Positions 1-64,000 of a stretch of DNA of 64,000 bases are shown piece by piece. Positions within the stretch are counted from its first letter, which is position 1. Every line of letters begins with the position of its first letter. Under the pieces are notes generated by a model, which searched no databases, was not told the DNA's origin, and worked only from the letters and a program-made list of their open reading frames with translations. Where the stretch lies: positions 2,401,501-2,465,500 of the forward strand of contig NZ_JAWXYB010000018.1 in assembly GCF_033842475.1 (NCBI RefSeq). The letters run 5' to 3'. The position numbers were made by a program, and so were the translations under genes. This DNA comes from Acidiphilium acidophilum (lineage in GTDB: Bacteria; Pseudomonadota; Alphaproteobacteria; Acetobacterales; Acetobacteraceae).

Positions 1-282
1 CTGGCTCGCCATCAGCGAATCGGTGACCTGGCTGGTCTCCAGCACGCCACGGAGCAATTTCGGATTGAAATCGACCGGGGCGTACAACAGCGTACCGGTC
101 GCGGTATAAACCGGTGCCACGCGCGACAACGCCAATCCCGTCAACAGCGGCAGCCCGATCGCCACACTGCACGCCAGCCGCCAATGGCGGCGCACCGCCC
201 GCAACGGCACCAACGGGTCGGCACGCTCGGCCCTCCCCGCCGATAACGCCAGCCCATGCATGCGCGGGACCGCTTCGGACAT
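1..282 (-). CDS. Wzz/GumC-type polysaccharide chain-length protein (partial, N-terminus)
   Basis: The first 94 codons of a minus-strand gene are present; the rest lies beyond the left edge. The start ATG ends at 282. After about 30 hydrophilic residues comes one hydrophobic membrane segment (VAIGLPLLTGLALS), then PVYTATGTLLY, the usual beginning of the periplasmic part of Wzz/GumC-type co-polymerases, which control chain length in exopolysaccharide export. It is divergent from a Wza-type export lipoprotein, which supports the assignment. Whether a C-terminal tyrosine kinase domain follows cannot be seen. Confidence 0.75.
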   Translation of the reverse strand, partial: MSEAVPRMHGLALSAGRAERADPLVPLRAVRRHWRLACSVAIGLPLLTGLALSRVAPVYTATGTLLYAPVDFNPKLLRGVLETSQVTDSLMASQ

Positions 283-427
283 TCAGATCGGGCGCGAATT
301 CGGATCGGGCATTGGTTGACCTCCGCATAATATGCGATGCACGCAGTGGCTCGATTATTCTGTCATTTCGCCCAAGAGTCAATCTAAAGTTGTGTGTCAC
401 CGCAATCGCCCGAGGGTTGAGTTCACC

Positions 428-1006
428 ATGCCATCCCAGCCGCGACGCCGCCTTCTGCTCCGCGCCACCTCCCTGGTCGGCATCGCCGCCATCGCGGGCT
501 GTGCCGACGGTGCCGACCTGCCGCCTTTGCCGCCCGGTGCCACGCATTCCTACCGGCTCGGCACCGGCGACGATATCAGGGTCATCGTGTTCGATCAGAA
601 ACAACTGAGCGCCGATTATCGGATCGGCGATTCCGGCACGATCGACCTTCCGCTGCTCGGCCCGGTCACCGCAGCCGGTCACACCACCAGCGGCGTCGCC
701 CATGCCATCACGGCAGGCCTGATCCGGCGCGGTTTCCTGCGCGACCCGAAAGTCGCGGTCGAGGTAAAATCCTACCGGCCCTTCTCGATCCTCGGCGAAG
801 TCAACAAACCCGGCCAATACCCGTTCCAGCCCGGCATGACCGTGCTCACCGCCGTCTCGATCGCCGGCGGCTTCACCTACCGCGCCATCGAGTCACGCTT
901 CGGCGTCATCCGGGTCAGTCATGGAGTCTCGCGCGAATACCGCGCGTCACCGACCACGCTGATCGCGCCGGGCGATGTGGTCAAGGTGATGGAGCGGCAT
1001 TTTTAG
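428..1006 (+). CDS. Wza-type polysaccharide export lipoprotein
   Basis: 192 aa. The N-terminus is a lipoprotein signal (RRRLLLRATSLVGIAAIAGC), so the mature protein probably begins at that Cys. Next comes a polysaccharide-export domain (YRLGTGDDIRVIVFDQ, roughly residues 37-125) and an SLBB-like domain (FSILGEVNKPGQYPF, roughly 120-190). It is short for a full Wza outer-membrane channel and resembles the compact periplasmic/outer-membrane export proteins of alphaproteobacteria. The ATG at 428 was chosen because it places the signal peptide at the N-terminus. Divergent from the Wzz-like gene; a bimodular repeat follows 23 bp after the stop. Confidence 0.85.
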   Translation: MPSQPRRRLLLRATSLVGIAAIAGCADGADLPPLPPGATHSYRLGTGDDIRVIVFDQKQLSADYRIGDSGTIDLPLLGPVTAAGHTTSGVAHAITAGLIRRGFLRDPKVAVEVKSYRPFSILGEVNKPGQYPFQPGMTVLTAVSIAGGFTYRAIESRFGVIRVSHGVSREYRASPTTLIAPGDVVKVMERHF

Positions 1007-1029
1007 GGTCAGTTCAAGTTTAGGATAAG

Positions 1030-1147
1030 ACTTCTTTTTGTGAACAAAAAGAAGCAAAAAAACTTTATTAATCTTGGCCGATATCGTTAAAAGCGCCCGT
1101 GCCTCAACTCATAGAAGTTTTTTGCTTCTTTTTTACAAAAAAGAAGC
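1030..1147. repeat. Bimodular inverted-hairpin element, copy 1
   Basis: Left hairpin 1031-1054 (11-bp stem beginning CTTCTTTTTGT) followed by CAAAAAAACTT; right hairpin 1125-1146 (CTTCTTTTTT stem) preceded by AAGTTTTTTG. The two halves are inverted relative to each other around a core containing GCCCGTGCC. It lies between the convergent Wza-type gene and the DUF1244 gene, 23 and 28 bp from their stop codons. Each hairpin has a run of A or T beside it, so it could end transcription in both directions. Confidence 0.9.
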
Positions 1148-1175
1148 CCTTTCTCCCCTTTCCTTATCTTACCTT

Positions 1176-1478
1176 TCAGGAATGGCCACCCTTGGCAAAC
1201 GCCTCCTGCTGCGCGGGCGATGCCGCCTTCTGATGCAGGGCCTGCCACTCCTTGTAGGGCATCCCATACACGATTTCGCGGGCCTCCGGGTCGGACATCG
1301 CCACGCCCTGCGCGTCGGCGGCTTCGCGATACCAGCGCGAAAGGCAATTGCGGCAAAATCCCGCCAAATTCATCAGATCGATGTTCTGCACGTCGCTCCG
1401 CTCGCGCAGATGCGCGACCAAAGTGCGGAATGCCGCCGCTTCGAGTTCGGTGCGCTGCGCGTCATTTATCTCTGTCAT
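1176..1478 (-). CDS. DUF1244 family protein
   Basis: 100 aa, cytosolic, no signal or membrane segment. It matches the small alphaproteobacterial DUF1244 family in length and in the conserved MNLAGFCRNCLSRWY segment, whose two cysteines (C-x2-C) could bind a metal. The family's function is not known. The start at 1478 (MTEINDAQ) was preferred over an in-frame extension to 1577 because family members begin at this point and the extension has no typical coding character. It is divergent from pyruvate kinase. Confidence 0.85.
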   Translation of the reverse strand: MTEINDAQRTELEAAAFRTLVAHLRERSDVQNIDLMNLAGFCRNCLSRWYREAADAQGVAMSDPEAREIVYGMPYKEWQALHQKAASPAQQEAFAKGGHS

Positions 1479-1588
1479 GTCGTTTGCGTCCACTTCCTCT
1501 CCGGCGCGACCACGCAGCCGCGCCGCACTTGTTTGCGATGCCGGATTGTAGCACGACGCCCCCGCACACGCGATCAAAGGATACGGAC

Positions 1589-3013
1589 ATGGCCTCTCGG
1601 CTCAGGCGTCACCGGCGCACCAAGATCATCGCCACTCTCGGTCCGGCAAGCGCCACCCCGGACATGCTGGCACAATTGTTCGAGGCGGGGGCCGACGTGT
1701 TCCGCCTCAATTTCAGCCACGGCACGCATGAGGATCACCTCAGCCGTATCGAGATGATCCGCGCCCTGGAACGCAAGTTCGATCGCCCGATCGGCATTCT
1801 GGCCGACATTCAGGGACCGAAGCTGCGGGTCGGCCAGTTTCGCGGCGGCCGCATCCAGTTGCAGACCGGCGCCGAATTCCAGCTCGACCTCAATCCCGCC
1901 CCCGGCGACACCCGCCGCGTCAACCTGCCGCACCCCGAGATCATCGAAGCCGCCAGCATCGGCGCCACACTCCTGCTCGACGACGGCAAACTCCGTCTGC
2001 GGGTCCTGCGCAAGCGCGACGATCATTTGCTGACCGAAATCGTCAACGGCGGCCCGCTCTCGGACCGCAAGGGCGTCAACGTGCCGGACGTCGTCCTGCC
2101 GATCCCCGCCCTGACCAGAAAAGACCGGATCGATCTCGCCTTCGCCCTCGAACACGGGGTCGAATACATCGGCCTGTCCTTCGTCCAGCGCGCCGAAGAC
2201 GTGCTCGAAGCAAGGGAAATCGCCGCCGGCCGCGCCCTGATCATGACCAAGATGGAAAAACCCCAGGCGCTCGACAATCTCGACGCGATCATGGACGCTT
2301 CCGACGCCGTCATGGTCGCCCGTGGCGACCTCGGCGTCGAACTCCCGCCCGAGGAAGTGCCGATCGCCCAGAAGCGCATCATCCGCGCCGCCCAGTCGCG
2401 CGGCCTGCCCGTCGTGGTCGCAACCCAGATGCTCGAAAGCATGATCTCGGCACCCGCCCCCACGCGTGCCGAAGCTTCCGACGTCGCAACGGCAGTGTTC
2501 GACGGCGCGGATGCCGTGATGCTCTCCGCCGAAAGCGCCGCCGGCCAATACCCCCGCGAGGCGGTCAACATGATGGACCGCATCATCGCCCGGGTCGAAC
2601 GCGACGAGGACTGGCGGCGCGGCATCGATGCCAAACGCCCCGCCCCCGAGGCGTCATCCGCCGATGCCATCGCCCAGGCCGCCGATCAGGTCGCCCGCAC
2701 CATCGGCGCCAGCGCGATCGTCGCCTTCACCAATTCCGGTGCCAGCGCGTTGCGGGTCGCCCGCGAGCGCCCGAACTGCCCGGTGATCGGCCTGACCCCC
2801 TCGATCGACACCGCCCGGCGCATGGCGGTGGTCTGGGGTGTCCATGCCCTGGTCACCGACGAGGTGTTCTCGATGAGCGAAGCGGTCAACCTCTCGGCAA
2901 AACTCGCGCGCCAGGAAGGTTTCGTGCAGGCGGGCGAGGAAATCGTGGTCGTCGCCGGCGTGCCGTTCGGCCAGAGCGGCTCGACCAACGCGCTGCGGGT
3001 GGCAAAAGTATAG
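1589..3013 (+). CDS. pyk: Pyruvate kinase
   Basis: 474 aa, the normal length. It converts phosphoenolpyruvate and ADP to pyruvate and ATP in the last step of glycolysis. Visible motifs are RRTKIIATLGPAS at the N-terminus, NFSHG, the catalytic-lysine region MTKMEKPQAL, and VARGDLGVELPPEEVP, followed by the C-terminal domain. The ATG at 1589 is preceded by AAAGG at good spacing. Reading frames extending further upstream overlap the divergent DUF1244 gene and were rejected. Enolase, the preceding glycolytic step, is about 8 kb away and not co-transcribed. Confidence 0.97.
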   Translation: MASRLRRHRRTKIIATLGPASATPDMLAQLFEAGADVFRLNFSHGTHEDHLSRIEMIRALERKFDRPIGILADIQGPKLRVGQFRGGRIQLQTGAEFQLDLNPAPGDTRRVNLPHPEIIEAASIGATLLLDDGKLRLRVLRKRDDHLLTEIVNGGPLSDRKGVNVPDVVLPIPALTRKDRIDLAFALEHGVEYIGLSFVQRAEDVLEAREIAAGRALIMTKMEKPQALDNLDAIMDASDAVMVARGDLGVELPPEEVPIAQKRIIRAAQSRGLPVVVATQMLESMISAPAPTRAEASDVATAVFDGADAVMLSAESAAGQYPREAVNMMDRIIARVERDEDWRRGIDAKRPAPEASSADAIAQAADQVARTIGASAIVAFTNSGASALRVARERPNCPVIGLTPSIDTARRMAVVWGVHALVTDEVFSMSEAVNLSAKLARQEGFVQAGEEIVVVAGVPFGQSGSTNALRVAKV

Positions 3014-3089
3014 GGCGCCGCCAGCGCGCTGCTTGCATGAGCGTGTCGGCAGCGCCACAATGGCGCACCAATAAATTGAGGACACGCCA

Positions 3090-3401
3090 ATGATCGCCAT
3101 CTCGGTCCTGTACCCGAAAACCGCGACGTCGAAATTCGATACCGCGTATTATCACGACAGCCACATGAAGCTGGTCGATGCCCGATGGAGCCATATGGGG
3201 CTGCACGGCAGCCGGGTGATGCACGGCGTCCCCGGCCCGGACGGCGGCGCGCCGACCTATGCCGTCATCACCATCCTCGAATTCGAAAGCATGGTCGCCT
3301 TCGGCAAGGCCGCCGAGGCCCATGGCGCGGAAATCATGGGCGATATCGCCAATTTCACCGATGTCAGCCCGATCCTGCAATTCAACGAGATCGCGGTCTG
3401 A
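3090..3401 (+). CDS. EthD-like dimeric alpha/beta-barrel protein
   Basis: 103 aa, a single small domain. The opening MIAISVLYPK followed by an aromatic and histidine segment (YYHDSHMKLVD) is typical of the EthD / dimeric ferredoxin-like barrel family. These proteins are small cytosolic oxidoreductase accessory or degradative proteins of mostly unknown substrate. It sits 76 bp after pyruvate kinase and may be read with it, but nothing in the sequence ties it to glycolysis. Confidence 0.8.
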   Translation: MIAISVLYPKTATSKFDTAYYHDSHMKLVDARWSHMGLHGSRVMHGVPGPDGGAPTYAVITILEFESMVAFGKAAEAHGAEIMGDIANFTDVSPILQFNEIAV

Positions 3402-3447
3402 AGCCAATATTTTACTTTACTTCTAGGCAGTTCCCCGACTATGTGAA

Positions 3448-3473
3448 GACGCTCGGGCGCCAGCCCGGGCGTC
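3448..3473 (+). terminator. GC-rich hairpin after the EthD-like gene
   Basis: GACGCTCGGGC and GCCCGGGCGTC pair over 11 bp (one G-U) around a 4-base loop, 46 bp after the EthD-like stop and 24 bp before the next start. No T run follows directly, so termination efficiency is uncertain; it could also act in the 5' leader of the next gene. Confidence 0.4.
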
Positions 3474-3497
3474 GGTCCCTGTTTCTGAGGATGTTCC

Positions 3498-4004
3498 ATG
3501 CGCCGCACCGCCAGCCGCTTCGCTTTCGGATTGATCGCCACCATGTTCGCCGCCGGCAATGCCATGGCCTGCATGGTGCCGACGACGCAGCAGGCACTCG
3601 ACGTGATCGGGTTGAAAAGCACCCTGATGGTCAGCGCCCTCACCTGCGACCAGCGCAGCGACTACGACACGTTCATGAAGCGGTTCCAGCCGCACATCCT
3701 CGCCGAACAGCACGATGTGGATGCCTATTTCCGCCAGGAACATGGGCGGTTGTTCCAAAGATATGAAGACACCTACATCACCAGCCTCGCCAACGTGCAG
3801 TCTTCGGCCGGCATCCACGAAGGCACCGATTTCTGCAACCAGAGCAAAGTCCTGTTCGGCAAGGTCCTCACCTTGAACACCGAACATGAACTCGACGATT
3901 TCGCCCGTCGCGCTCCGGCAGTGCAACCCATCGTGGTGGTCGCTTGCGGTATCGTGGAAAGCAGCGCCTTCCGCCGCATGGAGCGCCTCGCGCCCAAGCC
4001 GTGA
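3498..4004 (+). CDS. Secreted protein of unknown function
   Basis: 168 aa. An N-terminal signal peptide (RRTASRFAFGLIATMFAAGNAMA) is followed by a polar, helix-rich domain containing four cysteines (ACMVP, LTCDQ, DFCNQ, VACGI), which could form disulfides in the periplasm. I do not recognise the family. The stop overlaps the start of a tyrosine phosphatase by 4 bp (GTGA), so the two are probably translated together. A GAGG lies 8 bases upstream of the ATG. Confidence 0.7.
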   Translation: MRRTASRFAFGLIATMFAAGNAMACMVPTTQQALDVIGLKSTLMVSALTCDQRSDYDTFMKRFQPHILAEQHDVDAYFRQEHGRLFQRYEDTYITSLANVQSSAGIHEGTDFCNQSKVLFGKVLTLNTEHELDDFARRAPAVQPIVVVACGIVESSAFRRMERLAPKP

Positions 4005-4768
4005 CGAGCCTTGCCGGCGCGCCTAATTTTCGCGCCGTCGCCCCTCTGCCCACCCGTGATGGCCGCCATTTGCGACCCGATACGCTGTACCGGTCAGGTG
4101 TTCTTGCCCACCTGACCGAAGCGGACCTCGCTGTCGTCGAAACCCTCAGCGTCAAGCTGATCTGCGACCTGCGCAGCAGCGCGGAGCGCCACCGCTTTCC
4201 GAGCCGATGGCCCAGTCTCGCCCCCGCCCGTACCATCGTGATGCCCGGCACGACCGACCGCGAAGCCGGCATGCAACCCCTGATCGACCGCCTCGCCCGC
4301 GAGCCGGGTCCCGAAGGGGCGTATCGCGCGATGCTCGACCTCTATGCGGCGTTGCCGCGGCTCGTTGCCCCCGTGTTGAGCGACACCACCGAAGCGATCA
4401 TCAGCGGCTGGGGCATTCCCCTTCTGGTCCATTGTCACGTCGGAAAAGATCGTACCGGCGTCACCGTCGCCCTCCTGCTCGCCGCACTCGGCATCGAGCG
4501 CGATGCGATCATCGCGGATTATCTCGAAACTGCAAACCGGATCGATATCGAAGCCGAGACGAAACACGTCGCCCGGACTCTCGGCAACCTGCTCGGTCGC
4601 GCCATCGACCCGGGAACGCTCGACTGTCTCGGCCGGGCCGACCCGGCCTATATCGAGACCATGTTCACCGCGATCGACCGGCAATGGGGTGGCGTCATTG
4701 CCTATTTCGAAGCGCTCGGCCTCACTGCGAGCGGTCGCGAACGTCTCCAGGCCCGGTTGCTGGCATAA
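4001..4768 (+). CDS. Tyrosine-protein phosphatase
   Basis: 255 aa from the GTG at 4001. The P-loop signature HCHVGKDRTG (catalytic Cys at about residue 145) identifies the bacterial tyrosine/dual-specificity phosphatase family with the lysine-containing loop (HCx3KDRTG). The N-terminal NFRAV and LYRSGVLAHLT segments are also typical of this group. The GTG overlaps the preceding stop by 4 bp, which decides the start; an ATG at 3944 lies deep inside the upstream gene. Substrate is unknown; members act on phosphotyrosine or phosphoinositides. Confidence 0.88.
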   Translation: MTSLAGAPNFRAVAPLPTRDGRHLRPDTLYRSGVLAHLTEADLAVVETLSVKLICDLRSSAERHRFPSRWPSLAPARTIVMPGTTDREAGMQPLIDRLAREPGPEGAYRAMLDLYAALPRLVAPVLSDTTEAIISGWGIPLLVHCHVGKDRTGVTVALLLAALGIERDAIIADYLETANRIDIEAETKHVARTLGNLLGRAIDPGTLDCLGRADPAYIETMFTAIDRQWGGVIAYFEALGLTASGRERLQARLLA

Positions 4769-4796
4769 AAAAACCCCGGCCGAAGCCGGGGCTTTT
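4768..4796. terminator. Bidirectional rho-independent terminator
   Basis: A7 at 4767-4773, stem CCCCGGC / GCCGGGG (4774-4780 with 4785-4791) with a CGAA loop, then CTTTT. It lies between the convergent phosphatase gene and the first OmpA gene and can serve both strands. Confidence 0.88.
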
Positions 4797-4815
4797 CAGA
4801 GCCATGATACCGAAA

Positions 4816-5904
4816 TCAGTGAAGAATGATTTCCACGCGGCGGTTCTGCGGCTCGCGCACACCCGGGCCGGTCGGAACCAGCAGATGGGTCTCGCCGAAG
4901 CCCTTGATCACGATGTCGCTCTTCGGCACGCCGTCGGTCACCAGCTGGGCGGCGACGTTGTCGGCACGGCGATAGGAGAGCTTCATGTTGTAGCCCGGGC
5001 TGCCCGACGTATCGGTGTAGCCGTTCACGTTCAGGCTGGTCACATGGGTCGTCTGCGAAGCCTGCGCGGCCTCGGCAACGATCTGCGTGGCGCGCGGCGT
5101 CAGATCGGCCTTGTTCCAGTTGAAGAACACCAGATAGGTCCGGGCCGGCGCAGGCGCCGGAGCGGCAACTGGGGTCGGTGCCGGAGCCGGCGCTGCGGGC
5201 GGCATCGGCGGGAACAGCTCGTAGCTCAAGCCCACCAGAACCATATTGTTGGAATCGCGGCCAACCTTGAAGGTCGCGGGATGGCCATCCTCGATCGCCT
5301 TGTAATGCTGCGTGCCGATGGTCGACATGTAGCGATATTGCACCTGCGCCGCGAGCCCAGGCGCGCCCGGGATCGGAAACGACATGCCGACGATGCCCTG
5401 ATAGGCGAATGAGCCCGGTGTTCCGTTAATGTAGCTGCCGGTGCCGGGGATCTCGACATTGCGCCAGTCGAGGAACTGATACCCGACGCCCGCGCCGATG
5501 AACGGGTAAAGGTAAGGAATACCGATGTCGAAATCGTACAGCCCGTTGACCATCGCGCCGAACTTCTTCTCGTTGCCGCTGGCGACGAACTGGTTGGGGC
5601 CGACATCGAGCTTCTTGACTTGGTTATTAAAGTAATCGCCTTCGAGTTCAACCCGGAAACCATTTCCGAACCCGTAGCCGATCGAGGCCTCGCCGGTAAA
5701 TCCGTTGCTGAACAAGGCCTTGCCACCGAGATTGGTGCTGACACCATTGATCGCGTAGCTTTCGACCTTGCGGCTGTTCATCACGTTGTAGCCGAGCCCG
5801 GCGCTCACATAGGGGCCGGTCACCGGCTGCGCCTTCGCAGCGATGGGCAACAGCGCAGGGGCTGCAATAAAGCTTGCAACCAGAAGTGTTGAGCGGATTT
5901 TCAT
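4816..5904 (-). CDS. OmpA-family outer membrane protein (paralogue 1)
   Basis: 362 aa: signal peptide ending at KAQ (residues 1-24), an eight-stranded OmpA-type beta-barrel (about 25-215), a short Pro/Ala linker (PAPAPTPVAAPAPAPA), and a C-terminal OmpA peptidoglycan-binding domain (about 240-362) with NVNGYTDTSGSPGYN and REPQNRRVEI. It anchors the outer membrane to peptidoglycan. The ATG at 5904 has a strong GGAG ribosome site. The linker and OmpA domain are nearly identical in DNA to the neighbouring paralogue, whereas the barrels differ. Confidence 0.93.
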   Translation of the reverse strand: MKIRSTLLVASFIAAPALLPIAAKAQPVTGPYVSAGLGYNVMNSRKVESYAINGVSTNLGGKALFSNGFTGEASIGYGFGNGFRVELEGDYFNNQVKKLDVGPNQFVASGNEKKFGAMVNGLYDFDIGIPYLYPFIGAGVGYQFLDWRNVEIPGTGSYINGTPGSFAYQGIVGMSFPIPGAPGLAAQVQYRYMSTIGTQHYKAIEDGHPATFKVGRDSNNMVLVGLSYELFPPMPPAAPAPAPTPVAAPAPAPARTYLVFFNWNKADLTPRATQIVAEAAQASQTTHVTSLNVNGYTDTSGSPGYNMKLSYRRADNVAAQLVTDGVPKSDIVIKGFGETHLLVPTGPGVREPQNRRVEIILH

Positions 5905-6111
5905 CTGTTGTCTCCTCGTGCGCCCGGACCCGTGTTGAGAAATTCGAACCGGATTAACCAAACGATGAGGCCTATGTAGCATCGCTAACCGGCCCGGTGC
6001 AGGGCAGATCGCCCTCGGCGCGGCCGATATGGCTTGATTTCAGGCCCATGTTGCGCCAGCGCCACATATTACGAATCCAATGTGGCTTTTATGACAAAGC
6101 CATGACGCAAC

Positions 6112-6140
6112 AAAAACCCCCGGCCTGAGCCGGGGGTTTT
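6112..6140 (-). terminator. Rho-independent terminator of OmpA paralogue 2
   Basis: Stem CCCCCGGC / GCCGGGGG (6117-6124 with 6129-6136), CTGA loop, A5 on the left giving a U run in the minus-strand transcript, and T4 on the right. It lies about 60 bp after the stop of the second OmpA gene. Confidence 0.85.
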
Positions 6141-6198
6141 CAGAGGCTTCATGCAACGCGGCGCTTGCGCTCCGCGTCAGATCGAAGACACGCCGAAA

Positions 6199-7290
6199 TC
6201 AGTGAAGAATGATTTCCACGCGGCGGTTCTGCGGCTCGCGCACACCCGGGCCGGTCGGAACCAGCAGATGGGTCTCGCCGAAGCCCTTGATCACGATGTC
6301 GCTCTTCGGCACGCCGTCGGTCACCAGCTGGGCGGCAACGTTGTCGGCACGGCGATAGGAGAGCTTCATGTTGTAGCCCGGGCTGCCCGACGTGTCGGTG
6401 TAGCCGTTCACATTCAGGCTGGTCACATGGGTCGTCTGCGAAGCCTGCGCGGCCTCGGCAACGATCTGCGTGGCACGCGGCGTCAGATCAGCCTTGTTCC
6501 AGTTGAAGAACACCAGATAGGTCCGGGCCGGCGCAGGAGCGGGAGCGGCAACCGGGGTCGGTGCCGGAGCAGGCGGCGGCGGCGGCGCGGGCGGGAACAG
6601 CTCGTAACGTGCGCCAAGCAGAATCTCGTGATTCCCCGAATGACCGACATTCACGACAGTCCCATAATCGTTATACTTACGATCATGCGTCAGTTCAGTG
6701 TACTGATACTGCGCGGTCAGCGCGAGACCCGGAACTTCAGGAACGTTATAGGCAACACCGGCCCCGACATCGAACGCAAAGCTGCCATAGGTACCGCCGA
6801 TCTGGTCGTCCGGACCCGGCGGCAGGCTGACATGCTGGAACTTCTGCCACATGTAACCGACACCGCCACCGACGAACGGAACGAAGTTGGTGCCGGTCGG
6901 AATGTCGTAATACCCGTTCAGCAACATGCCATAGGTGTTCACGCCACCATGCACACGCGTGCCGCCGTAAATCGCGCTATCGGCCTTGCGGGTGCTGTTG
7001 CGGAAATAATTACCATCGAGCTCGACCCGGAAGCCATTTCCGAACCCGTAGCCGACGCCGACCTGACCAGCCACATCTGGGCGGAACACCAGGCTGCCGT
7101 TGTTACCGGTGAATGCGGGTGCCACCGAATATTTCTGGCTCTGCATGATGCTGGTGCCGAGGCCCAGATCAACATACGGGCCGGTCACGGGCGCCGGGCC
7201 ACCGGTCGCCATCTGCGCATGCGCCAACGGCGCTGCCGCAACGATCGCAGCGCCACAGGTCGCCGCGAAAAGTATTGAGCGATATTTCAT
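6199..7290 (-). CDS. OmpA-family outer membrane protein (paralogue 2)
   Basis: 363 aa with the same plan as its neighbour: signal peptide ending AHAQ, beta-barrel starting VTGPYVDLGLG, Pro/Ala linker, and an OmpA domain whose last 120 or so residues are identical to those of paralogue 1. The barrel has different loops (for example SAIYGGTRVHGG), so surface exposure probably differs while the peptidoglycan anchor is shared. The tandem arrangement, each gene with its own terminator, implies duplication followed by barrel divergence or by conversion of the 3' half. Confidence 0.93.
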   Translation of the reverse strand: MKYRSILFAATCGAAIVAAAPLAHAQMATGGPAPVTGPYVDLGLGTSIMQSQKYSVAPAFTGNNGSLVFRPDVAGQVGVGYGFGNGFRVELDGNYFRNSTRKADSAIYGGTRVHGGVNTYGMLLNGYYDIPTGTNFVPFVGGGVGYMWQKFQHVSLPPGPDDQIGGTYGSFAFDVGAGVAYNVPEVPGLALTAQYQYTELTHDRKYNDYGTVVNVGHSGNHEILLGARYELFPPAPPPPPAPAPTPVAAPAPAPARTYLVFFNWNKADLTPRATQIVAEAAQASQTTHVTSLNVNGYTDTSGSPGYNMKLSYRRADNVAAQLVTDGVPKSDIVIKGFGETHLLVPTGPGVREPQNRRVEIILH

Positions 7291-7434
7291 AAAGCCTCCA
7301 TTCGTTAACGTCGTTCAGCCATAACTGGGAACACAAAGCGCTGGTTACAACAAACTGATCTGCCTCTGATATGGCTTTGTCAATTAAGATCTTGTCATTT
7401 CAGCGGTATTTACACTTTGATGCAGGACGGCAAC

Positions 7435-8109
7435 TCATCGCGATCCCCCCTCGCACCCAATCAACCGGAACGTCACTGCCGCATCCCCGACCACTGTGGC
7501 ACCCGGTTCGGAGCGGATCAGCCATCCCCTGAACAAGGGCGCACTAACATCCTGACCACCTTGATCTTTGGCATCGGACACAGTTGCTCCCACCCTCTGC
7601 GCGATCACGGTCACAAAAATCGCCGCATCCGGCGTCATATCCGGCGGACGGACCACGCACGCCCCGACAGCGACGGCCAGACGCCCCTCGGTCGCGCTCG
7701 ACCCCACGGGCACCTTGATCCGCCGTACCGCGCCATCCTCCTTGTCGAGCACATCGAGCACCGCGACCGGGCGGCGCAGCCACACCGGCGGCACCTGAAC
7801 CGGCGCTTCCGCATGGCTGGATTGCGTTCCGCTCGAATCCTGCCGGTTCGCGACCGCCTGGTCGGATGACGGCGCGCCACCGGTCAATCCCGGCGGCACG
7901 GTGAGCGAGGATTGCGGCAGATCCGGCGCGGGCAGCGGTGCCGTTGTCGAAGGTGCCGGTGCCGGCAACGGCGCATCGGGCACGGAAGTCACGCCCGGCG
8001 AAAGCGGCATCGGCGCCATCTCGCCCGAGGCCGAGTTCTGGGCACGGCCCAAACCCGGCAGCGCGACCAGCATCGCCACGCCGCAGATCAGGGCGATGCG
8101 CCCGCTCAC
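7435..8109 (-). CDS. DUF2155 domain periplasmic protein
   Basis: 224 aa. A signal peptide (ALICGVAMLVALPGLGRA) is followed by a Pro/Ala/Ser-rich spacer to about residue 105 and a C-terminal DUF2155 domain (RRPVAVLDVLDKEDGAV through to FRGWLIRSEP). Two cysteines are present. The gene starts within the stop of mlaD (ATGA overlap, 8106-8109). This gene order, after mlaD and NDUFA12, recurs in alphaproteobacteria and suggests a role at the cell envelope, but no activity is known. Confidence 0.85.
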   Translation of the reverse strand: MSGRIALICGVAMLVALPGLGRAQNSASGEMAPMPLSPGVTSVPDAPLPAPAPSTTAPLPAPDLPQSSLTVPPGLTGGAPSSDQAVANRQDSSGTQSSHAEAPVQVPPVWLRRPVAVLDVLDKEDGAVRRIKVPVGSSATEGRLAVAVGACVVRPPDMTPDAAIFVTVIAQRVGATVSDAKDQGGQDVSAPLFRGWLIRSEPGATVVGDAAVTFRLIGCEGGSR

Positions 8110-8669
8110 GGCGATTTCGCGGGACCGGTCAAGCCGGGAAGCGCGGTCTTTCCACCCGCCCCCGCCGCCGGATCGGTGGCGGCCCCACCCGATTTACCCG
8201 CCGCGCCCTTCGCGGTGCTGCTTGCGAAATTCGCCGCGCTGAACACGAATTTACCCAGCAGCGATTCGATGTTGATGGCCGATTGCGTCACCACGATCTG
8301 CCCGCCCGGCTTGAGCATGGTATCGGAGCCACCCGGCGCGATCGAAAGATAATCCCCGCCCAGCAGCGAGGCGCTTTCGATCGCCGCACTGCTGTCCTTC
8401 GGGATCTTCACCGCCGGATCGATCATGAAATCGACGATCGCCGCATAGGTCTGCTGATTGAGCGTGGTCTTCTCGACATGTCCCACGGTCACTCCCGCAA
8501 TCTTGACCGGCGAGCCGACTTTCAACGGCCCGATGCTGCCGAACTGGGCATGGAGCACATACCCGTTCGTCGCCGTGGTATGCGTGCGCGAAAACGCGAA
8601 TACGAGAAACGCAACGGCAACCACGATAACGGCAAGACCGGCGATAACTTCGGAAAGACGACGCTGCAT
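8106..8669 (-). CDS. mlaD: MlaD-type phospholipid transport substrate-binding protein
   Basis: 187 aa. One N-terminal membrane segment (IAGLAVIVVAVAFLVFAFS) is followed by an MCE domain (YVLHAQFGSIGPLKVGSPVKIAGVTVG) and a Gly/Ala-rich tail. MlaD forms the periplasmic hexamer of the Mla system that moves phospholipids between inner and outer membranes. The ATPase and permease genes are not in the window. Translationally coupled to the DUF2155 gene by a 4-bp overlap. Confidence 0.92.
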   Translation of the reverse strand: MQRRLSEVIAGLAVIVVAVAFLVFAFSRTHTTATNGYVLHAQFGSIGPLKVGSPVKIAGVTVGHVEKTTLNQQTYAAIVDFMIDPAVKIPKDSSAAIESASLLGGDYLSIAPGGSDTMLKPGGQIVVTQSAINIESLLGKFVFSAANFASSTAKGAAGKSGGAATDPAAGAGGKTALPGLTGPAKSP

Positions 8670-8720
8670 CTGCTACTTTCTTGTGGGCGGGACACGCGGC
8701 TGCGGCACGACGTGCGCCGC

Positions 8721-9203
8721 TCAGGCGTCCGGCGTCCAGGGTTCATAGTCTGCGGAGACACCGGCCCGCTGCCCGCCGAGATAATCATGCCCGCGCGGAC
8801 GGTAAGCCCAAGGTGTCCCGGTCAGGTTCGGTTGATGCGGGCGCTGCCAGTCGCGCCGGCCCGCCTCCGACAACGGTGCGTCGGTGGTGAAGTGAAGCCA
8901 CGCATGCCATTCGGGCGGCACCAGCGACGCCTCGCGCGCCCCGCCGGCATACATCACCCACCGCCGCGCCCGGCCATCCGGCCGTGTGGCATGGCGTTCC
9001 TCGAAATACTGATTGCCCACCCCGTCCCGCCCAACCGCCCCGCCATGCCGCCACGTGTTCAGCACAAGACCGGGATTCGCCAGCAACGCCCGCCACCCAC
9101 CCAGCGACGCGAGGCTCGGCGCCTCATGCACGCCCGGTGATCGGGCTTTCCTGCCGTGCCGCCGGCTCCGAAGCGACGGCATTTTGGGGTCGAAAGACTT
9201 CAT
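8721..9203 (-). CDS. NADH:ubiquinone oxidoreductase accessory subunit NDUFA12-like
   Basis: 160 aa from the ATG at 9203. The core GVGNQYFEERH, RRWVMYAG and PPEWHAWLH is the signature of the NDUFA12/B17.2 family, an accessory subunit of complex I shared by alphaproteobacteria and mitochondria. The N-terminal 40 residues are basic and poorly conserved, so the true start may be the ATG at 9182 or later. It lies 51 bp upstream of mlaD in the same direction and is probably co-transcribed. Confidence 0.88.
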   Translation of the reverse strand: MKSFDPKMPSLRSRRHGRKARSPGVHEAPSLASLGGWRALLANPGLVLNTWRHGGAVGRDGVGNQYFEERHATRPDGRARRWVMYAGGAREASLVPPEWHAWLHFTTDAPLSEAGRRDWQRPHQPNLTGTPWAYRPRGHDYLGGQRAGVSADYEPWTPDA

Positions 9204-9268
9204 GAATGTCTTTATATAGGAACGGTCGGGATCGGTCCATCCATGTCGCGTCGCAGCACGAAGCCGGG

Positions 9269-9320
9269 TTATCCACAATATTTTGTGGTGCGCTCCCCGC
9301 TTATCCACAACATGCCGCAA
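9269..9320 (+). promoter_or_regulatory. Putative NrdR operator pair overlapping two DnaA boxes
   Basis: TTATCCACA, the DnaA consensus, occurs exactly at 9269-9277 and 9301-9309. The first overlaps the 16-bp near-palindrome CCACAATATTTTGTGG (9273-9288), which fits the NrdR box at nearly all conserved positions. A degenerate second box, CCACAACATGCCGCAA (9305-9320), begins exactly 32 bp later, the spacing expected of paired NrdR boxes. The pair lies 44-91 bp before the ribonucleotide-reductase-like gene. Operator function is inferred from sequence alone. Confidence 0.6.
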
Positions 9321-9363
9321 ATCCGATCTGGAACCAGCGGTCGAAACAGGTTAGAGTTACGTT

Positions 9364-10878
9364 ATGTTCAAAGATCGCACAGCCTCCGGTCGCCCCCCTG
9401 TCCCATCGGCATGGCGCGGCGTTCGCCTGCGTCGTCTCGAAATCGGGGCCGACCCCGATCATCCCGCCGAACCGGTCATTATCCCCGCCGCCTGGCCGGA
9501 CCAGTCCGCCGCCGGCCTGGTCGCCCTGCGCCGCTCGCCCCGCGCGATCACCGCCGCCGAAGCCGCCGCCGCCTGGATCGACCCGATCGCCGCGACCATG
9601 ACAGACAATGAGCCGATCGGCCCCGCCCTGCACGACCTCCTGATCAGCCGGCGCGCCGCACCCTCCCCCGGCCTGTGGCATGGCCAGCCGGAAGCAATCC
9701 CGGGCTTCGTGTTCAATCTGCCAATGTTTCTCGATGAGACGGCAGGATTCGACATCGAGGGATTCACCCGCGCGATCGAACTCGCGGTCACGGCGCTCAG
9801 CCATGCCAACCCCACCGCCCAGCGTCTCGCGCTCGGCATGGCCGATCTGGCGCTGTTGCTCGCGCGCCTCGATCTCGATTACGCAAGCGAGGCCGCCCGC
9901 GCCGTCGCGGCCACCCTGGCCGGCCTGCTTGCCGCCCACGCCGATATCGCATCGGCTGGCCTGCTCGCCCGCGGCATCGCCCCCGGCACCCCGATCACCG
10001 GCGCCCCGCTGCCCGCACGCTGCGCGATCGCAGGCCTCACCCAGGCCGCAACCGCCGCCCAGACGCAGGTAGCCCGTCTCGCGCTGCGCCAGCATCGCAG
10101 CCTCACCGGCATCATGCCCCCCGGCCCGGTCGAAGCCCTGCTCGGCGTCGAGACCATCGGCATCGCCGCCCCGCTCTCGGCCCTTTCCGGTGACGGATCG
10201 CTCGCGTTCTGGGCATGCGCACGTCTCGCCGCGAAAGGCTGCCCCGCCGAATCCGCCCTCGCCGCCACCCTCGCCGGCAGCGACCCGTTCGGCGTCCCCG
10301 ACCGCGCTGCGTCGCAGACCATGCACGCCGCCGTCGCCCCGTTCTGCGCCCTCTTGCCGGAACTGCCGACCACCCTGCCCCAGCGCGCCGCCCAGCCCGG
10401 CATCGGGCGCGACAAACTACCCACCCGCCGGGGCGGCTACACCCAGAAAATCGCCATCGGCGGTCACAAACTCTATCTGCGCACCGGCGAATACCCCGAT
10501 GGCCGGCTTGGCGAAATCGCCGTCACCCTCCCCCGCGAATCCGCCGCATTCCGGGGCATGGCAGAAGCCTTCGCCAGCGCCGTCAGCCTCGGCCTGCAGC
10601 ATGGCGTCCCCCTCGAAGACTTCGTCGACGAATTCGCCTTCACCCGGTTCGGCGTTTCCGGCCCGGTCGAGGGCGATTCCGCCATCACCCAGGCCAGTTC
10701 CCTGCTCGACTACATCTTCCGCCACCTCGCAACCAATTATCTCGGCCGTCACGATCTGTCCGGCGCGGCCGAGGACCTGCCCGACACACCCGCGCCGCCG
10801 CCGCGTCTGCCGCTGGACCTGCCGGAATCCGAAATGCGCCCCCGGCGCCAGCGCCCCGCCCTCAAGCTGGTGAGCTGA
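9364..10878 (+). CDS. Degenerate class II ribonucleotide reductase relative (TSCPD domain protein)
   Basis: 504 aa. Residues 350-470 match the C-terminal part of adenosylcobalamin-dependent ribonucleotide reductase ([61 protein letters not shown]). The middle is a faded version of the reductase core ([18 protein letters not shown] aligns with the NrdJ barrel; [19 protein letters not shown] resembles the LGYANLGALLM segment). The N-terminal ATP-cone, the NPCSEY-type motif and the usual catalytic cysteines are not visible. It is about half the length of NrdJ. It probably cannot reduce ribonucleotides itself; regulation by NrdR/DnaA sites is suggested upstream. Confidence 0.75.
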
Positions 10879-10880
10879 TC

Positions 10881-11342
10881 ATGAGCATCACCGCCCGCCT
10901 GACCGAACTCGGCATCGTCCTGCCGACACCGGCAAGGGCGGTCGCCAACTACGTTCCGGTGGTGATCGCCGCCGGCGTCGCCATCGTCAGCGGCCAGTTG
11001 CCGCTCCACGCCGGCGCCCTCATCGCCACCGGCAAGCTCGGCGATACCGTGGATGACGCAACCGGCATCCGCGCCGCCCGCGCCTGCTTCATCAACATCC
11101 TCGCCCAGCTCGATGCCGAACTGATCGACGGTCTCGCCTCGGTCGCCCGGGTCGTCCGCCTCGGCGGCTTCATCGCCGCCACTCCCGGCTACACCGGCCA
11201 CGCCAAAATCATGAACGGCGCGTCGGACCTCGCGGTGGATGTCTTCGGCGAGGCCGGCCGTCACGCCCGCTCGACCATCGGCGTCGCGTCCCTGCCGCTT
11301 GATGCCCCGGTCGAGGTCGAAGGGATGTTCCTGCTGCGCTGA
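10881..11342 (+). CDS. RidA (YjgF/YER057c/UK114) family protein
   Basis: 153 aa, the longer RidA subtype. Segments VVIAAGVAIVSGQLP, GDTVDDATGIRAARACFINIL and FGEAGRHARSTIGVASLPLDAPVEVE are diagnostic. RidA proteins hydrolyse reactive enamine/imine intermediates from PLP enzymes; this subtype's substrate is less clear. It begins 2 bp after the reductase-like gene, so the two form an operon, with enolase 69 bp further on. Confidence 0.9.
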   Translation: MSITARLTELGIVLPTPARAVANYVPVVIAAGVAIVSGQLPLHAGALIATGKLGDTVDDATGIRAARACFINILAQLDAELIDGLASVARVVRLGGFIAATPGYTGHAKIMNGASDLAVDVFGEAGRHARSTIGVASLPLDAPVEVEGMFLLR

Positions 11343-12689
<1,347 letters not shown>

Positions 12690-12702
12690 GCACATGCGAT
12701 CA

Positions 12703-12733
12703 ACGGGGGCCGATGAGCAGGGTCGGCCCCCGT
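12703..12733 (+). terminator. Perfect 11-bp hairpin after enolase
   Basis: ACGGGGGCCGA (12703-12713) and TCGGCCCCCGT (12723-12733) pair perfectly around a 9-base loop, 14 bp after the enolase stop. There is no T run behind it, so it may be a rho-assisted or RNA-stabilising 3' hairpin and not a classical terminator. Confidence 0.5.
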
Positions 12734-12900
12734 CACCGCAAGCCAGAAATTTTATGTCGCCTCCCATTCGATCAGCCTCAACTTATTTCCAATCCGCACC
12801 GATCAAGAAAAAGTGTCCCCTCCTTGGGCGGCTCACCGGTTCCAAACCTTTGACTCTGCCGACATTCCGCCCCTAGCCTCGCTTCCAGCGCATAGGAGGC

Positions 12901-13776
12901 ATGATGTACGACGGCAACACGATCCCTTTCACCACCGTCACGCATCTTACCAAACAATACGGCGCCCGCACCGCGCTGACCGATATCTCCTTCGTCGTCG
13001 GTCCCGGTGAAATCGTCGGCCTTCTCGGTCCCAACGGGGCCGGCAAAACCACATTGATCGGCTGCCTGCTCGGCTTCCTGCTGCCATCATCAGGCAGCGT
13101 TCATCTGTTCGGCGAAAATGCCGCCGAGCTCTCACCCGCCGGTCGCGGTCGCACCGGCTTCGTCCCCCAGACCATGACCGGTTTCGGCTGGTTCAAGGTC
13201 GGTGAACTGATCGCCTATCTCGGTAAATTCTACGCCACCGATCCCGGACTCCCACCCGCCTGGCTGCTGGACTGGGCCGATCTCGACATGAAGGCCCGGG
13301 TCAAATCCCTCTCCGGAGGCCAGAAACAGCGCCTCGCCATCGTCCTCGCCATGCGCCACGGCCCCGACCTTCTGATCCTCGACGAACCCGTGGCCAGCCT
13401 CGACCCGCAGGCCCGGCGCGACTTCATGGCCCTGCTGGTGACATTCTGCGCGCAGGAGGGCCGCAGCGCGATCATTTCCTCCCACATCCTCTCGGATCTC
13501 GAAAAAATCGCCACCCGCGCGATCTTCATGCGCCACGGTCGCCTCATCCACGACACGCCGATGAGCCGCTTCCGCAGCTCCGCCCGCTGGATCACCGCCC
13601 CGCGCGACGCCCTGCCCGAAACCCTCGCCTGCCTCGCCGAAGACCGCGCGACCGGCGCCCTGCTGGTCGATGGCTGGGATGACCATCACGCCACCCTCCT
13701 CACCGCCACCCTCGGCACCACGCCCGAAATCCGCATCCCCGATCTCGAAACCGCCTTCCTGGAAATGACAAGGTGA
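12901..13776 (+). CDS. ABC transporter ATP-binding protein
   Basis: 291 aa (ATG at 12901 or 12904). Complete nucleotide-binding domain: Walker A GPNGAGKTT, Q-loop at FVPQ, signature LSGGQKQ, Walker B LLILDEP, and H-loop SSHIL, followed by about 70 residues of C-terminal tail. It resembles the YtrB/CcmA-type exporters that pair with a polytopic permease. The stop overlaps the GTG start of the next gene by 4 bp, so that membrane protein is its likely partner. Substrate unknown. Confidence 0.9.
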   Translation: MMYDGNTIPFTTVTHLTKQYGARTALTDISFVVGPGEIVGLLGPNGAGKTTLIGCLLGFLLPSSGSVHLFGENAAELSPAGRGRTGFVPQTMTGFGWFKVGELIAYLGKFYATDPGLPPAWLLDWADLDMKARVKSLSGGQKQRLAIVLAMRHGPDLLILDEPVASLDPQARRDFMALLVTFCAQEGRSAIISSHILSDLEKIATRAIFMRHGRLIHDTPMSRFRSSARWITAPRDALPETLACLAEDRATGALLVDGWDDHHATLLTATLGTTPEIRIPDLETAFLEMTR

Positions 13777-15209
13777 GCCACAGCCCCCGCCTCATCCGCG
13801 CCGCCCTGCGCAACTACGCCTCGGCGGTCTTCATCCGCGAAAATCCCATGCTGATATCGGCCGTGTTCATGACGGTCGCAGCCACGGCGGCCTTCGAAAA
13901 GGCCTCGCGCATCGCGGCGCATGGCGGCGCCACCGCCTTGTTTGCCCACCGCACCGCCTTCGTGTTTTTCTGGTGGTATGTCGCGTTCTATCTCCCCGCC
14001 TGCCTGATGTTCCATTATTGGCGGCAGGTGCGCTCCAACCTCGCCGTCTCGATACCGCATCTCAAAGACACCGAGTTCACCGCGCTCGTGCTTCTTCTCG
14101 TGCCGGTCTGCATCGCATTCGCAGCCCCCCTGATCCTGCTCCACGCCCCCGTTTGGGGTGCCATCGCCCTTGCCACGGTAGCCATGGCGGGCGGCAGCGT
14201 AATGAGCTTCGGTGTTCCGAACGGGCAGTCCCGAAAGGTGGCTCTGTCCAAGGCAGTTCTCTTTCTCCCCCTCATGCTGGCCGGTTCCCAACCGCAATAC
14301 CTCAGGCTCATCCTGTTCGCCGCCCCGCTTCCAGCGAGCGTGATCACACTCGCCGCCGCCGCGTTCATCGTGTCAGGATTGCGGTTCTACCCGGCCCGCG
14401 CCGCCGAAGAAGCCGAGCGCGCCGAACATCGCGCCGATTTGGCCGCTGCCCGGCCTCGTCGCACCAGCCCGATCGTCACCCTGTTCGACGTGATCTTCCG
14501 CGTCATCACCTGGAAACCCGCCTTCATGGCCGACCGACCGATGCCGGGCACGCTCGGCGTCCGATCGGGTCCGATCGGCACTGTTCTGGTCCAGGGCCTC
14601 CAGATGGCGCTATTCCTGTTCTACATGCCCGCCTTCGCCTGGGTTCAGGGCCATGACTTCATGAAGGCCCTCATCCAGATCGCTCCGCAATCCCTCGGCT
14701 TCTTCGGGGCCATCACCATCTTCGGCTCCGGCCAATGGCTGCTCGACCGCTCGGACTGGCCGCCCCTGTTCATGGCCGGGCGCTACGGCGGCAGAAGCGG
14801 CTTTTCGCAGGCGATGGCGAACGCCTTTCGCATGAGAGCGATCGAACTCGCCCTCATCGATGCCCTCCTGCTCACCGGTGCCGCCCTCGCTCTCGGCATC
14901 ATCGATCCCCCGGATGCGATACCAACGGCCCTGTCCAGTTTCGCCCTGATCTTCGGCACGAGCTACGGCGCGAGCCTGCCCCTGCTCTGGCACGAAATCG
15001 GCGGCCGGGGCTTCACCATGGCACTCGCTCTCGCCGGTGGATTGGGCACGATGGAGATACTCGGCACCGGCCTCCTGCACCACAGCCCCAGGCTCTGGGC
15101 GATCGCCGCCACGATCATGATATTCGCCTGCGGCCTCGCCATGTCCCGCATCGCTCCCCGGCGCCTCACGACCATGGACTGGCCGATCGAAAGCCCCTCG
15201 CCCGCATAA
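13773..15209 (+). CDS. ABC transporter permease (multi-spanning membrane protein)
   Basis: 478 aa from a GTG overlapping the ATPase stop. About ten hydrophobic segments are visible (for example FVFFWWYVAFYLPACLMF, FTALVLLLVPVCIAFAAPL, ALVLQ-type stretches and ALALAGGLGTMEILGTGLL) with a charged cytosolic stretch near residues 210-245 (RAAEEAERAEHRADL). I do not recognise a specific family; function as the membrane half of an exporter is inferred from coupling to the ATPase. Confidence 0.75.
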   Translation: MSHSPRLIRAALRNYASAVFIRENPMLISAVFMTVAATAAFEKASRIAAHGGATALFAHRTAFVFFWWYVAFYLPACLMFHYWRQVRSNLAVSIPHLKDTEFTALVLLLVPVCIAFAAPLILLHAPVWGAIALATVAMAGGSVMSFGVPNGQSRKVALSKAVLFLPLMLAGSQPQYLRLILFAAPLPASVITLAAAAFIVSGLRFYPARAAEEAERAEHRADLAAARPRRTSPIVTLFDVIFRVITWKPAFMADRPMPGTLGVRSGPIGTVLVQGLQMALFLFYMPAFAWVQGHDFMKALIQIAPQSLGFFGAITIFGSGQWLLDRSDWPPLFMAGRYGGRSGFSQAMANAFRMRAIELALIDALLLTGAALALGIIDPPDAIPTALSSFALIFGTSYGASLPLLWHEIGGRGFTMALALAGGLGTMEILGTGLLHHSPRLWAIAATIMIFACGLAMSRIAPRRLTTMDWPIESPSPA

Positions 15210-15273
15210 CGCCGCCTCTGGCGTCCCCGCGCCGGTTCGGGCACGATAGCGCCGAATTTCGGGGGAAGATTCC

Positions 15274-17346
15274 ATGCGACGCGCTCACGCCATCAAAACC
15301 GGCCTCATCGGTCTGGCCGCCCTGTCACTGAGCGGTCCCGCCCTCGCCGCCGGTCTCATCCGCGCCCCCGCCGTGCCGCAGCCCACCGCCCCCGGCGATC
15401 TGGTCGGCATCGTCCTCGAAAACACCCTCACCCGTGCCGAGCCGCCGCGCTACATCACGTTCGGCACCGCCTTCGCTCCGGGGCAACTCCCCCAGGGCGA
15501 GGGCATCGCGGCGATCGTCGGCGGCAGGACCGAACCCGCCCAGATCGACGTCAAAAACCGCTACCCGGACGGTTCGGCCCTGTTCGGCATCGTCACCCTG
15601 CGCACCCCGTCGATCGCCAGCGGTGCCGATGCCGCCGTCATGCTCCGCAAGGCCGCCCTGACCCCCGGCGCCATCGCCATCCTCCCCGCCCTGCAGAAAC
15701 ACGACATCACCATCACGCTCGCCCTGACCAACCCCGGCATGCCGACCAGCTATGTCACCGTCGATGCCGCCAAACTCCTCGCCAGCGCCCGGTCCGCCGA
15801 CCGGACGAGCCCATGGCTCACCGGCGACCTCGTCTCCGAAACCCGCGTCTCGCAACATATCCGCGGCTCGCTCCGCCTGGTGCTGGACATCCGCGCCTAC
15901 GCCAGCGGCACGATCGCCGCCGATGTGCAACTCGACAACGACATCGCGATGAGCCCGAAGGGGGGTGCCGAAACCTACGGCATCACGATCGCCCAGAACG
16001 GCAAACCGGTCTTCGCGGTGCCCCGCATCCACCAATTCCAGTATCAGGACTGGCACACCATCATCCGCTCCGGGGGCCGGGTGCCGATCAACGTGGTCCA
16101 CGACATCGCCGCAATGGAACGCACCGGCATCATCCCCGCCTACGATCTCGGCATCGGCATCCCCCGCGCCGACCTCCTCCGCGAACTCAAGGACGTCAGC
16201 GCCCCCGGCTGGGATGCCCCGCTCGCGGTCAATGGCGTCACCCAATACATGCCGATGGTCGGTGGCCGTGGCAGTATCGGCCCGACCACCGCCGCCAACG
16301 CGGTCTGGCTGATCACCCAGAATCCGGTCGCCGCCGAATACGCCATCGGTCAGGCGGATGCCTCAGGCGCAGTCCCCTGGCATTTCGTCGACGAAAAAAC
16401 CGGCGCTTTCGTCACCACCGCCGATTACCCCAATCTCTGGACCGACGGTCGCGGCGGCCCGCATTCCTACACCACCGGCCTCACCCAGCAGGTCGACCCC
16501 AAAACCGGCTGGCACCCCGATGTCGCCCACGAACCCGACCTCGCCTTCATCCCCTATCTCCTCACCGGCCGGCGCTACTATCTCGACCAGCAGAACGCCG
16601 AGGCCGATTACTCCGAAGTCGGCCAATGGCCCGCACCGCAGGCGCGCAACGAAGGCGAAGGCATCATCGTCGGCCCCGGCGAACAGGTCCGCGGCGCTGC
16701 CTGGAGCCTGCGCGAAGTCGCCGACGCCGCCTATATCGACCCCGACGGTTCACCGATGCGCCATTATTTCCAGACCATGATCGCCAACAACATGGCCTAT
16801 CTGAAACGCAACATCCCCGCCTGGACCAAAAAGCAGGGCCAGCCCTATGGTTACATCGTCGGCACCTACGGCAGCGGCACCGTCGCCATGGCGCCCTGGC
16901 AGCAGGATTACTTCGCGACCACCATGGCCACCATGGTGCGCGAGCACGTGCATGGGGCCAAAGCCGTAATGCTCTGGGAAAACCACTTCCTCGCCGGCAG
17001 CGTCCTGACCAACACGCCCGGCTACAACCGCCGCAACGGCATCGCCTACAATCTCTTCATCGAAAATCCGAAGACCAAACAGCCCGTCACCACCTGGGCC
17101 GCCCTCGATCAGGCCACCCGCGAGGGCGGCCAATCCAACGGCACCGGCTGGGCTCATAGCAACGGCGACTATGGAATGACCCGCATGGCCGCCCTCGCCA
17201 GCGTCTTCAACGCAACCGGTGCCCCCACCGCCCTGCAAGGCTACCAATGGGTGATCCATAGCGGCGCGCCCTACACCAACACCGCCGGCCTCCAATCGAC
17301 CCCGCAATTCTGGATCGTGCCGCTGAGCGGAAGCCAAAAGAAGTAA
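15274..17346 (+). CDS. Large secreted protein, possible polysaccharide-active enzyme
   Basis: 690 aa. A Sec signal peptide (TGLIGLAALSLSGPALA) leads into an N-terminal beta-rich region (residues 30-200; RYITFGTAFAPGQLP and NRYPDGSALFGIVTL resemble the RIFT-type beta domain of exo-acting polysaccharide lyases). A helical region rich in Trp, Tyr and His follows (residues 280-680; SLREVADAAYID, PAWTKKQGQPYGYIVGTYG), compatible with an alpha/alpha barrel. No catalytic motif was identified with certainty, so the enzyme role is tentative. It stands alone, followed 3 bp after its stop by a bimodular repeat. Confidence 0.6.
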   Translation: MRRAHAIKTGLIGLAALSLSGPALAAGLIRAPAVPQPTAPGDLVGIVLENTLTRAEPPRYITFGTAFAPGQLPQGEGIAAIVGGRTEPAQIDVKNRYPDGSALFGIVTLRTPSIASGADAAVMLRKAALTPGAIAILPALQKHDITITLALTNPGMPTSYVTVDAAKLLASARSADRTSPWLTGDLVSETRVSQHIRGSLRLVLDIRAYASGTIAADVQLDNDIAMSPKGGAETYGITIAQNGKPVFAVPRIHQFQYQDWHTIIRSGGRVPINVVHDIAAMERTGIIPAYDLGIGIPRADLLRELKDVSAPGWDAPLAVNGVTQYMPMVGGRGSIGPTTAANAVWLITQNPVAAEYAIGQADASGAVPWHFVDEKTGAFVTTADYPNLWTDGRGGPHSYTTGLTQQVDPKTGWHPDVAHEPDLAFIPYLLTGRRYYLDQQNAEADYSEVGQWPAPQARNEGEGIIVGPGEQVRGAAWSLREVADAAYIDPDGSPMRHYFQTMIANNMAYLKRNIPAWTKKQGQPYGYIVGTYGSGTVAMAPWQQDYFATTMATMVREHVHGAKAVMLWENHFLAGSVLTNTPGYNRRNGIAYNLFIENPKTKQPVTTWAALDQATREGGQSNGTGWAHSNGDYGMTRMAALASVFNATGAPTALQGYQWVIHSGAPYTNTAGLQSTPQFWIVPLSGSQKK

Positions 17347-17349
17347 AGG

Positions 17350-17467
17350 ACTTCTTTTTTTGCAAAAAAAGAAGCAAAAAAACTCTTGTTTATCCTGGCT
17401 CAAGCCTTTCAACCGCCCGTAGCCCAGATCAAAAAAGTTTTTTGCTTCTTTTTTACAAAAAAGAAGT
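17350..17467. repeat. Bimodular inverted-hairpin element, copy 2
   Basis: Left hairpin 17351-17374 (11-bp stem, loop GC), right hairpin 17445-17466, inverted to each other, with CCTGG and GCCCGTAGCCCAG in the core. It fits almost exactly between the stop codons of the secreted protein (3 bp away) and of the convergent S53 peptidase (16 bp away). Confidence 0.92.
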
Positions 17468-17483
17468 CCTCCCTTCCTTTACG

Positions 17484-19034
17484 TCAAGCCACCGGCGTCG
17501 AAGCCGCCGCCTTGAGCGCCGAGAACAATGTCCCGCCCTTCATCACCCCCAGCCCGGTGCAGGCATCCCATCCCGGCCCTGCGCTATACCCGAGCGTCGA
17601 ACCCGCCGGAATATTATTACCCTGGGTGATATCCCGAAACGCCGCCTCATGCGCATAAAGCGCCGGGTTGACGAACCCGAGCCGGCTGCCCCGCGCCGCG
17701 TTCACCAGCGCGAAAAACCCGGCCCATAACGGTGCCACCGCGCTCGTCCCCCCCACCGCGAAGGTCTGGCCATCCACCGTCACCTGATACCCGGTATTCG
17801 GGTCGGCATCCGCCGCCACATCCGGCACCCCGCGCCCGCTCCCGCCGGTGCTGGCATTCACCGGCAGCTTCACCCCGGCCTGAAAGGCGGGTACCGGAAA
17901 CACCGTCGAAATCCCGCCACCCCCACCGCTGGTCCCATTGTTCCACACCGATTCGGCGGTAATCGTCCCCCCCGAAACCGTAATCGCGGTCCCGCCACAG
18001 CCCACAACATGCGGGCTGGATGCCGGAAAATCGACATGCACCGCCCCATCGCTCAACCCGTCGGTCGCAAGGTTATCGCCCGAAGCCACCGTCACGGTCA
18101 CGCCCGCCATCGCCGCATCCTGCAATGCCGAGTTCAACGAATTGCGCCCCTGCGTCGAATAGCTCGACTCGGGCCCGCCCCAGCTGATCGACATCACGGA
18201 TGGCTTGTTGGTGGTATCGGTCGCCGCCGCAGTCACCGCATCGGTAAACCCGGCATCGGTATTCGGCGTGAAATACACCGCCAGCTTCGCCCCCGGCGCA
18301 ATGCCCCCGGCCACCTGAATATCGAGCCCGACCTCGCCATCCGCCGAATCCGGCGTCGTGGGCGCATTGCTCCCGCCATCAACACTCACCGCAACCACCG
18401 TCGGCGGCTTCAACCCCATCGCCGCGAAGGCGGTCGTGATATCGCTCTCATGATACCCGCCCCCCAGCTCGATAATCGCAATGCACTCTCCCGCCCCGTC
18501 CGGCGAGGTCGGAATCCCGTAAAACCCCCCAACCTGGTTCGGCAGATACGTCGCCGAAGCCGCCTGCGCGCTCTTGATCAGCCGCTGCAACCGCGGCTGC
18601 GCCACCGGCCTGGTATCCAGCCCGAGCACCGATTCCACGATCGCCGCAATATCCGATCGCAGCTTCAACGCCCCGGTATACCCGCGAAATTTCGCCTGAT
18701 CGCCGGAAAACCAGTGCAGATCAACCTTGAACGCCGCCTGCATCGCCGAAGCACTGCCCGCCAGCCGCACCAGACGACGGCGCGCATCCGCCTCGATCAC
18801 CTCCAGCCCATGATCGGCGGCAAACGCCTTGATCGTCTCGATATCGTCATGATGCCGCTCCGCCCGATCCGCCAGCACCGCCTCATGCGAGACGAAACGG
18901 CCCGAAACCGGTCGCGGCTTGACATAGACACTAACCTCCACGCGCTCGCCATCCGCCAGCTTCTCGTGGCGATGGGCACGCGCAGGCATCTCGTGGCGGC
19001 TATCCGGAAACTCGACATAATGCTGTTCGGCCAT
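17484..19034 (-). CDS. S53 family serine-carboxyl peptidase (kumamolisin/sedolisin type)
   Basis: 516 aa. An N-terminal activation domain (residues 1-145) is followed by the catalytic domain. The Glu-x3-Asp pair is visible in DGEVGLDIQ (E234, D238), the oxyanion Asp in VASGD (D320) and the nucleophile in GGTSAVAPLW (S431). Calcium-site residues are expected in the C-terminal RDITQGN and GWDACTGLG segments. S53 enzymes work at acid pH outside the cell or in the periplasm. No Sec signal peptide is visible at the N-terminus, as in some kumamolisins. Faces a large secreted protein gene. Confidence 0.93.
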   Translation of the reverse strand: MAEQHYVEFPDSRHEMPARAHRHEKLADGERVEVSVYVKPRPVSGRFVSHEAVLADRAERHHDDIETIKAFAADHGLEVIEADARRRLVRLAGSASAMQAAFKVDLHWFSGDQAKFRGYTGALKLRSDIAAIVESVLGLDTRPVAQPRLQRLIKSAQAASATYLPNQVGGFYGIPTSPDGAGECIAIIELGGGYHESDITTAFAAMGLKPPTVVAVSVDGGSNAPTTPDSADGEVGLDIQVAGGIAPGAKLAVYFTPNTDAGFTDAVTAAATDTTNKPSVMSISWGGPESSYSTQGRNSLNSALQDAAMAGVTVTVASGDNLATDGLSDGAVHVDFPASSPHVVGCGGTAITVSGGTITAESVWNNGTSGGGGGISTVFPVPAFQAGVKLPVNASTGGSGRGVPDVAADADPNTGYQVTVDGQTFAVGGTSAVAPLWAGFFALVNAARGSRLGFVNPALYAHEAAFRDITQGNNIPAGSTLGYSAGPGWDACTGLGVMKGGTLFSALKAAASTPVA

Positions 19035-19123
19035 GGGTCACTCCTGATTGACGGGGCGAACCATGCCGGAAACACCCCCGGGTGGGCAAGCGCAATCCGT
19101 TAGTTTTCCACAAGTTAATGTTT

Positions 19124-19594
19124 CTATAAATAACGACGCATTAGCCGCCGTTCGGTATCGCGAAACCCGAGGCTCTCATAAAGCCGGTAGGCCCGCTCAT
19201 TATGTTTCTCGACCTCCAGCATCATCACCCGCACCCCGCGCTCCCGCGCCGCCGCAACCGCCGCCTCCACCGCCACCCGCCCCAACCCGCGCCCGCGCAC
19301 CTCCGGCACCAGATAGATATCATCGATGAACGCATCCGTGCCGCCATGCTCCGGACTGTAGCCGAGCGACAACACGAAATACCCCACAACCCCGCCCCGC
19401 CACCGCAACAAATAGGTCGGCGCCAACGCCGCATCCCCCACACCATGCACACTCGCCGCCGTCGCCGCCTCCGCCGCCGCATCCATCGGATGCCCATCCT
19501 CGACATGAAACGCCCGCGCCAACGCCAACAGCACCGGAATATCATCCGGTCGCGCGAGCGTCGCCGTCAACGGGGACAAAGCGGGCGCGGTCAT
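19124..19594 (-). CDS. GNAT family N-acetyltransferase
   Basis: 156 aa. The acetyl-CoA binding motif is IYLVPEVRGRGLGRVAVEAAV, preceded by a DDI strand and followed by LEVEKHNERAYRLYESLGF, all typical of GNAT enzymes. The substrate is unknown. The start at 19594 (MTAPALSP) was chosen; the frame stays open upstream only because it runs into the bimodular repeat, giving a spurious LLFYKKE extension. Confidence 0.88.
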   Translation of the reverse strand: MTAPALSPLTATLARPDDIPVLLALARAFHVEDGHPMDAAAEAATAASVHGVGDAALAPTYLLRWRGGVVGYFVLSLGYSPEHGGTDAFIDDIYLVPEVRGRGLGRVAVEAAVAAARERGVRVMMLEVEKHNERAYRLYESLGFRDTERRLMRRYL

Positions 19595-19615
19595 GGACGG
19601 AAGTAAGTAAAGAAG

Positions 19616-19735
19616 TACTTCTTTTTTGTAAAAAAGAAGCAAAAAACTTTTGTTTTCTGGGTCTCTGACGTTTTCACGGGCGGTGATCCAGATTAAAAAA
19701 GTTTTTTTGCTTCTTTTTGTTCACAACAAGAAGTC
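19616..19735. repeat. Bimodular inverted-hairpin element, copy 3
   Basis: Left hairpin 19618-19639 and right hairpin 19710-19733, the latter with one mismatch (ACAACAAG in place of ACAAAAAG), so it is slightly decayed. The core has CTGGG and ATCCAG. It lies 26 bp after the sppA stop, before the acetyltransferase start, both on the minus strand. Confidence 0.9.
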
Positions 19736-19761
19736 TTACCTCGCCTTCCCTCGCCCCACCC

Positions 19762-20580
19762 TCACCGCATCCGCGCACTCATCGTCTCCGCCTCGATCGC
19801 ATTGAGCAGCGCCGCACCCGCATCCCGTCCGATCAACCGCATCAGGCTGAATTTCTTCTTCGGCCCGATGAAATCCGGCTTCGCCCGCTCTCCTGCCCGC
19901 TCGGTGATCACGCCGCGCACATCGCCGAACCCATCGATCAGCCCGAGATCCTTCGCCTTGTCGCCCAGCATGTACGACCCATCGAAAATCGCCGCCTCAT
20001 GCCCCTCGATCGCCGCCCCCCGCCGCGTCCGCACCCAGTCCTTGAACGAATTATGAATATCGTCGAGCAATTCCCGATTGAACTGGGCGTCCTCCTCGCG
20101 CTCCGGCGAAAACGGATCGTTGCGCAGCTTGTTCTCCCCCGCCGTGATCACCCGCCGTTCGATCCCGTAGCGCCGGATCAACTGATGCACCCCGAACCCG
20201 CCGCCGATCACCCCGATCGAGCCCACGATGCTCATCCGGTTCGCCAGAATCTCATCCGCCGCACAGGCGATCCAATACCCGCCCGACGCGCCGACATCGC
20301 CGATGATCGCAACCACCCGCACCCCGGTCTCCGCTGCCTTGCGCCGGATGAATCGCCCGATCAGATCCGATTGCACCGGCGAACCACCGGGGCTTTCGAT
20401 CGCAAGGATCAGCAGGTTTTCCCCCGCCTTGGCCGCATCGAATCCCCGGGTCAGCGGTGCCGCAAACCGGTCCAGATTGACCGCTCCCTCCCGCGCCGCG
20501 ATCACGCCGGACATGCGGATCACCGGCACAGTCCGCGGCGTCCAGGGGAGTTTCCTGCGCAGCGTCGCCAGATCCATCAT
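19762..20580 (-). CDS. sppA: S49 family signal peptide peptidase
   Basis: 272 aa, the short (SohB/archaeal-like) SppA type. The nucleophile lies in GDVGASGGYWIACAADEI and the general-base Lys in GENKLRND, with the oxyanion region at ESPGGSP. No clear N-terminal membrane segment is present. SppA cleaves leftover signal peptides in the membrane. The ATG-ATG start at 20580 overlaps the stop of DUF1489 by 4 bp; a longer frame to 20766 was rejected. Confidence 0.9.
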   Translation of the reverse strand: MMDLATLRRKLPWTPRTVPVIRMSGVIAAREGAVNLDRFAAPLTRGFDAAKAGENLLILAIESPGGSPVQSDLIGRFIRRKAAETGVRVVAIIGDVGASGGYWIACAADEILANRMSIVGSIGVIGGGFGVHQLIRRYGIERRVITAGENKLRNDPFSPEREEDAQFNRELLDDIHNSFKDWVRTRRGAAIEGHEAAIFDGSYMLGDKAKDLGLIDGFGDVRGVITERAGERAKPDFIGPKKKFSLMRLIGRDAGAALLNAIEAETMSARMR

Positions 20581-20999
20581 GGCAGCAGCGCCAGCGCCCG
20601 CAGGCTGCGCTGCATCTCCGCCGGCAGCGCATCCGCGCGCATCGCTTCGCTCATCGTGATATCCATCGGCGCGTCCTCCTCGGTCAGATATCGCCAGCCC
20701 TGAAACGGCCGCATCGGCCGCGCGGCGACCCGGACCAGATGTGGGTCGAGCACCACCCCGGCACAACGCGTATCATCATCCCACCGATCCTCGATCACGT
20801 CGAGGACAAGCTGCCGCGCCAGAATCGCCCCGCCGATGACCCAGTAGATCGACCCGCCATCCACCAGCTCAGCCGCCCGGCGCGGAAAACTGCGCGTCTG
20901 ATGCCGCAGCGGCGGCCGCACCACCGCCCGCTCCCGCTGGATGTCCGCCAGATGCAAGACATCCCGCACCCCGACCGCCAGCTTGAGCAGATGAATCAC
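20577..20999 (-). CDS. DUF1489 family protein
   Basis: 140 aa. It begins MIHLLKLAVGVRDV and contains YWVIGGAILARQ and HLVRVAARPMRPFQGWRYL, as in the alphaproteobacterial DUF1489 family of unknown function. Both ends overlap neighbours by 4 bp (molybdenum hydroxylase upstream, SppA downstream), so all three are translationally coupled. Confidence 0.87.
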   Translation of the reverse strand: MIHLLKLAVGVRDVLHLADIQRERAVVRPPLRHQTRSFPRRAAELVDGGSIYWVIGGAILARQLVLDVIEDRWDDDTRCAGVVLDPHLVRVAARPMRPFQGWRYLTEEDAPMDITMSEAMRADALPAEMQRSLRALALLP

Positions 21000-23344
21000 G
21001 CGGCACGTCGCCCGTCACCATGTCCACCACCCTGGCTTTGCGCAATCGCCTGCCAGATCCGCTCCGGCGTCGCCGGCATGTCGATCGCCCGCACCCCGTC
21101 CTCCGCCAGCGCATCGATCACCGCATTGATCAGGGCCGGCGGCGACCCCACCGCCCCCGCCTCGCCCGCGCCCTTCACCCCCAACGGGTTGGACGCGCAC
21201 GGAATCTCGACGAACTCGACCTCGATATCCGGCAGATCATCCGCGCGCGGCAGCGCATAATCCATCAGACTGCCCGAAACCAGTTGCCCGGTCTCGGAAT
21301 CATAGGCAGTGTTTTCCAGCAAAGCCTGCCCCAACCCCTGCGCCACGCCGCCATGAACCTGCCCGCGCACGATCATCGGATTCACGATCGTGCCGACATC
21401 GTCGCACACCAGATAGCGCACCACCGCAACCACCCCGGTCTCCGGATCGACCTCGACCTCCGCGATATGGCAGCCGTTCGGGAAGGTATGCTTGTCGATC
21501 TTCGCGATCTCGGCGGTATCGAGCGGATTGCCCGCCGCACCCTCCCCCGCGCTCTCATGCAGAACCGCTGCGAGCGACACCAGATCGATCTCGCGGTCGG
21601 TCCCGACAATCCGGAACCGCCCCGCCTCGAATTCGATATCGGCAATCGCCGCCTCCAGATGCTCCGCAGCCGCCGCACGCCCCTTCTCGATCACGCTCGA
21701 CGCCGTCAGCACGATCGCCTGCCCCTCGGAATACAGGCTGCGCGCCCCGCCGGTGCCACCGCCCTGCGGTATCGCATCGGTATCGCCCTGACGGATGCGG
21801 ATCTTCCCGGGATCGATCCCCAACCGGTCATTGACCAGTTGCACATAAGCGGTCTCGTGCCCCTGTCCGGTCGACTGGGTACCGACGAACACGTCCACGA
21901 ACCCATCCCGCGTGAACCTGATTTCCGCCCGTTCCTCCGGCGCGCCTCCGGTCGCCTCCAGATAATAAGCCATCCCGATCCCGCGCCGCTTGCCCGCCGC
22001 CGCCGAAACCGCCCGCCGCGCGGCGAACCCTTCCCAATCCATGATATCGAGCGCCCGCTCCAGCACCTGATGGAAATCGCCCGAATCATAAGGCTGGTTC
22101 ATCGCCGAACGATACGGCATCGCACTCGCGGGCACGAAATTCAGCCGCCGCAGTTGCGCCCGATCCACCCCGACCTCACGCGCCGCCGCATCGATCAGCC
22201 GCTCGACCAGATAATTGCTCTCCGGCCGCCCCGCCCCGCGATAGGCATCGACCGGCACGGTATTGGTGAACACCCCGCGCACCTGCGCATGGATCGCCTT
22301 GAACCCGTAAACCCCGGCCAGCACCTTGGTCCCCGCCATGGTCGGAATGAACGGCCCGAAATTCGACAGATACGCCCCCATATTCGCAATGTTGCGCACC
22401 TTCATCGCCAGAAACCGGTTCTCGCCATCCAGCGCCAGCTCCGCCTCAGTAACGTGATCCCGCCCATGGGTATCCGAAAGGAACGCCTCACCCCGCTCGG
22501 AGGTCCATTTCACCGCCCGCCCCAGCTTGCGCGCCGCGTAGCAGACCATGGCATGCTCAGGATACACGAACAGCTTCATCCCGAACCCGCCGCCCACATC
22601 CGGCGTGATCACCCGGAACCGGTCGGGCTCGACCTTGAACACCGCCTGGCTCAGGCACCCTTTGAGCAGCCAGCCGCCTTGGGTATTGGTCGTCAGCGTC
22701 CACCGCCCGTCCTCGAAACTCGCCCGCGCCGCGCGCGGCTCCATCGAATTGACGATGATCCGGTTGTTGACCACACGAATTTTCGTCACATGCGCGGCCC
22801 TGGCAAACTCCGCCTCCACCGCCGCCGCATCACCCACAGCCCAGTCGAACACCAGATTATCCGCAACCCCGTCCCACACGCGCGGCATCCCCGGCTCCTG
22901 CGTGCGCGCCAGTTCGGTCACCGAGGGTTTCATGTCATAAACCACATCGACCGCCTCGGCGGCATCCCGCGCCGCCTGCGCCGTCTCAGCCACAACGAAC
23001 GCCACCGCCTCACCGACATGACGCACCACGCCCGAGGCCAGCACCGGACGATCCGCATCCGCCCGTGGCGTGCCATCCTGATTTTTGATCGGCACCATGC
23101 AGGGAATCGCCCCCATGCCATCCGCCGCCAGATCCGCCGCGGTGAACACGCCCATCACCCCCGGCATCGCCCGCGCCGCCGCGACATCGAGCGAAACGAT
23201 CGCCGCCGCCGCATGGGGCGAACGCACCACCTGCACGTACAAGGCGCCGTCATTCGGCACATCGTCGGTATATTGCCCCGCCCCCCGCAGAAGCCGCGAA
23301 TCCTCGACCCGCTTGACCGGTTGCGCCACGCCGAATTTCACCAT
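20996..23344 (-). CDS. Molybdopterin-binding hydroxylase large subunit (xanthine dehydrogenase/CoxL superfamily)
   Basis: 782 aa, full length. The N-terminal domain (RVEDSRLLRGAGQYTDD, residues 10-120) and molybdopterin domains contain VGGGFGMK, AYRGAGRPE, TGQGHETAY and the catalytic-Glu segment GVKGAGEAG. The active-site loop reads AYRGAGR, not the AYRCSFR of true CO dehydrogenase, so it is a form-II / aldehyde or purine hydroxylase-like protein. The FAD-binding medium and iron-sulfur small subunits that normally accompany it are absent on both sides. Divergent from a cupin gene; first gene of a coupled operon with DUF1489 and sppA. Confidence 0.9.
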   Translation of the reverse strand: MVKFGVAQPVKRVEDSRLLRGAGQYTDDVPNDGALYVQVVRSPHAAAAIVSLDVAAARAMPGVMGVFTAADLAADGMGAIPCMVPIKNQDGTPRADADRPVLASGVVRHVGEAVAFVVAETAQAARDAAEAVDVVYDMKPSVTELARTQEPGMPRVWDGVADNLVFDWAVGDAAAVEAEFARAAHVTKIRVVNNRIIVNSMEPRAARASFEDGRWTLTTNTQGGWLLKGCLSQAVFKVEPDRFRVITPDVGGGFGMKLFVYPEHAMVCYAARKLGRAVKWTSERGEAFLSDTHGRDHVTEAELALDGENRFLAMKVRNIANMGAYLSNFGPFIPTMAGTKVLAGVYGFKAIHAQVRGVFTNTVPVDAYRGAGRPESNYLVERLIDAAAREVGVDRAQLRRLNFVPASAMPYRSAMNQPYDSGDFHQVLERALDIMDWEGFAARRAVSAAAGKRRGIGMAYYLEATGGAPEERAEIRFTRDGFVDVFVGTQSTGQGHETAYVQLVNDRLGIDPGKIRIRQGDTDAIPQGGGTGGARSLYSEGQAIVLTASSVIEKGRAAAAEHLEAAIADIEFEAGRFRIVGTDREIDLVSLAAVLHESAGEGAAGNPLDTAEIAKIDKHTFPNGCHIAEVEVDPETGVVAVVRYLVCDDVGTIVNPMIVRGQVHGGVAQGLGQALLENTAYDSETGQLVSGSLMDYALPRADDLPDIEVEFVEIPCASNPLGVKGAGEAGAVGSPPALINAVIDALAEDGVRAIDMPATPERIWQAIAQSQGGGHGDGRRAA

Positions 23345-23534
23345 CGCCGAAACCCCATCATGTTGATTTTAAAGCACCCGCCAACCGCAGCCACCGGGCC
23401 GACACCGCGTCATCCGCCACAGGATATGGGGTGGTCCCGAAAATACAATAGACATTCCCAACCTGCCGCTCCGCCCCGAACCGCCGCTTGCCGCCCCGCC
23501 CGGAATACCCCATCTCCGCAACGAGGAGATCACC

Positions 23535-24194
23535 ATGCAGATCAACGCCGACCTGACCCGCCCCGCCATCGTCGATTCCACAACGCTCGACTGGGTTCCC
23601 TCCCCCATCGCCGGCATCGAACGCCGCATGCTGGAACGCGACGGCGCAGAGGTCGCCCGCGCCACCTCCCTGGTCCGCTACGCCCCCGGCTCCGCCTTCA
23701 GCCCCCACCGCCACGATGCCGGCGAGGAATTCCTCGTCCTCGACGGCGTCTTTTCCGATGAAACCGGAGACTTCCCCGAAGGTTACTACATCCGCAACCC
23801 GCCCGGCTCGCGCCACACCCCCGCCAGCGCACCCGGCGCGATCATCCTGGTCAAACTCCGCCAGATGCCCGAGGCCGAAACCCAACCCCTCCGGATCGAC
23901 ACGCGCAACCCCGCCCTCTGGCATCCCATCGCCGAGGGACTCGAACACGCCATGCTGTTCGACGCTCCGTGGGAACAGGTCGACCTCCTGCGCCTCGCCC
24001 CCGGCCACACCGGCGCGCCCGAAACCTTCCCCGGCGGCGTCGAAATCTTCATCGTCACCGGCAGCGCCACGATCGACGATCACCCCCGTTCGAGCGGCAC
24101 ATGGCTGCGTTTCCCGCCCGGTGCCACGCTCCGCCTCGCCAGCGCCGCCGAGGCCACGATCTACCGCAAAACCGGCCATCTCGCCGCGCGCTGA
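23535..24194 (+). CDS. ChrR-like double-cupin protein
   Basis: 219 aa, two cupin domains. The first holds a metal-binding pattern (SPHRHDAGEEFLVLDG, then SRHTP); the second has ETFPGGVEIFIVTG with fewer histidines. This pattern is found in the cupin part of ChrR-type anti-sigma factors, but there is no N-terminal zinc anti-sigma domain and no sigma factor gene nearby. A role as a metal-dependent sensor or enzyme is possible. AACGAGGAG precedes the ATG. It is 5 bp from an FAD amine oxidase in the same direction. Confidence 0.8.
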   Translation: MQINADLTRPAIVDSTTLDWVPSPIAGIERRMLERDGAEVARATSLVRYAPGSAFSPHRHDAGEEFLVLDGVFSDETGDFPEGYYIRNPPGSRHTPASAPGAIILVKLRQMPEAETQPLRIDTRNPALWHPIAEGLEHAMLFDAPWEQVDLLRLAPGHTGAPETFPGGVEIFIVTGSATIDDHPRSSGTWLRFPPGATLRLASAAEATIYRKTGHLAAR

Positions 24195-24199
24195 CCCAC

Positions 24200-25306
24200 A
24201 TGCATGACCTGATCATCGTCGGTGCCGGCCTCGCAGGTCTCGCCCTAGCCGCCCGCGCCACCGCCACGGGGCTCGACGTCGTCATCCTCGAAGCCCGCCC
24301 GCGCACCGGCGGGCGCATCCTCGCCCACCGCACCGCCCACGCCACCTACGATCTCGGACCCGCCTGGATCTGGCCCGGCATGCAGCCCCTGCTCGCCCGC
24401 GCCGTCGCACAGGCAGGGCTTGCCCTGTTTCCCCAAAGCGAAACCGGCGGCCTCGTCGTGCAGGACCGCAGCGGCACCATCCAGCGCCTGCCCCACGGCT
24501 TCGCCCAGAACCCGCCGAGCATGCGCATCCTCGGCGGCATCGCCGCCCTCGCCGCACATTACGAAGCTGGCATGCCGCCCGGCACACTCCGCCTGAACCA
24601 CAACGTCACCGGCCTGACCGCCTCGGAAAACGCCATCGCCCTGTCCTGCACCACGCCTGCCGGCACCGCCACATTCCACGCCCGCCGCATCGCCCTCGCT
24701 TTGCCGCCGCGCCTCGCCGCCACCCTCGCCTTCACCCCGTCGCTGCCCGAACCACTCCAGCGCCGCCTCGCCGCCACCCCGACCTGGATGGCCGGACACG
24801 CCAAAGCCCTCGCCTTGTACGACACCGCCTTCTGGCACAGCACCGGCCTCTCCGGCGACGGTTTCAGCCAGATCGGCCCACTCGGCGAAATCCACGATGC
24901 CAGCATCCCCGGCGTCGCCGCCGAAGCGGCCCTGTTCGGCTTCTTCGCCTGGCCCGCCGATCTCCGCGCCGCCCGCACCCTGTCCCTGAAATCCGCCATA
25001 ACCACCCAGCTCGCCGCAATGTTCGGCCCCGAAGCCGCCACCCCGCGCGACCTGAACATCCAGGACTGGTCGACCGAACCCCACACCGCCACAAGGTCGG
25101 ACGCCGCCAGCCCCACCAGCCACCCATCCTACGAACCCATCGCCCTGCCGCCGCCCTGGCACCCCCGGCTCATCCTGTCGGGCGCCGAATCCGCCCCCGA
25201 TTTCGGCGGCTACCTCGAAGGTGCCCTCGCCGCCGCCGCCGCCGTTCCACTCGCCGCGACCGCTACCGACCCACTCGCCGCAACCCCGGCAGGCCCCCTC
25301 AATTGA
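24200..25306 (+). CDS. FAD-dependent amine oxidase-like flavoprotein
   Basis: 368 aa. The dinucleotide-binding motif IIVGAGLAGLALA is at the N-terminus, followed by EARPRTGGRI, and the C-terminal FAD contact ILSGAESAPDFGGYLEGAL is present, as in monoamine oxidase/protoporphyrinogen oxidase-type proteins. The ATG at 24200 was chosen, 5 bp after the cupin stop; the two are probably one operon. The substrate is not evident. The 3' end overlaps the convergent gene by 8 bp. Confidence 0.87.
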   Translation: MHDLIIVGAGLAGLALAARATATGLDVVILEARPRTGGRILAHRTAHATYDLGPAWIWPGMQPLLARAVAQAGLALFPQSETGGLVVQDRSGTIQRLPHGFAQNPPSMRILGGIAALAAHYEAGMPPGTLRLNHNVTGLTASENAIALSCTTPAGTATFHARRIALALPPRLAATLAFTPSLPEPLQRRLAATPTWMAGHAKALALYDTAFWHSTGLSGDGFSQIGPLGEIHDASIPGVAAEAALFGFFAWPADLRAARTLSLKSAITTQLAAMFGPEAATPRDLNIQDWSTEPHTATRSDAASPTSHPSYEPIALPPPWHPRLILSGAESAPDFGGYLEGALAAAAAVPLAATATDPLAATPAGPLN

Positions 25307-25832
25307 CCCGGTCCACCGCATCCCGCCGCGCCGCCAGCGCCGCCATGATCACCGGCAACCCCGCCCGCACCCGCTCGGCAAATTGCGCGTCCTCGGCATC
25401 CTCGGCACGCGCCGCCACCACCCAGTCATGAAACCGCGCCACCGTCTCCACCAGCGCCGAATCCCGCGCCACCAGCTCCCGCAATAACCGCCCCTCATCG
25501 CGATGCGCCTGCCACACGCGGTCCATCTCCGGCACCGGCGCATTGCGAATACTGGTCTCCACCGCCCCGATCGCCTCGCCCGCCCGCGTCAGCGCCTGCA
25601 CATGCGCGACGGCGGCCCGATCGGGAAACGGCTGCTCGCGCGTCGGCGGCGGCAGATGCACCCGCCGATACCCCGCCTCCAACGCCGCCAGATGCGCCCG
25701 CGCCAACCCCAGCAGTTCGGAAAGCTTCGCCCGGATCAGCAGATCATCCGCCCGCAGCCGGTTCTCCGCCCGATACCAGTTATACCCCCACCCGTTCAGC
25801 AACAGCGTCGCGGTCTCACTGGCCGACATCAT
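25299..25832 (-). CDS. Protein of unknown function coupled to an SPFH protein
   Basis: 177 aa. Mostly helical with no signal peptide or membrane segment; an N-terminal NGWGYNWYRAENRLRADDLL segment is rich in aromatic and charged residues, and later parts are Ala/Arg-rich. I do not recognise the family. The ATG at 25832 overlaps the stop of the SPFH gene (ATGA), so the two are expressed together and may work together. Confidence 0.7.
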   Translation of the reverse strand: MMSASETATLLLNGWGYNWYRAENRLRADDLLIRAKLSELLGLARAHLAALEAGYRRVHLPPPTREQPFPDRAAVAHVQALTRAGEAIGAVETSIRNAPVPEMDRVWQAHRDEGRLLRELVARDSALVETVARFHDWVVAARAEDAEDAQFAERVRAGLPVIMAALAARRDAVDRVN

Positions 25833-26656
25833 TTGACCGGCTTGTCCCACTCGCCCGCCGGGACCATCCCCATCCCGCCGATATTGAACGGCGCGCCGAT
25901 CGCCATATTCGGCGCCGAAACCAGCCCGCGCTCCGCCATCCGCAACGCAGTGTAATACCGCACCGCCTCCAACGGCGTCAGCCCGAACGCCCGCAGCGAA
26001 ATCAACTCGCGCATCCGCTCGTCCTTCGGCAAAATCAGCAGCTTCACGTCGTTCAGCCGGATACCGTAAATATCCAGAAAATCCCCGAGATGCTGCTTCA
26101 GCAGTTCCGCAATCTCGCCGATATGCTCATTGACGTTCTCCAGCGGCGTCACCTGCACCACCTGATTGACCGCCTGCTCCACCACCGGCCCGGCATAATC
26201 GGTCACTTCCTGCGCATTGATATACAGCCCGGCGAACGGCATATGCGTCACCAGCTTCAGCGCATCGTCCTTGGTGTCGATGTGGATGTAATAATCGACC
26301 TGATAAATCAGCTCCGCCATCTCGCGCGAGGTCGCAATCCCCTTCGCCCGCGCCACGATCTTCGCCCGATTGATATAAATCGTCTCATACTGCCACGGAC
26401 TCGCCCCCGAAAAGAACGCCTGGGTGATCGACCCCAGCAACGGCTTGTCCGGCGTCGTGATCGGATACTGCCCGGTATCATAAACATTCAAAACCGCACC
26501 CCGCGACTTCAAAACCGCGAAATGATTGCTCTCCACCGTCAGCAACGACCCCGAAACGATATTCTCATCGGGATATTTATAAGCCAGAATATTCGGCCCC
26601 ATCGCATCCGTGCCATCCGGCTTGAGCGTGGTAATGACCTGCCGCGTGATCGCCAT
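25829..26656 (-). CDS. SPFH (band 7/prohibitin) domain protein
   Basis: 275 aa. The SPFH domain occupies about residues 25-220 (LLTVESNHFAVLKSRG, VLNVYDTGQYPITTPDKP, YGIRLNDVKLLILP), with no N-terminal membrane anchor, so it resembles the soluble YdjI/virion-core-like SPFH group. The C-terminal tail is Gly/Met-rich. SPFH proteins form membrane-associated oligomeric scaffolds. GGGAG precedes the ATG at 26656 and decides the start. Coupled to an unknown 177-aa protein. Confidence 0.87.
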   Translation of the reverse strand: MAITRQVITTLKPDGTDAMGPNILAYKYPDENIVSGSLLTVESNHFAVLKSRGAVLNVYDTGQYPITTPDKPLLGSITQAFFSGASPWQYETIYINRAKIVARAKGIATSREMAELIYQVDYYIHIDTKDDALKLVTHMPFAGLYINAQEVTDYAGPVVEQAVNQVVQVTPLENVNEHIGEIAELLKQHLGDFLDIYGIRLNDVKLLILPKDERMRELISLRAFGLTPLEAVRYYTALRMAERGLVSAPNMAIGAPFNIGGMGMVPAGEWDKPVK

Positions 26657-26743
26657 GAACAACTCCCTGTTACCGCCCGATCATTTCGCGACGGCACCGG
26701 CCTGTCAAGCGTCCGGGTGGGGCAAGAAGGAAGATCAGGAAAG

Positions 26744-26858
26744 TACTTCTTTTTTGTAAAAAAGAAGCAAAAAACTTTTTGAGTCTGGGACTGCAGTTGA
26801 AATCGCCCGTGGCCCAGAATAACAGAAGTTTTTTGCTTCTTTTTTACAAAAAAGAAGC
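26744..26858. repeat. Bimodular inverted-hairpin element, copy 4
   Basis: Left hairpin 26746-26767, right hairpin 26836-26857. The core shows the inner inverted pair clearly: GTCTGGGACTG on the left and GCCCGTGGCCCAGA on the right. It starts 14 bp after the corA stop (reading on the minus strand) and precedes the SPFH gene. Confidence 0.92.
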
Positions 26859-26872
26859 CTTCCCTCCCTCCC

Positions 26873-27901
26873 CTACAACCACCCCTTCTTCCGAAACCAG
26901 AACAGAGGCGCCACCGCCGTGATCAGGATCAGCCCGAGTCCGTAAGGATAGCCGAACCGCCAATGCAGTTCCGGCATATGCACGAAGTTCATCCCGTAGA
27001 TCCCGGCAATCAGCGTCGGCGGAATCCCGATCACCGAAACGATCGTCAGCACCTTCATCAGGTCGCTCTGCGCGATATTGATCAGTCCCAGCGTCGCATC
27101 GAGCACGAACTGGATCTTGTCGGTCAGATGGGTGATGAACTCGTTGAGCGAGGCGACATCCTGCGTCACCGTCTTCAGCCGCGCCGTCATCGTCTCAGGC
27201 ACCCAGGTCGCGACCGAGCCCATATACGGCACGATCCGCCCGATACCGAGCTGCGAATCCCGCACCAGCGAGACCGTGTTGTAAAGCTGTCCCAGCGTCG
27301 AGACCGTCTCCCGCAACTCGCCTTCCTGCTGGCGCCGCGTGGCCCCGGCATGGCGGCCGTCCGGCGAGAGCTTGAGATGGAATATCCGGTGCGACAACCG
27401 ATCGATCTGCCCGCGCGCCTGCTCCAGCGCATCGGCCTGACGATCGATCAGCGCTTCGAGCAGCCCGACCAGAATATCGGCACTCGCCGGTTCGGCGGTC
27501 GCATCCAGCCGTTCCCAGAACCCCTGAAACGCCCGGCTCGGCGCAAACCTGATCGTCACCAGACGATCGGGGGCGAGCACAATGCCAAGCGGCGCCGGCA
27601 TCACCCCGTCATTCCCGGAATACATCATCGGCATCGACATGGTCAGAACCGCCCCGCCCGGCGGCGTCGTGACCGACAACCGGCTCGACGTCTCGATCTC
27701 CATTAAATCAGCCTCGTTCGGCACCGCAAGCCCGGTCGCCGCCGTCACCAGCGCGACATCCGCATCCGCCGGATTGACGAGGTCGATCCACACCGCCTCG
27801 CCGAGACGAGCCCGCGCCGCCTCATCATCGAGCCTGCTCACACCGGCATCGCCCCGAACGATGGACCGGATCATGCACTGGGTCGGAAGGCCGGAGTTCA
27901 T
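26873..27901 (-). CDS. corA: CorA-family divalent metal ion transporter
   Basis: 342 aa (a start at 27874 is also possible). A large cytosolic N-terminal domain is followed by two C-terminal membrane helices. The pore signature YGMNF and the MPEL loop are intact, followed by LILITAVAPLFWFRKKGWL at the C-terminus with basic residues on the inside. It is expected to carry Mg2+ and possibly Co2+ or Ni2+ across the inner membrane. Confidence 0.93.
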   Translation of the reverse strand: MNSGLPTQCMIRSIVRGDAGVSRLDDEAARARLGEAVWIDLVNPADADVALVTAATGLAVPNEADLMEIETSSRLSVTTPPGGAVLTMSMPMMYSGNDGVMPAPLGIVLAPDRLVTIRFAPSRAFQGFWERLDATAEPASADILVGLLEALIDRQADALEQARGQIDRLSHRIFHLKLSPDGRHAGATRRQQEGELRETVSTLGQLYNTVSLVRDSQLGIGRIVPYMGSVATWVPETMTARLKTVTQDVASLNEFITHLTDKIQFVLDATLGLINIAQSDLMKVLTIVSVIGIPPTLIAGIYGMNFVHMPELHWRFGYPYGLGLILITAVAPLFWFRKKGWL

Positions 27902-27956
27902 CGCCCAACCGTGAGGAGGTTTGCACCCCCCGTCAAGCGACTCTGCTTAGCCCCCC

Positions 27957-29153
27957 TTACGCCCGCCCGCTCCGCATCCGCTTCAGCCGCAGCACGGTAT
28001 CGATCGTGATCGCCGCCAGCAAAATCCCGCCCTCGACGATAAACCGCACCGACGATGCCGCCCCGAGCAAATTCATCCCGTTGCTCACGCTCTCGATGAC
28101 CAGCGCCCCGAACAGCGCGCCGTAAACACTGCCGCGCCCCCCGAACAGCGAGGTCCCGCCGATCACCGCCGCCGCCACCGCGTTCAGCATGATATCGCCG
28201 TTCCCCACCGAAGCCGAAGCCACGCCGAGCCGCGCCGCATCGAGGTAGCCCGCGAGCCCGACCAGAAATCCCGCGATCACGAACACCGCAAGCTGAATCC
28301 CCCGCACCGAAATCCCCGCCCGCCGCGCCGCCTCGGCATTGCCGCCCACCGCATACAAATGCCGCCCGAACCGGGTCGATTTCGTCACGAACGCCGAAGC
28401 GAACAGCGCAATCAGAAAAATCATCAACAAAAACGGCACACCGCGATACGCATTGAGCATGAACACCGCGCCGAACAGCATCACCCCCACGCCGATCAGC
28501 CGCATCACCGCCGCATAACCGCCCTCGCTGCCGCCCGCCGCCCGCTTGCGAATACTGTTCAGCGTCAAGCCCGCATACACCCCGAACAGCGCGACACTCG
28601 CCACCCAGCTCCACACCGGATCGAGGTTGAGCGTCCCGATCGCCGTGGTCAGATTATCCGCCAGCGGCACCGACCCGCCATGCGGCGTCAAAATCCCGAG
28701 CGTCACCCCTTCCGCCACCATCGCGCCGCCCAGCGTCACCACGAAACTCGGCACGCCCACCCGCGACACCAGCATCCCCTGCAGAAACCCCAGCGCCGTG
28801 GCACAAGCCACCCCCAGCACCAGCCCCGCCAGCACCGGCACATGAAAAAACACCGTGCTCAGCGAAAACACCGATGCCGCCAGCACCGAATTCCACCCGA
28901 TCGACAGATCGATCATCCCGAGCAGAATGATATAAATCTCCGCCAGCGCCAGCGTCCCGGTCACCACGATCTGCGCCGCCAGGTTCGACAGATTCCGCGG
29001 CGTCAGGAAGTTCGCATTCAATACCTCGAACACGATCCATATCAGTATCAGCGCCGCAATCACCGGCAGCATCCCCAGATCGGCCGCATTGGTCACGCCG
29101 GACAGCCAGCGCTTGAACGCCGATTGCGGCGCGGTCTCCGTCGTCGTGCTCAT
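27957..29153 (-). CDS. Sugar ABC transporter permease (XylH/RbsC type)
   Basis: 398 aa with about ten membrane segments. Family features include LAEIYIILLGMIDLSIGWN, GVPSFVVTLGGAMVAEGV and the coupling region NAEAARRAGISVRGIQ, with GGTSLFGGRGSVYGALFGALVI near the end. It is long, as in the xylose permease XylH. It begins in the stop of the ATPase gene (4-bp overlap). Third gene of a binding protein - ATPase - permease operon. Confidence 0.92.
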   Translation of the reverse strand: MSTTTETAPQSAFKRWLSGVTNAADLGMLPVIAALILIWIVFEVLNANFLTPRNLSNLAAQIVVTGTLALAEIYIILLGMIDLSIGWNSVLAASVFSLSTVFFHVPVLAGLVLGVACATALGFLQGMLVSRVGVPSFVVTLGGAMVAEGVTLGILTPHGGSVPLADNLTTAIGTLNLDPVWSWVASVALFGVYAGLTLNSIRKRAAGGSEGGYAAVMRLIGVGVMLFGAVFMLNAYRGVPFLLMIFLIALFASAFVTKSTRFGRHLYAVGGNAEAARRAGISVRGIQLAVFVIAGFLVGLAGYLDAARLGVASASVGNGDIMLNAVAAAVIGGTSLFGGRGSVYGALFGALVIESVSNGMNLLGAASSVRFIVEGGILLAAITIDTVLRLKRMRSGRA

Positions 29154-29959
29154 GCCACCGCTCCTGCGCCTGTCCTGCCCGGTATCGCGAGCGTCCCGGT
29201 AATCGCCCCCACCACCTGCTCCGGCGTCAGGTCCGACCGCCGCGCTTCCAGCACGGTCGCTCCCAGCCGCAGCACCGCGATATTATCCGCCACCTGAAAC
29301 ACATTCTGCATGTTATGCGTGATCAGAATCACCCCATACCCCTGCCCCGCCAGATCGCGCACCAGCCGCAACACCTCGGCGGTCTGCGCCACCCCCAGCG
29401 CCGCGGTCGGCTCATCCATGATCACCAGCTTGGAATCCCACAGCACCGCGCGCGCAATCGCCACCGCCTGCCGCTGCCCGCCCGAAAGCGACGCAACCGG
29501 CGTATCCAGCGCCGGCAGATTGATCCGCAGCGTCTTCAACACCCGCCGCGCCTCCGCCTCCATATCGACATCGCGCAACACATGCGGCCCGAACGGCGTC
29601 GGGTTCGACACCAGTTCCCGCCCCAGATACAAATTCGCGCAGATCCCGAGATTATCGCAAAGTGCCAGATCCTGATAAACCGTCTGAATCCCGAGCGCAT
29701 TCGCCTCTGACGGATGCCGGATCGAAACCGGCCGCCCCTCCAGCAATATCTCGCCCTCGTCGATCGGCGCCACCCCGGCAATCGCCTTGATCGTGGTCGA
29801 CTTCCCCGCCCCGTTATCCCCGAGCAGTGCCGTCACCTCGCCGCGCGCGACGGAAAAACTCACATCCCGCAACGCGACCACCGCACCATAACGCTTCTGC
29901 AAACCCCGCACGGACAGCAGGGGCATCCCCGTCGCCGTGGTATCGATGGCGGCACTCAT
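29150..29959 (-). CDS. Sugar ABC transporter ATP-binding protein (single domain)
   Basis: 269 aa. One nucleotide-binding domain: Walker A GDNGAGKST, signature LSGGQRQ, Walker B LVIMDEPTAALG, H-loop ITHNM. The E. coli-type XylG/RbsA ATPases have two fused domains of about 500 aa; this is the single-domain form found with FrcA-like systems and must dimerise. Coupled to the permease downstream by ATGA. Confidence 0.92.
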   Translation of the reverse strand: MSAAIDTTATGMPLLSVRGLQKRYGAVVALRDVSFSVARGEVTALLGDNGAGKSTTIKAIAGVAPIDEGEILLEGRPVSIRHPSEANALGIQTVYQDLALCDNLGICANLYLGRELVSNPTPFGPHVLRDVDMEAEARRVLKTLRINLPALDTPVASLSGGQRQAVAIARAVLWDSKLVIMDEPTAALGVAQTAEVLRLVRDLAGQGYGVILITHNMQNVFQVADNIAVLRLGATVLEARRSDLTPEQVVGAITGTLAIPGRTGAGAVA

Positions 29960-30023
29960 CGCGTATCCTCCCGAACGAAAACGGCGGACGCCTCAAGCGC
30001 CCGCCGCACTCACCTGCGGCCTT

Positions 30024-31133
30024 TTAGTGGCCGTGCGCCTTGCAGATCGACCCGTTCGCCGCCGGGCCGACACAAATCGCCGGCCACGTCGTGTACCCCG
30101 ATTTGATCACGGTCGCAGCAAGATTCTTCTTCGTCACCACGATCGGCGTCAGCAGCACCGAAGGCACGTCGATCATCTTGTTGTTGGTCTTGCCGTTCAG
30201 CAACCCGGCAGGCGGGCTCGAATGCGTCGCCACCGCCACAGCCAGTTCCGCCGCCGCCGCCGCCTCATCCGGCACGTATTTGAACACGGTCATCGACTGC
30301 AGACCCTCCAGAATGAAGGTCAACCCGCCATTGGTCGCATCCTGCCCGGTCACCGGCACCTTGCCCGCCAGCCCCACCGCCTGCAAAGCCCGGATCGCCC
30401 CCGAAGCCGTGCCGTCGTTCGCCGCCAGCACCGCATTGACATTATTATGCAACCGGGTCAGCGCCTGCTGGCTCTCCTCGAACGCATTCTGCGGGCTCCA
30501 ATCCGGCGTCATCACCGTATAGGCCAGATGCAGCTTGCCCGATTTGAACAGCGGCCCCAGCACATCCATGGCGCCCTTGCGGAAATCGAACGCATTCGGA
30601 TCGGTCGGCGCGCCATTGATCATCATCACCTGACCACCGGCCTTGGTGTGCGCCGCAATATACTTGCCCTGCAATTTGCCGACCTGCACATTGTCGAACG
30701 ACACGTAATAATCCGGCTTGGAATCCTGGATCAGCCGGTCATACGAAATCACCTTCACATGATTCCGCGCCGCATAATTCACGATCGCGGCCCCCGCCTT
30801 GCCATCGACCGGATCGACCACAAGCACATCCGCCCCGTTCGAAATCGCCGACTGCGCCTGATTGAGCTGGGTATCCGGGCTGGAATTCGCGTTGCTGACA
30901 ATCAGCTTGGCATTGGGGTCCGCCGCCTTGGCCATCTTGATGAACCACGGCCGATCGACCTGCTCATAACGCGGCGAGGAATTCTCCGGCAACAGAAACG
31001 CAATCGTCGTCTTCTTGGTGCTGATCTTCACCGGCTTCGGCTTGCTGATCGTGTCGGCATGCGCGACCGACAGGCCAAGCCCGGCCACCGCCAGAACGCC
31101 GCCCGCAATGAGACTGAGATAAGAGATTTTCAT
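30024..31133 (-). CDS. Sugar ABC transporter substrate-binding protein (XylF type)
   Basis: 369 aa. A signal peptide (LSLIAGGVLAVAGLGLSVAHA) is followed by a two-lobed periplasmic binding fold of the ribose/xylose class: TIAFLLPENSSPRYEQVDRP, NGADVLVVDPVDG, VKVISYDRLI, AVLAANDGTASGAIRAL and VPVTGQDA are all close to XylF. D-xylose is a plausible ligand by resemblance. The ATG at 31133 follows GGGGAAA. First gene of the operon. Confidence 0.92.
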   Translation of the reverse strand: MKISYLSLIAGGVLAVAGLGLSVAHADTISKPKPVKISTKKTTIAFLLPENSSPRYEQVDRPWFIKMAKAADPNAKLIVSNANSSPDTQLNQAQSAISNGADVLVVDPVDGKAGAAIVNYAARNHVKVISYDRLIQDSKPDYYVSFDNVQVGKLQGKYIAAHTKAGGQVMMINGAPTDPNAFDFRKGAMDVLGPLFKSGKLHLAYTVMTPDWSPQNAFEESQQALTRLHNNVNAVLAANDGTASGAIRALQAVGLAGKVPVTGQDATNGGLTFILEGLQSMTVFKYVPDEAAAAAELAVAVATHSSPPAGLLNGKTNNKMIDVPSVLLTPIVVTKKNLAATVIKSGYTTWPAICVGPAANGSICKAHGH

Positions 31134-31312
31134 GGTGTTTCCCCTGGTTTGACGCCAAAGCCGTGCACCGGTTGCGCGGCGCACCAAATTAATTTGACCC
31201 TTGTAGTAAATCGGTCGTTAACGTCAACCCCGGTTCATTGTCAAGCAATAAGATGAGGGTGCGGAACGATCACGGCGTGAGGCGCGGGAAACGAAGGAAC
31301 AGCGAAAACAAG

Positions 31313-31433
31313 CACTTCTTTTTGTGAACAAAAAGAAGCAAAAAAACTTTGATTCCTTCAGGCCCGTGCCGGTTCCAACGCCCGCGACCCGGATCAGAAG
31401 AAGTTTTTTGCTTCTTTTTTACAAAAAAGAAGC
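31313..31433. repeat. Bimodular inverted-hairpin element, copy 5
   Basis: Left hairpin 31315-31338 (same GTGAAC-centred loop as copy 1), right hairpin 31411-31432. The core contains GGCCCGTGCC and CGACCCGGATC. It lies 19 bp after the stop of the 82-aa gene, before the sugar-binding protein gene, both on the minus strand. Confidence 0.92.
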
Positions 31434-31452
31434 GCTCCCTCCCCGCCCGGTC

Positions 31453-31701
31453 CTACTGCCGCGTCTCGTCGATCTCCCGCAATTCCCCCGATTGCACACT
31501 CTCCACCGCATTGTGCAAAATCCGCAAAATCGCCTCATCGGGGAGTGACGCGCTCAACACGTTCAGCGCCCCGCCAAGCAGGGCGGACGCCACCGCGATC
31601 GGCGGAATCTTCTGTTCGATCATATGCTTGACCATCCGGTCGATCATCGATCCGGCCTGCATGATCTGCTCTTCGGTCGCAAACTCGTCCATGTCCGTCA
31701 C
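31453..31701 (-). CDS. Small conserved-looking protein of unknown function
   Basis: 82 aa, acidic, helical, without signal or membrane segment; KHMIEQKIPPIAVASALLGGALNVL is an amphipathic stretch. A GTG at 31701 is preferred because AGGAG lies 8 bases upstream; the ATG nine bases further in is too far from it. Family not recognised. Located between a sugar transporter operon and an Atm1-type exporter. Confidence 0.65.
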   Translation of the reverse strand: MTDMDEFATEEQIMQAGSMIDRMVKHMIEQKIPPIAVASALLGGALNVLSASLPDEAILRILHNAVESVQSGELREIDETRQ

Positions 31702-31775
31702 GTCCGGTGCTCCTGATGTCTATCTCAGCGCCTGACCTAAGGACAACCAATGGCAAAATAAAGCGCCCGCCGCCA

Positions 31776-33638
31776 TTATTCCGCCCGATCGCTCACCATT
31801 TCGCGAGCAGCCAGCCCGGTCGCCAGATCCTGCTCGACATGCTCACCCTCCGCAATCTCCGATTGCGCCGCCCACATCGTGGCATAAACCCCATCCATCG
31901 CCAGCAGCGCGGCATGGGTGCCGCGTTCCACGATCACCCCATCCCGCAGCACCAGAATCTCATCGGCATCGATCACCGTGGAGAGCCGATGCGCGATCAC
32001 CAGCGTGGTCCGGTCTCGCGCCACCTGGCGCAGCGCGATCCCGATTTCCTGCTCCGTCGCGGTATCCAACGCACTGGTCGCCTCGTCGAGTATCAAAATG
32101 CGCGGATTTTTCAGCATGGTCCGCGCGATTGCCACCCGCTGCTTTTCGCCACCCGAGAGCTTCAACCCCCGCTCGCCCACCCTGGTCTCGTAGCCCTGCG
32201 GCAGCGACATCACGAAATCATGGATCTGCGCGAATTTCGCCGCCTGCTCCACCTCGGCCGCGGTCGCACCCGGTCGCCCGTAGGCGATATTGTAGCGGAT
32301 CGAATCGTTGAACAGCACGGTATCCTGCGGCACCACCCCGATCGCCGCGCGCAGCGAATGCTGGGCGAAATCGCGCACATCGACACCATCGACCAGCACT
32401 TCCCCCTCGCTCACGTCACAGAACCGGAACAGCAGCCGCGAGGTCGTGGACTTGCCCGATCCGGTCGGCCCGACCAGCGCGATCTTCTGCCCCGGCTCGG
32501 CCCGGAACGACACGCCGTGAAGAATTTCCCGGTCCTGATTATAGCCGAACCGCACATCGCGAAACTCGACAGAAACCGCCTCGCCCTGCGGCGCGATGCT
32601 CTTCGCGTCCGCCCGGTCGGTAATCTCCTGCGGGGTGCGCAGCAGCGAGAACATCTGCTCCATGTCGATCAACCCCTGCTTGACCTCGCGATACACCACG
32701 CCGAGGAAATTCAGCGGCTGATAAAGCTGGATAAGATAGGTATTGACCAGCACGAACTGCCCGATATTGAGCTTGCCCGCCACGATCCCCTGCGCCGCCA
32801 TCAGCATCATCACCGCCAGCCCCGCCGCGATAATGATCGCCTGCCCGAGATTGAGCGCATTGAGCGACACCTGCGATTTGACCGCGGCACTCTCATAGGC
32901 GGCAAGGCTCTCGTCGAACCGCGCGGCCTCATGCGCCTCGTTGCCGAAATACTTCACCGTCTCGAAGTTCAGCAGGCTGTCGATCGCCTTGGTCTGGGCC
33001 GCGTTATCGGTCTCGTTCATCTGCCGGCGGAACTTGATCCGCCACGCGGTGAACGAAAACGTAAACGCCATATAGCCGCCCACCGCTGCCAGCGTCACCG
33101 CCGCGTAGCGCCAGTCGAACAACGTCCACAAAATCCCCATGGTCAGGAACAGCTCGAACAGGGTCGGGATCACATTGAACGTGGTCAGCCGCAGCACGTT
33201 CTGGATCCCGGTGGTCCCGCGCAGGATCACGCGCGACAAGCCGCCGGTCTGCCGGTCCAGATGATACCGCATCGACAGGGAATGCAGATGCTCGAACGTC
33301 TCCCGCCCGACCGAGCGCGCCGCCCGCTGCTGCACGGCGGCGAACAGCGCATCGCGCAATTCGTTGAACCCCGCCGCCCCCATCCGCACCAGCCCATACG
33401 CCACGATCAGCGCCGCCGGCACCACCAGCGGCCCCGCCTTGGGCGACAGCGCATTGACCGCGTGCGAATAGATGATCGGCACGATCACGGTCGCCACCTT
33501 GGCCAGAATCAGCGCCGCCGCCGCCAGCACCACGCGCACCCGCAGCCCGAGTTCGCCTTTCGGCCACAAATACGGCAGCAGGGATTTCACGGTGGTCCAG
33601 GAGCTGTCGCTCTTGGCAATCTCGACGGTTCGGGCCAT
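31776..33638 (-). CDS. Atm1/HMT-type ABC half-transporter (membrane and ATPase fused)
   Basis: 620 aa. Six membrane helices in the N-terminal half with the Atm1 hallmark NFETVKYFGNEAHE, then a nucleotide-binding domain with GPTGSGKST, signature LSGGEKQ and ILILDEATSALD. Bacterial Atm1 relatives export glutathione conjugates or glutathione-metal complexes across the inner membrane. It would act as a homodimer. Its start is 34 bp from the divergent Nudix gene, so the two share a promoter region. The ATG at 33638 is preceded by an in-frame GTG. Confidence 0.92.
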   Translation of the reverse strand: MARTVEIAKSDSSWTTVKSLLPYLWPKGELGLRVRVVLAAAALILAKVATVIVPIIYSHAVNALSPKAGPLVVPAALIVAYGLVRMGAAGFNELRDALFAAVQQRAARSVGRETFEHLHSLSMRYHLDRQTGGLSRVILRGTTGIQNVLRLTTFNVIPTLFELFLTMGILWTLFDWRYAAVTLAAVGGYMAFTFSFTAWRIKFRRQMNETDNAAQTKAIDSLLNFETVKYFGNEAHEAARFDESLAAYESAAVKSQVSLNALNLGQAIIIAAGLAVMMLMAAQGIVAGKLNIGQFVLVNTYLIQLYQPLNFLGVVYREVKQGLIDMEQMFSLLRTPQEITDRADAKSIAPQGEAVSVEFRDVRFGYNQDREILHGVSFRAEPGQKIALVGPTGSGKSTTSRLLFRFCDVSEGEVLVDGVDVRDFAQHSLRAAIGVVPQDTVLFNDSIRYNIAYGRPGATAAEVEQAAKFAQIHDFVMSLPQGYETRVGERGLKLSGGEKQRVAIARTMLKNPRILILDEATSALDTATEQEIGIALRQVARDRTTLVIAHRLSTVIDADEILVLRDGVIVERGTHAALLAMDGVYATMWAAQSEIAEGEHVEQDLATGLAAREMVSDRAE

Positions 33639-33672
33639 CACAACGACATGGCATGGCAGCGCGGGATTGCAA

Positions 33673-34539
33673 ATGGGTGAACAGAACGAAGCACGACATA
33701 CCAGTCAGCTCACCACCGCCCTCTGCCTCGACCTGATCGCCCGCTGCCGCAACGCCCGCCTCCCCGGCGAGCGCATCCGCCTCTCGATCGGCGCCGACCA
33801 CATCGGCTACGTCAAACCCGCCCTTGCCGCCGCGCTTCAGGGTTTCGCCACCGAAACCGATACCGGCCTCTCCATCGACCCGCGTAACACTCCCCGCTTC
33901 AACGAGATCGCCGCTGCCCTCGCCCCGACATTCGGCTTTCGCATCCGCCGCGAGGATTTCGATGTCCGCAGCCGCCCCGAAGGCCCTGTCCTCGCCATCC
34001 TCGATCGCGGCGCCCTGCCCGCCTTCGGCGTCATCGGCTTAGGCGTCCACCTCAACGGCTACTGCCGCCGCCCGGACGGCATCCACCTCTGGATCGCCAA
34101 ACGCAGCGCCACCAAAAAACTCGACCCCGGCAAATACGACAACATCGTCGGCGGCGGCATCTCGGCAGGCATGACCCCGCGTGAAACCCTGCTCAAGGAA
34201 GCCGCCGAGGAAGCCGCGATCCCGGAAGCCACCCTCGCCCACGCCAACGAAGTTTCCCGCATCGCCTACATGATGGATCGGGCCGAAGGCCTCCGCCGCG
34301 ACCTGCTGGTCTGCTACGATGTCGAACTACCGGAAAGCTTCATCCCCACCCCGGCGGATGGCGAGGTCGAAAGCTTCCAACTCCGCCCCGCCGCCGAAAT
34401 CCTCGAATTGCTCGCCGCCGACGACCTCGTGAAATTCAACGTCAACCTCGTCCTGATCGACTTCCTGCTCCGCCACGAAATCCTGCCCGACCCAGGCGGC
34501 ACCATCGCCACCGCCCTGGCCGCGCAAGAGCCGTTCTGA
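33673..34539 (+). CDS. DUF4743-Nudix hydrolase (thiamine pyrophosphokinase-associated type)
   Basis: 288 aa. An N-terminal DUF4743 domain (residues 20-120, RLSIGADHIGYVKPAL) is followed by a Nudix domain (about 130-280) with a near-canonical box GGGISAGMTPRETLLKEAAEE. Homologous domains are fused to thiamine pyrophosphokinase in fungi (Tnr3) and hydrolyse oxidised thiamine diphosphates in some cases. The ATG at 33673 gives a sensible DUF4743 N-terminus; the longer frame upstream overlaps the divergent exporter gene. Confidence 0.87.
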   Translation: MGEQNEARHTSQLTTALCLDLIARCRNARLPGERIRLSIGADHIGYVKPALAAALQGFATETDTGLSIDPRNTPRFNEIAAALAPTFGFRIRREDFDVRSRPEGPVLAILDRGALPAFGVIGLGVHLNGYCRRPDGIHLWIAKRSATKKLDPGKYDNIVGGGISAGMTPRETLLKEAAEEAAIPEATLAHANEVSRIAYMMDRAEGLRRDLLVCYDVELPESFIPTPADGEVESFQLRPAAEILELLAADDLVKFNVNLVLIDFLLRHEILPDPGGTIATALAAQEPF

Positions 34540-34554
34540 GCAAAGCCGCGCCGT

Positions 34555-34854
34555 TCAGCCCCGCTTCATCCACGCCTGGCACCACCCGCCCGCGCTGATC
34601 GGCCCGGCGACGAGGTGGCAATGGCTCACCGTGCTCCCGGCATCGGGCGGCTTGAACCACACGCAGGCCCCGCACACCCGCCCGTCCCACGGAATGTCCC
34701 GATACCCGACCGATGCTTTCGACAGGCTGGGCACCATGTCCTTCAATTGCGCCGCAGTCGGCCGCGCCGCCGCCTCCGCCACACCCGCACCCGCCACCAT
34801 CGCCACCGCCGCACCCCCGAGGCCGATGACATTGCGCCGCTTCATCGTATTCAT
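34555..34854 (-). CDS. High-potential iron-sulfur protein (HiPIP)
   Basis: 99 aa. A twin-arginine-like signal (MKRRNVIGLGGAAVAMVAGAGVAEA) precedes a mature domain of about 70 residues with four cysteines spaced C-x2-C-x14-C-x12-C (C61, C64, C79, C92) and the GWCQAW ending usual for HiPIPs. It carries one [4Fe-4S] cluster and shuttles electrons in the periplasm. The ATG at 34854 is chosen because GGAG lies 6 bases upstream. It follows the trihaem cytochrome gene by 11 bp, so the two are probably a redox pair. Confidence 0.9.
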   Translation of the reverse strand: MNTMKRRNVIGLGGAAVAMVAGAGVAEAAARPTAAQLKDMVPSLSKASVGYRDIPWDGRVCGACVWFKPPDAGSTVSHCHLVAGPISAGGWCQAWMKRG

Positions 34855-34865
34855 CGTCATCTCCC

Positions 34866-36635
34866 TCAGTAATTCACGGTCTGGAGCGCAATGTTCGCAT
34901 CGAGCGTCCGCCCGTCGCCGATCGGCCCGAACAGATGTAGCCCGACCACATGATTGTCATGCAGAACCTGCCGCACCATCAGCACCACCGGCGTCACCTT
35001 GCCATCCACGGTCACCCGCCCCGCGAACTCGTTGCCCTGCGAGGCACAGGCCCCGCCGAGCAGCACCGGGTTCTTGCCGTACTGGGTCGAGAAATTCGCG
35101 GTCATCCGGCAATCGGTGCGGTTGCCGTTCACCCACACCCGCCCGGAAATATCATTGAACTGCCGGGTCTTGCCGTCCGCGCTCAGGCTCGCCTTGGTGC
35201 TGCCGGTATCGAGATCGACCTCGATGGTCGCCTCCGAGCGCAGCGCCGCCACGGTATTCGCCGTCGCATCCGGCTCGCCCCGATTGCCCCACGCCGTCCG
35301 CACGTAATTCGCGATATCGGCGATCTGGGCATCGCTCAGCGTCGCGCCGAACATCGGCATCGCGGTCTGATCCTTGTGCCACGGCTCGAACCCGGCGAGC
35401 ATCATCCCGATCACATCGATCGGCCTGCCGTTCCACACCGCCTGATTATGGGCGAGATTCGGAATATTGTTGTTCACGCCTTCGCCGGTCTTCATGTGGC
35501 AGCGCGCGCATTCGTCATCGTAAAGCGTCTTGCCCGCCGCCACCGAAGCCGCGGCATCCGGAATCGCCGGCGGAATATGGCTCTTCAGCGGCTTCAACGT
35601 CCGCAGGTAATCCACGATATCCTGAACATCCTGCTTGGGCATCCGGCTGAGGCTGTCATCGACCACCGCCTTCATCTTGCCGAACGGCGCCCCCTGCTTC
35701 ATGTCGCCATCGTCGTGCAGATAGGTATAAATCGCCTTGTCGCTCCACGACCCCAACCCGTCGCTCTTCGACGAGGTGATATTCGGCGCATACCACGCCT
35801 GATCGATGATATGCCCGCCCGCCAGATACCGCGAATGGATCGAGGCCATCGCGATGTTCCGCGGCGTATGGCACGCATCGCAATGCTCCAGCGCCTGCAC
35901 GAGATACGCCCCGTGCCTGACGTTCTGGCTCCACCCTTTCTGGTAGCGCACCGGATGCGGATGGAAAAACAGCAGCCGCCACGCCAGCATCCCCGCCCGC
36001 AGATCGGTCGGAAAGAACATGGTATCCGGCCGGTTCTTGATCGCCACCGGCTTGAGCGTATCGAGATACGCCTTGATCGCCATCACATCGGAATAGGTCA
36101 GCTTGGAATAGGCGGTGTAGGGCATCACCGGATATTCGTATTTCGGAAACACCACCAGCGAACTGCCGGGATCGATCCCGCCATGCACCGCCGCATAGAA
36201 CTGCTTGTCGGTCATGCTGCCGATGCCGTATTTCTTGTCCGGCGTCAGATTGGTCGAAAACACCGACCCGAACGGCGTCCCCACCGCGCGCCCGCCAGCA
36301 AATTCCGGCTCGCCCGCCACGCTGTGGCACGGCATGCAATCCCCCGCGACGGTCAGGAACATGCCCTTCTTCACCAGCGCCGCCTGCTTGGGATCGCTCG
36401 GCATATGAACCGGCTGGGGAATATCCCACCCGTCCATCCCCTTCGCGGGCTTCGCGGCAATCGCGGTCTCCGCGCTCGGCCATGTGGTCACCCCGCCCTG
36501 CGCCGCCATCGCCGCACGCGCGGTCCGAACCCCCGCACTCACCGCAAATCCCGCCCCTGCCAGCACCACGACCGCCCCGCCCGCAAGCAGAATTCGTTGC
36601 AATTTACTGAACTTTTTTTCACCCGTTCCAGACAT
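34866..36635 (-). CDS. Trihaem cytochrome c with extra C-terminal domain
   Basis: 589 aa. One N-terminal membrane segment (ILLAGGAVVVLAGAGFAV) anchors it or serves as signal. Three haem-binding motifs follow: CMPCH (C100), CDACH (C252) and CARCH (C376), each in a cytochrome c domain like those of the alcohol/gluconate dehydrogenase cytochrome subunits of acetic acid bacteria. Residues 470-589 form an additional domain with two cysteines that is not part of that family. No dehydrogenase subunit is adjacent; the HiPIP gene directly downstream is the likely electron partner. Confidence 0.9.
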   Translation of the reverse strand: MSGTGEKKFSKLQRILLAGGAVVVLAGAGFAVSAGVRTARAAMAAQGGVTTWPSAETAIAAKPAKGMDGWDIPQPVHMPSDPKQAALVKKGMFLTVAGDCMPCHSVAGEPEFAGGRAVGTPFGSVFSTNLTPDKKYGIGSMTDKQFYAAVHGGIDPGSSLVVFPKYEYPVMPYTAYSKLTYSDVMAIKAYLDTLKPVAIKNRPDTMFFPTDLRAGMLAWRLLFFHPHPVRYQKGWSQNVRHGAYLVQALEHCDACHTPRNIAMASIHSRYLAGGHIIDQAWYAPNITSSKSDGLGSWSDKAIYTYLHDDGDMKQGAPFGKMKAVVDDSLSRMPKQDVQDIVDYLRTLKPLKSHIPPAIPDAAASVAAGKTLYDDECARCHMKTGEGVNNNIPNLAHNQAVWNGRPIDVIGMMLAGFEPWHKDQTAMPMFGATLSDAQIADIANYVRTAWGNRGEPDATANTVAALRSEATIEVDLDTGSTKASLSADGKTRQFNDISGRVWVNGNRTDCRMTANFSTQYGKNPVLLGGACASQGNEFAGRVTVDGKVTPVVLMVRQVLHDNHVVGLHLFGPIGDGRTLDANIALQTVNY

Positions 36636-36870
36636 TCGCTCACCCTCCAGACCCTACGTAAAAGGAGGTTGACACGGGAAATTTCAACCGTTCCGCAAGC
36701 CGATATTCCGGCCCTCCAAGCGTCATGCCGACAACGTGATAATCATTTCCCCACCTTAAGTTCCGCAATACGAAACTTTCTCCCAGATTCCCGCAAATGG
36801 CGATTGACTTCCCCGTGTCCTCACTCGATAAAAAACAAAAATCGCGGTTCGAAACGCAGGGGAAACGACA

Positions 36871-37662
36871 ATGGAGTCCACGGCAGCCCGCACCTACGAG
36901 CACATCGTCCGTGCCGAAAACCTGTCCGTCTCGTTCGGCAAGGTCCGCGCCCTCGCGGAGATCGACCTCGCGATCGGTCGCAACGAAATCGTCGGCCTGA
37001 TCGGCGATAACGGGGCCGGCAAATCCACCCTGATCAAAACCCTCACCGGCGTCATCCCGCCCTCGGCAGGCCGCCTGTTCATCCGCGACCAGCCGGTCGA
37101 CTGGGCCAATTTCTCGGTCCGCCGCGCCCACGATCTCCGCTTCGAAACCGTCTATCAGGAAAAATCCCTCGGCGAAAAACAGCCGCTCTGGCGCAATTTC
37201 TTCGTCGGCCGCCAGATCACCAACCGCTTCGGCTTCATCCGGGTCCGCGAACAGCGCCGCATCGCCAACGAAATCCTTCAGCGCCAGCTCGGCTTTCGCG
37301 GCGTCGGCATCGATGCCGATTCCACCGTCGCCAAACTCTCCGGCGGCGAACGCCAGGGCATCGCGATCGGCCGCGCAATGCATTTCGACGCCGACCTGAT
37401 CATCCTCGACGAACCCACCACGGCACTCGCGATCAAGGAAGTCCAAAAAGTGCTCGACTTCGTCCGCCGCATCAAAGACTCCGGCCGCGCCGCCATCTAC
37501 ATCGAACACAACCTCGCCCACGTCCACGCATTGGCCGACCGCCTGATCGTGCTCGACCGTGGCCGCATCGTGGCCAATCTCCGCCCCGCCGATCTCTCCC
37601 TCGAAGATCTCACCCTCTTCCTGATCGACCTCCAGAAAACCAAGATCGAGGCCGCCGCATGA
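36871..37662 (+). CDS. Sugar ABC transporter ATP-binding protein (second system)
   Basis: 263 aa, single nucleotide-binding domain: Walker A GDNGAGKST, signature LSGGERQ, Walker B LIILDEPTTAL, followed by IYIEHNL in place of the usual H-loop wording but with the His kept. It resembles the FrcA type. It overlaps the permease start by 4 bp. Divergent from the trihaem cytochrome gene across a 235-bp gap that should hold both promoters. Confidence 0.92.
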   Translation: MESTAARTYEHIVRAENLSVSFGKVRALAEIDLAIGRNEIVGLIGDNGAGKSTLIKTLTGVIPPSAGRLFIRDQPVDWANFSVRRAHDLRFETVYQEKSLGEKQPLWRNFFVGRQITNRFGFIRVREQRRIANEILQRQLGFRGVGIDADSTVAKLSGGERQGIAIGRAMHFDADLIILDEPTTALAIKEVQKVLDFVRRIKDSGRAAIYIEHNLAHVHALADRLIVLDRGRIVANLRPADLSLEDLTLFLIDLQKTKIEAAA

Positions 37663-38693
37663 GCGACACCCCGTTGAAACACCCCATCCCCACCCTCAAC
37701 CCGCGCGCCGCGATCAAGCTCGAAGGCCTGCCGATCATCATCGTCTTCTTCGTCCTGATCGGCCTGTTCATCTTCTTCGCCCCCACCGTCTTTCTCCACT
37801 GGCCGATCTACAATTCCTTCCTGGTCACCATCCCCCCGATGATGATCCTCTCCCTCGGCCTCACTCTGGTCATCGCCGCCGGCGAAATCGACCTGTCCTT
37901 CCCCGCCGTCATCGCCCTCTCCGGCTTCCTGTTCGCCCATGTCACCCGCACCTACGGCGCGCCCTGGTCCGCCTGGATCGGCCTGCTCGCCGCCATCGCG
38001 GGCGGCGCGCTGATCGGCGTGGTCAACGGCCTCCTCGTCGCCGTCATCGGCATCCCGTCGATCATCATCACCATCGGCACCAGCTTCTTCTGGTCCGGCA
38101 TCGCCACCGTCCTGTCCGGCGGCATGTCCTACACGCTGCAACGCCTCACCGGCAGCGCGATCAACGGCATCTTCTCCGGCACCCTGTTCGGCATCCCGAC
38201 CGAAGCCTTCTGGGCGCTCGGCGTCGCCGTCGCGGTCTGGTTCATCCTCAACCGCCACCGCTTCGGCGAACACCTCCTCTTCATCGGCGATTCCCGTGAA
38301 GTCGCCCGCGTCGTCGGCATCAACACCGTGCGCGAGCGGATCAAGCTGTTCACCCTGATGGGCGCGCTCGGCGGCTTCGCCAGCGTGCTGCTCACCCTCG
38401 AAAACCTCAGCTACTTCCCCACCCAGGGCCAGGGCATCCTGCTCTCCGCCCTCGCCGCCGTCTTCATCGGCGGCACCTCGGTCTTCGGCGGCACCGCCAC
38501 CGTCATCGGCAGCGTCTTCGGCGCCCTGATCATCGGCATGCTCGATGCCGGCATCGTCGCCACCGGCGTCGCCGGCTTCTGGGTCGAAGTCATCGTCGGC
38601 CTCGTCTTCGTCGGCGCCGTCGTCCTGCATATCGGCATCGACGACCCCGCCCGCATCCGCCAGCTCCAGCGCCGCCTGTTCACCAAACCCTGA
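37659..38693 (+). CDS. Sugar ABC transporter permease (second system)
   Basis: 344 aa with eight to ten membrane segments. Typical segments are LVIAAGEIDLSFPAVIALSG, GIPSIIITIGTSFFWSGIA, the coupling region DSREVARVVGINTVRER and FIGGTSVFGGTATVIGSVFG. ATP-binding gene precedes it with an ATGA overlap; the binding-protein gene follows 31 bp on. Confidence 0.92.
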   Translation: MSDTPLKHPIPTLNPRAAIKLEGLPIIIVFFVLIGLFIFFAPTVFLHWPIYNSFLVTIPPMMILSLGLTLVIAAGEIDLSFPAVIALSGFLFAHVTRTYGAPWSAWIGLLAAIAGGALIGVVNGLLVAVIGIPSIIITIGTSFFWSGIATVLSGGMSYTLQRLTGSAINGIFSGTLFGIPTEAFWALGVAVAVWFILNRHRFGEHLLFIGDSREVARVVGINTVRERIKLFTLMGALGGFASVLLTLENLSYFPTQGQGILLSALAAVFIGGTSVFGGTATVIGSVFGALIIGMLDAGIVATGVAGFWVEVIVGLVFVGAVVLHIGIDDPARIRQLQRRLFTKP

Positions 38694-38724
38694 ACATCAA
38701 ACCACACCACCGGGAGAAACCACC

Positions 38725-39738
38725 ATGAAACCCCTCAAAACCGCCCTCGCCACCACCGCTCTGATGGCCCTCGCCACCACCGCCCTCGCCACCGTCCCCA
38801 CCGCCCACGCAGCCCCCGCGAGCGACAAACTCGGCGCCGGCCTGACCATGTATTTCCAGATGGGCGGCAGCCCCGGCGACGGCTCGACCCTGCCGCGCGA
38901 AATCGGCGCCAAAGCCGCCGCCAAGGCCTTCGGCGTCAAACTCATCGAGCAATATTCCAACTGGCAGCCCGAAACCATGATCACCCAGTTCCGCCAGGCC
39001 CTCGCGGCCAGCCCGGACTGCATCGAAATCATGGGCCATCCCGGCAACCGCGCCTTCATGCCGCTGGTCGCCCAGGCCGAAAAACAGGGCATCGTCGTCA
39101 CCGCCGGCAACGTCCCCCTGCCCAAGCTCGAAGCTCTCTACCGCGCCAACGGCTTCGGCTACGCCGGCACCTATCTCTTCAAAGGCGGCGAAACCACCGC
39201 CGAGGCCATGATCAAGGCGGGCCACCTGAAAAAAGGCGACGTCGCGCTGGAATACGGCGTCTTCGCCGAAGGCATTCGCGGCCTGTCCGACAAGGGCCTC
39301 GCCCACGGCCTGAAAAAAGCCGGCCTCAAAGTCTACGAACTCAACATCTCCAACAAGGTCAACGCCGACCCCGCCCTCGCCGTCCCGATCATGGTCGCCT
39401 TCATCGAACGCCACCCCGACATCAAGGCCATCGGCACCCAGCAGGGCCTCGTCACCTCCTTCATCCCGCAAGCCTTGAAGGAAGCCGGTAAAAAACCCGG
39501 CCAGATCACTGTCGGCGGCATCGACCTCGCCCCCGCCACCATCGCCGGCCTCAAAAGCCACTACATCACCGTCACCCTCAACCAGCAGCTCTATCTCCAG
39601 GGCTTCCTCCCGGTCGCCCAATGCGTGCTGACCAAAAAATTCGGCCTCGAAGGCATGAACACCAACACCGCCGCCGGCACCGACGACGCCGCCATGGTCT
39701 CCAAAATCCTCCCCCTGATCAAACAGGGCGTCTACTGA
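38725..39738 (+). CDS. Sugar ABC transporter substrate-binding protein (second system)
   Basis: 337 aa. Signal peptide ending at AHA/AP (about residue 30), then a periplasmic binding fold: IEQYSNWQPETMITQFRQAL, PDCIEIMGHPGN, GIVVTAGNVPLP and GQITVGGIDLAP. The ligand is not predictable; the ligand-contact segments differ from those of the XylF-like protein in the other system. GGGAG precedes the ATG at 38725. Gene order is ATPase - permease - binding protein, unlike the first system (binding protein - ATPase - permease). Confidence 0.9.
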   Translation: MKPLKTALATTALMALATTALATVPTAHAAPASDKLGAGLTMYFQMGGSPGDGSTLPREIGAKAAAKAFGVKLIEQYSNWQPETMITQFRQALAASPDCIEIMGHPGNRAFMPLVAQAEKQGIVVTAGNVPLPKLEALYRANGFGYAGTYLFKGGETTAEAMIKAGHLKKGDVALEYGVFAEGIRGLSDKGLAHGLKKAGLKVYELNISNKVNADPALAVPIMVAFIERHPDIKAIGTQQGLVTSFIPQALKEAGKKPGQITVGGIDLAPATIAGLKSHYITVTLNQQLYLQGFLPVAQCVLTKKFGLEGMNTNTAAGTDDAAMVSKILPLIKQGVY

Positions 39739-39790
39739 CCAGACCATCCCTCCCGGTTTCCGCGCCGCGTCAGATCGGTTATGACGCGGC

Positions 39791-40906
39791 GTGGAAGTCG
39801 ATCTGTTTTACGAACTCGCCGTCCCCGCGCATCTCGGCCGCAGCGAAGCGCAGGTGCTTGCCGAAACGCTCGACGAACTCGCCCTCGCCGATCACCTCGG
39901 CTTTCACGGCGCCTGGTTCGTCGAACATCATTTCATGCGCGAATACTCCCACTCCAGCAGCCCCGAGCTGATCCTCGCCGCCGCCAGCCAGCGCACCAGC
40001 CGCCTCCGCCTCGGCCATGCCGTCGTCGTCATGCCCTACCACCACCCGGTCCGCGTCGCCGAACGCTGCGCCACGCTCGACATCCTGAGCGGAGGACGGC
40101 TCGAAATCGGCCTCGGTCGCGGCTTCTCCGCCCCGGAATACGCCCTGTTCGGCGCAAAAATGGCCGACAGCCGCACCCACGTCCAGGAAGGCCTCGCCAT
40201 CCTCCGCGCTGCCCCCGGCGCCCCGTTCAGCCATCACGGCACCCTGCATAATTTCACCGATCTCGACATCCTGCCCAAACCGCTCCAGCGCCCGCACCCC
40301 CCGCTCTGGACCGCCGCAGTCAGCCCCGCCAGCTTCCTCTGGGCCGCGCAGGAAGCACTCGGCGTGCTCGCCGGCCCGTTCAAACCCTGGTTCATGACCC
40401 GTCAGGACATCAAATCCTACCGCCGCGCCTGGCGCACCGCCCATGGCGACCTCCCGCCGACCCCCGGCCAGAACAACCGCTTCGCCATGACCATCGGCTG
40501 CCTCTGCCTCGAAGACGGCGACGAAGCCCGCCGCCTCGCTCAGGGCTTCGTGTGGTACTACCAGCGCCTGCTCGACCAGACCCGCCCGATCCTGATGCAG
40601 CTCCGCGAAAGCTACGAATACTACCACCGCCTCCGCTTCCTCGAACCTTTGCTCCGCCGCACCCTCAGCCTCCGCCTGCTGGAAACCATGGGCATGGTCG
40701 TGGTCGGCACCCCGGAAGATTGCCGCCGCCGCCTCGCCGCCTACGCCACCGCCGGGGTCGACACCCTCATCCTCGCGGTCGGCGCCGGCATGGTCCCGAG
40801 CAGCATCACCCAGCGCTCGCTCCACGTCCTCGCCCGCGACGTCCTGCCCCATCTCGCCCGTCTCCCCGCCACCACCATGACCACCGCCACCATGACCACC
40901 GCCTGA
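39791..40906 (+). CDS. LLM-class flavin-dependent oxidoreductase (luciferase-like)
   Basis: 371 aa from a GTG at 39791. The TIM-barrel of the bacterial luciferase family is indicated by HLGFHGAWFVEHHF, RLRLGHAVVVMPYHHPVRVAE, LDILSGGRLEIGLGRGF and the C-terminal VVVGTPEDCRRRL. It probably uses FMNH2 or F420 to oxidise an unknown organic substrate. The last codons contain a perfect 15-bp tandem duplication. It ends 4 bp before an epimerase-like gene, so they are likely co-transcribed. Confidence 0.9.
   Translation: MEVDLFYELAVPAHLGRSEAQVLAETLDELALADHLGFHGAWFVEHHFMREYSHSSSPELILAAASQRTSRLRLGHAVVVMPYHHPVRVAERCATLDILSGGRLEIGLGRGFSAPEYALFGAKMADSRTHVQEGLAILRAAPGAPFSHHGTLHNFTDLDILPKPLQRPHPPLWTAAVSPASFLWAAQEALGVLAGPFKPWFMTRQDIKSYRRAWRTAHGDLPPTPGQNNRFAMTIGCLCLEDGDEARRLAQGFVWYYQRLLDQTRPILMQLRESYEYYHRLRFLEPLLRRTLSLRLLETMGMVVVGTPEDCRRRLAAYATAGVDTLILAVGAGMVPSSITQRSLHVLARDVLPHLARLPATTMTTATMTTA
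40874..40903 (+). repeat. 15-bp tandem duplication at the end of the LLM gene
   Basis: ACCATGACCACCGCC occurs twice in direct succession (40874-40888, 40889-40903), adding the peptide TMTTA twice to the C-terminus. It keeps the frame and is the sort of repeat that can change copy number by slippage. Confidence 0.9.
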
Positions 40907-40910
40907 CCCG

Positions 40911-41945
40911 ATGCGCGTTCTCGTCACCGGAGCCAGCGGTCACCTCGCCCGCGCCCTCCTGCCGCTCCTCGCCGCCGACCCCGCGATCACTGAAATCATC
41001 GCGCTCGACCGCCATCCCCCCATCCTCGCCCACCCCCGCATCACCCCCCGCATCGCCGACCTCGCCACCACCGACCCCACCCCCCATCTCGACGGCATCG
41101 ACACCCTCATCCACCTCGCCTTCGTCGTCCTCCAGGCGAGCGCCGACCGCTACCGCACCCTCACCCAGCCACCCCACACGCAACCCCACCCCCTCCACCG
41201 CATCGCGCGCCGCCTCTCCCCCACCACCCGCGCCACCGACCGTGCCGCAATGCGTGCGATCAACCTCGGCGCCACCCAATCCCTGTTCGAAGCGGCCGCC
41301 CGCGCCGGCACCCGCCACATCGTCTATTCCAGCAGCGTCGCGGTCTATGGCGCCTGGCCGGACAACCCCACCCCGATCCCCGAATCCCACCCGCTCCGCC
41401 CCCAGCCCGGCTTCGCCTATGGCGAAGATAAAGCCGCCGTCGAATCATGGCTCGACCGCTTCACCCTCGCCCACCCCACGCCCCGCATCACCCGCCTGCG
41501 CCTGCACGCCATCATCGGCCCCGCCGCCCAGCCCCTCGTCAACGCCCTCGCCACCGCGCCGCTCGCCCTCCGCCTTTCGCCCACCCCGCCCCCGATCCAA
41601 TGCCTCCACGAATCCGATGCCGCCCGCGCCATCATCGCCGCCCTCCACGCCCGCACCGGCGGCACCTACAACATCGCCGCCCCGACCCCGATCCCCTGGA
41701 ACGCCATCCCCCGCCGCCTCACCCTGCCCCTGCCGCCCGCCATCGCCGAAGCCCTCCACCGCCTCGCCTGGCCCTTCACCGATGCACTGGGCGATCCCGG
41801 CTGGCTCGCCGGCCTCCGCCACCCCCTGATCGTCGACACCCGCAAAGCCGCCGCCGAACTCGGCTGGCACGCCGCCCACAACGTCGCCAGCGCGATAACA
41901 TCCGCGCGGCATCCCGCGACCACATCCATGCGAAACCCCGAATAA
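40911..41945 (+). CDS. NAD(P)-dependent epimerase/short-chain dehydrogenase (extended SDR)
   Basis: 344 aa. The nucleotide-binding motif VLVTGASGHLARALL is at the N-terminus, with HLAFV, the catalytic-region YSSSVAVYGAW and YGEDKAAVE (Tyr and Lys of the YxxxK type, here YGEDK). It resembles UDP-sugar epimerases but the central insert rich in Pro, Thr and His (residues 80-110) is unusual. Function unknown; probably in one operon with the LLM flavoenzyme and perhaps the diiron oxygenase. Confidence 0.88.
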   Translation: MRVLVTGASGHLARALLPLLAADPAITEIIALDRHPPILAHPRITPRIADLATTDPTPHLDGIDTLIHLAFVVLQASADRYRTLTQPPHTQPHPLHRIARRLSPTTRATDRAAMRAINLGATQSLFEAAARAGTRHIVYSSSVAVYGAWPDNPTPIPESHPLRPQPGFAYGEDKAAVESWLDRFTLAHPTPRITRLRLHAIIGPAAQPLVNALATAPLALRLSPTPPPIQCLHESDAARAIIAALHARTGGTYNIAAPTPIPWNAIPRRLTLPLPPAIAEALHRLAWPFTDALGDPGWLAGLRHPLIVDTRKAAAELGWHAAHNVASAITSARHPATTSMRNPE

Positions 41946-41994
41946 ATCCACCCCGGCCCATTTCTCCCTGCCCTCACCCGTGGCAAAAGACCGC

Positions 41995-42876
41995 ATGACC
42001 CCGAGCACCCTGACCCGCGCTCCGGCCCCCGACCACGATGATCTCGTGGACCGGCTGAACACCCACAGCACCCGCTACCGCGACCCGGTGCAGAGCATCC
42101 CGTGGGACACGCTCGACCCGAACCTCCCCTGGCTCCCCGACCACCTCATCTCGCTCCACGGCACCGAAACCTTCGACCGAATGACGCCCGCGCAACGCCG
42201 CCGCCTCTCGCACTGCGAATTCGTCGCCTTCTGCGAACTCGGCCTCTGGCTCGAAATGCTGTTCATCCAGCGCCTCGGCGGCAACAGCCTCACCCAGCTC
42301 TATCGCGACCCCGACGATTACCACTACCAGCTCCACGAGCTCCGCGAGGAAGTCGGCCACAGCCTGATGTTCCTCGAAACCCGCCGCCGCAGCGGCATCG
42401 ACTTCATGACCCCGCCGCACGAACGCCCACCCCTCGCCCGCCTGTTCGCCCGCTTCGCCCCCCAGCACGCCGCCGCCTTCTGGGCAACCATCCTGATCGG
42501 CGAAGACGTGCCGGACCGCATGGGCCGCCTGATCGTGGCCGACCGCACCCTCCCCGAAGCCGTCCTCGCCATCACCCGGCTGCACAGCCGCGAGGAAGCC
42601 CGCCACATCGCCTTCGCCCGCACCATGATCGCGCGCAAAACCACAACCATGCCGTCATGGCAGAAAGCCGCGACCGCCCTGATGCTGCGCGAAATCATGC
42701 GCCAGTTTCTCGATACCGCGTTCTACCCCTCGCCACGCGTCTACCGCGCCGCCGGGCTCGATCAACCCCGCGCGCGCGCCGCCGAAGCCCGAAGCAACCC
42801 GCACCGCATCGCCCTGCGCGCCCAATGCGCCGCCCCCAGCCGCGCAACCCTGCGCGACAGCGGCTTCAACCTCTGA
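41995..42876 (+). CDS. AurF-like diiron oxygenase
   Basis: 293 aa from the ATG at 41995 (a GTG at 41980 would add five residues; neither has a clear ribosome site). An all-helical ferritin-like fold is indicated, with ligand motifs CEFVAFCELGLWLEM, LREEVGHSLMF (Glu-x2-His), IGEDVPD and HSREEARHIAFAR (His, Glu, His), the pattern of p-aminobenzoate N-oxygenase AurF and CmlI. Such enzymes oxidise amino to nitro or nitroso groups or hydroxylate. A role in a small modification pathway with its LLM and SDR neighbours is possible. Confidence 0.82.
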   Translation: MTPSTLTRAPAPDHDDLVDRLNTHSTRYRDPVQSIPWDTLDPNLPWLPDHLISLHGTETFDRMTPAQRRRLSHCEFVAFCELGLWLEMLFIQRLGGNSLTQLYRDPDDYHYQLHELREEVGHSLMFLETRRRSGIDFMTPPHERPPLARLFARFAPQHAAAFWATILIGEDVPDRMGRLIVADRTLPEAVLAITRLHSREEARHIAFARTMIARKTTTMPSWQKAATALMLREIMRQFLDTAFYPSPRVYRAAGLDQPRARAAEARSNPHRIALRAQCAAPSRATLRDSGFNL

Positions 42877-42888
42877 GCCGAACCCCGC

Positions 42889-43557
42889 TCAAAAATCCAG
42901 ATCGGCGTAATGCGGCGGCGGATTGAACCCCGACACCCGATCCGCCAGCAGCGCCCGGAACGACGGGCGGGACTTGATCCGCGCATACCATTCCTTCGCC
43001 GCCGGCACCGCCGCCCAATCAACATCGCCGATAAAATCGAGGCACGACAGATGAGCCGCCGCGGTGAAATCCGCGAGCGACAAATTCGCCCCCGCCAGAT
43101 ATTTCCGCGTCTCCGCCAGATGCCCGATATAGGTCAGATGCACCCGCAGCGCCGCATACCCCTCGCGCAACCGCCCCGCTTCCGGCGCCCCGCGCTTCGC
43201 CGCCGGCTTCATCACCTTCTCATAAAGCAGATTGCGTGAAACCTCCTGCGCGAACCGCTCGTCGAACCACGACGTCACCGCCCGGATCTCCACCCGCTCG
43301 CCCAGCGTCCGCCCGATCAGCGAAATATCCGGATACGCCTCATCGAGATACTCGCAAATCGTGTTCGAATACGGAATGACCAGCCCATTCTCCTCGGTCA
43401 GCGTCGGCACCGTCCCCGCCGGATTCATCGCGAGATACTCCGGCCGCCGGTCCCAGGTCTTTTCCAGCCGCAACTCGAACGGCAGACGCTTTTCGGCAAG
43501 GGCAAGGCGCACTTTCCGCGCATAGGGCGATAACGGCAGGTGATACAGAATACGCAT
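42889..43557 (-). CDS. Glutathione S-transferase
   Basis: 222 aa. A thioredoxin-like N-terminal domain (ILYHLPLSPYARKVRLALAEK; NPAGTVPTLTEENGLVIPYSNTICEYLDE) is followed by a helical C-terminal domain with KYLAGANLSLADFTAAAHLS, the full GST pattern. The serine/tyrosine type active site near SPYARK is plausible. Convergent with the diiron oxygenase (12 bp between stops); the conjugating substrate is unknown. Confidence 0.92.
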   Translation of the reverse strand: MRILYHLPLSPYARKVRLALAEKRLPFELRLEKTWDRRPEYLAMNPAGTVPTLTEENGLVIPYSNTICEYLDEAYPDISLIGRTLGERVEIRAVTSWFDERFAQEVSRNLLYEKVMKPAAKRGAPEAGRLREGYAALRVHLTYIGHLAETRKYLAGANLSLADFTAAAHLSCLDFIGDVDWAAVPAAKEWYARIKSRPSFRALLADRVSGFNPPPHYADLDF

Positions 43558-43724
43558 GACACCGGCTTATGCCATCTGCCCCCGCTCCTGCAAATCGCCC
43601 GTCAGGTCGCACCCCAATCCCCCGACACATTACGATTAACGCTTTACATATATAACCGGTAAGTTACATTCGTCGCCGCGTGCGTTGAAGACTGTAATAT
43701 ATCCCAAAAACCAGGAAATCGTCC

Positions 43725-44975
43725 ATGCAAACTGATAATCCCCTGCTCGCCTCCGGCCGACGCGGCATGATGATCGGCGCGGCCTCGCTCGGTGCCCTCA
43801 CCATCGCCGCGCGCAATGCCGCCGCCGCCGAGTCCGGCTCGGTCACCCTCCCCTTCGCCAAGGGCAAGCGCGAAGTCCTCGCCGCCGGCACCTTTCCGCA
43901 AAAAGGCGAAATGATCCTCCAGCGCACCCGCGCGCCCCTGCTCGAAACCCCCTGGCCGGTCTTCCAGCACCACCTCTTCACCCCGAACGATCAGGCCTAT
44001 GTCCGCTGGCACATGGCCGACTTCCCCACCAGCATCGACACCGGCACCTATAAAATCAGGGTCTCCGGCAAGGTCAAAAAACCGTTCGAAATCAGCCTCG
44101 AAGAGCTCGTCAAGGCATTCCCCGCCAAACGCATGGCCGCGATCAACCAATGCTCGGGCAACTCACGCGGCTTCATCGACCCCCGCGTCCCCGGTGCCCA
44201 ATGGGGCAACGGCGCCATGTACAACGCCATGTGGACCGGCGTGCCCCTGAGCCGCCTGCTCGAACGCGCCGGGATCGAGTCCAGCGGCACCCACGTCGCC
44301 TTCCGCAGCCTCGAACAGGGCGGCGGCCTCTACCCGCCCAGCGCCACCTTCGAAAAAGTCCTGCCGATCAAACGCGCCAACGACGGCGAAGTCATGATCG
44401 CCTACCAGATGAACGGCGAAAACCTCCCCCTCCTGAACGGCTACCCGATCCGCCTGATCGTCCCCGGCTGGTACTCCACCTACTGGGTCAAAATGCTCAC
44501 CGAAATCGAAGTGATGGACCACCCCGGCACCGGCTTCTGGATGGCCGTCGCCTACAAAATCCCCGACACCCCCACCGGTGAAATGACGCCCGGCCAAAAA
44601 GGCGTCAAAATGGTGCCGATCAATAAAATGAAGCCCCGCAGCTTCTTCACCAGCGTCGAAAACGGCACAAAACTGCCGCGCGGCAAAACCACCACCCTCA
44701 CCGGCTTCGCCTTCGGCGGCGGCAGCGCCCTCAAAACCGTCCAGGTCTCCCTCAACGGCGGCAAAACCTGGCGCACCGCCATGCTCGGCAAAAACTACGG
44801 CGCCTACGGCTTCCGCCAGTGGCACATCAAAGCCGCACTCGGCAAACCCGGCACCTACCGCCTGATGGTCAAAGCCACCAACGCCGCCGGCCACGTCCAG
44901 CCCCCGGTCGCCGGCTGGAACCCCGGCGGCTTCATGTACAACGGCATCGAACACGTCGACGTCACCGTCGCATAA
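43725..44975 (+). CDS. Sulfite dehydrogenase, molybdopterin subunit (SorA/SoxC type)
   Basis: 416 aa. A twin-arginine signal-like N-terminus (SGRRGMMIGAASLGALTIAA) is followed by the sulfite-oxidase fold: the molybdenum-ligand Cys in NQCSGNSRGF (C143), WGNGAMYNAMWTGVPL, LIVPGWYSTYWVKML and the dimerisation domain from about residue 320. It oxidises sulfite to sulfate in the periplasm and passes electrons to cytochrome c. The monohaem cytochrome gene follows 15 bp on. A ribosome site AGGAA lies upstream. Confidence 0.9.
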   Translation: MQTDNPLLASGRRGMMIGAASLGALTIAARNAAAAESGSVTLPFAKGKREVLAAGTFPQKGEMILQRTRAPLLETPWPVFQHHLFTPNDQAYVRWHMADFPTSIDTGTYKIRVSGKVKKPFEISLEELVKAFPAKRMAAINQCSGNSRGFIDPRVPGAQWGNGAMYNAMWTGVPLSRLLERAGIESSGTHVAFRSLEQGGGLYPPSATFEKVLPIKRANDGEVMIAYQMNGENLPLLNGYPIRLIVPGWYSTYWVKMLTEIEVMDHPGTGFWMAVAYKIPDTPTGEMTPGQKGVKMVPINKMKPRSFFTSVENGTKLPRGKTTTLTGFAFGGGSALKTVQVSLNGGKTWRTAMLGKNYGAYGFRQWHIKAALGKPGTYRLMVKATNAAGHVQPPVAGWNPGGFMYNGIEHVDVTVA

Positions 44976-44990
44976 GCAGGAACCCCCGCC

Positions 44991-45317
44991 ATGAAATACA
45001 AAACCATCGCCCTGCTCGCCGGCGCCGCCCTCTCACTCACCGCAATCGCCGTCGCCGCAACCCCGGTCTTCAAATCAGAATCGGTCAAAATCCCGGTCCC
45101 CGGCGCCTACTTCCAGGGCACCGATGCCGCCATTCTCAACCAGAACTGCGCCTATTGCCACTCCGCCAACTTCGTCAACGACCAACCCACCCTCTCCCCC
45201 GCAACCTGGACCGCCGAAGTCACCAAAATGCAAAAAGCCTTCGGCGCCCCCTACGACACCGCCAAAATCCCCTCCATCGTCGACGCCTTGGTCGCCCGCC
45301 AGAAAGCAGGCAACTAA
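44991..45317 (+). CDS. Sulfite dehydrogenase cytochrome c subunit (SorB type)
   Basis: 108 aa. Signal peptide (TIALLAGAALSLTAIAVA), then one haem motif CAYCH near residue 53 and a following Met-containing helix region, matching the small cytochrome partner of SorA. It would take electrons from the molybdenum subunit directly upstream. The bimodular repeat comes 77 bp after its stop. Confidence 0.88.
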   Translation: MKYKTIALLAGAALSLTAIAVAATPVFKSESVKIPVPGAYFQGTDAAILNQNCAYCHSANFVNDQPTLSPATWTAEVTKMQKAFGAPYDTAKIPSIVDALVARQKAGN

Positions 45318-45394
45318 CATCGCCACTCCGAAAGATGGGTAGCCCGCGCTATCCATCTTTCGCCGTCCTGCCCAAAGAAGAAAGCTCAAGAAAG

Positions 45395-45511
45395 CACTTC
45401 TTTTTTGCAAAAAAGAAGCAAAAAACTCTTTTGAATCTAGGCCCGTGCCCTCTCGAACGCCCACGCCCCAGATAACAAAAGTTTTTTACTACTTTTTTTC
45501 AAAAAAGTAGC
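45395..45511. repeat. Bimodular inverted-hairpin element, copy 6
   Basis: Left hairpin 45397-45418; right hairpin 45489-45510 in which the outer stem has changed on both sides (CTAC pairs with GTAG where other copies have CTTC and GAAG). This compensating change keeps the stem. The core has GGCCCGTGCCC and ACGCCCCAG. Located between the convergent sulfite dehydrogenase and alternative oxidase operons. Confidence 0.9.
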
Positions 45512-45549
45512 CCTTCCTTACCTTGCCCTGCCCTGCCGCAAGGAAAAGA

Positions 45550-45580
45550 CACAAAAACTCTTTGAATCAGGGTCCGTGCC
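45550..45580 (+). repeat. Degenerate inner fragment of the bimodular element
   Basis: ACAAAAACTC, TTTGAATCAG and GGTCCGTGCC follow the same order as the inner left arm of copy 6 (45419-45450), with a few changes and without the hairpin. It is best explained as a partial duplication or a decayed neighbouring copy. Confidence 0.6.
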
Positions 45581-45584
45581 TGTG

Positions 45585-45610
45585 GCGAGGTCCGTGTGAC
45601 CGGACCTCGC
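45585..45610 (-). terminator. Perfect 10-bp hairpin after alternative oxidase
   Basis: GCGAGGTCCG (45585-45594) and CGGACCTCGC (45601-45610) pair perfectly around a 6-base loop, 12 bp beyond the alternative oxidase stop. The plus-strand side is followed by TTT; the minus-strand side has no T run, so termination of the oxidase transcript is plausible but not certain. Confidence 0.55.
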
Positions 45611-45622
45611 TTTCGATCAGTC

Positions 45623-46363
45623 TCAGTGAACCGTCGGACCATCCACGATGTCGGTGTGACGCGGATCGTCGCTCACCGGTCCCGGCATCATCCCCGCCAA
45701 GTGATCGGCAAACTGATGATTGACGTCCCGGTGCAGCGCCTCATCGGCACGGACGGCGAGCACCACATCCCGAAGCCGTGCATCCGGAGCGAGTTGCCAG
45801 TAATCGATCGCAATACGCGGCGCGGGAATATTCTCGACCAGTCCGGCATCGATCTGTTCGAGATACCTTGTATAGCTGACGACCGCCTCTTCCTCGAAAT
45901 AGCCGACGACCCGATGCGCCGTTTTCGGGGAGAACAGATACAGGAGAAAAAACGAATTGTAGAATATGCCCTGAACCATGAAAACGAGCGTCCGTTCGAG
46001 GCGGGACGGACACGCGATCTCCATGAACGTCATCAGATGCATCCGCTCGTTCTCGGCTTCGTCGAGCAATGTGTAGATCCACCCGCGATCATCGCTCATC
46101 CGCCGCAAGCAGGTAAGGTGCTGCAACGCCCCTCCGACCATGCCCGGAACCGCCGCAACGGTTTCGAGCACCACCGCGCGATTGCCATATCGCTTGGCAA
46201 AGAATGTATCCGCGGTGAAGCGAAGAACCTTGACGAAAGCGTAGGCAATTGTCTCGGACGCCCCCGTCGGCGCCCGTCGTGAATCGAGTTGCAGCCCGGT
46301 CTCGGCGGCGTCCTGATACCGCCTGCGGGTCGGGGTGATGTGGCTGCGTTCCGGCGTATACAT
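45623..46363 (-). CDS. aox: Alternative oxidase (cyanide-resistant quinol oxidase)
   Basis: 246 aa. All diiron-site motifs of alternative oxidase are present: [13 protein letters not shown] (E67), [11 protein letters not shown] (E106, H109), [13 protein letters not shown] (about E158) and [17 protein letters not shown] (E208, H211), in a monotopic membrane-attached four-helix bundle. It oxidises quinol with oxygen without pumping protons and is known from the family to resist cyanide and sulfide. It lies 78 bp downstream of sulfide:quinone oxidoreductase in the same direction, which suggests that it disposes of electrons from sulfide. AGGAG precedes the start. Confidence 0.94.
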
Positions 46364-46441
46364 CTTGTGGTGCTCCTGAATGATCGACGCTCGACATTGT
46401 GCGTCAGTGGAGTCGGATAGCCTTTGTTACAACCTTGAAGC

Positions 46442-47743
46442 TCACTCGGCGGCAGCGGAGGTATGCTTCGCCTTGGCCTGCAGCTTATGGATCTTCATTG
46501 TCTTCATCGCGAATTTCTCATAAAGCGGCTCGCTGGTGCCGCCCTTGATCTTGCGAATGAAGTATTTCTCGAACCCGATCTTGGCGAGATGCACCCACTT
46601 GCCATCGGCCGCCCAGTTCACATTGCGCGGCGGCAACTGCGGTTGGGCAACGAACACGACGCCGCCATCGCCGAAATCCGCAATGCAAACGGCATTCCAG
46701 GTCGGCTTTTCCGTCGGCTCCCGATTGCGCAGCAGGGCACCGATATTATGCGCCGTGGCGGTCACCATCGATTCGATCATGAAACCGGTTTTCGGCACAC
46801 CGACCGGCACCGGCGTCGGCCCGATCGGCGGGATCGCAACGCACACGCCCACGGAAAACACGTTCCGGAATGTCGGGTTGCGCTGGTGCTCGTCGGCGAG
46901 AATAAACCCGCGCGGATTGACCAGCCCCTCGATGCCCTTGACCGCCGCGACGCCACGAAACGGCGGCATCATCATCGAAAACTTGAAGGGCAGTTCATGG
47001 GTCTTGAGAATACTGCCATCCGGGTTAATCTCCTCGGAGACCATTTTCCCGGCGGTGATTTCCTTCACCCGCGCGTTGGTGATCCATTTGATATGCCGGT
47101 TGCGCAATTCGCTTTCGAGCAACCCCTTGGTGTCGCCGACACCATCGAGCCCGAGATGCCCGATATAAGGTTCCGGCGTCACATACGTCATCGGCACCTT
47201 GCTCCGCAGCTTGCGCTTGCGCAGTTCGGTATCGAGGATCAACGCGAATTCATAAGCCGGCCCGAAGCACGAAACCCCCTGCGCCGCGCCGATGACCACC
47301 GGCCCGGGATTGCGGCATAATTCCTCGAACCCTTCATAGGCCTGCACCGCATGTCCGGTCTCGCAGATCGAAAACGTATGAGCATCCGGCCCCAGCCCTG
47401 GAATCTCGTCGAACGCAAGCTCCGGTCCCGTTGCGATCACCAGATAATCGTACTTGTGTTCGGTGCCGTCATGCAGAGTTATACTGTTGTTCGCAGGATC
47501 GACCCGCTGCGCCGCATGGGGGATGAAGTTGACCTTCTTTTTCTTCATGACCGAAGTCAGATCGACCTCGACATCCTTGCGCTTCCGCCACCCGACCGCA
47601 ACCCACGGGTTCGAAGGATAGAACTGATAGGATGAACTGGTGCCGATAAGGGTAATTCGATCCCCTGGCCGGAGTTCCAGTGCAAGTTCATAGGCCATCA
47701 GGCTACCACCAAGTCCGGCGCCCATAACGACGACTTCAGCCAT
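46442..47743 (-). CDS. sqr: Sulfide:quinone oxidoreductase
   Basis: 433 aa, FAD-dependent, peripheral on the membrane. It begins with the dinucleotide fold VVVMGAGLGGSLMA, and the three redox cysteines of the Acidithiobacillus-type enzyme are all present: C127 (FSICETG), C159 (GVSCFGPAYEF) and C353 (WNAVCIADFG). PSNPWVAVGW, EPYIGHLGLDGVGD and the C-terminal VHLAKIGFEKYFIRK match as well. It oxidises sulfide to sulfur or polysulfide and reduces quinone. GGAGG lies just before the ATG. Upstream is an AT-rich region with a promoter-like TATAAT. Confidence 0.95.
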   Translation of the reverse strand: MAEVVVMGAGLGGSLMAYELALELRPGDRITLIGTSSSYQFYPSNPWVAVGWRKRKDVEVDLTSVMKKKKVNFIPHAAQRVDPANNSITLHDGTEHKYDYLVIATGPELAFDEIPGLGPDAHTFSICETGHAVQAYEGFEELCRNPGPVVIGAAQGVSCFGPAYEFALILDTELRKRKLRSKVPMTYVTPEPYIGHLGLDGVGDTKGLLESELRNRHIKWITNARVKEITAGKMVSEEINPDGSILKTHELPFKFSMMMPPFRGVAAVKGIEGLVNPRGFILADEHQRNPTFRNVFSVGVCVAIPPIGPTPVPVGVPKTGFMIESMVTATAHNIGALLRNREPTEKPTWNAVCIADFGDGGVVFVAQPQLPPRNVNWAADGKWVHLAKIGFEKYFIRKIKGGTSEPLYEKFAMKTMKIHKLQAKAKHTSAAAE

Positions 47744-47827
47744 CTATATCCTCCGACATATTCTAATTATTATATATTTACTGCGCATCTCGTTTGATGG
47801 CACAAATCTTTAGCTACTCTTCCAATT

Positions 47828-47839
47828 TTGACATATCAA
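47828..47839. promoter_or_regulatory. Inverted repeat upstream of sqr
   Basis: TTGACATATCAA (TTGA and TCAA around four bases) lies 85-96 bp before the sqr start in a very AT-rich stretch. It could bind a CRP/FNR-type or ArsR-type regulator. Function is speculative. Confidence 0.3.
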
Positions 47840-48022
47840 GAGAAAAGAATATGGAAAAAATCTTTTTTAAACTTGTCCGCTTAGTGCGCCCGACGCTTTC
47901 CGGAAGATGGGGCCAAAACGCCGCTGAGGCGGGCTGACGCGTGAATGGGTCAGAATCCCGTTGCCGATGCGTTTATCCGATTGGCGCTTTCTCACCCCCA
48001 CCCATTATGCTTATAGTCCCAT

Positions 48023-48685
48023 GTGACCGAAGCACCCCGCCCTCATGAAGCCTTGACCGAAACCCTCAAAGCCATCTTTGCGGGTTTCCATCGCGAGGCG
48101 GTCCGGCTGGCCCAGCACCACCGGGCCGCAATGCCGATGGTCACGCTGCTGCTGGGTTATTTCAACCGCGTCGTGATCCGCTTCGCCCGCTCCGCTGGCA
48201 AACCCGCAGCGCCACCCAAGCCGATCCGCGAACCCGCACCAGACAACACCGAGACCGCGCCGCCGAAACCATCCCGCCCGCGCAAACCGTCGCCGTTCTC
48301 CACCCAATTCGCCTGGCTGCTGCATCTGCTGCCGACCACCCCGACCACCGGCGTCGTTGCCGCACAGGCCCATCGTGACCTGATCGCGTTCGTCAATTCG
48401 CCCGAGCTGATCGCCCTGCTCGCCGCCAAACCGAGCCTCGGTCGCATCCTCCGCCCGATCTGCCGCATGTTCGGGGTCGAACTCCCCGACCATCTCCGCC
48501 CGCCACCCCGCGAGCGACGCCAGCGCAAGCCCAACCCCAACCCGAAACCCAAACGCATCATCTGGCCGATCCCCCTCGACCCCGCCGATATCCGCGTCCC
48601 CGACGCCAACTACCACGGCGTCCATTTCGGCCCCGGCAACCGCTTCTGGCCACCCAGACGAAAATACCGAAACAACCCCGCATGA
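48023..48685 (+). CDS. Protein of unknown function, Pro-rich
   Basis: 220 aa from a GTG at 48023. Two short helical parts (residues 10-60 and 90-155; LTETLKAIFAGFHREAVRLAQ and FVNSPELIALLAAKPSLGRILRPICRMFGVELP) are separated by a Pro/Lys linker, and the C-terminus is basic and Pro/Arg-rich. No signal peptide or membrane segment is clear. Family not recognised. Monocistronic, divergent from sqr, convergent with rlmB. Confidence 0.7.
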   Translation: MTEAPRPHEALTETLKAIFAGFHREAVRLAQHHRAAMPMVTLLLGYFNRVVIRFARSAGKPAAPPKPIREPAPDNTETAPPKPSRPRKPSPFSTQFAWLLHLLPTTPTTGVVAAQAHRDLIAFVNSPELIALLAAKPSLGRILRPICRMFGVELPDHLRPPPRERRQRKPNPNPKPKRIIWPIPLDPADIRVPDANYHGVHFGPGNRFWPPRRKYRNNPA

Positions 48686-48735
48686 TCAGTCACGCCGATT
48701 TCGTTACGATATCACAACGAAAAACGCGATCGCGC

Positions 48736-49569
48736 CTACCGGATGATCTCGTAAAGCGCGACCGCCGCCGCCGCCGAGACGTTCAAACTCTCCATCCCGC
48801 CCGGCATCGCGAGCGAAACCAGTTCGTCGCAGGTCTCGCGGGTCAGCCGCCGCAACCCTTCGCCTTCCGCGCCGAGCACCAGCGCCGCCCGCCGCCCGCC
48901 GAGTGCAGCACCCGAAAGCCGCGTCGTCCCGCCGGCATCCAGCCCCATCACCCAGATATCCGCCGCCTTCAGCGCGATCAGCGCGCGGGCGATATTCACC
49001 GTGCGCAACAGCGGAATCCGTTCCAGCGCGCCCGATGCCGCCTTGGCCAGCGCCCCGCCTTCCTCCGGCGCATTGCGCTCCTGCGCAATCACCAACGCCG
49101 CCCCGAAGGCCTGCGCCGAACGCATGATCGCCCCGACATTGCGCGGGTCGGTAATCTGATCGAGCACCACCACCGGGCCACGCCGCTTCAGCGCATCGGC
49201 CAGCGAGGGATTGGCCAGCGGATCGGCCTGCAACCCGATCCCCTGATGAACCACCCCGCGCCCCAGCATGGCATCGAGCTTGTCCCGCTCGATCCGCTCG
49301 CCCGGAATCGCCCAGGGCTTCGGCAACCGGGCCGCAAGCGCCGCCTCGCCCTCCTCGGTCAGCACCAGCCGCCGCAACCGCCGCGCCGGATTGGCCAGCG
49401 CCGCCTCGACCGGGTGAACCCCGTAGAGCCACAATCCGGACGCGGTTCCCGCACTCGGCCGGCGATCGCGCTGGGCATCCTGCCGCCCCCGATGCTCCGG
49501 CCGGCCCCCCTGATTCTGCCCTTGCGGACGCGGTTTGCCGGATTTCCGAAGCTGATCACGCTGTTCCAT
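48736..49569 (-). CDS. rlmB: 23S rRNA 2'-O-methyltransferase, TrmH/SpoU family (RlmB-like)
   Basis: 277 aa. A basic, low-complexity N-terminal 45 residues, a substrate-binding domain (LYGVHPVEAALANPARRL), and the SPOUT knot with motifs DPRNVGAIMRSAQAFGA, LVLGAEGEGLRRL and SLNVSAAAAVALYE. It most likely methylates a ribose in 23S rRNA (G2251 in E. coli numbering). Divergent from the tRNA-Tyr gene. Confidence 0.92.
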   Translation of the reverse strand: MEQRDQLRKSGKPRPQGQNQGGRPEHRGRQDAQRDRRPSAGTASGLWLYGVHPVEAALANPARRLRRLVLTEEGEAALAARLPKPWAIPGERIERDKLDAMLGRGVVHQGIGLQADPLANPSLADALKRRGPVVVLDQITDPRNVGAIMRSAQAFGAALVIAQERNAPEEGGALAKAASGALERIPLLRTVNIARALIALKAADIWVMGLDAGGTTRLSGAALGGRRAALVLGAEGEGLRRLTRETCDELVSLAMPGGMESLNVSAAAAVALYEIIR

Positions 49570-49591
49570 CGGCGCTCTCTACCCTGCGGAA

Positions 49592-49627
49592 CACGGCGTT
49601 GACAACGCCGTGCCAATCGCAGAATAC
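49592..49627 (+). promoter_or_regulatory. Promoter of tRNA-Tyr with overlapping palindrome
   Basis: TTGACA (49599-49604) and GAATAC (49622-49627) are 17 bp apart, ending 7 bp before the tRNA. The -35 box is embedded in a perfect inverted repeat, CACGGCGTT (49592-49600) and AACGCCGTG (49604-49612). The -10 box is weak. Confidence 0.5.
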
Positions 49628-49634
49628 GGGCAGC

Positions 49635-49720
49635 GGAAGAGTGCCCGAGTGGCTAAAGGGGGCGGACTGTAAATCCGCTGGCGTACGCCTACGTTGGTTC
49701 GAATCCAACCTCTTCCACCA
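49635..49720 (+). tRNA. tRNA-Tyr (GTA anticodon)
   Basis: 86 bases including the encoded CCA. The acceptor stem pairs GGAAGAG with CTCTTCC, the D arm is GCCCGAGTGGCTAAAGGGGG-like, the anticodon loop CTGTAAA puts GTA at 49669-49671, the variable arm is long (class II, as expected of Tyr), and the T arm is GTTGG-TTCGAAT-CCAAC. It lies between rlmB and the lactate permease. Confidence 0.98.
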
Positions 49721-49739
49721 TCCCCCCTTCGCAGACCCC

Positions 49740-51341
49740 TCAGTGCGGGATCATCCACGGCATCAGATATTGCTGCGCCATCACGAGCAGGCCGAGCAGC
49801 GCGGTCAGCAGGATGCTGTGCTTGAACGTCCGCGCGAACACCACGCCCTCCTTGCCTTTCAGATCAGTCACCGAAACCCCGGTCGCGATGTTCTGCGGCG
49901 AGATCATCTTGCCCATCACCCCGCCCGAGGAGTTGCTGGCCGCAATCAGGATCGGGTTGAGATGCAGCTGGTTGGCCGCGACCACCTGCAGATTGCCGAA
50001 CAGCGCATTGCCCGACGTGTCGCTGCCCGACAGGAACACCGCCACCCACCCGAGAAACGGAGAGACCAGCGGGAACAGCACGCCGATCGAGGCGACGCCG
50101 AGGCCGAGCGTGTAGTTCATCCCCGAATAGTTCATCAGATAGGCGAGCCCGATGATCAGGGCGACGGTGAAAATCGCAATCCGGCTCTGGCGCCACGTGG
50201 TCCCGATCGCCTTGATGAACACTGCCGGACCGACCCCGACGAGAACGGACGTGATCACGGCGGCGAGCAGGATGGCGGTACCGGTCGCGAGCGGCTGAAA
50301 CACCCAGGCCGCCGCGTAGGGCTTGTGATAAAGCGTGATGAACACGGCATTGTTCAACCCGGGCCACGCAATGACCTGCTGGCCGATCGCAAATATCTTC
50401 AGATCGGTCCAGATGATCACCACCGCCGACACCACGACCCACGGGATCCAGCCGCGCCAGCGTGCGATGCCGCTGGCCTTGTGCAGGGCAAGCACATCCG
50501 CACGGATCGCGAACTGATCGTCGTGCGCCGGGCGCCAGACCTGAAGAAACCCGATGGTGACGATCAGCGACACCAGAGAGGACAGCACGTCGGTCAAGGC
50601 ATAGCTGACATAGTTCGATGTGACGAACTGGGTGAGCGCGAAACTGGCTCCCGCCACCAGCAGCATCGGCAGCAGGGCGCGCACCGAGCGCAGCCCGCCA
50701 TAGATGCCGATCACATAGAACGGCAGGAGGAACGCAAAAAACGGCAACTGGCGCCCGACCATCTGGCCGAGCGTATCCGGATGCAGCCCGGTGACCTGAC
50801 CGAGCACGGTGATCGGCACGCCGAGCGCCCCGAACGCGACCGGCGCGGTATCGAAAATCAACGTGAAGGTCAGCGCCTCCAGCGTCGGAAACCCGACCAT
50901 GATCAGCAGCGCGCTGGTAATCGCAACCGGCGTACCGAAGCCTGCGATGCCTTCGAGCAGACAGCCGAAGCAGAACCCGACCACCACAAGCACCACCCGC
51001 CGGTCGTTCGGCAGATGTTCGATGATCCATTCGCGAAACGCGTCGAAATGCCCCGATGCGACCGCGATATTATAGAGCAGCAACGCATTGACCACGATCC
51101 ACATGATCGGCCAGAGCGCGAAGACCACACCGGCGGCAACACTGTCGAGCGCAAGGCCCGCCGGGAACCGCCAGACCAGAATGGCGATGATGAGGGCCGA
51201 GATCAGGCCGCCCAGCGAGGCCTGCCACGCCGGCCGCCTCAAAATGCCCAGCATGACCAGCACGACCGCGATCGGCAGGGCCGCAACGGCGAAGGACGCG
51301 CCGAGGCTTCCCGCGACCGGCGTAAGCAATTGATGAAACAT
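49740..51341 (-). CDS. lctP: L-lactate permease (LctP family)
   Basis: 533 aa with about 12-14 membrane helices. Family segments are GFCFGCLLEGIAGFGTPVAI, ITVLGQVTGLHP, FLSGSDTSGNALFGNLQ and ASNSSGGVMGKMISPQNIATG. It imports L-lactate and glycolate with protons. GGGGAG precedes the ATG at 51341. No lactate dehydrogenase gene is adjacent. Confidence 0.95.
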   Translation of the reverse strand: MFHQLLTPVAGSLGASFAVAALPIAVVLVMLGILRRPAWQASLGGLISALIIAILVWRFPAGLALDSVAAGVVFALWPIMWIVVNALLLYNIAVASGHFDAFREWIIEHLPNDRRVVLVVVGFCFGCLLEGIAGFGTPVAITSALLIMVGFPTLEALTFTLIFDTAPVAFGALGVPITVLGQVTGLHPDTLGQMVGRQLPFFAFLLPFYVIGIYGGLRSVRALLPMLLVAGASFALTQFVTSNYVSYALTDVLSSLVSLIVTIGFLQVWRPAHDDQFAIRADVLALHKASGIARWRGWIPWVVVSAVVIIWTDLKIFAIGQQVIAWPGLNNAVFITLYHKPYAAAWVFQPLATGTAILLAAVITSVLVGVGPAVFIKAIGTTWRQSRIAIFTVALIIGLAYLMNYSGMNYTLGLGVASIGVLFPLVSPFLGWVAVFLSGSDTSGNALFGNLQVVAANQLHLNPILIAASNSSGGVMGKMISPQNIATGVSVTDLKGKEGVVFARTFKHSILLTALLGLLVMAQQYLMPWMIPH

Positions 51342-51633
51342 GTTGACTCCCCAAACTCATTTATTGTCAGCACGAAACCGTGATCGTAAACGATAAGTCC
51401 ATCACCGACACAAGAGCCGTCGAATATTTTTTTCGGCATCGAAAGACCGAAGTCCCCCGCCATGCCTGCCACGTCGCCCGGCCCGGCGCAGCTGCCGCTG
51501 CATGACCGTGCCGGATCGGGTATAGGTGCGCTGGGGGCATGGCCCCGTCTTGCCGGACCACCTTGCCCCACCCCCTCGTGTGCGGCTATCCGGCAGGGTT
51601 GAACATATTTGTTGCAACGGGAATATAGTTGGC

Positions 51634-52398
51634 ATGCAGAACACCGAGGTCGTCACCACAGTCCAGCACTGGACCGACCGTCTCTTCAGCTTCACGGTCA
51701 CGCGCGATCCGTCGTTCCGGTTCGTGGCGGGGCAGTTCACCATGATCGGGCTGGATGTCGAGGGGCGCAAGCTGATGCGCGCCTATTCGATGGCCAGCGC
51801 CACCTATGACGAACATCTTGAATTCTTCAGCATCAAGGTGCCGTCTGGCCCACTGACCTCGCGGTTGCAGCATATCAAGCCGGGGGACCGCATCCTGGTC
51901 GGGCGCAAGCCGACCGGCACGCTGGTCGCCGACAATCTCAAACCGGGACGGCGTCTCTTCCTGCTCGGCACCGGCACCGGCCTCGCGCCGTTCATGAGCA
52001 TCATCCGCGAGCCGGATGTATACGACCGGTTCGAGCAGATCGTGCTCGTTCATGGCTGCCGCCACGTCAGCGAGCTGGCCTATGAGGACTTCATCACCAA
52101 AACCCTGCCCGCCGACGAGTTCATCGGTGAACAGGTGCGCAATCAACTGGTCTATTACCCGACAGTGACGCGCGAAGCCTTCCGCCACACCGGCCGGATC
52201 ACGACCCTCCTGACCGAGGGGTTCGATCCCGCGTCCGCCCTGCCGCCGCTGTCGCTCGAACAGGATCGCGTCATGCTGTGCGGCAGCCCGGCATTTCTCG
52301 CCGATGTGGTCGCCCTGCTCGAACAGCGCGGCTTCGCCGAGGGCAATTCCTCGCATCCTGGCGATTACGTGATCGAAAAGGCTTTCGTCGAGAAGTAA
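51634..52398 (+). CDS. fpr: Ferredoxin/flavodoxin-NADP+ reductase
   Basis: 254 aa from the ATG at 51634. FAD-binding motif RAYSMASATYDEHLEF (RxYS), NADP-binding GTGTGLAPFMSIIREPD, and C-terminal VMLCGSPAFLADV and DYVIEKAFVEK ending, as in the Fpr subclass of alphaproteobacteria. It passes electrons between NADPH and ferredoxin or flavodoxin in the cytosol. An upstream in-frame extension was rejected. Confidence 0.93.
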   Translation: MQNTEVVTTVQHWTDRLFSFTVTRDPSFRFVAGQFTMIGLDVEGRKLMRAYSMASATYDEHLEFFSIKVPSGPLTSRLQHIKPGDRILVGRKPTGTLVADNLKPGRRLFLLGTGTGLAPFMSIIREPDVYDRFEQIVLVHGCRHVSELAYEDFITKTLPADEFIGEQVRNQLVYYPTVTREAFRHTGRITTLLTEGFDPASALPPLSLEQDRVMLCGSPAFLADVVALLEQRGFAEGNSSHPGDYVIEKAFVEK

Positions 52399-52875
52399 CG
52401 ATCCGCATTTCAGGAGTCATCACGACTGCTGAAATGCCCCTCGCTTTCGCCCGACCCACCACCAACGTGCTCCGCAAGCCCGCCGAGCGCCCGTTGCTGC
52501 CCCTTCGACGATAGCCGGGTTGATGCAATCAATAGTTGCATAACTTCCGGACCACCGGCATTATCACGGACGATTTGAGTCGAATAACCCGCCAGTCTGT
52601 TTCATTATTTATTCAATTATATCAAAAACTGAGCCTCACATTTACGTGATCGTAAGTTTTGTCATCGACAATCGATTATCCTCTGACCGATCAAATGTTG
52701 CTTTGACACTCATATCCCTATTGATTTAACAAATATCGTAAAATTGATCTCGTCCACCGACCAATAAGTAACAATCAATATTTATACATTTGATGATTTT
52801 AAGACTTTCCCGCCAATAACACTACGTTCGAAGTCTTGACTCCCCGCTCGTCTGTCGATCCTGAAAGGTAACCCG
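52399..52875. other. AT-rich non-coding region before the desaturase gene
   Basis: 477 bp without a convincing gene. From about 52,590 the base composition drops to far below the GC-rich average. It contains TTACG and CGTAA (52642-52655) as an inverted repeat and several TTGAT/ATCAA-like stretches. It probably holds the promoter and regulatory sites of the desaturase; no defined box can be assigned. Confidence 0.5.
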
Positions 52876-54060
52876 ATGCATATCACCAAACTGGATATCG
52901 AGACCGTCACCCGCCTGGCCGATGCGCCGACCCGGTCCGATCCGCGCGTGGAAATGGCCGCGCGCCTTCCCGCCTCACTCCAGCCGTTCCTGACCTGGCT
53001 GACCGCCAAACCGGCCCCCGGCGAACCCGCGGCACCGCGACCGCCGGTTTCCTATGTCCGCGAGGCCGTGCTGCTCGTGCTCGGCGGGTGCGCGGCTTCT
53101 TCCCTGGCCATGGCCGTGCTGCCGCTGGACTCCGTCGCGTTCTGGGCGCTGCTGTTCTGCGGGCTGCTCGCGACGAGTTCGGGGCTCGGCCTGTTCCAGG
53201 TGGTGATTTTCCATCATTGCTCCCACGGAACCGTGTTCAGCACCCGCGAACGCAACCGCATGGTCGGACGCTGGGTTTCCGCGATCCTGCTGTTCAAGCA
53301 TTTCGACATGTATCAGCGCGAGCACATGCTGCACCACAATGCCAACAAGCTGTTCACCGACGATGACGAATTCACCGATTTCGTGGTCGGCATCTGTGAT
53401 CTGCACACCGCGCTGGACCGCCGGGCCCTGTGGCGCAAGCTGCTGATCCTGCTGGTCTCGCCCTGGTTTCACGGGCGCTTCATGGTCAAGCGCATTCAGG
53501 GCAGTCTGATGTCGAAGGAGCGCCGCCATAATCTGATCGGGCTCGGCGTGTGGGGCACCCTGCTGATCGGGGGCCTGCTCCTGCATGTCCTGCCGATCGT
53601 GCTGGTCGCCTGGGTACTGCCGGTCACCGTGCTGCTCCAGATCGCCACCGTCTTCCGGATCCTGTGCGAACACCGGCTGCCCTCGGCGGAGATCATCGCG
53701 CTCCGGGGCAAGCAACTGGTCTGCGAGGCGACCGCAGGAGTGTTTCCGGGCCGGTATCCGCCGCCTGCCAGGCAATCGACGCTGCGCCGCCTCGGCGGCT
53801 GGACGCTCTGGTGGGCCGACATGCTGACGATCCAGCTGTTCGTTCGCGTGTTCGTCCTGGTCGGCGATGCGCCGTGCCATGATTTCCATCATCGCCGCCC
53901 CGGCAAGCGCTGGACCGACTACACCCATGCCCGTCAATCGGATGCCGATGCGGGGTGCCCGGGCTTCCCGGCCAATTACGTCGAAAGCTGGGGATTGTTC
54001 ACGGCGATCGACCAGAATTTTGCGGCGATGGCGCGGGCGCCGGCCGATCTGTTCGGCTGA
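52876..54060 (+). CDS. Fatty acid desaturase family protein
   Basis: 394 aa. Two pairs of membrane helices and three histidine boxes in the right order: FHHCSHG (about residue 114), REHMLHHN (about 154) and HDFHHRRP (about 335). The boxes bind the diiron centre of membrane desaturases/hydroxylases. It could introduce double bonds into membrane lipids or hydroxylate carotenoid-like compounds. AAAGG lies before the ATG. Upstream is an unusually AT-rich leader. Confidence 0.88.
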   Translation: MHITKLDIETVTRLADAPTRSDPRVEMAARLPASLQPFLTWLTAKPAPGEPAAPRPPVSYVREAVLLVLGGCAASSLAMAVLPLDSVAFWALLFCGLLATSSGLGLFQVVIFHHCSHGTVFSTRERNRMVGRWVSAILLFKHFDMYQREHMLHHNANKLFTDDDEFTDFVVGICDLHTALDRRALWRKLLILLVSPWFHGRFMVKRIQGSLMSKERRHNLIGLGVWGTLLIGGLLLHVLPIVLVAWVLPVTVLLQIATVFRILCEHRLPSAEIIALRGKQLVCEATAGVFPGRYPPPARQSTLRRLGGWTLWWADMLTIQLFVRVFVLVGDAPCHDFHHRRPGKRWTDYTHARQSDADAGCPGFPANYVESWGLFTAIDQNFAAMARAPADLFG

Positions 54061-54082
54061 GGTGCCCGGCCCGACACGCCGC

Positions 54083-55450
54083 TCACCCGCCTGCCGGTTC
54101 GGATTGCCGCCCGCCGCACCGGACATAGCTTGCGGGGAGGGTGATGATCACGCTGGTCCCGGCGCCCGGGGCGCTCCGGATGGTGAGGGTCGCGTTGTGG
54201 GCTTCGACCAGTTGCTTGGCGATCGGCAGTCCCAGCCCGGCGCCCGATACCCGGGGACCGGCCGGGTCGTAGACCTGCACGAAGGGTTCCAGCGTGCGGG
54301 GCAGATCCTGCGGGGCGATGCCGATGCCGGTATCGCTCACCGTGATCGATGCGCCGTCTCCCGCCGAGGCGATCCCGCCGACCGTGATCACGCCGCCCGC
54401 CGGGGTGAATTTCAGGGCGTTGCCGATCAGATTGGCGAGGATCTGGCGGAACCGCTCGTAATCGATCGAGACCTCGATGGGCATTTCCGGAACCGCAACA
54501 TCGATCCTGATCTCGCGGCTCGCGGCCTCGGCGGCGAAACTCCTGACCGCATTGCGCAGAAGCACGCCGAGCGACAGCCAGTCCCGCCGCAGGTAGGGCA
54601 CGGTGTTGTTGAAGCGCGAGAAATCGAGGATGTCCTTGACCAGTGCGAGCAGCCGGTGACCGGAATCGAGGATCTGGCGGGCGAATTCGTCCTTCTGCTC
54701 GGGTCCCGGCGTCTGCCGCCCGGTTTGCAGCAGCAACTCGGAAAACCCGATCACGGCTTCGAGCGGCGAGCGGAACTCGTGACTGAGCGTGGCGAGGAAA
54801 CGCGCGCGAACCGCATTGGCGTCTTCCGCCGCCTGTTTGGCCTCACGCAGGGCGATCTCGGCCCGCTTGCGCACCAGCAGGTCGTTATAGACCGCAAGGG
54901 ATACTTCGACGAGTTCACGATCGCCGGCTTCGAAGGCACGGTGGATGTTGCTTTCGGTGCGATTGCCGAGGAGCAGGGCGCGACCGGTCGCCGGGTCGTA
55001 CGCCCACAGGATGAAGGGGACGCCGAGCAGATCAATCATCGGGGCCGCCGCCGCGACCGGCGGGGTGCGTCCGGCAGTGTACAGGTGGTCGGGCGGATCG
55101 GGCAGTGTGAGCAATGTCGGGGTCGTCGTTCCGAAGGCGTGCTGGACCAGAAAGCGCTCCGGCGCCGCGGGATCGACCAGCAGCAACGCCGCGCAATCGC
55201 ACACCGCGGTATCGGCGATGGTCGCCAGCATCAGCGGGCCGATGGTTTCCGCCGGGATATCGTGGTCGATGATCTGATAGGATTCCCGGACCAGCCGGGC
55301 GACCGTGCGGCTGCGGCGGGCTTCGCGCGCGACGCGGCTCTGCTCTTCCTGCGCGCGCAGCAGGCGGGCACCGATCTCGTTATATTCGCGGCGATAATAT
55401 TGAAGTTCGCGTTCCAGTTGCTCGAAGCTGGGGTTCGGCCCGTCGGTCAT
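54083..55450 (-). CDS. Sensor histidine kinase
   Basis: 455 aa. A coiled-coil N-terminus (residues 10-45), a GAF-like sensory domain (about 55-190), a second coiled coil, HisKA domain with phospho-acceptor FLATLSHEFRSPLEAVIGF, and an ATPase domain with ILANLIGNALKFTP, SDTGIGI and GAGLGLPIAKQLVE. No membrane segments, so it is cytosolic. The ATG at 55450 overlaps the FIST gene stop by 4 bp. It is the last gene of a three-gene signalling operon. Confidence 0.92.
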   Translation of the reverse strand: MTDGPNPSFEQLERELQYYRREYNEIGARLLRAQEEQSRVAREARRSRTVARLVRESYQIIDHDIPAETIGPLMLATIADTAVCDCAALLLVDPAAPERFLVQHAFGTTTPTLLTLPDPPDHLYTAGRTPPVAAAAPMIDLLGVPFILWAYDPATGRALLLGNRTESNIHRAFEAGDRELVEVSLAVYNDLLVRKRAEIALREAKQAAEDANAVRARFLATLSHEFRSPLEAVIGFSELLLQTGRQTPGPEQKDEFARQILDSGHRLLALVKDILDFSRFNNTVPYLRRDWLSLGVLLRNAVRSFAAEAASREIRIDVAVPEMPIEVSIDYERFRQILANLIGNALKFTPAGGVITVGGIASAGDGASITVSDTGIGIAPQDLPRTLEPFVQVYDPAGPRVSGAGLGLPIAKQLVEAHNATLTIRSAPGAGTSVIITLPASYVRCGGRQSEPAGG

Positions 55451-56670
55451 GCCGTGCGCTGGAACACCGTCAGAACGCCGGTCCAGTCGAGCGGGCGGCT
55501 GTAATCGCCCGCGAAGGGCGCGATTTCCACGCCGGAATAGAAGCCGATGAACGGAAAGCCGGGTTTCAGCGTACGGAGGACGAGATCGGCCTCCTCGGTT
55601 TCGGCCCCGGTCATGACGCTCGCGCGGCCGGCGCAGTCGATATAGAGGCCGAAGGCGCACTCGCCGTGCAGCCCGGCCTCAAGATCGGCAATTCCCTGCG
55701 TGACCGACTCCAGCATCAGGGCGTTGTCGCGGCTCATGATCTGAACCCGGGTGCCGATGGAGAAATCGGGTTCGAACAGCGTGATCGAGCCGCGCGCCGG
55801 GTCGGCCTGCAGGATCAGGCGGTTGACGTAGTTGTTTTCGTCGAACGGGGCAAAGGGATCGCCCTGTTTCTGGCCGAGGGTGGCGACCAGGGATAATTGC
55901 TGGCCGCTGGTGGTGCCGAGTTCGAGGCCGAGCGTCCGTTCGATCACGGTCAGGGCGGGCTGACCATCGAGTTCGAGCACTTCGGCACCCTCGACCCGGG
56001 TGATTTCGAAAAAACTGCTCACCGGGCGGCAGCCGTGGAGAATGGCGGTGGCGGCGTGCAGGCCGGGCGGAAAGACCAGGGCGGTCATGGCGTGCTTGGC
56101 AATGGCATGACCATCGAACATCCAGCCATCCGACAAATTGATGTCGGTCAGCAGGCCACCGCCGATCACGTGAAGGGGCAGCCCGTCGAGCGCGGCGTGG
56201 AAACCGGCCATGATCCGGCTCGCCGGATGCAGGCGGAGCGGGGCCGATGCCGCGACGCTGTCGAACAGGATCAGAACCGCCGAACCCGGCGCGGCCTGCG
56301 CGCGCACCGCCCGCCCGAGGGCTTGGCCCGCTGCTTCCTCGCTCTCCAGCAGGTCGCGATTGGTCAGGATTTTCGGGGTGACGTCGGGGCCGCTGAAGGC
56401 GATGATGCCGATTTCGAGGCCGGAATAGCCGAATCCGCCAGTCCCGACGCCGGTCCCGCCGCCGGCGATGGCACCCGCCGCCGAGCCGCCGGCGAGCGGG
56501 ATATCTCCGAACGAGGCGCGCAGCGCGGCAAGGGCGGCCTCTGGGTCGTGCTTGCCGCCGACGAAGGCGAGAATGAGATCAGCCGGACCGGGGAGTTGCT
56601 CGCGGCACCGGGCGACCGTGGCCGCGACGTCGATGCCGGCTGCGTATCCCGTGCTGATCGTGGCGGTCAT
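55447..56670 (-). CDS. FIST domain sensory protein
   Basis: 407 aa with an N-terminal FIST domain (PADLILAFVGGKHDPEAAL, IPLAGGSAAGAIAGGG) and a FIST_C domain (about 225-395; PFIGFYSGVEIAPF at the end). FIST proteins are thought to bind small ligands such as amino acids and to feed signalling proteins. It overlaps by 4 bp both with the diguanylate cyclase upstream and with the histidine kinase downstream, which strongly suggests that the three act as one pathway. Confidence 0.92.
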   Translation of the reverse strand: MTATISTGYAAGIDVAATVARCREQLPGPADLILAFVGGKHDPEAALAALRASFGDIPLAGGSAAGAIAGGGTGVGTGGFGYSGLEIGIIAFSGPDVTPKILTNRDLLESEEAAGQALGRAVRAQAAPGSAVLILFDSVAASAPLRLHPASRIMAGFHAALDGLPLHVIGGGLLTDINLSDGWMFDGHAIAKHAMTALVFPPGLHAATAILHGCRPVSSFFEITRVEGAEVLELDGQPALTVIERTLGLELGTTSGQQLSLVATLGQKQGDPFAPFDENNYVNRLILQADPARGSITLFEPDFSIGTRVQIMSRDNALMLESVTQGIADLEAGLHGECAFGLYIDCAGRASVMTGAETEEADLVLRTLKPGFPFIGFYSGVEIAPFAGDYSRPLDWTGVLTVFQRTA

Positions 56671-58055
56671 GCCGGTCGTTCCTTGCGCTGGAGCGAAGGG
56701 CCGTACTGCGGCCCGTGGAGCATGACCTGATTACGCCCGTTGCGCTTGGCGTCATAGAGGGCGGCATCGGCCAGGTCGATCAATTCCGCCGCGACAACCG
56801 GCGCCTGGGCGATGGTCACGCCGATGCTGGCGGTAACCATCACACCCGGCGCGACGGTCATTGCCTCGATCGCGCCCCGCAGTTTTTCGGCGACGGTGAT
56901 GGCGACGCCCGGATCGTCGAGGGCGGTGATGATCACGATGAACTCCTCGCCGCCGAAGCGGGCGAGCAGGTCGCTCTGGCGGAGATGGGTGCGCAGCGTG
57001 TCCGCGACGCCCTGCAGCACATTATCGCCGACCGTGTGGCCGAAACGGTCGTTGATCGCCTTGAACCGGTCGACATCGAGCATCAGCAGCGCGAAGGTGC
57101 CACCCAGCGGGTCCGCGCACAGCCGGTCGAGATAACTGTGAACATAGCGGCGGTTGTAGAGCTGGGTCAACGGATCGATCACTGCCATATGCAGGGCGCT
57201 CCCGACATCGACGCGCAGCCGGTCGTGATGACGCTTGCGGCGGATGTGGTTGCTGGCGCGCAGGAGCAACTCGTTCTCATCGAGCGGCAGCATCAGGCAA
57301 TCGGTCGCTCCGAGATCGAGGGCGCTGATCAGCGTGTCGCGTTCGTCCGGCTCGGCGAGCAGCAGCACCGGCGTGTCCTGGGTGGCAGCGCTCGCCCGCA
57401 GCCGGGCGACCAGGCGGAGGGGATCGCCATCGAGCAGGGACAGGCTGATCACGATCAGGTCGAAGCCGTCGTCGTCGGCACTGTCGTCGGCATCGCGATC
57501 GGCGCCGGAGGGCACGACGACCATGCCTTCTGACGCAAGAACCGCGCTGATCCGCGCGGCACGACTGGCGAGATGATCGATCAGCAGCACGCGGGCATCG
57601 GCGATCGAGGTGTCGTCCGGTCGCTCGACCCGGAACCCGAGGGCGGCGGCGGTCTCGTCGCGGGCGCGCCACTGGTCCATCAACCGCTTGAACCGGATGA
57701 TGCCGCGCAGGCGGGCGAGCAGGATACCGTATTCGATCGGCTTGCTCATGAAATCGTCGGCCCCGCTGCTGAGACCGCGCCAGCGATCGGGCGAGTTCTG
57801 GAGGCCGGTGATGAGGATGACCGGAATATGGGCGGTGGACCGCCCGGCCTTGAGCATGCGGCAGATTTCATAGCCGTCCATGCCGGGCATCATGATATCG
57901 AGCAAAATCACATCCGGCTGCCAGTCATGAGCGATCGCCAGCGCATCGCAGCCGACCGAAATTGCCTTCACCTCATAATATTCGGTGGCAAGGCGGCTTT
58001 CCAGCATCCGCGCGAAGGGCGATACGTCGTCAACGACCAGTATTCGTGCAGTCAA
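56667..58055 (-). CDS. PleD-like response regulator diguanylate cyclase
   Basis: 462 aa: receiver domain 1 (ILVVDDVSPFARML, phosphoryl Asp in VILLDIMMPGMDGYE), receiver-like domain 2 (about 155-270, less conserved), and a GGDEF domain with an intact RFGGEEF active site. It makes cyclic di-GMP. The start is a TTG at 58055; GGAG lies 6-7 bases upstream, and no in-frame ATG fits. The receiver is the likely target of the histidine kinase two genes downstream. An IS4-family element lies about 100 bp upstream. Confidence 0.93.
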   Translation of the reverse strand: MTARILVVDDVSPFARMLESRLATEYYEVKAISVGCDALAIAHDWQPDVILLDIMMPGMDGYEICRMLKAGRSTAHIPVILITGLQNSPDRWRGLSSGADDFMSKPIEYGILLARLRGIIRFKRLMDQWRARDETAAALGFRVERPDDTSIADARVLLIDHLASRAARISAVLASEGMVVVPSGADRDADDSADDDGFDLIVISLSLLDGDPLRLVARLRASAATQDTPVLLLAEPDERDTLISALDLGATDCLMLPLDENELLLRASNHIRRKRHHDRLRVDVGSALHMAVIDPLTQLYNRRYVHSYLDRLCADPLGGTFALLMLDVDRFKAINDRFGHTVGDNVLQGVADTLRTHLRQSDLLARFGGEEFIVIITALDDPGVAITVAEKLRGAIEAMTVAPGVMVTASIGVTIAQAPVVAAELIDLADAALYDAKRNGRNQVMLHGPQYGPSLQRKERPA

Positions 58056-58149
58056 AATCTACTCCATTACGGGAGAAACCATCGCTCCTCATGGCAGGCA
58101 CGATATTCACTTCGATAGAGCGAAACTTCCAAATATCTATTGTCGAAAT

Positions 58150-58160
58150 AGGCGATTATC
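58150..58160 (+). repeat. Left target-site duplication of the IS4-family element
   Basis: AGGCGATTATC occurs here and again at 59529-59539 in the same direction on the other side of the element. An 11-bp direct repeat fits the 10-13 bp duplications of IS4-family elements. Confidence 0.75.
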
Positions 58161-59528
58161 CTCAGGACTCCCCTCATTCCTATATCGTACCGAATGTTCC
58201 GTTGAAAACTGACTGTTGAGCGAGGTTTTTGGCGAAGTTTTCGATCAATGGGCGGAGGCGATGCTCTGGCATATTAGGGATGAGTTCGTAGAGCATGCAT
58301 CCTTGCCGGAAGAGCGAGTGGGTCCGCAGCTTTGAGGTATTGGATTTGAGGTGCCTGTCATAGCCGAGCGCTTCTCCGGTGGCGCCGAGCAGAGTGAGCA
58401 GGGCGACGGCGAAGGCATTGAGCAGCCACAGGCGATCGCGCCGCTCTGGGGTGCTGACGTGGATGGCGCCCATCCCCATGCCGAAGCGCAAATTTTTGGT
58501 GTCGCGGAAACCCGGTTCAATGGTCCAGCGTTTCGCGTAGAGATTGATCAGTTGGCGCGCGGTATCATCGGTGGTGCTCGCGGCCAGGCACCACGGTTCC
58601 TTCATACCTTTGTCCCGCACGCAAACCACCGTGCCGACGGTGAACCGTTCGGCGGTGACCGCGGCTGCGCGGAGTGTTCTGGCGCGTCCGGCGGCCATCA
58701 CCCACTCGGCGGCTGGTCTGGCCTCGCCGCTCGCCGCGGTAACCAGGATATTGCCGCGGAAGCGGATCACGTAGTCGAACTTCAACTCCTCTGTCAGCAC
58801 CCGGTAGAGCTTATGATCGCCGAACCCACGATCGGCGACGATGCAGACGCTTGTTTCGGCAGGCACGATTTCCGCCAGCGCGACCAGCAGGCGGTATTCC
58901 TCTTCATTGCGCCGGTTCTTCAGATTGGCCTTATCAACCGTATGCCAGATCAGCGGCGTTGCACGACCGTGCGAACTCAGCAGCGAGAGCATCAAGGTCG
59001 CCTGACCATCAGGGTCGAATTCGGTCCAATCCATCGCGACAACGATACGCTCACGCGCACCGATCACGAACGATACCCAACGCCGCAGCACGACGTCCAG
59101 ATCAATCCCGGGGTTCGAGAGCATGCGATCGACCTGCTTGATCGCATGCTTGGTCAGTCGCCCACGTGCCAGAGCCAGCCCCTGGCCAATCGCCCCAATC
59201 GCCAGCGATGCGGTCTCGATGACCCCCAGCGTTGCTCCTGCCAGGGACAGGATCCGCTTGGCATGCAGGTCCTCCCCCAGCAAACCTTCCAGAAAGCGCT
59301 GAACATCGTCAAACGACATATGTGTCCTCTTGGCAGCCATCCGATCCTCCAGAAACCAGGACTGATTGCCGGGCAACCTTGGAATCGTGCACCGAGGAAC
59401 AAGGGCAGCCAGAAAATTCGAACGAAAAGAACCTGGATCAACCGATCCCGATTCCTTCCGAAAATCCAACCCAGCGCTCTCGATTCTCTTTAAACGATAG
59501 TTGCGCATTCAATATGAGGGGATGAATG
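58161..59528 (-). mobile_element. IS4-family insertion sequence (about 1.37 kb)
   Basis: One transposase gene on the minus strand nearly fills the element. Imperfect terminal inverted repeats share TCCCCTCAT on both sides, with a less conserved outer part (CTCAGGAC on the left, CATTCA on the right), and the 11-bp direct repeat AGGCGATTATC flanks it. The exact end bases are uncertain by one or two positions because the outer terminal bases do not align perfectly. It sits in the upstream region of the diguanylate cyclase operon. Confidence 0.82.
58180..59340 (-). CDS. IS4-family transposase
   Basis: 386 aa from the ATG at 59340. The DDE catalytic residues are visible at AMDWTEFD (D104), VADRGFGD (D170) and in the Y-x2-R-x3-E-x6-K signature YAKRWTIEPGFRDTKN (E275). 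The reading frame is intact. It can be extended to 59508, but the shorter start begins with the conserved N-terminal helical region. The stop lies 19 bp from the left end of the element. Confidence 0.9.
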   Translation of the reverse strand: MAAKRTHMSFDDVQRFLEGLLGEDLHAKRILSLAGATLGVIETASLAIGAIGQGLALARGRLTKHAIKQVDRMLSNPGIDLDVVLRRWVSFVIGARERIVVAMDWTEFDPDGQATLMLSLLSSHGRATPLIWHTVDKANLKNRRNEEEYRLLVALAEIVPAETSVCIVADRGFGDHKLYRVLTEELKFDYVIRFRGNILVTAASGEARPAAEWVMAAGRARTLRAAAVTAERFTVGTVVCVRDKGMKEPWCLAASTTDDTARQLINLYAKRWTIEPGFRDTKNLRFGMGMGAIHVSTPERRDRLWLLNAFAVALLTLLGATGEALGYDRHLKSNTSKLRTHSLFRQGCMLYELIPNMPEHRLRPLIENFAKNLAQQSVFNGTFGTI

Positions 59529-59539
59529 AGGCGATTATC
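59529..59539 (+). repeat. Right target-site duplication of the IS4-family element
   Basis: AGGCGATTATC, the same 11 bp as at 58150-58160. Confidence 0.75.
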
Positions 59540-59920
59540 AATTAGTCAGGCAATGTATATCTATGTAAATCTTATAAAATGGCTGAATTCTCATTTGAAC
59601 GGCTAATTCTTTCGATGCTACCACAATTGCATCAAATCGCAATGACGCAGAGCGGGGCTTCATAATCGATGCCTTGGTCTATGAAGTCGAACGTTGATCG
59701 AAAGATACGAAGTTTATTCACTTTTTGAGACGATATTTCTCTCGTCGCGAGGAGTCGGGCATCGCGTGCAGGGGTGGATGGTATGCTCTTTCATGATTGC
59801 CGGTGCCGCCCATATCTGCGAAGCCGGTGCGTCATAAATATGTCGGCCCCGACATGCTGTGACCACATTTTCACTGGCCCGCCTTCCTGGCCCGCCGCAA
59901 TCCGCAAAGGACACGCTCAC
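59540..59920. other. Non-coding region between the insertion element and a methyltransferase gene
   Basis: About 380 bp, AT-rich in the first half. No gene is convincing here on either strand. Before the IS inserted, the left part was continuous with 58056-58160 and formed the divergent intergenic region of the diguanylate cyclase operon and the methyltransferase gene, so it probably contains their original promoters. Confidence 0.5.
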
Positions 59921-60544
59921 ATGGCAGACCTGTCGCGCGAAGATCGCTGGGAGGCGCGGTTCGCCGCCTCCGATACCTATGTGTTCGGCACCGCGCCCAA
60001 CGCGTTTTTGGCGCGGACCGCCGCGGCGATCCCGCCCGGCGGATCGGTGCTTTCGGTGGCGGATGGCGAAGGACGCAACGGGGTGTTCCTCGCGGGGCTC
60101 GGCCTCGATGTCCATTCCGTCGAGGTTTCGGCCACCGCGATCGCCAAGGCCAAGCGCCTTGCGGAAAGCCGACGGATAGAGCTTCGGTTCGAACAGGCCG
60201 ATCTGCTCCGCTGGACCTGGCCGGTGGGGCAGTACGACGCCGTCGCTGCGATTTTCGTGCAGTTCGTCGGGCCCGACGAGCGGCCGGGGTTTTTCACGAA
60301 GCTGATCGACGCGCTCAAGCCCGGTGGACTGCTCCTGCTCGAAGGCTACCGGCCGGAACAGGTCGCCAACCGCACCGGCGGTCCCACCGATCCGGCGCAT
60401 TGCTACACCGAGGCGATGTTGCGCGAGGCGTTCGCCGGGCTCGAAATCGAACGCCTCGAAAGCTACGATGCCGTGCTCGATGAAGGGGCCGGCCATTCCG
60501 GCATTTCGGCCCTGATCGATCTGGTCGCCCGCAAGCCGGGCTGA
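59921..60544 (+). CDS. SAM-dependent methyltransferase (TehB-like)
   Basis: 207 aa. The class I methyltransferase fold is visible: GSVLSVADGEGRNGVFLAGLG (motif I), VHSVEVS, FEQADLLRW, and ALKPGGLLLLEGY. The N-terminal RWEARFAASDTYVFGTAPN is typical of the small TehB-like group acting on tellurite, thiols or small metabolites. The ATG at 59921 follows AAAGG. Substrate not known. Confidence 0.9.
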   Translation: MADLSREDRWEARFAASDTYVFGTAPNAFLARTAAAIPPGGSVLSVADGEGRNGVFLAGLGLDVHSVEVSATAIAKAKRLAESRRIELRFEQADLLRWTWPVGQYDAVAAIFVQFVGPDERPGFFTKLIDALKPGGLLLLEGYRPEQVANRTGGPTDPAHCYTEAMLREAFAGLEIERLESYDAVLDEGAGHSGISALIDLVARKPG

Positions 60545-60554
60545 GCGAGCGCGC

Positions 60555-61709
60555 CTAACCGGAAGCAGCGCGCAGCGCCCGGTCGAGGTCGGCATAGAGA
60601 TCCTCGACATGCTCGATCCCGACCGAGAGGCGCAGCAGATCGTCCGGGCAGGGCGTGCCTTCACCCTCGATCGAGGCGCGATGTTCGATCAGGCTTTCGA
60701 CCCCGCCGAGCGAGGTCGCCCGGTGCCAGACCCGCACGGCGGCGGCGGTGGCGATGGCATGGGCGGCACCGCCGCGCACCCGGATTGACAGCATCGAGCC
60801 GAAGCCGTCGCGCATCTGCGCTGCCGCGATCGCGTGGCCCGGATGATCCGGCAGGCCGGGATACAGGACATGGGCGACATGATCATGCGCGGCGAGACGC
60901 GCGGCCAGGGCGGCGGCATTGGCGGCCTGGGCGGCGGCGCGCAGGAACAGGGTGCGCATGCCGCGCATCAGCAGGAACGCCTCGAACGGCCCGAGGATCG
61001 CGCCGCCCAACCGGCGCGCGGTGACGATGCGCTGCCAGTCGGCATCGTCGCGCGCACCCGCGACCACACCGGCCACGACATCGGAATGGCCGTTGAGAAT
61101 CTTGGTCGCGGCGTGCATCACGAAATCCGCGCCCAGCGCGAGGGGCTGGAGATGATAGGGTGACGCGACCGTGGCATCGACCGCGAGCCGCGCACCTGCC
61201 GCGTGGGCGATGCCGGCGATCGCGGCGATGTCCGTGATGGTCCAGAGCGGATTGCCGGGGGTTTCGATCCAGATCAGGCGGGTGCGACCGGGCAGAACGG
61301 CGGCGGCGACGGCAGCGGGATCGTCCATCGCGACGAAATCGACCGCGATGCCCCGGCGGGGTAGCTCGGTCATCAGCCAATGGCGGAGCGCCCAGTACAT
61401 GATCCGTGGCGCGAGCACGTGATCCCCCGCGTTCAGCACGGCGAAGACCGCGATCGCGGCGGCCATGCCCGAGCCGAACAACAGCGCGCCGGCGGGGGCA
61501 GCCTCCAGCATCGCGAGCACCGCCTCGGCCTCGCGCACCGTCGCGTTGTCCGGCCTGCCATAGACGAAGCCCGAACTATATTGATTGTCGGGATCGCGGA
61601 TGAAGGTGGTCGAGACGTGGATCGGCGCGATCACCGCCCGCGTCGCCTGATCGATCCGCCCCATCGCCTGGGCGACCCGCGTGGCGGGATGAAGATCGGT
61701 CTCGTTCAT
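60555..61709 (-). CDS. Cys/Met metabolism PLP-dependent enzyme (cystathionine gamma-synthase family)
   Basis: 384 aa. Family features: TRAVIAPIHVSTTFIRD, YGRPDNATVREAE, LLFGSGMAAAIAV, WIETPGNPL, VDATVASPYHLQPLALGADFVMHAATKILNGHSD (PLP Lys in HAATK, shown here across separate strands), and SLGGVESLIEHRAS. It is of the transsulfuration type and could act as cystathionine gamma-synthase, gamma-lyase or O-acylhomoserine sulfhydrylase; the residues visible do not decide. The ATG at 61709 was chosen. Convergent with the methyltransferase. Confidence 0.9.
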   Translation of the reverse strand: MNETDLHPATRVAQAMGRIDQATRAVIAPIHVSTTFIRDPDNQYSSGFVYGRPDNATVREAEAVLAMLEAAPAGALLFGSGMAAAIAVFAVLNAGDHVLAPRIMYWALRHWLMTELPRRGIAVDFVAMDDPAAVAAAVLPGRTRLIWIETPGNPLWTITDIAAIAGIAHAAGARLAVDATVASPYHLQPLALGADFVMHAATKILNGHSDVVAGVVAGARDDADWQRIVTARRLGGAILGPFEAFLLMRGMRTLFLRAAAQAANAAALAARLAAHDHVAHVLYPGLPDHPGHAIAAAQMRDGFGSMLSIRVRGGAAHAIATAAAVRVWHRATSLGGVESLIEHRASIEGEGTPCPDDLLRLSVGIEHVEDLYADLDRALRAASG

Positions 61710-61755
61710 CGTCTGGTATCTCCTGGTACGGGGCGTTTCGAATTTAGGCGCTTGG

Positions 61756-62547
61756 CTATCGCAGTTGGTCCACCCGCAGGCGTTCCCGGCCATCGGTCAG
61801 GCGCGCCATCGCGAAATAGGCCGCGCCGACGGCGGCGATTCCGGTGGCCCCGGCGAGCAGGAACATCAGCAGGATCTGGTATTTCACCGCCTCGATCGGC
61901 GATAGTCCGGCGAGGATCTGGCCGGTCATGATCCCCGGAAGCGTCACGATTCCCGCCGCCGACATCACGTTGATGATCGGCAGGATGCCCCGCCGCACCG
62001 ATGCCCGGATCAGCGGTTTGGTCGCCTCGCGGAACCGCACGCCGAGCGCCAGCTGCGCCTCGATCGCGGCGCGCTCGCGCATCACGCCGGACAACAGCGC
62101 ATCGAGGGAGAGCGACGCGGCGTTGAGTGCGTTGCCCAGCATGATGCCGGCCAGCGGGATCGCATAGCGCGCGGCGTACCAGGGGTGGGGCCGCAGGGCG
62201 GTCGCGAGGGCAAAGGTCGCGGTCACGAAGGTCGCCAGCGCGACCGCCGAAAGCCCGGCGATCTGATTGCCGTAGCGCGCCAGTTTCCGTTCCGGTCGCG
62301 CCGCGACCTCGCGCCCGGCAATTGCCACCATCGCCAGGATCAATCCCAATGTGAGCAGCGGCGTGTCGATCGCGAAGACGAAGCGCAGGATGTAGCCGAC
62401 CAGGGTGAGTTGCACCGCGCAGCGCACCGCCGCGACCAGTACCTGCTTGTGCAGCCGCAACCCGAGCCAGACCGATACCACGGCATCGAGCACCACCAGC
62501 GAGGAGGCGATGATCAGGTCGGTCGGGGTCAGCAGGATCGGGGTCAT
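61756..62547 (-). CDS. fetB: FetB-type ABC exporter permease
   Basis: 263 aa with about six or seven membrane segments. The arginine/histidine-containing loop GLRLHKQVLVAAVRCAVQLTLVG is diagnostic of the YbbM/FetB family, as are AGIMLGNALNAASLSLDAL and GIVTLPGIMTGQILAGLSP. In E. coli FetAB lowers cellular iron under peroxide stress. It overlaps the ATPase gene by 4 bp and is 46 bp upstream of the PLP enzyme gene. Confidence 0.9.
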   Translation of the reverse strand: MTPILLTPTDLIIASSLVVLDAVVSVWLGLRLHKQVLVAAVRCAVQLTLVGYILRFVFAIDTPLLTLGLILAMVAIAGREVAARPERKLARYGNQIAGLSAVALATFVTATFALATALRPHPWYAARYAIPLAGIMLGNALNAASLSLDALLSGVMRERAAIEAQLALGVRFREATKPLIRASVRRGILPIINVMSAAGIVTLPGIMTGQILAGLSPIEAVKYQILLMFLLAGATGIAAVGAAYFAMARLTDGRERLRVDQLR

Positions 62548-63137
62548 TGCGGGGTCAGGGTTCCGGCTTGCAGATGATAGTGCCGCGCCCCCAGACGGGC
62601 AGCCTGATCCATATCGTGCGTCACGATCACCAGCGCGGCACCCGCACGCAGCCGCGCCGACAGGATGGCCTCGACCAGCCTTGTCGCCTGCGGGTCGAGC
62701 GCGCCGGTCGGCTCATCGAGCAGCAGAACCGGTGGATCGTTCAGCAGGGTCCGGATCAGGGCGAGGCGCATCCGCTCGCCGGTGGACAGCCGATGCACCG
62801 GCTGGGCCAGCAAGGCGGCATCCAGCGCCAAATCCGGCATCAACGCCACGGCGCGCGCCCGATCCGGAAAATGCGCCGCTGTGTCGTCATGCCACCAGCC
62901 CGGCTCGGCGGCCAGATAAGCGACACGCCGCCGCCAGTCCGGCGCGGTGAACGCCGCACGCTCCACACCATCCAGCGCGACCGTTCCTTCATGTGGGTCG
63001 AGATCGGCGATCATGCGGAGCAATACCGACTTTCCGGCCCCCGACGGGCCGGTGATCGCCATGGCGTCCCCGGCGCCGAGCGCAAAATCGAACGGGCCAC
63101 CGGCGGCACCTTTCAGGGCCTGGGTGCGGAGTCTCAT
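62544..63137 (-). CDS. fetA: FetA-type ABC exporter ATPase
   Basis: 197 aa. Walker A GPSGAGKS, signature LSTGERM (a variant of LSGGQ, with Thr at the third position), Walker B VLLLDEPTGALD and H-loop VTHDM. Short, as expected for the FetA/YbbL family. The start at 63137 (MRLRTQAL) was chosen; the frame stays open into the bimodular repeat, giving a false N-terminal extension. Coupled to the permease. Confidence 0.9.
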   Translation of the reverse strand: MRLRTQALKGAAGGPFDFALGAGDAMAITGPSGAGKSVLLRMIADLDPHEGTVALDGVERAAFTAPDWRRRVAYLAAEPGWWHDDTAAHFPDRARAVALMPDLALDAALLAQPVHRLSTGERMRLALIRTLLNDPPVLLLDEPTGALDPQATRLVEAILSARLRAGAALVIVTHDMDQAARLGARHYHLQAGTLTPQ

Positions 63138-63156
63138 GAAGGCAGGGGAAGGAAAG

Positions 63157-63277
63157 GATTTCTTTTTTTGTAAAAAAAGAAACAAAAAAACTTCTGGACT
63201 CTGGGACTACGCTGTTGAAACCGACACGGACCCAGGTAAACGAAAGTTTTTTGCTTCTTTTTTACAAAAAAGAAGTC
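63157..63277. repeat. Bimodular inverted-hairpin element, copy 7
   Basis: Left hairpin 63159-63182, in which the outer pair is changed on both sides (TTTC with GAAA where other copies have CTTC with GAAG), so pairing is kept. Right hairpin 63254-63275 is the usual form. The core shows CTCTGGGACTAC and ACGGACCCAGG. It lies 14 bp after the stop of the M20 peptidase gene and before fetA. Confidence 0.92.
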
Positions 63278-63291
63278 TTCTCCTGCTTCCC

Positions 63292-64000
63292 TCACCCCTC
63301 CATCCCGAACGCCGCCAGCATCCGCGCCTCCGCCCGCATGCCGCGATGGAAGCAGCGCATTTCGAATTTCTCATTGGGCGAATGGATGCAATCGTCATCC
63401 AGCCCGAAGCCGACCAGCAGGGTTTGCAGGCCGAGTTGACGCTCGAACGCCTCGACCACCGGGATCGAGGCACCGCACCCGGCCAGTACCGGCGCCTTGC
63501 CGAATTCCGCCGCCAACGCTCCCCGCGCCGCGCGGACGAACGGCGCATCGATCGGCACCATCAGCCCGGGTGACGCGCCGTATACCTCGAAATGGGCCTG
63601 GGCACCCGGCAGCAGCCGTTGCTGTACGAAGCGTTTGAACCCGGCGATCACCGCGTCGGGGTTCTGGCCGGGCACCAGGCGAAACGTGAGCTTGGCTCCG
63701 GCTTCCGCCGGAATGACGGTTTTGCTGCCAGCGCCCTGATAGCCGCCGAAGATGCCGTTGATTTCAGCGGTCGGGCGCGACCAGTTCTGTTCGAGCACCG
63801 AACGGCCCTGCTCACCGCTGGCTCGATCCAGCCCGATCGCGGCAAGCCAGCCCGCCTCGTCGAACCCGGTCGCCTTCCACGAGGCGAGCACATCCGCCGG
63901 GATTTCGGCAATGCCGTCGTAGAAGCCGGGGATCGCGATGGTGCCGGTTTCGTCGAACAGATCGCCCAATATCCGGGTGAGCGCGCGGATCGGATTGAGC
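63292..64000 (-). CDS. M20-family metallopeptidase/dipeptidase (partial, C-terminus)
   Basis: The C-terminal 235 residues or so; the frame is open to the right edge (preceding residues read LNPIRALTRILGDLFDE). Segments IAIPGFYDGIAE, GIFGGYQGAGSKTVIPAEA, LTFRLVPGQNP and the C-terminal GFGLDDDCIHSPNEKFEM (metal-ligand His) match M20 dipeptidases of the ArgE/DapE/CPG2 group. The catalytic N-terminal part is outside the window. Confidence 0.88.
   Translation of the reverse strand, partial: LNPIRALTRILGDLFDETGTIAIPGFYDGIAEIPADVLASWKATGFDEAGWLAAIGLDRASGEQGRSVLEQNWSRPTAEINGIFGGYQGAGSKTVIPAEAGAKLTFRLVPGQNPDAVIAGFKRFVQQRLLPGAQAHFEVYGASPGLMVPIDAPFVRAARGALAAEFGKAPVLAGCGASIPVVEAFERQLGLQTLLVGFGLDDDCIHSPNEKFEMRCFHRGMRAEARMLAAFGMEG

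Follow-up and report, generated by a model that had tools for sequence, protein, structure and literature searches.

What is the element that recurs seven times within 64 kb of the Acidiphilium acidophilum genome, and what does it do so close behind genes? The initial annotation of this stretch (in the following the window, meaning all 64 kb that were analysed) had reported seven copies of an inverted, hairpin-bearing repeat. All of them were recovered at their places: a covariance model, whose training set included five of the seven window copies, returned exactly these seven places, hitting either strand at each and scoring 97–127 bits on the better one (E 1e-18 or better), and direct inspection confirmed every copy. 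We read the element as a palindromic repeat of the Acetobacteraceae that is mobile and non-coding, occurs on phage contigs too and stands behind stop codons, where it would act as a leaky bidirectional terminator or mRNA 3′ end, and we give this reading a probability of about 0.55.

Gene context was taken from our own predictor, which starts from an assumed amino-acid composition; two other gene predictors were set aside for their bias to antisense frames. Three copies lie between convergent genes. Copy 1 (1029..1148, +, 126.6 bits), in the order outer hairpin, A-tract, core, T-tract, outer hairpin, separates 428..1006 (+) from 1176..1493 (−); copy 2 (17349..17468, +, 117.6 bits), retained in a second genome of the species (G001), separates 15274..17346 (+) from 17484..19034 (−), with stops at 2 and 15 nt; and copy 6 (45395..45512, +, 96.8 bits), with stops at 77 and 110 nt, carries a compensated change in its 3′ hairpin (CTAC/GTAG). 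The other four stand behind a minus-strand gene: copy 3 (19616..19735, −, 124.6 bits), also retained in G001, 26 nt from the stop of an SppA-like gene (19762..20580, −) and upstream of 19124..19594 (−); copy 4 (26744..26859, +, 102.5 bits), 13 nt from the stop of a CorA-like gene (26873..27901, −), at a site where A. rubrum (G004) has a half copy; copy 5 (31313..31434, +, 122.4 bits), 18 nt from the stop of 31453..31701 (−), shared with G001 and A. rubrum and missing from G010, G002 and G012; and copy 7 (63157..63277, +, 120.7 bits), 14 nt from the stop of a dipeptidase-like gene (63292..63999, −) and 19 nt from the predicted start of an ABC transporter ATPase gene (62544..63137, −), these four gene assignments being NCBIfam matches below the curated cut-offs. 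The division into three convergent settings and four behind a minus-strand gene agrees with what had been proposed, as does the nearness to stop codons in six of the seven, where the nearest stop is 2–26 nt away (77 nt for the copy at 45395).

The element of about 120 bp (unit about 118 bp) is composed of three hairpins, two outer ones and an A6-stem-T6 centre, set between purine and pyrimidine tracts. In copy 4, the outer hairpins (26746..26767, of the 22-nt kind, and 26836..26857) enclose a central hairpin of A-tract, core and T-tract (26769..26834), which looks terminator-like on both strands; a purine-rich flank (26722..26743, +) reads toward the element, with a pyrimidine tract on the opposite side. 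These tracts outside the outer hairpins are absent from the initial annotation. The CTGGG/CCCAG core proved variable and is imperfect in several copies (e.g. that at 1029). The outer hairpins, described as 22–24 nt long, comprise two distinct kinds, of 22 nt and 24 nt.

Covariation supports the outer hairpins as local structures and does not support a single long stem. The local pairing scored 0.122 against 0.050 in shuffled data (0 of 500 shuffles as good), the long stem 0.033 against 0.034, hence none; among 29 copies in which the two 4-nt stem bases differ from each other, both local hairpins are kept in 26 and the long pairing in two. The long hairpin is thermodynamically favoured, being the best fold of full-length RNA in seven strands of four copies, but it was rejected as the conserved structure for want of covariation. 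Perfect palindromes are prone to templated mutation between their arms, and the covariation might accordingly have arisen by template switching and not by structural selection. The 10% core divergence between two genomes of the same species (three sites) would agree with such an origin, which we nevertheless consider improbable, since the long stem should then be templated as well, yet shows no covariation. A closing stem formed by the purine and pyrimidine flanks was also rejected: complementarity within copies is not above that between copies (91 copies, equalled in 82 of 200 shuffles; 12 of 200 for the 50 copies outside this genome and 173 of 200 for our 41 own copies, the same 41 that entered the stem-base, U-run fold and core-covariation tests).

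Cores from other genera form strong hairpins (mean z −3.8; 25 copies, both strands), those of Acidiphilium weaker ones (z −0.85 and −1.23; 85 of 106 copies parsed), and no compensatory covariation of the core was found within Acidiphilium, where 41 copies from this genome entered the test. Of 182 transcripts that were folded, 175 have the stem directly against the U-run, a count without a shuffled control, and the base of the stem is AU-rich. A simple terminator scanner run over four copies flagged the central hairpin in none of them, its loop limit of 8 excluding most cores; the sole site flagged was an outer hairpin (31313–31340). This anatomy would fit an intrinsic bidirectional terminator or an mRNA-end structure. 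It resembles the A-tract/U-tract bidirectional intrinsic terminators with AT-rich stem-loops described in low-GC Firmicutes (PMC1590033), which likewise have a stem between an A-run and a T-run and lie near stops. It differs from them in being a single mobile sequence family that is repeated and has an additional outer hairpin on each side, and in its host, an alphaproteobacterium (64% GC in the window). No described family with this layout was found: we recognised no paper describing it, the only Rfam match at gathering score in the window is a tRNA, and for copy 4 the Rfam families listed all scored well short of their cut-offs, most of them being hairpins of the microRNA type.

The expectation of many more copies in the genome was borne out, and the layout extends to other members of the Acetobacteraceae. 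The genome holds at least 106 distinct full copies, all listed ones on the main contig, so that by sequence the element is dispersed in about 100 copies; a 19-base arm occurs 48 + 42 times (reversed control 0), and eight of 30 loci from this search are solitary arms. The layout was found in 95–96 of 299 Acetobacteraceae genomes and 37 of 102 genera, with its arm sequence conserved across genera, whereas a sample of 385 genomes of the class gave no confident match in any other family. Within the genus it is patchy (seven of 13 Acidiphilium genomes). Among plasmids only A. multivorum pACMV3 matched, and INPHARED phage records gave no match; the element is present on viral contigs, e.g. L240, and some copies lie between phage virion genes.

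Could the repeat be a signal at the DNA level, such as an uptake sequence, a site of curvature or a nucleoid-protein site, and its likeness to a terminator only a side effect? The cross-genus conservation of the arms is well above the apparent need of a plain AT hairpin, and there is an analogue in Neisseria, where paired inverted DNA uptake sequences behind genes can form terminators; these, too, are a repeated word in inverted pairs. We hold this to be very unlikely. Compensated changes in the hairpins indicate strand pairing, the arm is far longer than a Neisseria uptake sequence and has its own hairpin, and about 100 copies are far fewer than reported for uptake sequences, which number from hundreds to thousands (PMC2346458).

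Duplication or mobility had been suspected from the window, and two observations now argue for it: at three sites some species carry the element where their relatives have none, and two identical copies on viral contig L240 have unlike flanks. Judged from these comparisons, the element is mobile, with gains at single sites. The MITEs and other small interspersed repeats, of the ERIC, RUP and Correia type, are similarly short and non-coding, with inverted ends, many copies and empty or filled sites, and the element has terminal inverted repeats; unlike them, it ends in hairpins, and its arms are conserved at shared sites. In the identical L240 pair the hairpin borders show no duplicated target site, in a comparison that also included 63 parsed copies of the 106 listed from this genome. 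At one gained site (E), the element is flanked by TGA left and right in G045 and G221, not in G281; another (F) lacks such a repeat.

A miniature element of this sort may be purely selfish, surviving behind genes because it does no harm there. Gains at new sites, occurrence on phage contigs, the patchy distribution across genus and family, and the existence of decayed and solitary copies all agree with this. We rate it as rather unlikely, as copies at shared sites keep near-identical arms around a drifting core: over six sites common to A. rubrum and Acidiphilium sp. PA, identity is 99.3% in the arms, 84.4% in the core and 83.5% in the flanks (arms 479/492, 97.4%, with the decayed pair L108/L109 included). 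Gene conversion among copies could alternatively account for the conserved arms. The positioning of copies is also tighter than harmlessness requires.

This positioning is non-random, with most copies directly behind stop codons. Context was obtained for 103 of the 106 listed copies (two others lie at a locus edge, one inside a predicted ORF): 31 are convergent, 58 codirectional and 14 divergent, where random placement would give 7, 61 and 35 per intergenic base or 18, 65 and 20 per intergenic region, an enrichment of convergent sites of about 4-fold and 1.7-fold, respectively. The upstream stop lies within 30 nt in 67 of 89 copies (median 17 nt), against 22% expected per base and 55% per region, and the random placement that would have spoken against the initial annotation was thus not observed. 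In other genera, all 26 placed copies, from a set of best-scoring copies only (nine loci unparsed, one at an edge), have a stop no more than 30 nt away (median 7), with none divergent; a further set of 11 copies, which includes two from Acidiphilium and leaves out three short loci, has 10 near stops and one divergent. The next predicted start, itself uncertain, is at most 40 nt away in 22 of the 58 codirectional copies. A relation of element polarity to gene direction was not accepted: 38 of these 58 are aligned (p 0.025), yet polarity shows no relation to the gap that follows downstream (p 0.92), and among 24 copies from other genera the gap gave p 0.046, with two of four cut-offs at p 0.035 and two not significant.

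Such positions are also typical of REP repeats and BIMEs, which according to PMC3733652 and PMC12306157 are extragenic palindromes scattered over the genome, frequently paired in inverted orientation, in convergent or codirectional spacers near stops. The element might, like these, be read through within the mRNA, stabilising the upstream message, tuning translation near the stop or serving as an RNase III target, and not terminate at all. Operon-internal copies, including those at hpnD-hpnE and between phage virion genes, speak for this, as does the possible long hairpin in full-length RNA; the very short distances to the stop overlap the range of less than 16 nt at which, according to PMC12306157, REP repeats of E. 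coli lower translation. We regard it as a less likely alternative, because the conserved A6 and T6 tracts around the core resemble an intrinsic terminator and convergent sites are enriched by either measure. The element is also built differently, as a three-hairpin unit with A6/T6 tracts and no fixed tag: at any one position, at most nine of the 106 listed copies have GTAG, eight CTAC, two CGTC and three GACG, and PMC3733652 gives CGTC repeats as missing in Acetobacteraceae. REP/BIME repeats are GTAG/CGTC-tagged and mobilised by RAYT; mobilisation by RAYT was rejected here because no Y1 (RAYT/IS200-type) transposase was found, with no PF01797 match in the genome and a control positive in five of 14 genomes. 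This would point to a copying enzyme of some other kind.

On the preferred reading of a leaky bidirectional terminator, the element would be transcribed as the 3′ end of the upstream mRNA or as a stretch between its cistrons. Its first outer hairpin would fold once synthesised, and the A6-stem-U6 hairpin would form next and make transcription pause or end. The RNA would be left with a closed 3′ end that resists exonucleases. The inverted symmetry of the layout would let this operate in both directions, an arrangement well matched to convergent genes; in copies inside operons the stop would be leaky or overridden. The outer hairpins may delimit the copied unit.

Two gained copies bear on this leakiness. 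They separate gene pairs, one of them hpnD-hpnE, that overlap (TGATG) in a relative, and at both sites (E and F) the downstream start codon follows 10–14 nt behind the element with its ORF intact. Hence, the element is not an absolute terminator everywhere, and termination at these sites would be partial, directional, overridden or absent. The element probably shapes mRNA ends. A bolder version, which we put forward only as a speculative possibility, sees a non-autonomous transposable terminator whose hairpin ends are recognised by an enzyme and which, inserted at chromosomal and phage stops, has repeatedly split operons and rewired 3′ ends throughout the family.

If the preferred reading is confirmed, mRNA ends across many members of the Acetobacteraceae would partly be set by a mobile repeat that inserts behind stop codons and that phage contigs carry as well. 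This would tie the evolution of genome repeats to the structure of operons, and with sites that are filled in one genome and empty in another, the function of extragenic palindromes could be tested one site at a time.

The initial annotation placed seven copies of a palindromic repeat of about 120 bp in the window (at 1030, 17350, 19616, 26744, 31313, 45395 and 63157), and sequence inspection and a covariance model both confirm them: the model, trained on 17 copies including five of these seven, matches the window at exactly these places. The accompanying guess that the genome holds many more is borne out by at least 106 distinct full places, taken from the best 150 of 1131 covariance-model candidates in the 4.16-Mb assembly of 21 contigs, and by 90 exact occurrences of the conserved 19-base arm, against none of its reversed control. 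All of the listed 106 full places and all 90 exact arms lie on the main contig, C18, which carries the window and accounts for 87% of the genome; from that share, a hand calculation gives a probability of about 6e-7 that the remaining contigs would hold no copy out of 106. One stretch of this contig (G000:C18:3302609-3356682, loci L133-L135) holds 15 full copies in 54 kb, compared with an average of one per ~34 kb, with weaker matches behind further genes as well. Rfam at gathering score returns a tRNA alone for the window and no family for the element; for copy 4 (26744..26859, plus strand), it returns only families far below the cut-off.

In the middle of the element lies a variable core of ~48 nt, bordered by two tracts that pair with each other, A6-7 on the left and T6-7 on the right. 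Beyond these tracts, each side carries one outer hairpin of either a 22-nt or a 24-nt kind, and copies in other genera usually combine one of each. On both sides, the sequence outside the outer hairpins is a purine tract when read toward the element, often starting immediately 3' of the stop codon; its purine share is 88% in the 5 nt adjoining the hairpin, falls to a background of ~54% within 30-35 nt, and shows a weak 5-nt period. Since purines make up 52% of 30 control gene ends that lack the element, and since the tract is just as present on element sides facing gene starts, it accompanies the element and not gene ends.

The local outer hairpins are conserved, and so are the arms. The 4-nt stem bases differ between the two outer hairpins in 29 of 91 copies from several genera, and within these 29 both local hairpins are perfect in 26 and the long-range pairing in 2. 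When 25 copies are compared, 99.4% of cells are paired in the local structure, 26 cells are doubly changed and the covariation is 0.122 (0.050 in shuffles), a signal carried by three variable pairs; the corresponding values for the long structure are 94.4%, 2 and 0.033 (0.034 in shuffles). The best predicted fold of the full-length RNA is one long hairpin, a shape therefore available to transcripts that read through. In other genera, the core is predicted to fold into a strong hairpin (z -3.8), and in the own genome into a weak one (z -0.85 and -1.23), where no compensatory change was found in it. At six sites common to A. rubrum and Acidiphilium sp. PA, identity is 99.3% in the arms, 84.4% in the core and 83.5% in the flanks, where one flank pair is only 40% alike and the other five 86-97%; a further pair, decayed throughout, was excluded from this sum. 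Between the same-species genomes, three sites give 98.6%, 90.1% and 94.2%, respectively. In both comparisons, the core has thus changed more quickly than the arms; it also outpaces most flanks.

Random genomic positions, which the initial annotation had set against a role at gene ends, do not describe the element: placement is non-random, and an upstream stop lies within 30 nt in 67 of 89 own-genome places (median 17). By context, the 106 places comprise 31 convergent, 58 codirectional and 14 divergent ones, two at locus edges and one inside a predicted ORF. Random placement per intergenic base would give 7/61/35 convergent/codirectional/divergent places and 22% within 30 nt of a stop, and placement per intergenic region 18/65/20 and 55%; the excess therefore holds under both models, although the second weakens it. 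Among best-scoring copies from other genera, all 26 of the 26 that could be placed (nine unparsed, one at an edge) lie within 30 nt of a stop, with a median of 7 and none divergent. A second set of 11 copies, two from Acidiphilium, has 10 near stops and one divergent.

The element is dispersed and was gained behind stops at individual sites. The same-species genome retains copies 2 (17349..17468, plus strand) and 3 (19616..19735, minus strand), which the more distant relatives holding the neighbouring genes lack. Copy 4 survives as a half copy in A. rubrum (G004), and copy 5 (31313..31434, plus strand) is present there and absent in another genus relative, G010; of the comparable sites in these two genomes, seven pairs are shared and one, copy 5, is not. 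In genus g34, an element stands directly behind a stop in G130; at that place, a short unoccupied gap is seen in five relatives and different sequence in one more. Two further sites, E and F, the latter between hpnD and hpnE (NCBIfam), carry the element in the same three species (G045, G281, G221); an overlapping stop/start, TGATG, occupies site E in G130 and site F in G181. At these sites, the downstream gene starts 10-14 nt behind the hairpin and keeps an intact ORF: the one at E spans 377 aa in G045 and G221, and the one at F spans 412 aa in G045. The extent of the copied unit is seen in a viral contig locus (L240), in which two copies match base for base over the whole span bounded by their outer hairpins, both hairpins included, while their flanks are just 52% alike; on one side, the agreement extends by another two bases. 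The copied unit thus ends at, or at most 2 bases from, the outer hairpins; some own-genome copy pairs share flank as well.

Other repeats and a conserved block were also noticed. At the place of copy 3, the element-free relative G002 (L110:8270-8600) has a different long palindrome (GTCATTGCGAGAAGCGAAGCG...), which is another repeat at the same gene end. A block, CGATTTACTACAAGGGTCAAATTAATTTGG, upstream of the 369-aa gene 30024..31133 is nearly identical in three species and conserved beyond its surroundings (window 31120-31470, minus strand; L109:18230-18500; L110:240-815), and is possibly a promoter or leader RNA. A 300-bp direct repeat (window 4810-5109 and 6193-6492, 98% identical) at the 3' ends of the adjacent minus-strand genes 4816..5904 and 6199..7212 resembles the product of gene conversion between tandem paralogues.

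A core pattern matches A. rubrum ATCC 35905 and Acidiphilium sp. PA, which places the genome in Acidiphilium, and 7 of 13 genomes of this genus have element matches: at least 144-150 each in four (both strands counted) and 37, 14 and 2 in the others. The remaining six, some of them incomplete, gave none. In the family, taken to be Acetobacteraceae on the strength of the genus and of the taxonomy given for plasmid pACMV3, a first covariance model matches 95 of 299 genomes and a second, trained on four window copies and 21 from other genera, 96, each in 37 of 102 genera; a few of these genomes rest on one match near the E limit of 0.001. In a sample of 385 genomes of the class, only two family members matched, plus a single genome from a different family whose E of 9.7e-4 is roughly what chance would yield in a sample of this size; these family and class searches ran with stricter filters that lose weak matches. 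Genus g86 (G097, G160, G202, G237, G267) has two or three matches per genome, compared with at least 12 scored in many genomes, perhaps a few old fixed copies. The sole match among plasmid records, in A. multivorum pACMV3 (L151, 12325-12451), lies inside a peptide ABC transporter gene cluster, where the annotation of a 48-aa hypothetical protein, probably not a real gene, overlaps it. The arm is also present in 66 stretches of viral contigs, several from one contig; the three checked, by one to five proteins each, encode virion components (portal, major head protein, tail sheath, baseplate), and their elements lie between codirectional genes.

In genomic place and symmetry, the element resembles REP sequences. 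However, no Y1 transposase was found in the own genome, and its copies bear no GTAG/CGTC tag at a fixed position; by these tested features, the element is therefore not a REP. According to PMC3733652, CGTC repeats are missing in Acetobacteraceae, and in our literature search we recognised no description matching the element. Its layout suggests that it would form the 3'-terminal part of the mRNA from the upstream gene, where transcription may pause or terminate at the U-run and the mRNA 3' end may be protected, with the same events possible from the opposite side; going by composition, one might speculate that a polymerase reading through would enter a pyrimidine tract usable by Rho as well. 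Full termination is opposed by sites E and F and by the copies among phage virion genes; in those places, any stop must leak, act in one direction or be overridden. A rule of polarity would account for this, and is unsupported in the own genome. We regard the element as a mobile family of extragenic palindromes that incorporate a terminator-like hairpin.
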